This document shows, in pieces, positions 1 through 39,537 of a stretch of DNA of 39,537 nucleotides. This DNA comes from Clostridia bacterium. GTDB taxonomy: Bacteria; Bacillota; Clostridia; Oscillospirales; CAG-272. The DNA lies in contig JAFSGU010000067.1 of NCBI GenBank assembly GCA_017440665.1, positions 1 to 39,537 on the forward strand, read 5' to 3'. The stretch's first letter is position 1, and each line of letters starts with the position of its first letter. A model generated the notes under the pieces. It did not search any database. It had not been told where the DNA came from and worked only from the letters and a program-made list of their open reading frames with translations. The translations under genes and the position numbers were made by a program.

Positions 1-40
1 AAGGGATTTTCGAACCCCTCTTTTGGTTGCGCCGTTTTTT

Positions 41-65
41 GCCTCTTTTGAGGCTTTTTCTTTTT
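41..65 (+). terminator. Rho-independent terminator of a plus-strand gene left of the window
   Basis: A short hairpin (GCCTC at 41-45, GAGGC at 50-54, TTTT loop) is followed by a T-rich tract at 55-65. This is a terminator for transcription moving rightwards, so an unseen plus-strand gene should end left of position 1 and converge on the array. Confidence 0.65.
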
Positions 66-94
66 GCTTTTGTGCATTTTCGATTTTTGCATAG

Positions 95-137
95 AAAAAG
101 GCTGAGTCAAAAACCTTTTTTTTGCTTTTGACTCAGC
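95..137 (-). terminator. Terminator after gene 1
   Basis: A perfect 12-bp stem (101-112 with 126-137, 13-nt loop) lies 33 bp beyond the stop codon of gene 1. Read on the minus strand it is followed by a run of five T (95-99). It closes the array on its downstream side. Confidence 0.8.
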
Positions 138-169
138 TCCTGTGGTATTTATTGTCTTTGATCTACAGA

Positions 170-3028
170 TCAATATCTGCCCACCTTGTCGAAATGGTTA
201 TCCGCAAGACCTGAGCTATCTTTTACGGTGTAGTTTCCGTCTGCTGCATTTACAAAATAATTATTTGTGTCAGTAAGACAGTCAATCACGTTATTGTCGA
301 GGTTGTTCCACTCATAAAAATACTTTCCAACCTCGGTTTGAGGATCCGGTACGGTATTACTGCATTCAGCACTCCTGTCATAAGCCAAGGCATAATTGTT
401 TACAATATTACAACCGAATGTATTTGCGGGGCAATGGGGGTCGGAATACCTGTCTTCTGTAATTGTGAGATCATCAGCCGCAGCAAATATCTGAGGCCAC
501 TTTTCCTTCCAGATCGCAAGTGCCGCAGGATCGGTGGGGATCTTTTCGTAAGATTTTAATACGGCAGGCCAAGTGGGAGAAGATTTGAGACTGCTGAGAC
601 CGTCGTAAAGCATCTCTGCATATTTGGGCCAGATACGGAGCATTGGGTATGATTTGAAGGTGGTGCGGATGCAGACGTTGTCGCATATGGTGTTATAGCT
701 TCCTCCGGACATAAGAATTGCATACATTCCGGGATCATAGAACACGTTTCCCTTAACGCTTACGTTACCCATACCGTCATCAAGATATATTCCCCAAGCA
801 GCCATGTGGTTAACGTTTGCGATGATATTATAATTTATCTCGTTTCCGGCATCGGCAACACTTCTGGGGATGTATATCGTCGCAGCGTCACCTACGATGG
901 TGCTGTTAAAGAGGTCGTGAATGAAGTTGTACTCTATCTTGTTGTTGATGTAGTACAATTCATTGTCGAGGTATCCGTTTTCGGGCATCTTGCCGCTTTC
1001 GATAACATAATCACTATAGGGGAATCTGTATTGGAACTCGGCATTACCGTAAATGATACCCGAATGGATTCCATTGTAGATCTCATTGTGAGTGATCTGA
1101 GCACCTACTGCTTCCTGAATAAGTACTGCAGGCTTGTATGTCAGGTACATTTTCTCGAAATCGTGGAAGCTGTTGTTGTCGATAACAAGGCCTCCGGACA
1201 CTACCATGTCACGGTCGCCGCTGTTTCGTACGATAACACCTCCGCCGCACAGATCAGAGAATTCACTTCTCGTGAGTCGGAAGTTTTGACCGTAGGAATA
1301 AATAGTGAACTCATCACCTATGCCAAAGAATGTGCAGGCATCAATGGTAATATTATCACCCTTGATGAAGAAGGCGTAATCATTATTTATGTGCTTGAAG
1401 CTGAATCCCTTGAAGTTAAGATAATTTGCGTTTTCTTCAATATTCACAAAGCACCCCGCAGTTGCGACCGAGTAATTGCTGTGGGGATCATATACGTACA
1501 GAGTCTTTGTGTCAAGATCGATCCAGTATTCGTTCTTTGAGTCAAGCTCCTCGGAGATATTGTGGAATATCATCTTTGCAGATGTGTACATACCCACGTG
1601 AGGCCTTTTTTCGAGGGTGAAAAAATCTGTCTCGGGATCATAATCGATCAGACGCAGGTAGTTGCCGTAGTATTCGTTGCCGAATACACCCGTGAAAAGA
1701 ATATTCTCGTAGGTGTGGTACTTGTCGAATCTTGCGGCAAGGTTGGGAATAAGCTGCGCGTGATATTCATGAGGTCCCGGAGGCTCTGCAACGACACTGT
1801 TGGCATACGCCACGGGCGTCTTACTGTTATTTGCGTTGGGGAAACGCGCTTGAACCTGCATTTCTTCGTCGCTGTACAGGTAGCTGAACATGGTGAGTTC
1901 ACCCACGTAGCTTTTCTCTGAAAGATCGGCTTTCTTGATATGAGAAGTAGCATTTTGGGGGAAAAGATACTTTTCAGCGTCGGTAATAGGACTGAACTCG
2001 TCAAGACTTACCTGAAAACCTGCGTCGAACACAACCTCTCCGTCGCCGTATGCACAATATGTTACGGGAATCTTTTCATTACCGCTGTCGGCTTCGGTGA
2101 ATTCCTGAGTAAATGCGCCGTAGTTGCCCCCTTTGAAGGCTACTACGATCTCGTCCTTTGCGGTTTTCTTGAGTTCGCGCACTTTTGCTACCGCCGCGCC
2201 AAAGGTTGCGAGAGGTTTGTCAAGAGTACCGGGGTTTTTGTCGTTACCGTCTACAGCAACAAAAATATCAGCATCATTTCTGACCTCAAGCACGGGCTCG
2301 GTGAAGCTTTGAAGCGGAATTGGCATATTGAACGCTGACTCGTAGTCAAAATCAGCATTGTTATAGCGCTGAATTATAGTTGCAAACTCAGCTCTTGTAG
2401 CTGTATCGGTGGGGGAAAGAGTTGTCACTCCGCCGCCTGCCTTGCCTGTGATAAGTCCGGCGTACACAGACCACGCAACCGCATCGGTCGCCCATGATGC
2501 AACGGACGTTATATCAGGATATTTTGAAAGATCTGCCTTTCCGGAATTAATCACATATTTGTATTCAGCGTAACGCATGAACATTGTCGCCAGCTCCTGA
2601 CGTGTAATGGAGCGGTCGGGCGAAAAGTAGTACTCTCCCCACTCATTTGTACCCGTGCCGTTGACGATATTATTTTGTCCTGCCCACATCACAGCATCAT
2701 AATAGTATGCGCCGATGTTTACATCTATAAAACCGTCAAAATTATTGTCGGAAGGATTTTTGTATTCATACTTGTTCGCGCGTTCGTTACGGTAAAGAAC
2801 GGTTACCACCATACCTCGTGTAAGGGTCGTCATGGGAGAGAACTTTGTGCCGTCTCCCGTACCGTTCATGAGTCCCGCACCGAATGTGTATGCTACAGCG
2901 TCATAGTACCACTCGCCCTTCGGCACGTCCGTGAAAGGAAGTGTGTCTTCTGCTGAAATACCAATCGTACAAATGCTTAGAAGCATCAGGGCGGCGAGAA
3001 AGGCAGACAGAATTTTTCTTGCTTTCAT
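170..3028 (-). CDS. Gene 1: SLH-anchored beta-helix (GH141-like) surface protein, divergent member
   Basis: 952 residues. The start is at 3028 because AAGGAGAC lies 8 nt upstream and a Sec signal peptide follows directly (MKARK, then a hydrophobic core to about residue 26); the 36 codons further upstream cross the promoter. Three SLH motifs occupy about 31-80, 97-153 and 169-222. The module from about 252 opens with VAVDGNDKNPGT, has the NEYWIDLDTKTLYVYDP block at 499-515 and beta-helix coils at about 540-790. The invariant aspartates are D714 (GDAATIY instead of DYGA or ADGG) and D750 (YLDD). An insertion of about 30 residues (about 662-695) separates the HNE coil from the next coil, longer than in any paralogue. 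The C-terminus is KVGRY, the usual end of this beta-helix family. The GH141-like label is inference; substrate unknown. Stop codon TGA. Confidence 0.93.
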   Translation of the reverse strand: MKARKILSAFLAALMLLSICTIGISAEDTLPFTDVPKGEWYYDAVAYTFGAGLMNGTGDGTKFSPMTTLTRGMVVTVLYRNERANKYEYKNPSDNNFDGFIDVNIGAYYYDAVMWAGQNNIVNGTGTNEWGEYYFSPDRSITRQELATMFMRYAEYKYVINSGKADLSKYPDITSVASWATDAVAWSVYAGLITGKAGGGVTTLSPTDTATRAEFATIIQRYNNADFDYESAFNMPIPLQSFTEPVLEVRNDADIFVAVDGNDKNPGTLDKPLATFGAAVAKVRELKKTAKDEIVVAFKGGNYGAFTQEFTEADSGNEKIPVTYCAYGDGEVVFDAGFQVSLDEFSPITDAEKYLFPQNATSHIKKADLSEKSYVGELTMFSYLYSDEEMQVQARFPNANNSKTPVAYANSVVAEPPGPHEYHAQLIPNLAARFDKYHTYENILFTGVFGNEYYGNYLRLIDYDPETDFFTLEKRPHVGMYTSAKMIFHNISEELDSKNEYWIDLDTKTLYVYDPHSNYSVATAGCFVNIEENANYLNFKGFSFKHINNDYAFFIKGDNITIDACTFFGIGDEFTIYSYGQNFRLTRSEFSDLCGGGVIVRNSGDRDMVVSGGLVIDNNSFHDFEKMYLTYKPAVLIQEAVGAQITHNEIYNGIHSGIIYGNAEFQYRFPYSDYVIESGKMPENGYLDNELYYINNKIEYNFIHDLFNSTIVGDAATIYIPRSVADAGNEINYNIIANVNHMAAWGIYLDDGMGNVSVKGNVFYDPGMYAILMSGGSYNTICDNVCIRTTFKSYPMLRIWPKYAEMLYDGLSSLKSSPTWPAVLKSYEKIPTDPAALAIWKEKWPQIFAAADDLTITEDRYSDPHCPANTFGCNIVNNYALAYDRSAECSNTVPDPQTEVGKYFYEWNNLDNNVIDCLTDTNNYFVNAADGNYTVKDSSGLADNHFDKVGRY

Positions 3029-3070
3029 TTGTTTGTCTCCTTGTTGAATATATAGTATTATACTGTTTTC

Positions 3071-3099
3071 AGTATACAGCATTAATGAATGAATGTCAA
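3071..3099 (-). promoter_or_regulatory. Promoter of gene 1
   Basis: TTGACA (3094-3099), 17-bp spacer, TATACT (3071-3076) on the minus strand. It is the only one of the 13 array promoters whose -10 box is not TATAAT. A TATAAT further downstream (3057-3062) lies too far from the -35 box. Confidence 0.85.
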
Positions 3100-3123
3100 G
3101 CAATATTATGATAACAAATGTAA

Positions 3124-3148
3124 ATCCCCCCGTCACAGACGGGGGGAT
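3124..3148 (-). terminator. Terminator-like hairpin after gene 2
   Basis: A perfect 11-bp GC-rich stem (3124-3134 with 3138-3148, loop ACA) lies 16 bp past the gene 2 stop. The following minus-strand sequence is TTTACATTTG, a weak T tract. The -35 box of gene 1 starts 24 bp further on. Confidence 0.75.
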
Positions 3149-3164
3149 AAATTGGTTAAGGGGA

Positions 3165-5999
3165 TCAGTATCTTCCTACCATGTCGAAATGGTTGTCCAT
3201 AAATTCTACTCCGTCGCGGATGGAGTAGTCACCGTGTGTGGGGTCAACGAAGATGGGATTTTCACCCTCGGGAATTTCAAGATTGTTCTCGTGATCGCTG
3301 AGCTCTACCCACTTGTCCGCGAATTCAGACATAGCGCCGTCAAAGTGATAGTTGTTGTGGCAGTAGTTGATGGGGTCAGAGTAAAGATCGAGCTTTGTTA
3401 CGTCGATGTCGGGATTATTGCGGATAGCAACGATATCGTAAAGCTCGGGCCAAAGCTCCTTCCACTTCTGACCGTTTGGAGTATTTTCGTCGGGAATTCG
3501 GTCAAGACCGTTCCAACCCTCACTGTAGTAATGATTGTCAGCTTCGGGAGAACCGTACACTCTGATATCCAGAATGTTAGGCGCTCTGCCTGCAATACCG
3601 GAGGTCTTACCGATAAATACGTTGTCGTAGAACTCATGGCTTCTTCCGCCGTTGTTCATGATCATACCGCTGTTGTAGAAGACGTTACCGTAGCAGATGA
3701 GGTTTTCCATGTTGTCGTCAAGATAGATAGCGTAGGTACCTCCCGTGTGGATGGGGTTGAGCGGGTAAATATCAGATACAACGTTGTATCTGATCTCGTT
3801 ACCTCTGTTGGTAGCAACACGTCCGCAATAGAACGCGCCGCCGTCCGCAGAGTTTTGCATACAGTGGTGGAGATAGTTATACTCCATGATACATAATACG
3901 TTACCGTACTTGAAGTCGATACCGTAGCGAGCTGAGTTGTAGATCTCATTGTGAGACACGTCAGCACCTACCTGATTGGAGAATCTGACAGCACCTGACT
4001 CAACGGGAACGGACGCCATATCAACGTCGTGAACCAGGTTGTTTCTGATAACACAGCCTGTGTTTTCGAGAGCGTAATACTTAGTTTCGTTCTTGCCGCG
4101 GGGGGCCTCAATACAAACTCCGCTTTCAGCGCAGTAGGCAACTGTAGAATTTGTGAATTCAATGAATCGGGTGTCGCTCGAGAGGAAGGCATAGGAGCCG
4201 CCGACGTACATGATCGAGCCCATATCAAAGGTGAAATGATCTCCGTTTGCGATGATAGCGTTACCGGAGCAGCTTCTGAAATTGAGCTTTTTGAACGTGA
4301 TGTACTCAGCACCCTTGTTTATGGTAGCGAAGGTGTCAGCAACAGCCATAGTATAGCTGCCCTGAGGCTTGTATACGTAGAGCACCTTGTTTTCGGCATC
4401 GATCCAGTATTCGCCCACTGCGTCAAGCTCATCGGATACGTTGTTAAGATACGCCTGCTGCTGACTCTCTATCATTGCATAATAGCTGTAATGGGGACCT
4501 GTTGTGGATACGATACCCGTAGCTTTGTCGAAGCCTGTGATATTAAGAACGTCCTGGTGCCAAACCTTTCCTATATATCCGATAAGCTGGATATTTTCAT
4601 ATGAGCTCATTGACGCGAGCTTATCACTTAAGGTATGAAGAGTTTGAAGCTTGTAGTGGTCGATGTGTGTAGATACCTCATCATTTGACTGGGTAACGCC
4701 TGCTTCAACAGCCTCGATAAGCTCGTCCATAGTCTTATAGGGACTGCTTTCAAGCAGCACGTGCTTTGTAAATCCGGGGAAGTATTTATCTATTCCTTTT
4801 TCCTTGTTGGGCGTGCGCGCAAGCCAACAGAAGGAAGTGGAATCGGAGAGAGGAGTGAAGTGGTTGATCTTGTCCGCATTGGGGTCACCGGACAGGTCCG
4901 CCTTCTTGATGTCGCCTGCAAACTCGGGGTTGAAGAACTTAAGATCATCCTCTTCGAGATCGGTGAACTTGTCCTCGGTGACATAGACACCGTTTGTGAA
5001 GTAAACGTCGTCGTCGCCGTAAGCGCAGTAGGTGATCTTTACGTTCTCGTTGCCGCTGTCCTCGGCGGTGAACTGAAGATTGTCAAGAACGCCGTAGTCG
5101 CCGCCCTTGAAGGCAACCTTGATCTCGTCCTTCTTGCCTTCTGCAATAAGCTTACGAACAGCGTCCTTGGCAGCGGCGAAGGTTGCGAGAGGTTTCTCAA
5201 AAGAACCGTCGTTTTTGTCGTTTCCGTCAACCGCAACGTAAATGTCAGCGTCATTAACGAGAGGGTAATCGGGCTCTGTGTAAGAATTTTTGATAACGGG
5301 AGTTTCAAAGGCGAGGTTATACGTGAACTCGCGTGCATCGTCTTTTACGTTGTAACGCTGGATCATGATGGCAAACTCAGCACGTGTTGCAAGATCCTCG
5401 GGTGAGAGGGTAGCCGCACCGCCGCTTGTCTTACCGGTGATAATGCCCGTGCCTGCCGTCCACTTGAACTCCTTTTCAGCCCATGAGGCAACCTTTCCGC
5501 CGTCGGGGAAGGTGGTGATGTCGGTGGTGTTCTTGGCGGTGTCAACGTGCTTGTATGCCGCGTAACGTGCGAACATAGCCGCAAGCTCCTGACGGGTGAT
5601 GTTACGCTCAGCAGAGAAGATGGGGTCGCCCCATTCATCAAAGCCGGTACCCGTTACTACGCCTGCGTTGTAAGCCCAGGTAGCAGCGGTAGCGTACCAT
5701 GCGTCGTCACTTATGTCGGAAAAGGGATTTGAAACGCTGACGGACGGTGAGCCGTCGTTGCGGTAGAGAACAGTCACGACCATGCCGCGGGTCAGGTTCA
5801 TGGTGGGAGAGAACTTTGTTCCGTCACCGGTACCGTTCATAAGGCCCGTGCCGTATGTGTAAGCTACAGCATCGTAGTACCATTCGCCCTTCGGTACGTC
5901 GGTGAAGGGAAGGGTATCTTCAGCGGAAACGCCTACGATGCCTGCAGTTATAAGCATCAGCATGGCGAGCATGGCTGAAATAATTCTTTTTGCGTTCAT
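3165..5999 (-). CDS. Gene 2: SLH-anchored beta-helix (GH141-like) surface protein, subfamily A
   Basis: 944 residues with AAGGAG 7 nt before the ATG. Signal peptide about 1-26, SLH motifs about 31-80, 95-150 and 164-216. The beta-helix module starts at about 250 (VAVDGNDKNDG). It has the subfamily A insert (about 405-465) and the GYIGKVWHQD segment at 474-483, then GEYWIDAENKVLYVYKP at 529-545 and coils at about 565-800. Markers of subfamily A are HNEIYNSAR (683-691) and NSADGGA, with invariant aspartates D719 and D761 (YLDD), 42 apart. The C-terminal region has the YDIVAIRNN and NYCHNNYHF stretches shared with gene 12 and ends in MVGRY. It should be secreted and held on the wall polysaccharide; glycosidase activity is inferred from fold similarity. 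Stop codon TGA. Confidence 0.94.
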   Translation of the reverse strand: MNAKRIISAMLAMLMLITAGIVGVSAEDTLPFTDVPKGEWYYDAVAYTYGTGLMNGTGDGTKFSPTMNLTRGMVVTVLYRNDGSPSVSVSNPFSDISDDAWYATAATWAYNAGVVTGTGFDEWGDPIFSAERNITRQELAAMFARYAAYKHVDTAKNTTDITTFPDGGKVASWAEKEFKWTAGTGIITGKTSGGAATLSPEDLATRAEFAIMIQRYNVKDDAREFTYNLAFETPVIKNSYTEPDYPLVNDADIYVAVDGNDKNDGSFEKPLATFAAAKDAVRKLIAEGKKDEIKVAFKGGDYGVLDNLQFTAEDSGNENVKITYCAYGDDDVYFTNGVYVTEDKFTDLEEDDLKFFNPEFAGDIKKADLSGDPNADKINHFTPLSDSTSFCWLARTPNKEKGIDKYFPGFTKHVLLESSPYKTMDELIEAVEAGVTQSNDEVSTHIDHYKLQTLHTLSDKLASMSSYENIQLIGYIGKVWHQDVLNITGFDKATGIVSTTGPHYSYYAMIESQQQAYLNNVSDELDAVGEYWIDAENKVLYVYKPQGSYTMAVADTFATINKGAEYITFKKLNFRSCSGNAIIANGDHFTFDMGSIMYVGGSYAFLSSDTRFIEFTNSTVAYCAESGVCIEAPRGKNETKYYALENTGCVIRNNLVHDVDMASVPVESGAVRFSNQVGADVSHNEIYNSARYGIDFKYGNVLCIMEYNYLHHCMQNSADGGAFYCGRVATNRGNEIRYNVVSDIYPLNPIHTGGTYAIYLDDNMENLICYGNVFYNSGMIMNNGGRSHEFYDNVFIGKTSGIAGRAPNILDIRVYGSPEADNHYYSEGWNGLDRIPDENTPNGQKWKELWPELYDIVAIRNNPDIDVTKLDLYSDPINYCHNNYHFDGAMSEFADKWVELSDHENNLEIPEGENPIFVDPTHGDYSIRDGVEFMDNHFDMVGRY

Positions 6000-6061
6000 G
6001 TTTTTTCTCCTTAAGATTATTCATATAATATGTATTGTCATACATATCCTACGTTACGTTT

Positions 6062-6090
6062 ATTATACTGTAAAACCGTCGTAAAGTCAA
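6062..6090 (-). promoter_or_regulatory. Promoter of gene 2
   Basis: TTGACT (6085-6090), 17-bp spacer, TATAAT (6062-6067) on the minus strand, about 60 bp upstream of the start codon. A 33-bp dyad directly abuts its -35 box. Confidence 0.9.
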
Positions 6091-6123
6091 GGATATTTGT
6101 TCGGTTTCACCAAACAAATATCC
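6091..6123 (-). promoter_or_regulatory. Operator-like dyad upstream of gene 2
   Basis: Arms 6091-6105 and 6109-6123 are complementary at 14 of 15 positions around a TTC centre. The centre (6107) is 17 bp upstream of the -35 edge. The outer 8 bases of the right arm also form part of the gene 3 terminator stem, so in RNA the two folds exclude each other. No protein partner can be named. Confidence 0.6.
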
Positions 6124-6146
6124 CGTGCCATTGGCACGGGATATTT
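6116..6146 (-). terminator. Terminator-like hairpin after gene 3
   Basis: A perfect 14-bp stem (6116-6129 with 6133-6146, loop ATT) with a GC-rich core. The minus-strand sequence beyond is GTTTGG, so termination may depend on the ATATTT part of the stem itself. Confidence 0.7.
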
Positions 6147-6258
6147 ACAGTTTACAGTTATGAGCTTTGCTCTCGCAAAGCGTTATGAGTGAACGACTTA
6201 TAACGATGCGAAGCATCTCATAACACATAGTTTCCCCGAAGGGGAATCATAACTCATC
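6147..6258. repeat. Intergenic multi-hairpin repeat, copy 1
   Basis: It lies between the gene 3 stop codon and its terminator. It contains the hairpins GCTTTGC/GCAAAGC, GATGC-GAA-GCATC and TTCCCC-GAA-GGGGAA separated by GTTATGAG-type words in both orientations. It is one of six related copies in the array, all in the same orientation relative to the genes. Confidence 0.85.
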
Positions 6259-8997
6259 TTAGTATCTGCCTATCATCTCATAGTGGTTATCTGCAAACTT
6301 TGTTGTATCGGTGATAGTGTAGTCGCCGTGGGTGGGATCAGCAAAGAAGGGGTTCACGTCGCGTGAATACTCTACGTTATTGCTGTGTACACCGAAGGTG
6401 AGAAGTCCCACGCCCTGCTCAAGGGTACTGCCGATAAGGGCGTTGTCGTTTACGTAGTTGACCGTTCTGTATATACATTCATACTTGTCAATGTCATTGA
6501 AATCGTAGGAGTATTCATACAGGATGGGCCATCTGTCGTACCACTTCTGATAGCTTGCACTGCCTACCGCGGGCTTCTGCTCGATCTCGCCTTTTGCGGC
6601 GCCGGCAGTAGACTCCACGGGTGAGAGGTTTCCTTCCTCATCGATATCCACAGGACCAAGATTGTACATGAAGAAGTCACCGGGGGCACCCTCCGTACGG
6701 ATTGAGATATTGTCGTAAGCTTCGTTTTCACGTCCGCCGTTTGATACGATATCTCTGTCACCAGCGTTAAAGAAGATGTTGCCGTATACCTCCTGGTCGA
6801 AGGAACCGTCGATATAAACACCGTAACAGCCGCCTGCAGAGCGGATGTTTCTGATGATGTTGTGTCTTACGATATTACCTCTGTGGAGGATGGTGTTAAA
6901 GTTGTAGATGGCGCCGTAGTCGATGGTGGAGCTCATCATGTTGTCAAGCACGTTGTACTCCATTACGGTGTCGATACAGCTTCCGAAGGAGATACCTGCG
7001 TGGGCACCGTTAAGGAATTCATTGTGAGAAACGGTGGTTCCTACAAGGTTCGTAAGGTTTACGGCAGCGCCGAATGTCTGAGGGGAAGAAAAATCGTGGA
7101 AATAGTTGTTGGTGATCGTAACGTGAGAGGGAGTGATGTTTGCAAGCTCGGGCCATGAACCGAAGAGGGTAACGCCCTTGTCGTAGAAGTTGTAGAACTC
7201 GCAGTTTTCAACGGTGATGTTGTTTACTCTGTAGCCCCACTCGGTGTAGATACACGCGGAACCTGCAACGTTACCGAAGGTACATCTGTCGAAGGAGATG
7301 TGGTTGGCATCCATGTCGATAGCGTCGTCTGTGGTGGCAATGAAGTCAAGACCTACGAAGCTAATGTGCTCAACCTCCTCTTTAAGGGTGATGAATGTAC
7401 CTGCGGTACTGAGATAATGATTACCCTCGGGCTTGTACATGTAAAGCGTGAAGGTGTTATTGTCAAACCAATACTCGCCTTTAGCGTCGATCTGGTCGGA
7501 GAGATTGTGGAAGTATACGTAGTCGTCCATTCTGCCCTCTTCGGCGAGAACGAAGTCCTCAAGAGTATAGCCGTTGTCGAAGGCGTGAGGATCGGTGAAA
7601 TCGAAGGAAAGCACGCCTGTAGTGGGATCAAAGGATTTTACCTTGAAGGTGTCTACCAGCCATCCGGTGCGGAGCATACCCGTTACCTTCATTCCCTCGG
7701 TGGTTCTGAACTTTGAAACGATTCCGGGGAGATAGCTCTGAAGAAGGATACTTTCGGTCTCATTGTAGGTGGTGGTAACGTTCCAGTACGCCTGCTCCTG
7801 AACGCCTGCTCTGTAGTTGGGGATTCTCGCCTCGTGGCACATGCCGGTTTCGCTGAACATGATGTTCTTGTCGGAGAAATCGGTGACCTTGCCGGTAAGG
7901 TCTATCTTGTATACCATGGACTTGTCCACGTCTCCGAGGAGATAGTAGTCACTCTCGTCCACGGGCTTGAACTCGTCGTTTGCAAGGTAGATACCGTTCT
8001 GGAATACTACCTTGCCGTCTCCGTATGCACAGTAGGTTATGGTGAGCTCGTCGTTACCGCCGTCGTTGGGGGTAAATGTGACGTTGTCAAGCATACCGTA
8101 GTTACCTGCCTTGAAAGCGACCTTGATCTCACCCGATTTTTTGGTCTTCTTGATCTCAAGCACCTTAGCTTTGGCTGCCTCAAAACTTCCGAGAGGCTTT
8201 TCAAAAGTACCGGGGTTCTTGTCATTTCCGTCAACAGCTACGTATACGTCGGCGTCGTCAACGGGGGGATATGCCTTTTCCGTATACTGAGACTTTGCTA
8301 CAGGCGCGGTGTATGCCAGCTTATAAGTAAACTCTCTCTCAGCGTCCTTGTCGTTGAAGCGTCTTATGATAGTGGCAAACTCAGCTCTTGTTGCAAGATC
8401 CTCGGGGGCAAGCAGAGCAGAGCTGCCGGTACCCTTACCGGTGATGATGCCTGTGCCGGACGCCCACTTGAAGGTGTCGGTTGCCCATGAGGCTACCTTG
8501 CCTGCGTCGGGGAACGTTGTGATATCGGCGGTGTTTTTGTCGGTGTCTACGTGACGGTATGCCGCATAACGACCGATCATCGTCGCCAGCTCCTGGCGTG
8601 TGATGTTACGGTCCGGTGAGAAAAGGGGGTCGCCCCAATCATCTGTGCCCGTACCGGTGACTATATTTGACTTATAAGCCCAGTCAGCCGCCAGCGCATA
8701 ATACTTGTCCGCAGTAATGTCTGCAAACGCACCTATGTACGAGGTATCGTGTGAACCGTCGTTGCGGTAGAGGACGGTCACGACCATGCCGCGGGTCAGG
8801 TTCATCATGGGAGAGAACTTTGTGCCGTCTCCCGTGCCGTTCATAAGACCGTTGTCGTAAACGTACTTTACGGCGTCGTAATACCATTCACCCTCGGGAG
8901 TGTCGGTGAAGGGAAGCTTGCTTTCGGCAGAGGTGCCGATGACGCATACGCTGAGCATCATAAGAGTCGCGAGGAGTAATGATAAAAATTTCTTCAT
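6259..8997 (-). CDS. Gene 3: SLH-anchored beta-helix (GH141-like) surface protein, subfamily B
   Basis: 912 residues with AGGAG before the ATG. Signal peptide about 1-25, SLH motifs about 29-78, 92-147 and 161-214. The enzyme module opens with VAVDGNDKNPGTFEKPL. It carries the subfamily B segment (CHEARIPN at 387-394, then GMLRTGWLVDTF at 440-451) and GEYWFDNNTFTLYMYKP at 507-523. Coils run about 540-770. Markers are HNEFLNGAHAGI and STIDYGAIY with invariant aspartates D693 and D730 (YIDG), 37 apart. Closest in the window to genes 5 and 8, sharing VDESDYYLLGDVD. The C-terminal region holds the WPILYEYSYDFNDID and TVNYVNDN stretches and ends in MIGRY. Stop codon TAA, placed at the start of repeat copy 1. 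Wall-attached extracellular location is well supported; the activity is inferred. Confidence 0.94.
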   Translation of the reverse strand: MKKFLSLLLATLMMLSVCVIGTSAESKLPFTDTPEGEWYYDAVKYVYDNGLMNGTGDGTKFSPMMNLTRGMVVTVLYRNDGSHDTSYIGAFADITADKYYALAADWAYKSNIVTGTGTDDWGDPLFSPDRNITRQELATMIGRYAAYRHVDTDKNTADITTFPDAGKVASWATDTFKWASGTGIITGKGTGSSALLAPEDLATRAEFATIIRRFNDKDAEREFTYKLAYTAPVAKSQYTEKAYPPVDDADVYVAVDGNDKNPGTFEKPLGSFEAAKAKVLEIKKTKKSGEIKVAFKAGNYGMLDNVTFTPNDGGNDELTITYCAYGDGKVVFQNGIYLANDEFKPVDESDYYLLGDVDKSMVYKIDLTGKVTDFSDKNIMFSETGMCHEARIPNYRAGVQEQAYWNVTTTYNETESILLQSYLPGIVSKFRTTEGMKVTGMLRTGWLVDTFKVKSFDPTTGVLSFDFTDPHAFDNGYTLEDFVLAEEGRMDDYVYFHNLSDQIDAKGEYWFDNNTFTLYMYKPEGNHYLSTAGTFITLKEEVEHISFVGLDFIATTDDAIDMDANHISFDRCTFGNVAGSACIYTEWGYRVNNITVENCEFYNFYDKGVTLFGSWPELANITPSHVTITNNYFHDFSSPQTFGAAVNLTNLVGTTVSHNEFLNGAHAGISFGSCIDTVMEYNVLDNMMSSTIDYGAIYNFNTILHRGNIVRHNIIRNIRSAGGCYGVYIDGSFDQEVYGNIFFNAGDRDIVSNGGRENEAYDNISIRTEGAPGDFFMYNLGPVDIDEEGNLSPVESTAGAAKGEIEQKPAVGSASYQKWYDRWPILYEYSYDFNDIDKYECIYRTVNYVNDNALIGSTLEQGVGLLTFGVHSNNVEYSRDVNPFFADPTHGDYTITDTTKFADNHYEMIGRY

Positions 8998-9036
8998 CGT
9001 TAATTTCTCCTGAAATAAAATATTTGAGGTACATTA

Positions 9037-9065
9037 ATTATACATTACTTTAATATAAAAGTCAA
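9037..9065 (-). promoter_or_regulatory. Promoter of gene 3
   Basis: TTGACT (9060-9065), 17 bp, TATAAT (9037-9042) on the minus strand. No upstream dyad of the kind seen at gene 2. Confidence 0.9.
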
Positions 9066-9084
9066 TAAATGTGCATAAATACTA

Positions 9085-9110
9085 CTCCCCTCTGTATTAA
9101 CAGAGGGGAG
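9085..9110 (-). terminator. Terminator-like hairpin after gene 4
   Basis: A 10-bp stem (9085-9094 with 9101-9110, loop TATTAA) 21 bp past the stop codon, followed on the minus strand by TAGTATTTATG. Only a weak T tract is visible. Confidence 0.7.
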
Positions 9111-9131
9111 ACATGTTGTATGAGATAAGGA

Positions 9132-11867
9132 TCAATATCTGCCGATCTTGTCGTAGGGGATCTTAACGAGACTTGATCCCTCTGTGATCGTGTAGTTACC
9201 TGTAGCGGGCTCTTCAAAGCCGGGGTTTGTATCCAGGTTGTACGTAGTGAAGTCCTCGATCACGGTCGCAAACTTGACCGCACTTTCTGTGTATACGTAA
9301 AGACCTTCGCTGTTGTCGATACGCTTCTGTGTGGTTATCACCGTGTTATCGTAAACAGAGTTGTATGCGGGATAACGGAGATAGTCTGGGTTACCTACGT
9401 AAGGTGAAGGATCGGGATTGGTCGCGTCGTAAAGTACCTTTGCAAGAGTGGGGAACTTTTCGCTCCACAGCTCGTTTCTGAAGGGAACAAGCTCAAGGAT
9501 CATTACCCATTCGGTGTCGATGGGGAGATGTGTGTCGTCAGCCTCGATGTTCCAGTCGCCGATGTTGACCTGTGTGATCTCCTCATCAAAGGTAGAGATC
9601 ATGATGTTATCGTGGATGCTATTTTCGCGTCCGCTGTTAACGAATACGCTGTGGTTAGCAGTGTTATAGAAAATGTTACCGTAGATCTCCTGCCCTGCCA
9701 TACCGTCGTCAAGATAGATACCGAGGCAGGTGTGCCCGTTTTCTAAGCGTCCCACGTCAGCGACGATATTATAACGGATGACTGTACCGTGACCTGCGGG
9801 GTTTCTGCCTCCGTAGATGGCGCCTGCGTCACTGGTCTGAATTCCGACGTCATGGATGTAGTTGTACTCGATCGTGATGTAGTTACTTGCCCAGATGTAC
9901 TCGCTATAGAAGATAGCACTGTGAGGGCCGTTACACATTTCGTTGTGTGAGATGGTGATACCGCATCCGCGTGCATTAACTGCTGAGCTACCTGTCTTTA
10001 CAATAGTACCGAAGCCGTCGAAGAGACAGTTTTCAATCACGGAGTTACCCTTTGTAAGAGTCTCTCTGTCACCTGAGCTTATTTCAATAGCTCTTGAGCC
10101 GATGTCAATGAACTCACAACCGTATACCTTGTTGTTGTCGCCGTAAAGACTCATCGCGTATTCCTGCATGTGGCTGAACTTACACATGTTGAACTCAATG
10201 AAGTTACCCTGAGCGGAAACAACACGGTTTGTGCCGAATGAGAACTCAAGCTTCTTGAAGGTAACGTGCTCAACATCGGTCATGCTCATCATAAGACCTG
10301 TGAGAGTGATAGTATAATTCTCAGTGGGCTTCATTACGTAAAGATAACCGGTGGAGTTATCAATGTAGTATTCATCGGTACGGTCAAGCTCATTGGGAAT
10401 GTTGTAGAAGTAGAAATAGGGGTTGGGATGGCCTGCATACTCGTCGTGGTTGTCGTACAGACCGTAGCCGTTTATAAAGGGAGCTACAGTACCGGTTTCG
10501 GAATCATACGATATGATCTTACCGTCGGAAGCACTCCAGTCATAGCGATAGTAGCCATACATATACATATTGTCGACGCGATAGTAGGAGTTAAGCTTGT
10601 TCTTGATGCTTTCCTTGAATGTGATAGTGTCTTCTGCATCGGAAAGACGTGTGGTATATGCTCTGTCGATGAAAGCATCGTTGCCGTCTGCGCGCTTGTT
10701 GGGCCAGCGAGCGATGTCGATTCTTGTTTCGCCTGCGAAAACTGCATTTTCATGGGTGATCTTGTGTGCGGTCATTCCGAACGCGGTAAGGTCTACCTTC
10801 TTGATGCTACTCTCTACCTCGTCCATGAACATCGACTTTTCGTCTTCACTGATAGGCTCGAACGCTGAGAGAGGGATAACAGTACCTGCATTGAATTCAA
10901 CGGGACCGTCGCCGTATGCACAGTATGTTATGGGGCAATCTGCAGTACCGGAGTCCTCTGCTGTGAACTGAAGATCAACAGGAGCCGCGTATCGTCCTGC
11001 CATAAAGGCAACGGTGATACCGCCCTTTGTTTTTTCAAGCTTGCGGACTGCCTTCACCGCACCTTCGAGGGTAGCAAGAGGCTTTTCAAAGGTGCCGGGG
11101 TTTGTGTCAAGACCGCCCGTTGCAACGTAGATGTCAGCATCCTTTACGAGGGGATACTCGGGCTCGGTGTATTTGCTGATAGCTTTAGGGGAGCTGTAGT
11201 AAAGCTCATAGTTGAAGTCTGCAGTGCAGAAACGGTAGATGATGGTGGCAAACTGATCACGTGTTGCATAGCCTGCGGGAGAGAGTGTGCTTCCGCTTCC
11301 TGTACCCTTGATGAGACTTACGCTTACAGCCCACTTGAAGCTGTCAGCCGCCCAGCTTGCCACGCTGTCCTTATCGGTGAAGGATGCGAGAGTTTCGTTG
11401 TTTGTAAGGTCAACGTGCTTATATGTCGCATAACGGGCAAACATAGTAGCAAGCTCCTGACGGGTGATGTTGCGGTCAGGGGAGAAGATGGGGTCACCCC
11501 ATTCGTCTGTACCCGTACCGGTTACGATGTTTTCCGCATAAGCCCATGCCGCGGCGGTAGCGTAATACTCGTCGCCTGCGATGTCAACAAAGACGTTGCG
11601 GAATGAGCCTACGGGGGATCCGTCGTTACGGTAAAGGACGGTAACTACCATGCCTCGGGTAAGGTTCATAGTGGGAGAGAGTTTCGTGCCGTCTCCCGTG
11701 CCGTTCATAAGTCCGTTTGCGTAAACGTACTTTACGGCGTCGTAATACCATTCGCCCTCCTTGACGTCGGAGAAGGGGAGAGCGTCATCAGCGTTGATGC
11801 CGATCGTACACATAGATACGAGCATCAGTACCGCTAAGACAAATGAAAGAATCTTTTTTACGTTCAT
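9132..11867 (-). CDS. Gene 4: SLH-anchored beta-helix (GH141-like) surface protein, closest to the canonical family
   Basis: 911 residues, AAGGAG before the ATG. Signal peptide about 1-26. SLH motifs about 31-80, 95-150 and 163-213; the third is unlike most paralogues (GTGSGSTLSP and TRDQF, close to gene 9). The module from about 244 has VATGGLDTNPGTFEKPL, then MYGYYRYDWSAS at 436-447 and LDRTDEYYIDNSTGYLYVMKP at 494-514. Both blocks resemble the GYW-DW and ELD-GEWYLDR-TG-LYY-P blocks I associate with GH141-type proteins. Coils run about 530-760, with HNEMCNGPH, the TSDAGAIYGGR coil (D680) and GIYLDDG (D720), 40 apart. It ends in IPYDKIGRY, which also matches the standard family end. It belongs to neither subfamily A nor B and is the best query for finding the parent family. 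Stop codon TGA. Confidence 0.94.
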   Translation of the reverse strand: MNVKKILSFVLAVLMLVSMCTIGINADDALPFSDVKEGEWYYDAVKYVYANGLMNGTGDGTKLSPTMNLTRGMVVTVLYRNDGSPVGSFRNVFVDIAGDEYYATAAAWAYAENIVTGTGTDEWGDPIFSPDRNITRQELATMFARYATYKHVDLTNNETLASFTDKDSVASWAADSFKWAVSVSLIKGTGSGSTLSPAGYATRDQFATIIYRFCTADFNYELYYSSPKAISKYTEPEYPLVKDADIYVATGGLDTNPGTFEKPLATLEGAVKAVRKLEKTKGGITVAFMAGRYAAPVDLQFTAEDSGTADCPITYCAYGDGPVEFNAGTVIPLSAFEPISEDEKSMFMDEVESSIKKVDLTAFGMTAHKITHENAVFAGETRIDIARWPNKRADGNDAFIDRAYTTRLSDAEDTITFKESIKNKLNSYYRVDNMYMYGYYRYDWSASDGKIISYDSETGTVAPFINGYGLYDNHDEYAGHPNPYFYFYNIPNELDRTDEYYIDNSTGYLYVMKPTENYTITLTGLMMSMTDVEHVTFKKLEFSFGTNRVVSAQGNFIEFNMCKFSHMQEYAMSLYGDNNKVYGCEFIDIGSRAIEISSGDRETLTKGNSVIENCLFDGFGTIVKTGSSAVNARGCGITISHNEMCNGPHSAIFYSEYIWASNYITIEYNYIHDVGIQTSDAGAIYGGRNPAGHGTVIRYNIVADVGRLENGHTCLGIYLDDGMAGQEIYGNIFYNTANHSVFVNSGRENSIHDNIMISTFDEEITQVNIGDWNIEADDTHLPIDTEWVMILELVPFRNELWSEKFPTLAKVLYDATNPDPSPYVGNPDYLRYPAYNSVYDNTVITTQKRIDNSEGLYVYTESAVKFATVIEDFTTYNLDTNPGFEEPATGNYTITEGSSLVKIPYDKIGRY

Positions 11868-11909
11868 TTTTTGTTGCTCCTTGAATTAATTTGCAAATCT
11901 GCTAATGTG

Positions 11910-11938
11910 ATTATATAACAAAAGAAGGGATTAGTCAA
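11910..11938 (-). promoter_or_regulatory. Promoter of gene 4
   Basis: TTGACT (11933-11938), 17 bp, TATAAT (11910-11915) on the minus strand. Confidence 0.9.
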
Positions 11939-11976
11939 GCGAATTTGGCTTATTTGACTATAGAACATTACAGAAA

Positions 11977-12002
11977 ATCCCCTCTTCCGCGGAAGAGGGG
12001 AT
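11977..12002 (-). terminator. Terminator after gene 5
   Basis: A perfect 12-bp stem (11977-11988 with 11991-12002) 18 bp past the stop codon, followed on the minus strand by TTTTCTG. Confidence 0.8.
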
Positions 12003-12020
12003 GTAAATTATGCGGGACGA

Positions 12021-14786
12021 TCAATATCTTCCGATCTTGTTGAAATGGTTGTCTGCAAACTTTGTAGTGTCTGTGATACTGTAATCACCGTGGGTGGGAT
12101 CTGCGAAGAAGGGGTTTTCTGTGGAATCATACTCAACGTTGTTTTCAAAATCACCGTAAAGATCTGCCATTGACCCTTCTTCGTACTCAATACCGAAGTC
12201 TATAAGTGCGTTGTTTTTGATGTGGTTTACGGTTGTGAAGAAGCACTCGTAAGACTTACCTGCATCATTTATATCAAAAGTATAGTTAAACAGGATTGGC
12301 CAGCGCTCTACCCACTTGCCATAATAGGGTGAGCTATCCTTCACTACCTTTTGGAAGTCGTCGTACAGGAATTGACCGGGACCCCATTTTCCTTTTTCAG
12401 TATCTCCTTCGATGATCTCACCACTGACGAGATAATGAACGTCGGAATTGTATGTGAGGAACGTTCCTTTGTAGCCGTCGCCCTTTATGCAGATGTTGTC
12501 CTTAATGATGTTGTCACGTCCGCCGTTGGTTACGAAGTTTCGGTCACCTGCATTGTAGAAGATGTTGCCGTAGAACTCCTGACCGTAAGAACCGTCGATG
12601 TATACACCGTATGCACCGCCGCAAACGCGGATGTTTTTGAAGATGTTGTATCTGATAACGTTAGAACGCCAACGGAGCTGACGGAATGAGTACACGGCAC
12701 CGTAGTCCTGCGTTGACATCATCATGTTGTCGAAAATATTGTATTCTATAACGGTATCGATACAGGAGTCGTATCTGATAGCCGCGTGGGCACCGTTTAC
12801 AAATTCATTATGTGCAATTCTTGCACCGACGCAATGGAAGAGCTGAATTCCGTGTGCCCAGTATTGGGGCATACTGAAATCATGGAAATAGTTGTTTTCG
12901 ATCACGATACCTGTAGGAATGAGCGATTCCAGAGCATTGTCGTTTGAGTAGATCTCTATTCCCGTGTCGACGAAATTGTATATCTCACAGTTCTTGATCG
13001 TAATGAAACATACGGGATGTGTTCCGACGCTGTAGATAGCCGCGTGACCTGCTACGTTTCCGATCTTGCAATCGTCAAACGTGATATGACTGCTGTCAAG
13101 CTCGATTGCTGAATCAGTTGTAGCGATGAAATCAAGACCGACAAAGCTCAGGTATTCTGCTCCCGTATATATGGACATGAATTTGCCCGATTCGCTGATA
13201 TAGTAGTCTCCCTTGGGATCGTACATATAAAGCGTCTTTGTGGACTGGTCGAACCAATATTCGCCCTCAGCGTCGATCTGGTCGGACAGATTGTGGAAGT
13301 AGAGGTAGTCATCCATTCTGCCCTCAAATGCGAGAGGAAAGTGGTCCAGCGTATAGCCGTTTCCGAATGCTGTGGGGTCATCGAAATCAAAGGAAAGGAC
13401 CTTTGTTTCGGGGTCATATGACTTAACGGGGAAGGTATCAACGAGCCAACCTGTACGGAGCATACCCGTGACCTTCATGCCTTCGATACTTCTAAATTCT
13501 TCAAGCTTACCCGGCAGATAGCTTTGAAGAAGGATACTTTCCCTTTCGTTGTATGTGGTGGTAACGTTCCAATACGCATTTTCGTGGGAACCGTTACTCT
13601 TGTTGGGTACACGTGCCTCGTGGCATATACCGGTCTCGCTGAAGAGGATGCTCTTGGATGTTAAGGATTCGATTTTGTCGGAAAGGTCAGCCTTATATAC
13701 CTTAGACTTGTCAACGTCACCGAGAAGATAATAGTCACTTTCGTCAACCTTAACGAAATCTGTAGCAGGGACGTCAACGCCGTTCTGGAAAATAACGTCT
13801 CCGTCTCCGTAAGCGCGATAGGTTACGGAGACATCGGCAGTACCGCTGTCTTCACTTCTGAAGGTGAGATTGTTAAGAGTACCGTAGTTTCCTGCCATAA
13901 ATGCTACGACGATATCGTCTTTTGCAGTTTTAAGAAGCTCCTGAACCTTAGCCTTTGCTCCTTCGAATGTGGCAAGAGGCTTTTCTTTTGTACCGGGATT
14001 TTTATCATCTCCGTCTACTGATACGAATACTTCAGCATCGTCGCAGTATTCGTAAGTAGGCTCGGTAAAGCTTGAGAGGGGCATAGGCTCGGTGTAAGCA
14101 AGCTTATAGGTGAACTCACGTGCATCGTCCTTTGAGTTGAAGCGTTCTATCATGATGGCGAACTCAGCACGTGTAGCAAGATCCTCGGGGGAGAGGGTAG
14201 CAGCTCCGCCGCCTCCTTTACCTGTGATGATACCGGTACCGGCTGACCACTTGAAGCAGTCGGCAGCCCATGATGCAACCTTGCCGCTGTCGGGGAAGCT
14301 TTCAAGAGAAGTGGTGTTCTTTGCGGTGTCAACGTGGCGGTATGCCGCATAACGTGCAAACATGGTCGCAAGCTCCTGACGGGTGATGTTGCGGTCGGGA
14401 GAGAAAAGGGGGTCACCCCATTCGTCCTCGCCTGTGCCCGTAACGATCGCTGCATCGTATGCCCAAGCGGCGGCGGTTGCATAATATGTGTCTTCAGTTA
14501 CGTCTGCAAATACAGCGGGATATGTGCCCTTGGGTGAGCCGTCGTTACGGTAAAGGACGGTAACTACCATGCCGCGTGTCAGGTTCATGGTGGGGGAGAA
14601 TTTAGTACCGTCTCCCGTACCGTTCATAAGACCCTCGCCATAGGTATATGCTACAGCATCATAGTACCATTCGCCTGTGGGAACGTCTGTGAAGGGAAGC
14701 TTTTCTTCAGCGGTAACGCCCGTTACGCATGCGCTTGTGAGCATGATCACGGCGAGAATGGCTGAAAGAATTTTTCTTGCATTCAT
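12021..14786 (-). CDS. Gene 5: SLH-anchored beta-helix (GH141-like) surface protein, subfamily B
   Basis: 921 residues, GAGGAG before the ATG. Signal peptide about 1-26, SLH motifs about 31-80, 95-150 and 164-216. The enzyme module opens with VSVDGDDKNPGTKEKPL. CHEARVPN and GMLRTGWLVDTFPVKSYD mark subfamily B, followed by GEYWFDQSTKTLYMYDP at 508-524. Coils run about 540-765, with HNEFVNGAHAAI and STQDYGAVY. The invariant aspartates are D694 and D731 (YIDG). The C-terminal part has WPILFNYTFDIND, TTVNHIKNN and the DLYGDFENNVEY stretch, the last two also seen in gene 13. It ends in NKIGRY. The role is inferred: a wall-anchored enzyme on an extracellular glycan. Stop codon TGA, and the spacer downstream lacks the repeat. 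Confidence 0.94.
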   Translation of the reverse strand: MNARKILSAILAVIMLTSACVTGVTAEEKLPFTDVPTGEWYYDAVAYTYGEGLMNGTGDGTKFSPTMNLTRGMVVTVLYRNDGSPKGTYPAVFADVTEDTYYATAAAWAYDAAIVTGTGEDEWGDPLFSPDRNITRQELATMFARYAAYRHVDTAKNTTSLESFPDSGKVASWAADCFKWSAGTGIITGKGGGGAATLSPEDLATRAEFAIMIERFNSKDDAREFTYKLAYTEPMPLSSFTEPTYEYCDDAEVFVSVDGDDKNPGTKEKPLATFEGAKAKVQELLKTAKDDIVVAFMAGNYGTLNNLTFRSEDSGTADVSVTYRAYGDGDVIFQNGVDVPATDFVKVDESDYYLLGDVDKSKVYKADLSDKIESLTSKSILFSETGICHEARVPNKSNGSHENAYWNVTTTYNERESILLQSYLPGKLEEFRSIEGMKVTGMLRTGWLVDTFPVKSYDPETKVLSFDFDDPTAFGNGYTLDHFPLAFEGRMDDYLYFHNLSDQIDAEGEYWFDQSTKTLYMYDPKGDYYISESGKFMSIYTGAEYLSFVGLDFIATTDSAIELDSSHITFDDCKIGNVAGHAAIYSVGTHPVCFITIKNCEIYNFVDTGIEIYSNDNALESLIPTGIVIENNYFHDFSMPQYWAHGIQLFHCVGARIAHNEFVNGAHAAIRYDSCIDTVIEYNIFDNMMMSTQDYGAVYSFRQLRWRSNVIRYNIFKNIRVCGGAYGVYIDGSYGQEFYGNIFYNAGDRNFVTNGGRDNIIKDNICIKGDGYKGTFLTYNSDVHYLVSGEIIEGDTEKGKWGPGQFLYDDFQKVVKDSSPYYGKWVERWPILFNYTFDINDAGKSYECFFTTVNHIKNNALIDFGIEYEEGSMADLYGDFENNVEYDSTENPFFADPTHGDYSITDTTKFADNHFNKIGRY

Positions 14787-14829
14787 GTGTTTTTCTCCTC
14801 AAATAAAAATGCTTTTTAATGCTGAGTAC

Positions 14830-14858
14830 ATTATAACATATTATTGGGTGTAAGTCAA
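14830..14858 (-). promoter_or_regulatory. Promoter of gene 5
   Basis: TTGACT (14853-14858), 17 bp, TATAAT (14830-14835) on the minus strand. Confidence 0.9.
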
Positions 14859-14889
14859 ACAAAAATTGTTCTCATGAATAAAAATACAA

Positions 14890-14911
14890 CTCCCCTGCCG
14901 AAGCAGGGGAG
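14890..14911 (-). terminator. Terminator after gene 6
   Basis: A 9-bp stem (14890-14898 with 14903-14911, loop CGAA) 12 bp past the stop codon, followed on the minus strand by TTGTATTTTTATTC. Confidence 0.78.
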
Positions 14912-14923
14912 CATGTTATAAAA

Positions 14924-17644
14924 TTACTGAACGCCAAGCTTATCGAAATCAAAGCCGATGTAGTTCTTGCCTTCCTTGAAGGTGTAGTCGCCGTGTGTGG
15001 GGTCAACGAACAGATCGTTCTTGTCAAGTCCGTACGCCACGTTGCCTTCCTTCACAGCAAACATATCGTATGTCTCACCGTATTTAAGCTCAGAGCCGAT
15101 AACGGTGTTGTTCTTTACGAAGTTGATGGTGGTGAAGAGACAGTCGGGGTCGCCAACCTTGGTGTGGTCAACGTTGAAGTTGTAAAGCTCGGGGAATCTA
15201 TTGACCCAAGCCTCATATCCGGGAGTACCCTCAGCCGCTCTTTCCTCGAGGAGGCGTGCGTAGGAATAATGGTTAACGTAGTCGCTTTCCGTTCCGCTTA
15301 TGATAAGCTCGTACATACCTGCGTTATTCATAAGGAAGTCACCGTGCTCGGTGTTGATGATAATGTTCTCGCTGATGTTGTTTTCGCGTCCTCCGTTGAG
15401 GGTGACTGCGTGTCCGCCGCCGTTGTAGAAGATATTTCCGTATACCTCGTGACCTGAACCGCACTCGTCGATGTAAATGCCGTACGCTTCTCTAAGGCAG
15501 TCCATGTTCATAATGAGGTTGCCGTATATCTTGTTTCCTCTGTGTCCGATACCGCCGCCGTAGATCGCGCCGTAGTCCTTGGTGTTGTATACCATGTTGT
15601 CAAGCACGTTGTAGCGGATGATGCAGTCTACGTCGCCGCCGAATACGATACCGCCATGAACACCGTTTTCGAGAATGTTATGCTCAGCGATAGCGCCTAC
15701 ACTGTTCCAAAGGATGATACCGCCTGCACTTGAGAAGTAGCTGGGATGACCGAAATCGTGAACGTAGTTGTTTCTCACTACGTTGTGGCTTTCTTCGAGA
15801 GTGTTGCGGTCGCCGCCCTCGTTGGTCATGATACCGCCGCAGATGAAGTTGTAAGCCTCGTTGTACTCAAATGTTATGTAGTCTGAACCCCATGAGTAGA
15901 GACATGAGTTACCGCTGATATAAGCGAAGGTACAGTCGGATACGGTTACGTGGTCGCTTGTTGTAGCGCTTACGGTGGTGTCCGTCGCACCGAAGAAGGA
16001 AAAACCGGAAATCGTTACGTAGTCGCAGTTTACGAGACCGAGAATAGCGCCGTACTGGCTGATAGCGTATTCACCCGATACGTCGTATACGTACAGCTGC
16101 TTGGTTTCTTCGTCAAACCAGTACTCGCCCTTAACGTCAAGCTGGTCTGCAAGATTGTGGAAGAACACAAGGTCGGTGGTGCGTCCCTCTTCCATAAGAA
16201 CGAACTGATCCAGCTTGTATCCGTTGTCGAAGGTGCAGTTTTCGAAGTCGAAGGTGATGATGCTTTCGTCACCGTCCCAGGACTTGACGGGGAAGGTGTC
16301 AACGAGCCATCCCGTGCGGAGGTAACCGGAGATCTTCATACCCTTGGTGGTCTTGAAGCCGTTTACGATATCCTTAAGGGGACCCTGAAGCTTAATGCTG
16401 CTCATGGGGTCAACGGTGGTGGTAAGGTTGGAGTAGTATTTGTCGGTTCCGTCGTCGTTCATGTTGGGGAATCTTGCCTCGTGAAGAGTGGAGGAGCCGT
16501 TGAACAGAGTCATTCTGCTTGTGAACTTGTCTACTTTACCTGTAAGGTCAGCCTTCTTGATCATTGACGTATCCACATCGTCACCGAAGAGCGCCTTTTC
16601 GCTGTCGCTGATGGGCTTGAAAGATTCTTCGGGAACGATAACGCCGTTGTTGAATATAACCTCTCCGTCACCGTAAGCGCAGTATTTGATGGGAGACTCT
16701 GCCGTGCCTGCATCCTCGGCGGTAAGGCTGACGTGAAGTCTGCCGTAGTCGCCTGCCATGAACGCTACGACGCGCTCGCCGCTCTTCTTGACGGTCTTGA
16801 TCTTAGCCTTTGCCGCCTCGAAGGTCGCAAGAGGCTTTTCCTTCGTTCCGGGGTTGTTGTCGTTACCGTCTACTGCAACGTAAACGTCAGCCTCGGTAAC
16901 GCCCTCATACTCGTGAGTGAGGAATTTGTTTTCGATCACGGGCATCTCGTATGCGAGCTTATATGTGAATACTCTTGCCGCATTCTTTTCGTTGAAGCGC
17001 TGGATGATGATGGCAAACTCAGCGCGGGATGCTGAGTCCTCGGGAGAGAGAGTAGCGGCGCTTCCCGTACCCTTACCCGTGATGATGCCCGTTCCTGCCG
17101 CCCACTTGAAGGTGTCAGACGCCCATGAGGCAACCTTGCCTGCATCGGGGAAGGCAGACAGCTCAGCGGTATTTGCAGTGGTATCCACGTGCTTATAGTC
17201 TGCATATCTTGCAAACATGGTAGCAAGCTCCTGACGGGTGATGTTCTTGTCAGGGGAGAACAGGGGATCGCCCCAGTCATCCTCTCCCGTACCGTTTACG
17301 ATGCCGTACTTGTGTGCCCACGCAACTGCCGTAGCGTAATACTGACCCTCGGCAACGTCAGAGAACTTGAGGGGGTAGTTGCCTTCGGGGGAGCCGTCGT
17401 TGCGGTAGAGAACGGTTACTACCATGCCTCTTGTAAGAGTCATAGCGGGAGAGAACTTTGAGCCGTCTCCGGTACCGTTCATAAGACCTGCGCCGTATGT
17501 ATAAGCTACAGCGTCGTAATACCACTCACCTTCGATAACGTCCGAGAAGGGGAGCTTGTCTTCGGCGGCGTTTACACCTGTTACACCGATGCTGAGCATC
17601 ATCAGAACAGCCAGTAGTGCCGACATGAGTTTTCTTGCTTTCAT
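14924..17644 (-). CDS. Gene 6: SLH-anchored beta-helix (GH141-like) surface protein, subfamily B
   Basis: 906 residues, AAGGAGAC before the ATG. Signal peptide about 1-27, SLH motifs about 32-81, 95-151 and 165-217. The module from about 253 starts VAVDGNDNNPGTKEKPL. LHEARFPN and GYLRTGWLVDTFPVKSWD mark subfamily B, then GEYWFDEETKQLYVYD at 506-521. Coils run about 540-770. The HN position is HNILENGVHGGI, and the invariant aspartates are D690 (TKDYGAIYGGG) and D726 (YIDE), 36 apart. Closest to gene 10 (shared LTTTVD and LQGPL segments). It is the only beta-helix member that does not end in GRY: the C-terminus is DFDKLGVQ, followed by TAA. The end is not truncated relative to the others, so this looks like point divergence. 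Confidence 0.94.
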   Translation of the reverse strand: MKARKLMSALLAVLMMLSIGVTGVNAAEDKLPFSDVIEGEWYYDAVAYTYGAGLMNGTGDGSKFSPAMTLTRGMVVTVLYRNDGSPEGNYPLKFSDVAEGQYYATAVAWAHKYGIVNGTGEDDWGDPLFSPDKNITRQELATMFARYADYKHVDTTANTAELSAFPDAGKVASWASDTFKWAAGTGIITGKGTGSAATLSPEDSASRAEFAIIIQRFNEKNAARVFTYKLAYEMPVIENKFLTHEYEGVTEADVYVAVDGNDNNPGTKEKPLATFEAAKAKIKTVKKSGERVVAFMAGDYGRLHVSLTAEDAGTAESPIKYCAYGDGEVIFNNGVIVPEESFKPISDSEKALFGDDVDTSMIKKADLTGKVDKFTSRMTLFNGSSTLHEARFPNMNDDGTDKYYSNLTTTVDPMSSIKLQGPLKDIVNGFKTTKGMKISGYLRTGWLVDTFPVKSWDGDESIITFDFENCTFDNGYKLDQFVLMEEGRTTDLVFFHNLADQLDVKGEYWFDEETKQLYVYDVSGEYAISQYGAILGLVNCDYVTISGFSFFGATDTTVSATTSDHVTVSDCTFAYISGNSCLYSWGSDYITFEYNEAYNFICGGIMTNEGGDRNTLEESHNVVRNNYVHDFGHPSYFSSAGGIILWNSVGAIAEHNILENGVHGGIVFGGDVDCIIRYNVLDNMVYNTKDYGAIYGGGIGHRGNKIYGNLIMNMDCLREAYGIYIDECGSGHEVYGNIFYNGGGHAVTLNGGRENNISENIIINTEHGDFLMNNAGMYELIISGTESDYVNHYSYARLLEERAAEGTPGYEAWVNRFPELYNFNVDHTKVGDPDCLFTTINFVKNNTVIGSELKYGETYDMFAVKEGNVAYGLDKNDLFVDPTHGDYTFKEGKNYIGFDFDKLGVQ

Positions 17645-17686
17645 TTTTTTGTCTCCTTATGGTAATGAAATAAGTATACTACGTTA

Positions 17687-17715
17687 ATTATACAGTAAAA
17701 GTCCGTTTTAGTCAA
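17687..17715 (-). promoter_or_regulatory. Promoter of gene 6
   Basis: TTGACT (17710-17715), 17 bp, TATAAT (17687-17692) on the minus strand. Upstream, only the distal arm of the dyad (ACCAAACAAATAACC at 17733-17747) is recognisable; the arm next to the -35 box has decayed. Confidence 0.9.
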
Positions 17716-17740
17716 GCGGATTTTACGCCTGCACCAAACA

Positions 17741-17769
17741 AATAACCCCCGCCACAGGCGGGGGTTATT
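17741..17769 (-). terminator. Terminator-like hairpin after gene 7
   Basis: A perfect 13-bp stem (17741-17753 with 17757-17769, loop ACA), followed on the minus strand by TGTTTGG. Confidence 0.72.
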
Positions 17770-17893
17770 TTCGGTTGTCAGTTATCAGTTTGCAGTTATG
17801 AGCCCTTTGGGCGTTATGATTTAGAAAATACGCTCGCAGCCGATAACGATGCGAAGCATCTTATAGTTCATAGTTTATAGTTCATAACTTATC
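17770..17893. repeat. Intergenic multi-hairpin repeat, copy 2 (divergent)
   Basis: Same place and orientation as the other copies. The first hairpin is GCCC-TTT-GGGC and the GATGC-GAA-GCATC hairpin is present. The TTTCCC/GGGAAA hairpin is missing and is replaced by direct repeats of the type ATAGTTCATAGTTTATAG. Confidence 0.75.
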
Positions 17894-20650
17894 TTAGTAT
17901 CTGCCCATCTTCTCGTAAGGTATACTGTGGAAATCCGCGTCCTGACGGATCCTGTAGTCACCTACGGCGGGATTTACGAAGATGGGGTTTTCATCGAGGC
18001 CGAACTCAACGTTTCCTTCGGATACGTTGTCAAATCTATCGTGATCCGCAAGCTCGGCACCGAAAGTGTAGTTGTTTCTGATGTAATTGATCATTTTGAA
18101 ACCGCATTCCAGCTCGTCTATTCTTGCAGGATCGTAGTGATAGTTGAACATGAGAGGCCAACGCTCACGCCAGAGTTCGTAACCTTCGTCACCTTCCTTA
18201 GGAAGATTCTGAAGATATCTGTAGAACTTTGCACCCTGATAATTTCCGGATATCTCGCCGTTTTCGTCGATATACTGATTGAGACCGGGTGTGGTCATCA
18301 CGAAGTCGCCTTTATATTCGGAAACCGTATTGATGATAACGTTGTCATGCACGTCGTTGTCACGTCCGTCGTGGAGCGTAACTGCATGGATACCGCCGTT
18401 GAAGAAGATGTTGCCATAGATCTGCTGACCGCAGCTATAGTCGTCAACGTAGAATCCATATGCAGCTGCGCCTATCTGCGCAACGGTACCGGTGATGTTC
18501 ATGAACAGGTTGTAACGAACGATATTGTCTCGGTACATGGTGTTGCCGATACAGTAGACCGCACCGTAGTCCTGTGTCGTTTTCATCATTGAGTCAAATA
18601 CGTTGTACTGAATGATCGTGTCGAGACAGTTACCGTAACGCACGGCACCGTGAGCACCGTCTCTGAACTCGTTATGCTCGATTATACATCCGACGTCATC
18701 GTTGACTCTCAGTGCCTGAGACCAATACTCGGAAAGTCCGAAGTCGTGGAAAATGTTGTTTCTGAATACGTTTTCTGCGGAGATGATATTGCTGCGGTCG
18801 GCGTCGGAGATGATGAAAACACCGCCGTCAACGAAGTTATGCACGTCGGAATTAATGAATGTAAAGTGATTTACACCTTCACCGCGAATAGCGTAATGAC
18901 CGCCGATGTTGGCAAAAACACATCTGTCATACGTTGTATAGTCGGCATTGCTATGTATCATGGTATCTGCACAGCCGTTGAATTCAAGACCGATAAATCT
19001 GATATGATCGGCACCCTCGTTCAGAGTGATCATAGTTCCGTCGGTACAGAATGTGTATCTTCCGACGGGATTGTAAACGTAGAGTGTTTCGGTTTCTCTA
19101 TCGATCCAGTATTCTCCCTGCATATCCATGAATTCAGGAAGGTTATAGAAGAATATCTTGGTGTCCATTCTGCCTGCTTTTGCAAATCCGCCATGCTCCT
19201 TAAGATTACCTTCGGGCATGTCGGGCATAAGGTCCTCGTCCCTTTCGGTATAAACGAAGAGCTCATTTGTTTCGGGATCGAAATATTTTGCCTCAAATCT
19301 GTTGAAGGTATATCCGGTGAGAAGCATTCCCTTGAACATCATACCGTCAATTTTCGAGAATTTTTTCACCTTGTCTGCAAGAGTGCCGAGAAGCTTGATC
19401 GACTGTGTTCTGTCTGAAGCCTCGGTTACAAGATTTGAATAATAATAGTCCTGTCCCAGACTGTTTTTGTTAAGATCTCTTGCAAGCCAGATAAGACCGT
19501 CGACCTCGCTGAAGAGATAATTTGAAGCCTTCAGCTCACCGGGAAGGATGCCCTTAAAACTAAGCTTTTTGATCATATTTACGGATCCGGCGGGGAACAT
19601 AGCGGCTTCTGTGTCGCTGATCGGTACGAAATCGTCGGCGTGAAGAATACTGCCGTTTGAGAAGATAACGTCACCGTCGCCGTATTTGCAGTAGGTTACG
19701 GGGATGCTTTCACTGCCGCTGTCATCTGCCGTGAACTGCACGTTATCAAGACTGCCGTAATTACCTGCCTTGAATGCAACGACGATTCCATCCTTGGCGG
19801 TCTTTTTTAACTCGCGGACCTTTTTTCTTGCTCCGTCGAGAGTTGCAAGAGGCTTGTCCTTAGTTCCGGGGTTTGTGTCAAGTCCGTCTACCGCAACGTA
19901 TATGTCTGCGTCATCAACGGGAGCGTAGGGTATCTCGGTATACGTGCTCATGATCTTGGGTGTTTCGTAAGCTATCAGATATTCAAAGCTTGCTGTGTTG
20001 TATCGCTGGATCATGATGGCAAACTCAGCGCGGGTAGCAAGATCTGTGGGGGAGAGGGTGGCAGTACTGCCGTTTTTCTTTCCCGTGATGATGCCGGTAC
20101 CTGCAGTCCACTTGAATTCCTTTTCAGCCCAGCTTGCCACTTTACCTGCATCGGAGAAGCTGTCAAGAGACGTCGTGTTTTTTGCGGTGTCAACGTGACA
20201 GTACGCCGCGTAGCGGGCGAACATGGCAGCCAGCTCCTGACGGGTGATGTTGCGGTCCGCCGAGAAGATGGGGTCTCCCCATTCGTCATATCCGGTACCT
20301 GTTACCACATTGCTGTCGTAAGCCCATGAGGCGGCTGTTGCGTAGTATTCGTCGCCGTTTATATCTGCGAATGCATCGGAATATATACCTGCGGGAGCGC
20401 CGTCGTTACGGTAGAGAACGGTAACGACCATACCGCGGGTAAGGTTCATCATGGGCGAGAACTTAGTGCCGTCTCCCGTGCCGTTCATAAGTCCTGCCGC
20501 ATAGGTGTACGCAACAGCATCGGAATACCACTCTCCCTCTTTAACGTCCGTGAAGGGGAGCGCGTCTTCAGCAGAGCTTACACTCGTGATGCCGCAGCTG
20601 AGCATCATCAGAATAGCGAGCAGAGCCGAAATAATTCTTGTCGTTTTCAT
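17894..20650 (-). CDS. Gene 7: SLH-anchored beta-helix (GH141-like) surface protein, outlying subfamily B
   Basis: 918 residues, AAAGGAGAC before the ATG. Signal peptide about 1-27, SLH motifs about 32-81, 96-151 and 165-217. After SLH3 the linker is short (TASFEYLIAYETP), unlike the DDAREFTY linker of most members. The module opens VAVDGLDTNPGTKDKPL at about 252. The middle is subfamily B-like but diverged (GMLLTGYTFNRFEAKYFD in place of GMLRTGW). GEYWIDRETETLYVYNP is at 512-528 and coils run about 545-775. HNEFRDGAHGAV and TTQDYGAVY carry the conserved positions; the invariant aspartates are D694 and D736 (YVDD), 42 apart. It ends in IPYEKMGRY, close to the canonical family end. Stop codon TAA next to repeat copy 2. 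Confidence 0.94.
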   Translation of the reverse strand: MKTTRIISALLAILMMLSCGITSVSSAEDALPFTDVKEGEWYSDAVAYTYAAGLMNGTGDGTKFSPMMNLTRGMVVTVLYRNDGAPAGIYSDAFADINGDEYYATAASWAYDSNVVTGTGYDEWGDPIFSADRNITRQELAAMFARYAAYCHVDTAKNTTSLDSFSDAGKVASWAEKEFKWTAGTGIITGKKNGSTATLSPTDLATRAEFAIMIQRYNTASFEYLIAYETPKIMSTYTEIPYAPVDDADIYVAVDGLDTNPGTKDKPLATLDGARKKVRELKKTAKDGIVVAFKAGNYGSLDNVQFTADDSGSESIPVTYCKYGDGDVIFSNGSILHADDFVPISDTEAAMFPAGSVNMIKKLSFKGILPGELKASNYLFSEVDGLIWLARDLNKNSLGQDYYYSNLVTEASDRTQSIKLLGTLADKVKKFSKIDGMMFKGMLLTGYTFNRFEAKYFDPETNELFVYTERDEDLMPDMPEGNLKEHGGFAKAGRMDTKIFFYNLPEFMDMQGEYWIDRETETLYVYNPVGRYTFCTDGTMITLNEGADHIRFIGLEFNGCADTMIHSNADYTTYDRCVFANIGGHYAIRGEGVNHFTFINSDVHNFVDGGVFIISDADRSNIISAENVFRNNIFHDFGLSEYWSQALRVNDDVGCIIEHNEFRDGAHGAVRYGNCLDTIIQYNVFDSMMKTTQDYGAVYCIGNTMYRDNIVRYNLFMNITGTVAQIGAAAYGFYVDDYSCGQQIYGNIFFNGGIHAVTLHDGRDNDVHDNVIINTVSEYKGDFVMTTPGLNQYIDENGEISGNYQGAKFYRYLQNLPKEGDEGYELWRERWPLMFNYHYDPARIDELECGFKMINYIRNNYTFGAELADHDRFDNVSEGNVEFGLDENPIFVNPAVGDYRIRQDADFHSIPYEKMGRY

Positions 20651-20688
20651 TGGTCTGTCTCCTTTAAAAACAGTTATGATATACTGTT

Positions 20689-20717
20689 ATTATACCTGCA
20701 AACTGCGTTAAAGTCAA
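20689..20717 (-). promoter_or_regulatory. Promoter of gene 7
   Basis: TTGACT (20712-20717), 17 bp, TATAAT (20689-20694) on the minus strand. Confidence 0.9.
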
Positions 20718-20720
20718 GCT

Positions 20721-20747
20721 TATTTGTTCGGTTTCACCAAACAAATA
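20721..20747 (-). promoter_or_regulatory. Operator-like dyad upstream of gene 7
   Basis: Arms 20721-20732 and 20736-20747 match at 11 of 12 positions around TTC. The centre is 17 bp upstream of the -35 edge, as at gene 2. Confidence 0.58.
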
Positions 20748-20773
20748 TCCTGTGCCAAGGGCACAGGATATTT
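20743..20773 (-). terminator. Terminator-like hairpin after gene 8
   Basis: A 14-bp stem (20743-20756 with 20760-20773, loop AAG). Relative to the gene 3 terminator, one stem pair has changed on both sides (CCTGTGCC with GGCACAGG versus CCCGTGCC with GGCACGGG). Confidence 0.72.
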
Positions 20774-20904
20774 ACAGTTTACAGTTATGTGCTTTGCTCT
20801 CGCAAAGCGTTACAGTACTTCGTGCGTTATGAGTTGAGGCAACCACCAACGGTGCGAAGCATCTCATAACTCATAGTTTCCCCGCAGGGGAATCATAACT
20901 CATC
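20774..20904. repeat. Intergenic multi-hairpin repeat, copy 3
   Basis: It contains GCTTTGC/GCAAAGC, a GGTGC-GAA-GCATC stem with one G-T pair and TTCCCC-GCA-GGGGAA, interspersed with GTTATGAG and CATAACTC words. Closest to copy 1. It starts directly at the TAA of gene 8. Confidence 0.83.
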
Positions 20905-23658
20905 TTAGTATCTGCCGATCTTGTCGAACTGATTATCGGCAAACTTTGAAGTATCCGTGATGGTGTAGTCACCGTGTGTGGGGTCTGCGAAGAAGGGATT
21001 CTCATCGAGACCGTATGCAACGGTTCCGTCCTTCACAGCGAACATTTCGTAGTACTCGCCGTAATCCATTGATTTATCTTTGTTGATTACCGCATTGTTT
21101 GTGATGTACTGAACGGTGTGGAAGATACACTTGGGATCATCAATGTCAGCAGGGTCAAAGCTGTAGCTGAACATATCGGGCCAACGTGTTTTCCATGTGT
21201 CGTAATGCTCGCTTCCGGGCTTGGGAAGACCTGTTATTCTCTCGTAGAATACACTTGCCTCAAGCTCTGCCTTGATAGCCGCGGGATCGTCATTTGCCTC
21301 AAGAATGCCGTAGAGACCGGGGTTGTGCATGATAAAGTCGCCTGAGTAGTTTTCCTTGGTGTTGATAACCACGTTGTCGTGTACTCTGTTGTCACGGCCG
21401 CCGTTAAAGGTCACAGCGTGTGCGCCTGCATCGTAGAAGATGTTGTAGCAGATCTCCTGACCGCTGGTGTTATCATCAAGGTAAACGCCGTATACGGCAG
21501 CATTTGTACGGATGTTTCGGAAAATGTTGTAGCGGATGATATTGTCACGGTCGGTTACAGAGTTGTAGGTGTACACAGCACCGTAGTCCTCCGTGGTGGT
21601 CATCATGTTGTCGAATATATTGTATTCGATCTGGAGACCGATACATCTGTCCCATCTGATTGCCGCGTGACTTCCGTTTACGAATTCGTTGTGCGCGACC
21701 TTTGAGTCAACGGTACACTCAAGGGCAACAGCCTCGGAGGTGTACTGGGGAAGTCCGAAATCGTGGAAGTAGTTGTTTTCGATCACCAGATTGGTGGGGA
21801 TCAGGGGACGGAGAGAATCGTAGCTGGAGTCGATCTCGATACCCTTGCAAACGAAACCGTAGAACTCGCAGTTTACAACTGTGAATTCGGTCACGTCATA
21901 CTGGAAAATGTCTCTGATAACAGCGTCGCCCGCAACGTTTCCGAAGGTACATCCGTCAAAGGTGAGATGTGTACCGCCAACCTCGAAGGTAGTACCGGTG
22001 TTGCCGATGAAGTCGAGATGAGAGAAGGTGATATAGTCCATGTCGTCGAGGTACAGATGCTGAGAACCCGTTGCAACGAAAATGTCCTCATAAGGCTTAT
22101 ACATGTAAAGAGTATTTGTTGCGGGGTTGAACCAGTACTCGTCGACAGAGTCGATCTGGTCGGAAAGGTTGCTGAAGAATACGGTGTCGGTCATTCTGTC
22201 CTCGTCAGCGAGGGGGTATGAGCCGAGACCGGAGTGGTTGAAGTGAGCGTTTTCAAAGTCGAAGGTAAGGATGTGTGTTTCCTTGTCGTAGCTCTTAACG
22301 GGGAACGTGTCCACGATCCATCCTGTGCGGAGGAAGCCTGTGACCTTCATGCCTTCTACGGTGCGGAAGCTTTCCACGATAGCGGGAAGACCCAGCTGAA
22401 GCTCGATGCTTGCAAGAGGATCATGGGTGGTGGTCATGTTGGCATAGCTTCTGTCGGTGCCGTCGGAGGACTTGTTGGGGATCCTTGCCTCATGACAAAG
22501 ACCTGTTTCACGGAAGAAAATACTGTTCTGAGTAACCTTGTCGGACTTACCGTCAAGGCATACCTTGTATACCTTGGAGGTGTCCACGTTTCCGAGGAGG
22601 TAGTAGTCGCTCTCATCAACGGGAACGAATTCATCCTTTCTTATGGACGTACCTTCCTCAAACACAACGTCTCCGTCGCCGTAAGCGCAGTAGATGATCT
22701 TGCGATCAGCGCTTCCGCTGTCTGCAGCTTCAAACTTTATGTCACCGATACCGCCGTAGTTACCTGCCTTGAAAGCTACTACGATCTTGCCGTCAGCGCC
22801 TGCTTCAAGAGTACGTACCATGTTCTTGGCAGCCTCAAAGGTAGCAAGAGGCTTCTCCTTTGTTCCGGGGTTGGTGTCAAGGCCGTCGGTAGCTACGTAG
22901 ATATCCGCATCCTCTACGGGAAGATATTCCTTCTCGGTGAAATGAGACTTTTCAACGGGAGCTGTATACGCGAGCTTGTAGGTGAAGACTCTTTCAGCAT
23001 CCTTGTCGTTAAATCTCTTGATGATGGTGGCAAACTCAGCACGGGTAGCAAGATCCTCGGGGGACAGAGTAGCAGAAGCGCCTGTGCCCTTACCTGTGAT
23101 AATGCCTGTGCCCGCAGCCCACTTGAATGTGTCAGATGCCCATGATGCGACCTTGCCTGCGTCGGGGAAGGTGCTGATGTCTGCAGTATCCTTGGCGGTG
23201 TCAACGTGGCAGTATGCCGCATAACGTCCGATCATGGTAGCAAGCTCCTGACGGGTGATGTTACGGTCGGGAGAGAAGAGGGGATCGCCCCATTCGTCAG
23301 TGCCCGTGCCTGTAACGATACCCTCGGCAAGTGCCCATGCAGCGGGAGTTTCATAGTACGTTTCCGGCGCAACGTCAACGAACTTGTTGGAGTAAGCGCC
23401 CTTGGGAGCGCCGTCGTTACGGTAGAGAACGGTAACGACCATACCGCGGGTAAGGTTCATCATGGGAGAGAACTTTGTTCCGTCTCCCGTACCGTTCATA
23501 AGACCTGCGGCGTAGGTGTAAGCCACAGCATCGTAGTACCACTCACCCTCGACAACGTCGGTGAAGGGGAGAGCGGATTTCGCCGAAATGCCTGTAATGC
23601 ATACGCTCACAAGCATGAGTGCAGCAAGCACGGCTGAAAGAAGTTTTTTTGCGTTCAT
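20905..23658 (-). CDS. Gene 8: SLH-anchored beta-helix (GH141-like) surface protein, subfamily B
   Basis: 917 residues. An ATG nine codons upstream is in frame, but AAGGAGAC and the signal peptide (MNAKKLLSAV onward) select the start at 23658. SLH motifs about 31-80, 95-150 and 164-216. The module from about 252 opens VATDGLDTNPGTKEKPL. CHEARIPN and GFLRTGWIVDTFPVKSYD mark subfamily B, then DEYWFNPATNTLYMYKP at 506-522 (N replaces the usual D after W-F). Coils run about 540-765, with HNEFVNGSHAAI and TTEDYGAVY. The invariant aspartates are D691 and D728 (YLDD), 37 apart. The C-terminal part has WPDMFSYSFDPADID, TVQYITNN and VAYGLDENPFF and ends in DKIGRY. It is most like genes 3 and 5. Stop codon TAA. 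Confidence 0.94.
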   Translation of the reverse strand: MNAKKLLSAVLAALMLVSVCITGISAKSALPFTDVVEGEWYYDAVAYTYAAGLMNGTGDGTKFSPMMNLTRGMVVTVLYRNDGAPKGAYSNKFVDVAPETYYETPAAWALAEGIVTGTGTDEWGDPLFSPDRNITRQELATMIGRYAAYCHVDTAKDTADISTFPDAGKVASWASDTFKWAAGTGIITGKGTGASATLSPEDLATRAEFATIIKRFNDKDAERVFTYKLAYTAPVEKSHFTEKEYLPVEDADIYVATDGLDTNPGTKEKPLATFEAAKNMVRTLEAGADGKIVVAFKAGNYGGIGDIKFEAADSGSADRKIIYCAYGDGDVVFEEGTSIRKDEFVPVDESDYYLLGNVDTSKVYKVCLDGKSDKVTQNSIFFRETGLCHEARIPNKSSDGTDRSYANMTTTHDPLASIELQLGLPAIVESFRTVEGMKVTGFLRTGWIVDTFPVKSYDKETHILTFDFENAHFNHSGLGSYPLADEDRMTDTVFFSNLSDQIDSVDEYWFNPATNTLYMYKPYEDIFVATGSQHLYLDDMDYITFSHLDFIGNTGTTFEVGGTHLTFDGCTFGNVAGDAVIRDIFQYDVTEFTVVNCEFYGFVCKGIEIDSSYDSLRPLIPTNLVIENNYFHDFGLPQYTSEAVALECTVDSKVAHNEFVNGSHAAIRWDRCIGLQIEYNIFDNMMTTTEDYGAVYTYNSVTDRDNIIRYNIFRNIRTNAAVYGVYLDDNTSGQEICYNIFYDAGAHAVTFNGGRDNRVHDNVVINTKENYSGDFIMHNPGLYGILEANDDPAAIKAELEASVFYERITGLPKPGSEHYDTWKTRWPDMFSYSFDPADIDDPKCIFHTVQYITNNAVINKDKSMDYGEYYEMFAVKDGTVAYGLDENPFFADPTHGDYTITDTSKFADNQFDKIGRY

Positions 23659-23701
23659 TTGTTTTGTCTCCTTACAAAAAGTCAATTTTTACGCATAATT
23701 T

Positions 23702-23730
23702 ATTATATCACACAACAAACCCTAAGTCAA
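23702..23730 (-). promoter_or_regulatory. Promoter of gene 8
   Basis: TTGACT (23725-23730), 17 bp, TATAAT (23702-23707) on the minus strand. Confidence 0.9.
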
Positions 23731-23759
23731 ACGAATTCGTATGGTTATATGAAACAAAT

Positions 23760-23782
23760 ATCCCCCGCTGTCAGCGGGGGAT
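23760..23782 (-). terminator. Terminator-like hairpin after gene 9
   Basis: A 10-bp stem (23760-23769 with 23773-23782, loop GTC), followed on the minus strand by ATTTGTTTCATAT. It lies 60 bp past the stop codon, further than in most spacers without the repeat; nothing is recognised in between. Confidence 0.75.
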
Positions 23783-23842
23783 AAGATGATTATTTTGTGC
23801 TTTTTGCCGAGTATGCCTCAACGTGGACCTAATATGTGAATA

Positions 23843-26614
23843 TTAGTATCTGCCGATCATGCTGAAATGGTTGTCTGCAAATCCGCAGCCGTCTTTGATG
23901 CCGTAGTCACCCAATGCAGGATTTTTGAACACGGGATTTTCAGTACGCTTGTATACGTTGTTGTTATTGTACGTACCGCAAGCAAGGGACTCTGCGTAAA
24001 CATCGAATTCATTTTCGATGGATATGTTGTTAACAACGGTATTGTTGGGCGTGAATACGCTGTTAGGATTACCGACGTTTGCAGGGTCAAGATCTATTTT
24101 GTAGTTGGAAGCGCATTTTTCTTTCCAAATGCTGTAGTACGGAGAATCCTCTCTCGGAAGCAGGGACGTATACTGTGACGTGTACTCCGTGTCGTTCGTT
24201 TCGAATATATTGAGGATCCTATCCGTGCTGTAGTTTATCACTACGGGATTACTGTCGATCATCGCGTTATCGTGAATGTTGTGGTCGCGACCTCCATTTG
24301 TCAGAATTGCATTTGCTACGTTGTAGAATACGTTTCCGTAGATCTCAGTATCGTTTTCCATGTCGTCAAGGTAAATACCCATGGTACCGCCGGGAAGCTC
24401 GGGAGTTATGTTTTCAAACAGATTGTAACGGATGACGTTAACGGGACCTACCATGCCGCGTCCGTTGTGGATAGCACCGCCGTCGGCAGAATTGACCATG
24501 CAGTGGTGGATGTAGTTGTATTCGATAGTAACGTCGTGGCTGTCCCTGCCGAAGGAGATGGCGTGACGGGATGCATTATAAAATTCGTTATGCGCGATCC
24601 TTGCTCCGATAACGTTGGAAAGAAGCTTTACAGCGGCAACGTCGGAATGAATATCAACGAGAGAAACGTCATGGAAAAGATTGTTTTCTACAACGATATT
24701 CTGGCTTTCAAGCGCCATGTAATCGTAGTCTGCGCGATTGCCGACACCGATTCCGTTGATTGCCAGACCGTAGCCTGAGAAATACGCAAATTCGGAATTC
24801 TTAACGGTAAAGTCAAGACAGCGGCTTATATGAAAACCGTCATTACCGGAAACGTATGAGATATTACATCTGTCAACAGTTACGTTGTCGCAGTGATCAA
24901 GCACGAAGGGACTTGCGGTGGTGCAACGGAAGTTAAGGTTCACGAAGTTCATGTGACTTGCATGGTCTGCTCTTACAAACGTACCTGCAGTTGCGATATA
25001 ATAATCATTTTCGGGGGCGTAAACGTAGAGAGTATTGGTTTCCCGGTCGATCCAGTATTCGCCCTTGAAGTCAAGCTCCTCGGAAACGTTGTTTATGTAT
25101 ATCTTGGTCTGACCGCCTACAAGTGCGTAGAAGCCCCACGGGGGTCTGCCGTCGTATATAGCAATGCCTGTGTTTTTGTCGTAGTCTGTGATAGTGAATA
25201 CATCCTGATGCCAAACCTTGGAGATGTAACCACAAAGCTGAACACCGTTGAGAGAGGAATATGAGTCCAGTTTTTCTTTGATAACACGGGTGAGCTGTAT
25301 TCTGTCCTGATAAAGGTGAGAATCAGTCTGCTCTGCCGTAAAGCCAGTATTATTGTGTTCGATCAGTTCTTCGTAGGTCAAGTCGCTTGTGGGGAGCAGC
25401 ACGAACTGTGAGAAGCCAGGATAGTAGATGTCTGCAAGTCCTTCCTTATTGGGAGTTCGGGCTAAGGTACAGAACTGACCGTCGGTGAAGAGGGTACTGG
25501 AGGAATTTACTGAGTCTCCTCCGGGAAGAGTTGAAAGGTCTACCTTCTTGATGTCGGATATCACTTTGCTGTTGAAGCGACCGGGATCATCACTTTCATC
25601 GAGAGGCTTGAATTCGGTCTTGGAAATATAAAGACCGTTTGTGAAGTATACCTCATCGTCTCCGTATGCGCAGTAAGTGATGGGAGACTCCGCAGTACCG
25701 CTGTCAGCAGACGTCATTTCGACACTTGTAATGCCATAGTCTCCGCCCATGAACGCAACCTTGCGCTCGCCGTTCTTTTTGACCTCGCGTATCTTTTTAA
25801 CAGCCGCCTCAAAGGTAGCAAGAGGTTTTTCAATGGTACCGGGATTGTTGTCGTTACCGTCTACAGCTACGTAGATGTCCGCATCTGTTACGAGGGGATA
25901 ATCGGGTTCTGTATACAGACTCTGCACCATAGGGGGATTGTATTTCACGGAATATTCAAAGGGAAGGGTCTTGAAACGGTGGAAGATAGTTGCAAACTGT
26001 GAGCGCGTTGCGGTATCGGTTGGTGAGAGGGTCTTGCCGCTTCCCGTACCCGTGATAAGTCCGCATGAAACTGCCCACGTCATGGCAGCCTTTGCCCAGT
26101 CCGCAACGGAAGAGTTGTCGGTGAACTTGTCAAGAGTTGTGTCATTCTCGGTGATAACGCCCTTGTAATCCGCATAGCGGATGAACATGGTTGCAAGCTC
26201 TTGGCGGGTGATGATGCGGTCGGGTGAGAAGTAGGGGTCGCCCCAATCGTCAAAACCCGTGCCGTTGACGATGCCTTGTTTAAATGCCCATTCAGCAGCG
26301 TCGGAATAGTACAGTCCTTCAGCCACGTCAAGAAGCGCGCCTGTAAACTTGTTACTGGGAGAGCGCTCTGCACGGTAGATAACGGTAACTACCATGCCGC
26401 GGGTAAGACCCGTGTTTGGGGAAAACTTCGTTCCGTCACCCGTGCCGTTCATAAGTCCGTTTTCATAAACGTACTTTACAGCATCGTAGTACCATTCACC
26501 CTCGGGAGTGTCGGTGAAGGGAAGCTTTTCTTCAGCGGAACTTACGCCGGTAACGCATACGCCGAGAAGCATTACCGCGGCGAGAAGGGCCGAAAGAATT
26601 TTTGTGAATTTCAT
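23843..26614 (-). CDS. Gene 9: SLH-anchored beta-helix (GH141-like) surface protein, subfamily A
   Basis: 923 residues, AAGGAGAC before the ATG. Signal peptide about 1-27, SLH motifs about 32-81, 95-151 and 163-213. SLH1 reads TRGMVVTVIYR; SLH3 (GTGSGKTLSPTDTATRSQF) is close to gene 4 and not to the other subfamily A members. The module from about 248 opens VAVDGNDNNPGTIEKPL and carries the subfamily A segment, including GYISKVWHQD at 462-471 and GEYWIDRETNTLYVYAP at 518-534. Coils run about 550-790. The markers are HNEFYNASRHAI and NSADGGAIHNGR, where H replaces the usual Y. The invariant aspartates are D711 and D750 (YLDD), 39 apart. The C-terminal linker (IDLDPANVGNP) differs from genes 2 and 12. 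It ends in MIGRY, stop TAA, no repeat downstream. Its signal-peptide DNA is nearly identical to that of gene 11. Confidence 0.94.
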   Translation of the reverse strand: MKFTKILSALLAAVMLLGVCVTGVSSAEEKLPFTDTPEGEWYYDAVKYVYENGLMNGTGDGTKFSPNTGLTRGMVVTVIYRAERSPSNKFTGALLDVAEGLYYSDAAEWAFKQGIVNGTGFDDWGDPYFSPDRIITRQELATMFIRYADYKGVITENDTTLDKFTDNSSVADWAKAAMTWAVSCGLITGTGSGKTLSPTDTATRSQFATIFHRFKTLPFEYSVKYNPPMVQSLYTEPDYPLVTDADIYVAVDGNDNNPGTIEKPLATFEAAVKKIREVKKNGERKVAFMGGDYGITSVEMTSADSGTAESPITYCAYGDDEVYFTNGLYISKTEFKPLDESDDPGRFNSKVISDIKKVDLSTLPGGDSVNSSSTLFTDGQFCTLARTPNKEGLADIYYPGFSQFVLLPTSDLTYEELIEHNNTGFTAEQTDSHLYQDRIQLTRVIKEKLDSYSSLNGVQLCGYISKVWHQDVFTITDYDKNTGIAIYDGRPPWGFYALVGGQTKIYINNVSEELDFKGEYWIDRETNTLYVYAPENDYYIATAGTFVRADHASHMNFVNLNFRCTTASPFVLDHCDNVTVDRCNISYVSGNDGFHISRCLDFTVKNSEFAYFSGYGLAINGIGVGNRADYDYMALESQNIVVENNLFHDVSLVDIHSDVAAVKLLSNVIGARIAHNEFYNASRHAISFGRDSHDVTIEYNYIHHCMVNSADGGAIHNGRGMVGPVNVIRYNLFENITPELPGGTMGIYLDDMENDTEIYGNVFYNVANAILTNGGRDHNIHDNAMIDSNPVVINYSTDRILNIFETNDTEYTSQYTSLLPREDSPYYSIWKEKCASNYKIDLDPANVGNPNSVFTPNNTVVNNISIENEFDVYAESLACGTYNNNNVYKRTENPVFKNPALGDYGIKDGCGFADNHFSMIGRY

Positions 26615-26655
26615 CTTTTGTCTCCTTAAATAAAATTACATATTACGCTGTATTT

Positions 26656-26684
26656 ATTATACAGTACAGCGGTATATTTGTCAA
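26656..26684 (-). promoter_or_regulatory. Promoter of gene 9
   Basis: TTGACA (26679-26684), 17 bp, TATAAT (26656-26661) on the minus strand: full consensus. A second dyad, CGCTGTA-N12-TACAGCG (26646-26671), brackets the -10 box. Confidence 0.92.
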
Positions 26685-26717
26685 GGATATTTGTACGGTT
26701 ACACCATACAAATATCC
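26685..26717 (-). promoter_or_regulatory. Operator-like dyad upstream of gene 9
   Basis: Arms 26685-26699 and 26703-26717 match at 14 of 15 positions around TAC. Compared with the gene 2 dyad, one T-A pair has become A-T in both arms at once, so symmetry is kept while sequence changes. The centre is 17 bp upstream of the -35 edge. Confidence 0.62.
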
Positions 26718-26740
26718 CCTGCCAACGGCAGGGGATATTT
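26710..26740 (-). terminator. Terminator-like hairpin after gene 10
   Basis: A perfect 14-bp stem (26710-26723 with 26727-26740, loop AAC) that shares its AAATATCC side with the dyad upstream of gene 9. Confidence 0.72.
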
Positions 26741-26878
26741 TGAGTTATCAGTTATGAGTTTTGCTTTCGCAAAACGTTATGGGTCTGCACGGCAGACGTT
26801 ATGAGATATAGGACAGCTTATAACGATGCGAAGCATACCATAACTCATAGCTTTCCCGCAGGGAAACCATAACTTATC
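26741..26878. repeat. Intergenic multi-hairpin repeat, copy 4
   Basis: Four hairpins in a row: GTTTTGC/GCAAAAC (26758-26775), GTCTGC/GCAGAC (26783-26797), ATGC/GCAT (26826-26836) and TTTCCC/GGGAAA (26852-26866), with GTTATG or CATAAC words between them. Nearly identical to copies 5 and 6. Confidence 0.87.
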
Positions 26879-29662
26879 TTAATATCTGCCTATCTTGTCG
26901 AAGTGGTTATCGGCAAATTTTGATGTATCGGTGATAGTGTAGTCACCGTGAGTGGGATCGGCAAAGAAGGGATTCGTGTCTTTTGAAACGATATCGTTTG
27001 TGCCCTTACCTACACCGAACATGACGTACGCCTCTTCATCAATATCCTTGTTATCAACTATACAGTTGTTTTCAATGTAGTTTACGGTAGTGTATACACA
27101 TTCAGGCTCACCAAGCTTTGTGATGTCATCGTGGTATTTGTAAAGTATAGGCCATTTAGTACGCCACAGCTCATATCCGGGCTCGCCTTCCTTGGGAATC
27201 TTTTCAACACTTGTTTCGCCGCCATTCATAGCCGCACCGGGCTCATAAGTTCCGTTTTCAAGATAGTCTGAGGTATGGCGTAAGAAGCTGGAGAAGAGGA
27301 ATCTTCTGTACTCGCTGTAATTTGAGTTGATATATACGTTGTCGTGAACCATGTGGTCACGTGTACCGTTCATTGTAATTCCGCAAGCGCCTGCATCGTA
27401 GAAAAGATTACTGTATATTTCAACACCCGCTGAGTCTCCGTCAAGATAGATGCAGTACTGTGCACCTGCCGCACGCATATTCTTGAAGAGGTTGTATCGT
27501 ACAACATTTCCTCTGTCCTCAAATCCCCAGTTGGTGTAAACAGCACCGTAATCGGCGGTAGTCATCATCATGTTATCGAATACGTTGTATTCAATTATGA
27601 TGTTGTTGGATGAATTAAACTCAACTGCGGCGTGAGCGCCGTTTTCGAAGTAATTGTGAGATACTCTTGAACCGGAGTTACAGTAGAAGTTGATCGCACC
27701 TGACCACATATCGATGAATCCGAAATCGTGGAAGTAGTTGTTGTCGATAACAATTCCGCTTTCCTTCAGCGCGAAATATGAGTTTTCAAAATCGTTTATT
27801 CTGTCCTTCCAGTAAGGTGTAAGGTAGATACCCGTTGCGCCGAAGTTGAACATTTCGTTGCGTGTAAAATGCATATTGAGGCAAGACGTGAAATTCATAA
27901 CACGGTCGCCTGAGAAATTGCTGAAGGTACAAGCGTCGATATTTACATTATCTGCCTTATTACCTGTGATGGCGATTTCAGCCTTGGATGCGTTGAACGT
28001 AAGACCTGTGAGGGTGATATAGTCAGAATCATTCATGTTGAAGAATCCGTCACCTGTTGCGATAGTATACGTTCCGTGAGGGTCGTATACGTACAGAACC
28101 TTCGTCTTGGTGTCGTACCAATACTCTCCCTTACTGTCGAGCTGATCTGCAAGATTACTGAAGTATACAGTGTCATCCGTACGTCCTTCAAACATGAAGT
28201 CAAATCCGCCTGCAGACTCACCTACGGGATAACCGTTTGACGGAACAAATCCCTCGTACGTATTGAATGTGATAACATTCGTATCGGGATCGTAAGATTT
28301 TACGTCGAAGGTCTCGATGAGCCAGCCTACTCTGAGGAAGCCTGTGACCTTCATGCCCTCTGTGGTCTTGAAGCCTTCAACAACGTTCGGAAGGGGACCC
28401 TGAAGCATGATACTGCAGAACTTGTCAACGGTGGTTGTCAGATTAGTGAAAGCATCGTCTGTACCGTCAGCACGCTTGTTGGGATATCTTGCCTCATGGC
28501 AGATACCGCTTCCGCTGAAGAGAGCGGTGATATTAAAGTCTTCGGGAACTGTATTGCCAAGGTCGATCTTACGGATAGAGCTTACTGCTTCATCCTTGAA
28601 AAGATATTTCTCACTGTCATCAACAGGCTCGAAACTGCTTTCGGGGAAAGAATATCCGTTCTGGAATATAACCTCCCCGTCGCCGTATGCGCGGTAAGTT
28701 ACGGGAACTGCTTCCGTACCGGAGTCGTCGGCAGTGAAGCTGATGTTGTTAAGCTCACCGTAGTTTCCTGCCATGAATGCAACTACGATCTCGTCCTTTG
28801 CAGTATTCTTAAGCTCACGAACCTTAGCTTTTGCGCCTTCGAAGGTTGCAAGAGGTTTTTCCTTAGTGCCGGGATTTTTGTCGTCTCCGTCAACTGCTAC
28901 GTATACGTCAGCATCGTCACAGGGCTCGAAAACGGGCTCGGTAAAGGTTGATTTCAGCTCAGGCTCTTCGTAAGCAAGAGTATACGTGAACTCACGTGCA
29001 TCGTCCTTAACGTTGTAGCGCTGGATCATGATGGCAAACTCAGCGCGTGTAGCAAGGTCAGTGGGAGCAAGTGTTGTTTTGCCGCCATTTGCCTTACCGG
29101 TGATAATACCGGTGCCTGCCGTCCATTTGAATTCCTTTTCCGCCCAACTTGCAACCTTGCCGCTGTCGGGGAAGGTTGTAATATCGGTGGTGTTCTTGGC
29201 GGTGTCAACGTGCTTGTATGCTGCGTAACGTGCGAACATAGCGGCAAGCTCCTGACGGGTGATGTTACGGTCGGGGGAGAAAAGGGGATCACCCCATTCG
29301 TCTGTACCCGTACCTGTTACAACACCTTCGGCATACGCCCAAGCCGCTGCCTTGGCATAATATGCATCCTCATTGACGTCCACAAAGGGATTTTTATAAA
29401 CGTCTGAGGGAGAACCGTCGTTACGGTAAAGTACGGTTACAACCATGCCTCGGGTAAGGTTCATTGCGGGTGAGAATTTCGTACCGTCTCCCGTGCCGTT
29501 CATAAGTCCCTCGCCGTAGGTGTATGCTACCGCGTCGTAGTACCACTCACCTTCAACAACGTCGGTGAAGGGAAGCGTGTCTTCAGCCGCGACACCTGTA
29601 ACGCATATGCTGAGAAGCATTACTACGGCGAGGATTGCTGAAAGAAGTTTTGTGAATTTCAT
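26879..29662 (-). CDS. Gene 10: SLH-anchored beta-helix (GH141-like) surface protein, subfamily B
   Basis: 927 residues, AAGGAGAC before the ATG, with a leader almost identical to that of gene 9. Signal peptide about 1-26, SLH motifs about 31-80, 95-150 and 164-216. The module from about 252 opens VAVDGDDKNPGTKEKPL. CHEARYPN and GFLRVGWLIETFDVKSYD mark subfamily B, followed by GEYWYDTKTKVLYVYDP at 512-528. Coils run about 545-780. HNYFENGAHAAV (Y replaces E after HN) and TTADYGAVY carry the conserved positions, and the invariant aspartates are D704 and D741 (YLDG), 37 apart. The C-terminal part has WPILYKYHDDITKLG and TVNYIENN and ends in DKIGRY. Most similar to gene 6 in the middle part (LTTTVD, LQGPL). 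Stop codon TAA at the edge of repeat copy 4. Confidence 0.94.
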   Translation of the reverse strand: MKFTKLLSAILAVVMLLSICVTGVAAEDTLPFTDVVEGEWYYDAVAYTYGEGLMNGTGDGTKFSPAMNLTRGMVVTVLYRNDGSPSDVYKNPFVDVNEDAYYAKAAAWAYAEGVVTGTGTDEWGDPLFSPDRNITRQELAAMFARYAAYKHVDTAKNTTDITTFPDSGKVASWAEKEFKWTAGTGIITGKANGGKTTLAPTDLATRAEFAIMIQRYNVKDDAREFTYTLAYEEPELKSTFTEPVFEPCDDADVYVAVDGDDKNPGTKEKPLATFEGAKAKVRELKNTAKDEIVVAFMAGNYGELNNISFTADDSGTEAVPVTYRAYGDGEVIFQNGYSFPESSFEPVDDSEKYLFKDEAVSSIRKIDLGNTVPEDFNITALFSGSGICHEARYPNKRADGTDDAFTNLTTTVDKFCSIMLQGPLPNVVEGFKTTEGMKVTGFLRVGWLIETFDVKSYDPDTNVITFNTYEGFVPSNGYPVGESAGGFDFMFEGRTDDTVYFSNLADQLDSKGEYWYDTKTKVLYVYDPHGTYTIATGDGFFNMNDSDYITLTGLTFNASKAEIAITGNKADNVNIDACTFSNFSGDRVMNFTSCLNMHFTRNEMFNFGATGIYLTPYWKDRINDFENSYFALKESGIVIDNNYFHDFGFIDMWSGAINFYCNSGSRVSHNYFENGAHAAVEFNSSNNIIIEYNVFDNMMMTTADYGAVYTNWGFEDRGNVVRYNLFKNMRAAGAQYCIYLDGDSAGVEIYSNLFYDAGACGITMNGTRDHMVHDNVYINSNYSEYRRFLFSSFLRHTSDYLENGTYEPGAAMNGGETSVEKIPKEGEPGYELWRTKWPILYKYHDDITKLGEPECVYTTVNYIENNCIVDNKDIDEEAYVMFGVGKGTNDIVSKDTNPFFADPTHGDYTITDTSKFADNHFDKIGRY

Positions 29663-29705
29663 CTTTTGTCTCCTTAAATAAAATTACAAATAATATACTG
29701 TTCAT

Positions 29706-29734
29706 ATTATAAAATGTATAAGTATATTTGTCAA
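29706..29734 (-). promoter_or_regulatory. Promoter of gene 10
   Basis: TTGACA (29729-29734), 17 bp, TATAAT (29706-29711) on the minus strand: full consensus. Confidence 0.92.
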
Positions 29735-29807
29735 GCAAAATATGATTTGAAACGTACGATTTCAAGTATAATATGACCGATGAATATTTTATGTAAATCA
29801 AATATGA

Positions 29808-29855
29808 AAAGGAACTGTCATAAGCAAGAGTTTTTAGACTTAAGACAGCTCCTTT
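29808..29855 (-). terminator. Terminator-like hairpin after gene 11
   Basis: Imperfect 12-bp arms (29808-29819 with 29844-29855, one mismatch), extended inwards by TAAG/CTTA. Followed on the minus strand by TCATATTTG. It differs in sequence from all other terminators of the array, in line with gene 11 being of separate origin. Confidence 0.65.
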
Positions 29856-29890
29856 AAGCATTCTTGTTAAGATATCAAATTTTTTTAAAT

Positions 29891-32629
29891 TTAAGATTCA
29901 TCAGTCCAATAATTTCCTTCGAGGTCGTAACCCTTGAAATCAACCTTTTCCAGAACGCGCCAGAATTCGGGGCGTTCTGTAAACGTATCAAAATCCGGGA
30001 TGTATTGGAAATGTGAAGATAGAATAACATTATACTTCTGCATTTTATCCTGAAGCGCATGGCTGAGCTCCTGTGCAAGCTCGTTATCGGCAGGATCACT
30101 GCTCTTGTAGAGATTATCAAATATTCCGTTCAAATAAACGAAGTCAAACTGAACCGAATTACATTCAACGTTTTCGAACTGTTCCTTTGTTTCGGTACGG
30201 AGCATAGCATCGTTGAAGTTTGCAATGATATCTTCGATTACTTCTCTGAGTCGCAGGTACTGGAATAATATCTGATTATCTGCAAAGAATGCGGTGCCAT
30301 ACTGGAACCCGTGACATCCTGTTTCTTTTTCTGTCCACAGGTAGAATGCCTCGTAAATATCCTCCCAGCCTTTTCCGAAATAACCCTCCATAAATTTTTT
30401 GATGTATCCGTCGTATTCTTCCTCTGACATATAGGGATCCCACATAAGCTGTGTTCTGAGGTATAGAAAGAGACCGCCGAATTCCCAGTCATAAGTATAG
30501 CTTGCGTTGGGGAAATATCCAACTGTATTCAAGTCAGAAATAAAACGGAAGTTAGCAGCAAGATTGTCATACTTAATGTGTGGGAAAGGTGTTGGAGATT
30601 GCGAAAAACAGAAGAGATAGTCCCAGTAATATATATGCTCACAGACATCTGCCCATTTCTTCATCTGAGAACCATAGCGAGGATTGTTGCAACCTCTCTC
30701 AAGATCATGAGAGAAGCAACTGTTAATAGGCGCGAATTCAACCATGATATTGGAGTCTGCCTTGATGTTTTCGGGGGCTTTTTCCGTGTACATATATGAG
30801 AAGGTGTGGATGAGGACATCTCCGTAACCTGCCTTCTCCATATCAGCTGCCATTTTATTAAGGAATGCAACAAGTGTTCCTGATGGACCGCCGTACTTTT
30901 CATCGGATGCTTTGCAATTATCGCATTGACAGTAACCCACATTATCATTTTGAGAGATGGAGATGATATCCGCATCGGGAGTTTCATTCAGCAGTTTGAG
31001 CACATTGGCCAGCATTACCTCATAAACCTCATCACTTGTGAGACAGGGCTGATTCTTATACTGCTCACTGTAGGAAGTGCCGTCGGGAGCATTGTCTAAC
31101 TCGTCAAAGGTGTGACAGCGGCGTATCCATTTAAGCGCGGTATGTCTTTCACGATCAGAATCAACACACGCACGTTCTGCAATAACAGAGCTTTCGGTAT
31201 AATCGAGTCCGGAAATATCAAGCTCGTCGCGGGGAGACAGATACTCACTTGAATAGATAGCGGTACGGCTGCCGGTTTCGCCATGATCGGTCATGTATAT
31301 CCAGCCGATAACGTCATCGATGAGATCATAGCAACCGTAAAGCACGCCTCTTTCGGCAGAACCTGTGATACGGATGTTGTTGCCTTCGGACTTAAGAGAG
31401 AAGTTGTCAATGTTGTCGTTTGGTGAACCGTCAACAACAACGGTCTTTTCTTCCAGGATGATAGCGAAATCTCCGCTTGTTCCGACCTTTGCAGGCAGTT
31501 TTGCTCCGCAGGACATTTCAATGTATTTCTGAAGCTCGGAAACGCCCTTCACGGTCTTTTCGGATGCATTTGCAGGATAGACGATCGTATATTTTGAAAT
31601 ATCGTTTCCGTTAATTGTCAGCTTGCCGATAGGATACTTGAACTCATATCTGTCGTTTGCGGCAGATGTGAACTTTACGTTGTTGTCAAAGGTTGCGCGG
31701 AGGATGAATCTTACCGCCCCCTTGTATATGCCCTCGGAGGTGTCACCCGTAACGGTAACGGTGTCGCCGTCAGCCTTGATCTCGTATCCGTCAGCGCCCA
31801 GCTTATCGTCGTCGACCGCCTTGAGTACGATCGATTTCTTTGATGAAGACTTGCCGACGATATCAAGCTTAACACCCGTGGTGTACTCCACTTGATACTG
31901 AAGTCTGTCAGCCGCATCCTTTGCTGCTTCGTCCGCAACGATAACGTAATCGGACTTTCCGTTCTCAACAACGTCAGCTGTGGTAACGTAGGGGATAAGC
32001 CGCATTGCGATAGTCGCAACCGAAGCTCTGTCAGCCTTGCCTTCGGGATTAAAGTTACCGTTCTGGTCGCCCTGGACGAAGCCGTATTTACGCATGCTTT
32101 CGATATCGGCAGTTGCCCAGCTTGCTATCTTGTCAGCATCAGCAAATTTATCAACCTTAGAGTTGTCGGGGACAGTCTCGCCCAGATACTTTACGAATCT
32201 GACGATAAGCACCGCCATCTCCTGACGGGTGATCTCACGGGCAGGCGAGAAAGTAGTCGCAGAGGTACCGGTGGAAAGCCCCGTTTCAACAGCCCACCCC
32301 GCAGCGTCTGCGTACCATGCATCGGGATCGGTATCGGTGAAGTCGAGTTTATCCGCGTAACCGTAGTTTGCCGCGTTGATAGCCGCAAGGCGGGAGAGTA
32401 CGGTTACAAACTCAGCGCGTGACATGGGAGCTGAAGGGTCAAACTGCGTGTCAGTCTTGCCTTTCATGAGACCGGATTCGTAAACGTCAGCTACCGCGTC
32501 GTAGTACCATTCACCCTCGGGCACGTCGGTGAAGGGAAGTTTTTCTTCAGCGGAACTTACGCCGGTAACGCATACGCCGAGAAGCATTATCGCGGCGAGA
32601 AGCACCGAAAGAATTTTTGTTGCGGTCAT
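29891..32629 (-). CDS. Gene 11: SLH-anchored DUF4838 glycoside-hydrolase-like protein
   Basis: 912 residues, AAAGGAG before the ATG. Signal peptide about 1-27, nearly the same as in gene 9. Three SLH motifs (about 32-82, 95-148, 160-212) are canonical (SRAEF, TRQEM, DRASV) and differ from those of the 12 neighbours. Two successive alpha/beta domains of the GH67-N/GH20b type follow (about 226-310 with LQYQVEYTTGVKLDIV and GADGYEIKADGDTVTVTG; about 346-440 with LQKYIEMSCGAKLPAKV and RITGSAERGVLYGCYDLID). DUF4838 covers about 475-780, with ISISQNDNVGYCQCDNC at 556-572 (C567, C569, C572) and the PSGT segment at 582-585. It lacks the beta-helix and the GRY end. Family members are thought to act on carbohydrates, but I know of no proven activity. 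The CxCxxC cluster may bind metal or form disulfides. Stop codon TAA. Confidence 0.93.
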   Translation of the reverse strand: MTATKILSVLLAAIMLLGVCVTGVSSAEEKLPFTDVPEGEWYYDAVADVYESGLMKGKTDTQFDPSAPMSRAEFVTVLSRLAAINAANYGYADKLDFTDTDPDAWYADAAGWAVETGLSTGTSATTFSPAREITRQEMAVLIVRFVKYLGETVPDNSKVDKFADADKIASWATADIESMRKYGFVQGDQNGNFNPEGKADRASVATIAMRLIPYVTTADVVENGKSDYVIVADEAAKDAADRLQYQVEYTTGVKLDIVGKSSSKKSIVLKAVDDDKLGADGYEIKADGDTVTVTGDTSEGIYKGAVRFILRATFDNNVKFTSAANDRYEFKYPIGKLTINGNDISKYTIVYPANASEKTVKGVSELQKYIEMSCGAKLPAKVGTSGDFAIILEEKTVVVDGSPNDNIDNFSLKSEGNNIRITGSAERGVLYGCYDLIDDVIGWIYMTDHGETGSRTAIYSSEYLSPRDELDISGLDYTESSVIAERACVDSDRERHTALKWIRRCHTFDELDNAPDGTSYSEQYKNQPCLTSDEVYEVMLANVLKLLNETPDADIISISQNDNVGYCQCDNCKASDEKYGGPSGTLVAFLNKMAADMEKAGYGDVLIHTFSYMYTEKAPENIKADSNIMVEFAPINSCFSHDLERGCNNPRYGSQMKKWADVCEHIYYWDYLFCFSQSPTPFPHIKYDNLAANFRFISDLNTVGYFPNASYTYDWEFGGLFLYLRTQLMWDPYMSEEEYDGYIKKFMEGYFGKGWEDIYEAFYLWTEKETGCHGFQYGTAFFADNQILFQYLRLREVIEDIIANFNDAMLRTETKEQFENVECNSVQFDFVYLNGIFDNLYKSSDPADNELAQELSHALQDKMQKYNVILSSHFQYIPDFDTFTERPEFWRVLEKVDFKGYDLEGNYWTDES

Positions 32630-32670
32630 TAGTTTTTCTCCTTTGAAATATTGTATAATATGCTGTTTTT

Positions 32671-32699
32671 ATTATACAGTACACAAGGGTTTTTGTCAA
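32671..32699 (-). promoter_or_regulatory. Promoter of gene 11
   Basis: TTGACA (32694-32699), 17 bp, TATAAT (32671-32676) on the minus strand: full consensus. Confidence 0.92.
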
Positions 32700-32703
32700 G
32701 AAA

Positions 32704-32728
32704 ATTTGTACGGTTACACCATACAAAT
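32704..32728 (-). promoter_or_regulatory. Operator-like dyad upstream of gene 11
   Basis: Arms 32704-32714 and 32718-32728 match at 10 of 11 positions around TAC. The centre is 17 bp upstream of the -35 edge. The sequence is the gene 9 type, so the DUF4838 gene shares this site with beta-helix genes. Confidence 0.58.
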
Positions 32729-32755
32729 ATCCCCCGCCGCAGGCGGGGGATATTT
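32725..32755 (-). terminator. Terminator-like hairpin after gene 12
   Basis: A perfect 14-bp stem (32725-32738 with 32742-32755, loop GCA) with core CCCCCGCC/GGCGGGGG. Confidence 0.72.
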
Positions 32756-32894
32756 CGAGTTATCAGTTATGAGTTTTGCTTTCGCAAAACGTTATGAATC
32801 TGCAAGACAGACGTTATGAGATATGTGGACAGCTTATAACGATGCGAAGCATCCCATAACTCATAGTTTTTCCGCAGGGAAACCATAACTTATT
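32756..32894. repeat. Intergenic multi-hairpin repeat, copy 5
   Basis: It contains GTTTTGC/GCAAAAC, a TCTG/CAGA hairpin, GATGC-GAA-GCATC and a TTTCC/GGAAA hairpin in the same order as copies 4 and 6. It starts at the TAA of gene 12. Confidence 0.87.
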
Positions 32895-35753
32895 TTAGTA
32901 TCTGCCGATCTTGTCATACTGGATATCAGCAAATTTTGAGGTGTCGGTGATGGTGTAGTCGCCGTGAGTGGGGTCTGCGAAGAAGGGGTTTTCGGTAAGA
33001 GGCAGTTCAGGATTGTTCTTGTTATCGCTGTACTGAACCCATAAATCGTCAAAATAATGCTCGCCGCCGAATACGTAGTTATTGTGGCAGACGTTTGCAG
33101 GCTTCTTGTAAAGATCGGTAGTCTTATAAAAGTCGGGATCGTCTGCGTGTTCGGCTATGGCAAGGATGTCGTAGAGATCGGGCCAAAGCTCAAACCACTT
33201 TTTGCCGTTTTCGGAATTCTTAGCGGGGAGGTTACCCTTGAAGTTGCCCCAGATCTCGTCGCTGTTTGAGAAGCCAACGCCGTTAACGAAGAGTAAGTAG
33301 TCGGAAACGTCGTAGAGCCAATCTGCATATCCGGTGATACCGCTGGCACCGTCACGTGTACAAATGAACAGGTTGTCACAGATCACGTGATCTCGTCCTC
33401 TGTTGTTAAGAACGCCGGCACCTGAATTAAAGAAAATGTTCTTTTCAATAATGAGGTTAGCGTGGGAGTCGTCAATGTAGATACCCATTGTACCGCCTGT
33501 GTGTGCTCCGCTGGGGTTGTAGCAGTCTGCAACCAGATTGTAGCGGATTGTGGTTCCACGGTGAGAGATACGTCTGCCGGTGTAGATGGTGCCGCCGTCT
33601 GCGGAGTTGAGCATACAGTGATGGAAGTAGTTGTAGGAGATATCCATCAGTATACCGTCGCGGAAGTTGATAGCCGCACGTGAGGAGTTGTAGACCTCGT
33701 TGTGGGTTACGGCTGTCTTTACTGCACGGACGATCTCGATTCCGGTAGCGCCGGTGCCGCCGTCGGTGATTGCAACATCGTGAATGAGGTTGTTGTCAAT
33801 TACGTTTCTGTCGCTCTCAAGGCTCTGAGGATCGTATTCCGGGAAGTCATCAGTAGGACCGTAAACGGCTACAGCAGTGCAGGCGTTGAAAGCAAACTCG
33901 CTGTTGATGATCTTGGTGTCGATCACACAGTCAACGTATAAGCCGCGTCTGCCGCCAACGTACATGATACTGCCCTGGTCAAATGTGAAGCTTCTTGCTG
34001 TGTATACGTCGATCGCGTCCTGAGTACAACCTCTGAAATTGAGGCCGCGGAGTGTGAAGTTGTCGATCTTTCTTGCTGTGATAAAGGTGTCGTGTGTACT
34101 GAAGAGGTACTCTCCGTGGGGATTGTACACGTAAAGTGTCTTTGTTTCGGGATTGAACCAGTATTCGCCGTCTGTGTCAAGGTCAGAGCATACGCCAAGG
34201 ATGAATATGTTTCTGACAGTATCCTCATAGTTAACGAATCCGTAGTTGGGGGACTGCTCAAGTGTGATGATACCCGTTTCTTTGTCGTAGCTGTCGATGG
34301 GAAGAGTCTCAGCGTGCCATACCTTAGAGATAAATCCGCTGAGCTTACCCTTGCTGAGGTATTCGGGATTATACGTATCAAGACGGGATTTGAATCCTGT
34401 AAGAGTATAGATGCTCTTCTGGTTGATCAATGTTTTGAGCTCAGCATCGGTTACACCGTTCTGGATCGCATTCATGATCTCTTCTTCGGTATGACCGTCA
34501 GCAGGGAACTGTTTGATAACGGAACCGCCGATGTACATGTCTACAAGTCCGTTCTTGTTGGGGTATCTCGCCTCTGTAACGATACCGCTTGAATTGAAGA
34601 GCACACTGGACTCGCTGATGTTACCTGCATTTGCGAATGAAGAAAGGTCAAGCTTCAAAATGGATTTTTCAGCAGTGTCGTCGAACAGAGCCTTGTCACT
34701 ATCGCTGAGCGGCTTGAATTCATCAGCTTTCAGATAAACGCCGTTTGTGAAGTAAACGGGACCGTCTCCGTACGCGCAGTATGTGATGTTGAGGTTGGCG
34801 TTACCGCCGTCCTCGGTTGTAAGCTGAATATTATCAAGCACGCCGTAGTCGCCACCCTTGAAGGCTACAACTATCTTACCGCTTGTTTTTGTTTTCTTTA
34901 TTTCCTGTACCTTAGCCTTAGCTGCTGCAAAGGTAGCAAGAGGCTTTTCAAGAGTACCGGGGTTGCTGTCGTTACCGTCAACTGCTACGTATACGTCAGC
35001 GTCCTTTACAAGGGGATATTCCTTTTCGGTGTACTGAGATTTTACAACGGGACTCTCATATGCAAGCTTGTACGTGAACTCACGTGCGTCATCCTTTACG
35101 TTGTAACGCTGGATCATAATAGCAAACTCAGCGCGGGTAGCAAGATCCGTGGGAGCAAGTGTTGTCGCACCGCCATTTGATTTACCAGTGATGATACCTG
35201 TGCCGGCAGTCCACTTGAATTCCTTTTCAGCCCAGCTTGCAACACTGCTGCTGTCGGGGAAACTTGTGATGTCAGTGGTATTCTTTGTGGTGTCAACGTG
35301 ACGGTAAGCCGCATAACGGGCGAACATAGCAGCCAGCTCCTGACGGGTAATGTTGCGGTCGGGAGAGAAAATCGGGTCACCCCAATCGTCATACCCCGTA
35401 CCGGTAACCACGTTAACATTGTATGCCCATATTGCGGCAGCAGCATAATACTCATCGCCGCTTATGTCGCAGAATGGATTTTTGGAAGTGTTTGCATTCG
35501 CACCGTCGTTACGGTAGAGAACGGTAACGACCATGCCACGGGTCAGATTCATGGCGGGTGAGAACTTTGTTCCGTCGCCTGTGCCGTTCATGAGACCTGC
35601 CGCATAGGTGTATGCTACCGCGTCGTAGTACCATTCGCCCTCGGGAGTGTCGGTGAAGGGAAGCTTTTTGTCAGCTGAGCTTATGCCGGTAATGCATACG
35701 CTGAGAAGCATTACTGTGGCGAGAAGCACTGAAAGGATTTTTGTGAATCTCAT
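32895..35753 (-). CDS. Gene 12: SLH-anchored beta-helix (GH141-like) surface protein, subfamily A
   Basis: 952 residues, AAGGAGAC before the ATG. Signal peptide about 1-27, SLH motifs about 32-81, 96-151 and 165-217. The module from about 253 opens VAVDGNDSNPGTLEKPL. It carries the subfamily A insert (HTEEEIMNAIQNG) and GFISKVWHAETLPIDSYD, then GEYWFNPETKTLYVYNP at 529-545 (N replaces D). Coils run about 560-800. Markers are HNEVYNSSRAAI and NSADGGTIYTGR. The invariant aspartates are D719 and D761 (YIDD), 42 apart, as in gene 2. The C-terminal part (WPDLYDILAIAEHADD, ANVCHNNYVF) also matches gene 2, so genes 2 and 12 are subfamily A from end to end. It ends in DKIGRY. Stop codon TAA next to repeat copy 5. 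Confidence 0.94.
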   Translation of the reverse strand: MRFTKILSVLLATVMLLSVCITGISSADKKLPFTDTPEGEWYYDAVAYTYAAGLMNGTGDGTKFSPAMNLTRGMVVTVLYRNDGANANTSKNPFCDISGDEYYAAAAIWAYNVNVVTGTGYDDWGDPIFSPDRNITRQELAAMFARYAAYRHVDTTKNTTDITSFPDSSSVASWAEKEFKWTAGTGIITGKSNGGATTLAPTDLATRAEFAIMIQRYNVKDDAREFTYKLAYESPVVKSQYTEKEYPLVKDADVYVAVDGNDSNPGTLEKPLATFAAAKAKVQEIKKTKTSGKIVVAFKGGDYGVLDNIQLTTEDGGNANLNITYCAYGDGPVYFTNGVYLKADEFKPLSDSDKALFDDTAEKSILKLDLSSFANAGNISESSVLFNSSGIVTEARYPNKNGLVDMYIGGSVIKQFPADGHTEEEIMNAIQNGVTDAELKTLINQKSIYTLTGFKSRLDTYNPEYLSKGKLSGFISKVWHAETLPIDSYDKETGIITLEQSPNYGFVNYEDTVRNIFILGVCSDLDTDGEYWFNPETKTLYVYNPHGEYLFSTHDTFITARKIDNFTLRGLNFRGCTQDAIDVYTARSFTFDQGSIMYVGGRRGLYVDCVIDTKIINSEFAFNACTAVAVYGPTDDFPEYDPQSLESDRNVIDNNLIHDVAITDGGTGATGIEIVRAVKTAVTHNEVYNSSRAAINFRDGILMDISYNYFHHCMLNSADGGTIYTGRRISHRGTTIRYNLVADCYNPSGAHTGGTMGIYIDDSHANLIIEKNIFFNSGAGVLNNRGRDHVICDNLFICTRDGASGITGYADWLYDVSDYLLFVNGVGFSNSDEIWGNFKGNLPAKNSENGKKWFELWPDLYDILAIAEHADDPDFYKTTDLYKKPANVCHNNYVFGGEHYFDDLWVQYSDNKNNPELPLTENPFFADPTHGDYTITDTSKFADIQYDKIGRY

Positions 35754-35798
35754 TTTATCGTCTCCTTAAAATAAAATTACATATTATATGCTGTCTTT

Positions 35799-35827
35799 AT
35801 TATACAGTACAGCGGTATATTTGTCAA
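35799..35827 (-). promoter_or_regulatory. Promoter of gene 12
   Basis: TTGACA (35822-35827), 17 bp, TATAAT (35799-35804) on the minus strand: full consensus. GCTGT-N14-ACAGC (35790-35813) brackets the -10 box, in the same register as at gene 9. Confidence 0.92.
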
Positions 35828-35831
35828 GAAA

Positions 35832-35856
35832 ATTTGTACGGTGCAACTATACAAAT
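35832..35856 (-). promoter_or_regulatory. Operator-like dyad upstream of gene 12
   Basis: Arms 35832-35842 and 35846-35856 match at 9 of 11 positions around GCA. It is the weakest of the five but is centred at the same 17 bp from the -35 edge. Confidence 0.5.
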
Positions 35857-35883
35857 ATCCCCTGCCACAGGCAGGGGATATTT
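35853..35883 (-). terminator. Terminator-like hairpin after gene 13
   Basis: A perfect 14-bp stem (35853-35866 with 35870-35883, loop ACA), same core as the gene 10 terminator. Confidence 0.72.
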
Positions 35884-36021
35884 TAAGTTATCAGTTATGA
35901 GTTTTGCTTTCGCAAAACGTTATGGGTCTGCAAGACAGACGTTATGAGATATAAGGACAGCTATAGTGATGCGAAGCATCCCATAACTCATAGCTTTCCC
36001 GCAGGGAAACCATAACTTATC
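35884..36021. repeat. Intergenic multi-hairpin repeat, copy 6
   Basis: Four hairpins in the order seen in copies 4 and 5 (GTTTTGC/GCAAAAC, GTCTG/CAGAC, GATGC/GCATC, TTTCCC/GGGAAA). It starts at the TAA of gene 13 and ends at its terminator stem. Confidence 0.87.
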
Positions 36022-38850
36022 TTAATATCTGCCGATCTTGTCGAAGTGGTTGTTGGGCATAGACACACCCTTTGCAGGCGAGTAGTCACCGTGGGTGGGG
36101 TCTGCGAAATACTCGTTAGTGTCTGTGGTAAGCTCTAAGTTACCCTCGTAGTCACCGAACTTGTCGGCGATAGAGTTTTCTTCGATAGAGCAGGACATAT
36201 CGAACAGATAGTTGTTCTTGATGTGGTTTATGGTATAGTAGATACACTGGGGACCCTTGTTAACGTCCTTGAAATCAAGGTGGAAGTCGTAGAGAAGAGG
36301 CCATGTCTCACGCCACAGATCGTAGTAGGGCTCGCCCTCTTCAGGCTTGCGAGAGAGATTTTGGAAGGTTGCGTTTACCTCTTCATCGGGACCGATCTTG
36401 ATCTCCTCGGTCGGCTCCTCGTCGATCATGTCGGAGTTGTAGAGCATGAAGGAGCTCTTGGGATTGCCGGAGTTGATGCAGACGTTCTCATAAACGTGGT
36501 TGTCGCGTCCGCCGTTAAGGACCACGTTTACAGCAGCGGCACCGTAGAATACGTTACCGTAGATGTTCCATGCGTGAGCGCCGTCGTTGTAGATGGCGTA
36601 CTGTACGCCGGTCCTGTTGGGAATATCGGTGAAAAGGTTGTATCTTATGTTACTGTCTCTGAAGGTAAGAGATCTGAAGCCGTAAACAACGCCGCCGTCT
36701 GCAGAATTGAGCATACAGTGGTGGAAGTAGTTGTACGCGATGTCCGTCATGATGCAATCATCAAAGCGGATAGCACAGCGGTCGGAATTGTAGATCTCGT
36801 TGTGGGTGATCTGGCTCTTGACCGTATTGCAGAGACGGATACCTGAGGTGTCAACGCCTACCGTAATGAGACCGATGTCGTGGATGGCGTTGTTGTCGAT
36901 AACCAGACCGTCGCTGATGAGCGCGTCGGGGTGGTAGCCCTCAACGGCGTATTCGCTTGTGGGAGACTGAATATGTAATCCCTCGTCGGCAAAGTATGCA
37001 AGCTCGCTGTTTGTGATCTTCACGTTGATACATTCGTCTGCCTCAAAGCCGTAGGTGCCGCCTGAATAGAGAAGTGTACCCATGTCAAACGTGAATCCGT
37101 TACAGCATGAAAGTTTTATGGATGTGTCGGTAGCACCGCGGAAATTCAGCTTCACGAAGGAGATATTATTTGCTTTTTCCATCGTGACGAATGTATCCTG
37201 ATGTCCCATCAGGTACTTGCCTGCGGGAGCGTATACGTAGAGGGTCTTGGTGGAAGCGTCAAACCAGTACTCACCGTCACAGTCAAGGTCGACAGGGGCA
37301 CCTGAGATATAAACGGCCGCGTAGTTCTCATCGTAGTTTACAAATCCGTACTGTGGTGACTGCTTGAAGCTTATGATACCTGTTGACTTGTCATAGGACT
37401 CGATCTCAAGGTTGTCAGCGTGCCATATCTTTGAGATGTTACCGCATATCATTACGCCATCAAGAGAGGGATACTTGTCAAGCTGAGCCTTGAACTGAGC
37501 GAGAGCGGTTACCTTTTTCTGCTCGGTCAAGGTTTTGAGAAGATCCTGGTCTCCCGATGTCTGCGCGATCTCCATCAGCTCCTCGTGAGTGTGTCCGGGA
37601 AGGGGAATCTGCTGTACGATAGAGCCTTCGATATTGGTAGCTTTGTTACCGATTTCATTAGGGTATCTTGCAACCGTACAAAAACCGTCGTCGTTAAAGA
37701 GCATGCTTGAAGAATCGAAAAGGTCAGCCGCCTTGGATGCGGAAAGATCTACCTTCTTGATGCTTGCTGCAGCCTTGCTGTCGAAGAGAGCTTTTTCAGC
37801 ATCGCTGAGAGCCTTGAATTCGCTTTCTTCAATGAACACACCGCCGGTGAAGTAAACGGGACTGTCACCGTAAGCGCAGTAGGTGATCTTGAAATCCTTG
37901 TTACCGCTGTCCTCGGTGGTGAACTGAAGGTTGTTAAGTGCGCCGTAATCGCCGCCCTTGAAGGCTACTACGATCTCGCCCTTCTTGCCGGACTTGATGA
38001 GATCACGAACCTTTGCCTTAGCGCCTTCGAAGGTGGCAAGAGGCTTTTCGAGAGTTCCGTCATTCTTGTCGTTTCCATCAACTGCAACGTAGATGTCAGC
38101 ATTCTTTACGAGAGGATAATCCTTCTCGGTGAAGCTTGACTTCAGTACGGGCTTTTCGTATGCGAGAAGGTATGTGAACTCTCTTGCGTCATCCTTTACG
38201 TTGTAACGCTGGATCATGATGGCAAACTCAGCGCGGGTAGCAAGGTCCTCGGGAGCAAGAGTGGTTTCGCCGCCGTTCGCCTTACCTGTGATAATACCCG
38301 TGCCTGCGGTCCACTTGAATTCCTTTTCAGCCCATGAGGCAACCTTTCCGCTGTCGGGGAAAGAAGTGATATCAGTTGTGTTTTGGGTAGTGTCAACATG
38401 CTTGTAAGCCGCATAGCGTGCAAACATTGCCGCCAGCTCCTGACGGGTGATGTTGCGCTCGGGGGAGAAGAGGGGATCGCCCCATTCGTCCGTACCCGTA
38501 CCGGAGACCACCTGTGCCTCATAAGCCCAGGTGATGGCGGTGGCATACCACGCATCGTCGTTCACGTCCGAGAAGGGGTTGGAAATGCTGACTTCGGGAG
38601 AGCCGTCGTTACGGTAGAGAACGGTAACGACCATGCCTCGGGTAAGGTTCATGGCGGGGGAGAACTTTGTTCCGTCACCCGTGCCGTTCATAAGTCCTGC
38701 AGAGTAGGTATACGCTACCGCGTTGTAATACCACTCACCTGCGGGAACGTCCGTGAAGGGGAGCTTGTCTTCTGCCATGATGCCTGCAGTACATACGCCC
38801 AGAAGCATAACTGCGACGAGAACAGCAGAAAGAAATCTTGTCATTTTCAT
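36022..38850 (-). CDS. Gene 13: SLH-anchored beta-helix (GH141-like) surface protein, subfamily A with B-like C-terminus
   Basis: 942 residues, AAGGAGAC before the ATG; first gene of the array in transcription order. Signal peptide about 1-26, SLH motifs about 31-80, 95-150 and 164-216. The module from about 252 opens VAVDGNDKNDGTLEKPL. The middle is subfamily A (HTHEELME at 420-427, GNISKIWHADNLEIESYD at 470-487), with GEYWFDASTKTLYVYAP at 526-542. Coils run about 560-795. HNEIYNSDRCAI and NSADGGVVYGFR are A-type, with aspartate D718. The next conserved aspartate is D756 in YNDG, 38 away. After about residue 790 the sequence becomes B-like (WPLLYDFHLDFKD, YTINHIKNN, DKFGDYEGNLE), close to gene 5 and unlike genes 2 and 12. 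It ends in DKIGRY. Stop codon TAA. Confidence 0.94.
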   Translation of the reverse strand: MKMTRFLSAVLVAVMLLGVCTAGIMAEDKLPFTDVPAGEWYYNAVAYTYSAGLMNGTGDGTKFSPAMNLTRGMVVTVLYRNDGSPEVSISNPFSDVNDDAWYATAITWAYEAQVVSGTGTDEWGDPLFSPERNITRQELAAMFARYAAYKHVDTTQNTTDITSFPDSGKVASWAEKEFKWTAGTGIITGKANGGETTLAPEDLATRAEFAIMIQRYNVKDDAREFTYLLAYEKPVLKSSFTEKDYPLVKNADIYVAVDGNDKNDGTLEKPLATFEGAKAKVRDLIKSGKKGEIVVAFKGGDYGALNNLQFTTEDSGNKDFKITYCAYGDSPVYFTGGVFIEESEFKALSDAEKALFDSKAAASIKKVDLSASKAADLFDSSSMLFNDDGFCTVARYPNEIGNKATNIEGSIVQQIPLPGHTHEELMEIAQTSGDQDLLKTLTEQKKVTALAQFKAQLDKYPSLDGVMICGNISKIWHADNLEIESYDKSTGIISFKQSPQYGFVNYDENYAAVYISGAPVDLDCDGEYWFDASTKTLYVYAPAGKYLMGHQDTFVTMEKANNISFVKLNFRGATDTSIKLSCCNGFTFDMGTLLYSGGTYGFEADECINVKITNSELAYFADEGLHIQSPTSEYAVEGYHPDALISDGLVIDNNAIHDIGLITVGVDTSGIRLCNTVKSQITHNEIYNSDRCAIRFDDCIMTDIAYNYFHHCMLNSADGGVVYGFRSLTFRDSNIRYNLFTDIPNRTGVQYAIYNDGAHAWNIYGNVFYGAAAVNVVLNGGRDNHVYENVCINSGNPKSSFMLYNSDMIDEEPTEEIKIGPDEEVNATFQNLSRKPEEGEPYYDLWRETWPLLYDFHLDFKDVNKGPQCIYYTINHIKNNYLFDMSCSIEENSIADKFGDYEGNLELTTDTNEYFADPTHGDYSPAKGVSMPNNHFDKIGRY

Positions 38851-38883
38851 GGATATGTCTCCTTAAATTAAAATTACAACACT

Positions 38884-38912
38884 ATTATATTATAAATTGC
38901 GGTGTGTGTCAA
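38884..38912 (-). promoter_or_regulatory. Promoter of gene 13
   Basis: TTGACA (38907-38912), 17 bp, TATAAT (38884-38889) on the minus strand: full consensus. No dyad lies upstream, although the spacer is long enough for one. Confidence 0.92.
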
Positions 38913-39045
38913 TAATTATATTCCTCGAGAAGTAAAATGCTTTGTTCAGAATGGCGGAAATCAAATAAAAAATCCCCCATAATTTGTAGCGGGATGAAAA
39001 ACGTCAAAAAAATCAAAAAAAATCGGGAAAAATTTTCATATGCTA

Positions 39046-39074
39046 TAGATATTTTAAGAGAATTGTGTTATAAT
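39046..39074 (+). promoter_or_regulatory. Promoter of ppdK
   Basis: Extended -10 TGTTATAAT (TATAAT at 39069-39074) with a weak TAGATA at the -35 position (39046-39051), 17-bp spacer. The leader to the ATG is about 80 nt and contains the palindrome GGCGCGCC. Confidence 0.75.
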
Positions 39075-39163
39075 TGGTGTTGCAGAGCGGATTTGCGCTT
39101 TTTTGGCGCGCCGTTTTGCCTATCCCAAAGTTAATAATTTTATATTTATGGAGGAATACACCA

Positions 39164-39537
39164 ATGTCCAAGAAGTATGTATACCTTTTTAAAGAAGGTA
39201 ACGCAAACATGCGTGAGCTCCTCGGCGGTAAGGGCGCTAACCTCGCTGAAATGACCCACATCGGTCTTCCCGTACCCCAGGGTTTCACAATCACAACTGA
39301 GGCATGCACACAGTACTATGAGGATGGCCGTATGATCAATGACGAGATCATGGGTCAGATCATGGAATACATCGTAAAGATGGAAGAGATCACCGGCAAG
39401 AAGTTCGGCGACCTCGAGAATCCCCTTCTCGTTTCCGTTCGTTCCGGTGCAAGAGCATCCATGCCCGGTATGATGGACACCATTCTTAACCTCGGTCTTA
39501 ACGAAGAGGTTGTAGAAGTTATGGCTAAGAAGTCCGG
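39164..39537 (+). CDS. ppdK: Pyruvate, phosphate dikinase, N-terminal part (runs off the window)
   Basis: The first 124 codons of a cytoplasmic enzyme that interconverts pyruvate, ATP and phosphate with phosphoenolpyruvate, AMP and pyrophosphate, a common glycolytic step in anaerobic Clostridia. The start is supported by GGAGG 9 nt upstream and by the usual family N-terminus ([12 protein letters not shown]). Visible motifs of the N-terminal nucleotide-binding domain are [12 protein letters not shown] (residues 20-31), [11 protein letters not shown] (34-44) and [20 protein letters not shown] (90-109). The full protein is normally about 870-880 residues, so most of it lies to the right. It is transcribed away from the array from its own promoter and has no obvious functional link to it. 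Confidence 0.96.

What the first reader, a model, noticed from the sequence alone, without database searches (positions are those of the whole stretch)
170..38850. Thirteen intact, co-oriented SLH-anchored surface proteins in one uninterrupted array
All 13 minus-strand genes encode secreted, SLH-anchored proteins of 906-952 residues; 12 share a GH141-like beta-helix module and one has DUF4838. None shows a frameshift or premature stop, so the copies look maintained by selection. There is no transporter, regulator or sugar-processing gene between them, unlike ordinary polysaccharide-utilisation loci. Inference: a dedicated surface display of related glycan-degrading enzymes, each tuned to a different linkage of a complex glycan. 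A diversifying adhesin or surface-antigen family is the main alternative.
Basis: partly seen in the sequence, partly recalled or inferred. Interest (0 to 1): 0.8.

Follow-up and report, generated by a model that had tools for sequence, protein, structure and literature searches.

The report
Thirteen surface enzymes sharing one anchor
A bacterium whose relatives live in the guts of sheep, goats, deer and horses carries thirteen complete genes in a row, each with its own predicted promoter, that are predicted to fix sugar-cutting enzymes to the cell surface through one shared kind of anchor; the anchors are alike within a genome while the enzyme parts are old and distinct, most likely because the anchor ends are repeatedly copied from gene to gene.

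Summary

(2) The family is expanded in 9 of 11 congeners searched, mostly from herbivore guts. (3) Anchor and enzyme have different histories: the nearest anchor lies in the same genome for 69 of 83 proteins, the nearest module for 30 of 83. Close orthologues of g13 and g5 keep 97% identical modules with changed anchors, and the DUF4838 gene shares promoter, signal peptide and ~46 codons with a GH141 gene. I read this as gene conversion of a 5' anchor cassette.

Substrate and activity are untested. An adhesin or antigen family is disfavoured: modules are under purifying selection. New variant of a known kind.

The parts
170..3028 (-). g1: signal-like N-terminus, 3 SLH, GH141-type beta-helix (952 aa from ATG 3028)
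   Evidence: promoter TTGACA-17-TATACT, -10 ends at 3071
3165..5999 (-). g2: SLH + GH141-type module (944 aa)
   Evidence: promoter -10 ends at 6062
6259..8997 (-). g3: SLH + GH141-type module (912 aa)
   Evidence: promoter -10 ends at 9037
9132..11867 (-). g4: SLH + GH141-type module (911 aa)
   Evidence: promoter -10 ends at 11910
12021..14786 (-). g5: SLH + GH141-type module (921 aa); the one module modelled, mean pLDDT 91.9
   Evidence: promoter -10 ends at 14830
14924..17644 (-). g6: SLH + GH141-type module (906 aa)
   Evidence: promoter -10 ends at 17687
17894..20650 (-). g7: SLH + GH141-type module (918 aa)
   Evidence: promoter -10 ends at 20689
20905..23658 (-). g8: SLH + GH141-type module (917 aa from ATG 23658)
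   Evidence: promoter -10 ends at 23702
23843..26614 (-). g9: SLH + GH141-type module (923 aa)
   Evidence: promoter -10 ends at 26656
26879..29662 (-). g10: SLH + GH141-type module (927 aa)
   Evidence: promoter -10 ends at 29706
29891..32629 (-). g11: SLH of another type + DUF4838 (912 aa); its first ~46 codons and promoter region match g9 and g12
   Evidence: promoter -10 ends at 32671
32895..35753 (-). g12: SLH + GH141-type module (952 aa)
   Evidence: promoter -10 ends at 35799
36022..38850 (-). g13: SLH + GH141-type module (942 aa)
   Evidence: promoter -10 ends at 38884
38884..38912 (-). example of the 13 predicted promoters: TTGACA-17-TATAAT upstream of g13 (perfect match)
   Evidence: 14 sites of at least 11/12 in the whole window, 13 of them 33-62 nt upstream of the 13 ATGs; 30 resampled sequences give a mean of 0.6, at most 2
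32630..32894 (-). example spacer (g12 to g11): array-confined repeat, stable hairpin, second hairpin, promoter
39164..39535 (+). start of ppdK (pyruvate phosphate dikinase), divergent right-hand neighbour, not part of the array

Best explanation
Thirteen complete, co-oriented genes, each with its own predicted promoter, are predicted to put twelve GH141-type glycoside hydrolases and one DUF4838 protein on the cell wall through N-terminal SLH anchors, and the anchors are likely kept alike within the genome by gene conversion of a 5' cassette while the enzyme heads stay distinct, old and under purifying selection. Shown by sequence: the genes, the domains, the promoter and hairpin pattern, the kept catalytic and SLH ligand residues, and the conflict between anchor and module histories. 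Inferred: that the proteins are exported and bind a pyruvylated wall polymer, that the modules cut glycans, and that recombination rather than assembly error or convergence makes the anchors alike. Proposed working: each enzyme is transcribed alone, exported, docked by its SLH trimer to the same wall polymer and exposed as one of a set of related glycan-cutting heads; since the anchor end can be recopied from a neighbour, a new or diverging head keeps a socket that fits the wall of its own cell.
Against: No activity, substrate or expression is known. Draft MAGs: joins inside shared anchor sequence could fake single swaps such as g5/P0001, though a pattern across 10 genomes with anchors mostly well under 95% identical is hard to get that way. 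The fifth close match, g10/P0009, shows no swap (module 96%, anchor 90-97%). Of the 27 cross-genome pairs the anchor is less alike than the module in 17 but at least as alike in 10; g9/S6494_L066 and S5957_L088/G2706_L093 show no conflict. SLH and module identity still correlate in the window (r 0.45). The terminator scan, which wants a T-run, finds no excess over shuffles (19 against 18.7 and 16 against 18.8) and lists the main hairpin of only 5 of 12 spacers (upstream of g1, g3, g4, g5, g8); termination is less sure than initiation. In five array loci of three congeners, 0 of 22 GH141-type genes has a site of 11/12 or better within 130 nt upstream (best 10; starts guessed by script, some wrong), so separate units are indicated for this window only. 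One roe deer row (L053) lacks the second Asp motif. Fucose isomerase was found in 3 of 5 genomes, so no pathway names the sugar.
Confidence: 0.7

Rival explanations
1. A diversifying adhesin or surface-antigen family: the beta-helix heads bind or mask, and variation serves host or niche recognition, not catalysis.
Confidence: 0.12
2. A silent-cassette system like the Campylobacter fetus sap locus: one copy expressed at a time, the shared 5' end serving switching.
For: Many clustered genes share a 5' anchor end and differ downstream; exchange of 5' ends is indicated. The sap comparison is recalled; its search listed one paper, not read.
Against: Every copy has a near-consensus promoter (13 of 13), a start codon and a signal-like N-terminus. 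All lie in one orientation, so inversion between them would not switch them.
Confidence: 0.06
3. Anchors are alike within a genome because each lineage's wall polymer selects the same SLH sequence (convergence or slow evolution), with no recombination.
For: SLH ligand residues are fixed in the 12 GH141-type genes, and anchors of other SLH families in the genome are only 31-48% identical to the array's, so each subfamily could follow its own constraint.
Against: Synonymous differences are lower in anchors than in modules in 61 of 66 window pairs, and in one pair of genome D4705 anchor pS is 0.16 while module pS is 0.75. Non-coding promoter and spacer sequence is shared between g9, g11 and g12.
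Confidence: 0.12

Closest known systems
GH141 glycoside hydrolases (BT_1002 alpha-L-fucosidase; Xyn141E xylanase; Wf141 endo-fucanases)
   Same: Beta-helix fold; both catalytic Asp in the same places.
   Different: Only 18% identical to BT_1002 over the structural alignment; SLH-bearing and in an array of 12. A 2023 review says reported GH141 gene numbers do not exceed two per genome (PMC10154630, passages). One search, however, finds up to 33 match rows in one genome titled Phycisphaerae, so expansion alone is not new. GH141 with a dockerin is reported from a rumen Ruminococcus (PMC7480376, passages).
SLH-anchored glycoside hydrolases of Gram-positive bacteria
   Same: SLH repeats with the Trp, Gly and Arg that bind pyruvylated wall polymer in Paenibacillus alvei SpaA (PMC6081394, passages).
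   Different: Here a single enzyme family is multiplied on one subfamily of anchors that evolve in concert within a genome.
Polysaccharide utilisation loci and cellulosomes
   Same: A genomic cluster of carbohydrate-active enzymes predicted for the cell surface.
   Different: No transporter, regulator, cohesin or dockerin match in the 13 proteins; each gene carries its own predicted promoter.
Campylobacter fetus sap S-layer locus (recalled, not read here)
   Same: Clustered genes with a shared 5' anchor end and divergent remainders.
   Different: All 13 have promoters and one orientation, and the heads are enzyme-like with conserved catalytic residues.

Membership tests
GH141 | significant sequence similarity to a characterised member | tested here: met
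   profile of the 12 modules hits BT_1002 (5mqp) at E 4e-26
GH141 | right-handed parallel beta-helix fold like BT_1002 | tested here: met
GH141 | catalytic Asp pair equivalent to BT_1002 D523 and D564 | tested here: met
   first Asp 130 of 130 aligned modules; second 12 of 12 window modules by the motif Y-x-D, 123 of 130 rows overall; in the strict alignment column it is Asp in 98 of 130, alignment shifts included
GH141 | hydrolytic activity on a glycan | not testable with these tools
   needs purified protein
SLH-anchored wall protein | SLH repeats with conserved Trp, Gly and Arg | tested here: met
   (Trp and Arg 12 of 12 in each of three repeats of the GH141-type genes; g11 not aligned for this)
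SLH-anchored wall protein | pyruvylated secondary wall polymer in the host | not tested
   no search for the pyruvyl transferase gene was made
Polysaccharide utilisation locus | enzymes next to transporter, binding protein or regulator genes | tested here: not met
   spacers of 134-268 nt only; right neighbour is ppdK; left neighbour unknown (contig end)
Silent-cassette antigen locus | one promoter, other copies silent | tested here: not met
   13 of 13 copies have a promoter-like site of at least 11/12; expression itself was not tested

The most novel reading that the evidence does not exclude
A common-socket system: promoter, signal peptide and SLH anchor form a 5' cassette that is copied from gene to gene within a genome, across enzyme families (GH141 to DUF4838), so that a bacterium can add and diversify surface enzymes while every head keeps an anchor matched to its own cell wall. 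In most of one uncultured herbivore-gut genus this has built large GH141-type sets (28-50 matches in the four congeners counted in full, genomes of 2.3-2.5 Mb), an enzyme-display strategy distinct from polysaccharide utilisation loci and cellulosomes.
Probability: 0.4. Interest if true: 0.72.

Novelty: new variant of a known kind. Interest (0 to 1): 0.55.

Why it matters
It would show a Gram-positive way to evolve a large surface enzyme repertoire: conserved sockets refreshed by gene conversion, with heads free to specialise. It also offers a dozen divergent members, in one array, of GH141, a family with few characterised enzymes and three reported activities (PMC12786026, passages), which makes sequence-to-specificity mapping directly testable. 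Relatives live in the guts of sheep, goats, deer and horses, so the glycan they attack may matter for herbivore digestion.

Tried and rejected
Rejected: a genome-wide mobile repeat in the spacers. A 135-nt probe finds 7 places, 6 of them in the array, so the repeat seems to have travelled with the array. Rejected: a recent whole-gene tandem duplication explaining all copies. The window label needs 8 changes on the module tree and several modules pair with other species; g3, g5, g8 and g10 group locally, as do g2 and g12. No tRNA or Rfam feature. NCBIfam, run on 8 of 13 proteins, gave mainly an SLH-region match to an unrelated model. PF22842 (Pel9A-like_beta_helix) is pre-listed for many homologues but is under its cut-off in this genome. 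9rx2, the best PDB hit by sequence, is not among the fold-search rows shown. Substrate by gene content led nowhere: GH43 1-5, sulfatase 5-7 and DUF4838 1-4 matches per genome, fucose isomerase in 3 of 5 genomes. A structure for DUF4838 was not obtained. Literature: the listings, and passages of ten papers, showed no such array and no gene conversion of SLH anchors; only held open-access text was searched and no paper was read whole. Counts are capped at about 20 scored per genome; one search recounts 4 of 11 congeners and still gives some genes two rows. Congeners G004 (6 matches) and G005 (2) are not expanded; I had put their three tree rows (L030, L035, L046) with the outgroup, where they stay outside the clade of 108. 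SLH counts are lower bounds (150 of 190 candidates scored). Of 46 other SLH proteins that I took from this genome's list (two short fragments left out), 30 were scanned with Pfam, 8 are full-length GH141 type and 8 were not scanned. In one search, 130 of 168 sequences with a hit covered enough of the module to be kept. From 129 sequences, 94 had a recognisable boundary, and 83 with a full anchor and module were kept for the trees; partial rows at contig ends were dropped. The AU groups were chosen after seeing the trees.

Full report
What is there. The window is the whole of contig C32 of a draft genome (1.57 Mb, 88 contigs, 55.6% complete). Thirteen minus-strand ORFs tile 170-38850 with spacers of 134-268 nt and 93% coding. 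Each begins with a signal-like stretch and SLH repeats. Twelve continue into a beta-helix module and one, g11, into DUF4838. Nothing interrupts them. To the right, on the other strand, ppdK begins. To the left the contig ends 169 nt after g1, beyond a hairpin. Signal peptides were read by eye, not by a predictor.

How the genes are set out. Sites with at least 11 of 12 promoter letters number 14 in the whole window, against a mean of 0.6 in 30 resampled sequences; 13 of the 14 lie 33-62 nt upstream of the 13 start codons, always with a 17-nt spacer. Each of the 12 spacers between genes also holds a hairpin of -19 to -30 kcal/mol (in four of them the value includes a second hairpin). The terminator scan, which also wants a T-run, shows no excess over shuffles (19 against 18.7; 16 against 18.8) and lists the main hairpin of 5 of the 12 spacers. 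I read the layout as 13 separately started genes, probably insulated, not an operon. It is not general: in five array loci from three congeners, 0 of 22 GH141-type genes has a site of 11 or more within 130 nt upstream (best 10; starts guessed by script, some wrong), and some frames abut.

Where else it occurs. All 11 congeners searched have matches; 9 have at least 17 (capped), while G004 has 6 and G005 has 2. Outside the genus 5 of 47 relatives match. Four congeners recounted in full give 50, 47, 35 and 28 (a gene can give two rows). Of 78 loci from named genomes, 60 come from uncultured Clostridia MAGs of sheep, goat, roe deer and horse guts and one MAG titled uncultured Ruminococcus; 18 come from other phyla. 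I matched nine of these MAGs to congeners by equal contig lengths. In a tree of 130 modules, 108 rows from this genome and those nine form one clade; three rows from G004 and G005 fall outside it. The window label needs 8 changes, with several modules next to orthologues from other species. Arrays of three to six genes recur, and in G003 a DUF4838 gene again lies beside GH141-type genes. Eighteen of 18 other genomes, chosen because they held a relative, have 2-33 matches. Large GH141 sets are therefore not unique to this genus, although a 2023 review put reported numbers at no more than two per genome.

Anchor and head have different histories. I cut 83 full-length proteins from 10 genomes at the SLH/module boundary. 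Mean anchor identity is 0.669 within and 0.476 between genomes; mean module identity is 0.381 and 0.330. The nearest anchor lies in the same genome for 69 of 83, the nearest module for 30 of 83; shuffled labels give 10.6 for the anchors. On the anchor tree the genome label changes 18 times, on the module tree 41 times, the minimum being 9. g13 has a 67% identical module in the roe deer genome but only a 41% identical anchor there, while its anchor is 80% identical to that of g10, whose module is 37% identical. Among 27 cross-genome pairs with modules at least 55% identical, 49 of 54 partners have a closer anchor in their own genome; the anchor is less alike than the module in 17 pairs and at least as alike in 10. 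AU tests reject the two module-based pairings tried on anchor data (p 1.8e-58 and 1.9e-4) and one clade for the roe deer genome on module data (p 4.5e-6); the groups were chosen after seeing the trees. Clear counter-examples exist: g9 with S6494_L066, and S5957_L088 with G2706_L093.

Recent steps can be seen. Among the 120 closest public proteins, five from outside the window have modules at least 90% identical to a window gene. Four have weaker anchors: g5/P0001 (module 97%; signal and first SLH 86%, second 72%, third 99%), g13/P0034 (97%; 74-86%), g13/P0046 (93%; 58-68%) and g12/P0096 (90%; 66-82%). The fifth, g10/P0009, does not (96%; 90-97%). g11, with an unrelated head and another SLH type, matches g9 at 83-92% of nucleotides in most blocks through spacer, signal peptide and about 46 codons (70% in the 60 nt before the start), then drops to 61% and 48%. 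Synonymous differences are lower in anchors than modules in 61 of 66 window pairs, and in one roe deer pair are 0.16 against 0.75. Convergence on a wall polymer would not lower synonymous differences or carry non-coding spacer along. I therefore favour gene conversion of a 5' cassette. Draft assemblies could fake single cases; long reads are needed.

Selection and function. Seven orthologous module pairs show dN 0.11-0.34 with dS from 0.72 to saturated, so amino-acid change is restrained. The residues that bind pyruvylated wall polymer in a solved SLH trimer (Trp, Gly, Arg; PMC6081394, passages) are kept in every repeat of the 12 GH141-type genes. This suits a working anchored enzyme better than an antigen family, where the exposed head should be the part that changes. 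Other SLH proteins of this genome carry GH43 (2), DUF4838 (2), metallophosphatase (4), CotH (2) and other domains (30 of 46 scanned); anchors of the non-GH141 ones are 31-48% identical to the array's, those of GH141-type genes elsewhere 53-74%. The likeness of anchors is thus a property of the GH141-type subfamily, not of all SLH proteins in the cell.

Verdict. The added finding, concerted anchors with independent heads and, in this window, individual promoters, is a new variant of a known kind.

Noticed in passing
window spacers upstream of g2, g7, g9, g11 (e.g. 6091-6123, 26685-26717): A second inverted repeat, ATTTGT..GGT/ACC..ACAAAT, sits directly 5' of the -35 box, with a matched change on both arms between copies; imperfect in g12. 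It could be an operator or part of the terminator.
   Followed up: partly
window spacers upstream of g2, g6, g7, g9, g11, g12: A spacer repeat of about 135 nt (shorter matches for g2 and g6) that in this genome is found almost only in the array (6 of 7 places).
   Followed up: partly
G003:C16:31549-35688 (not fetched as a locus): One 1618-residue open frame in a congener holds two GH141-type modules in a row.
   Followed up: no
L060:3199-5910 (G008:C63:23703-25661): A copy in the roe deer genome has one TGA inside the module, the only match with an internal stop among the rows listed (both lists are cut).
   Followed up: no
G002 and G003: 385 and 254 first-look SLH candidates in genomes of 2.5 and 2.3 Mb (150 scored in each), a large SLH surface repertoire.
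   Followed up: no
L135, L137, L139, L142, L148: SLH-bearing CotH proteins (2), metallophosphatases (4) and a nucleoside hydrolase suggest surface phosphate or nucleotide scavenging as well.
   Followed up: no
L108: The genome behind this locus (titled Phycisphaerae, G060) gives 33 match rows to the module profile, two of them adjacent genes, so GH141-like expansion also happened elsewhere.
   Followed up: no
L030, L035, L046 (G004, G005): Two nearly complete congeners have only 6 and 2 divergent matches, so the expansion was either gained within the genus or lost in these two.
   Followed up: no
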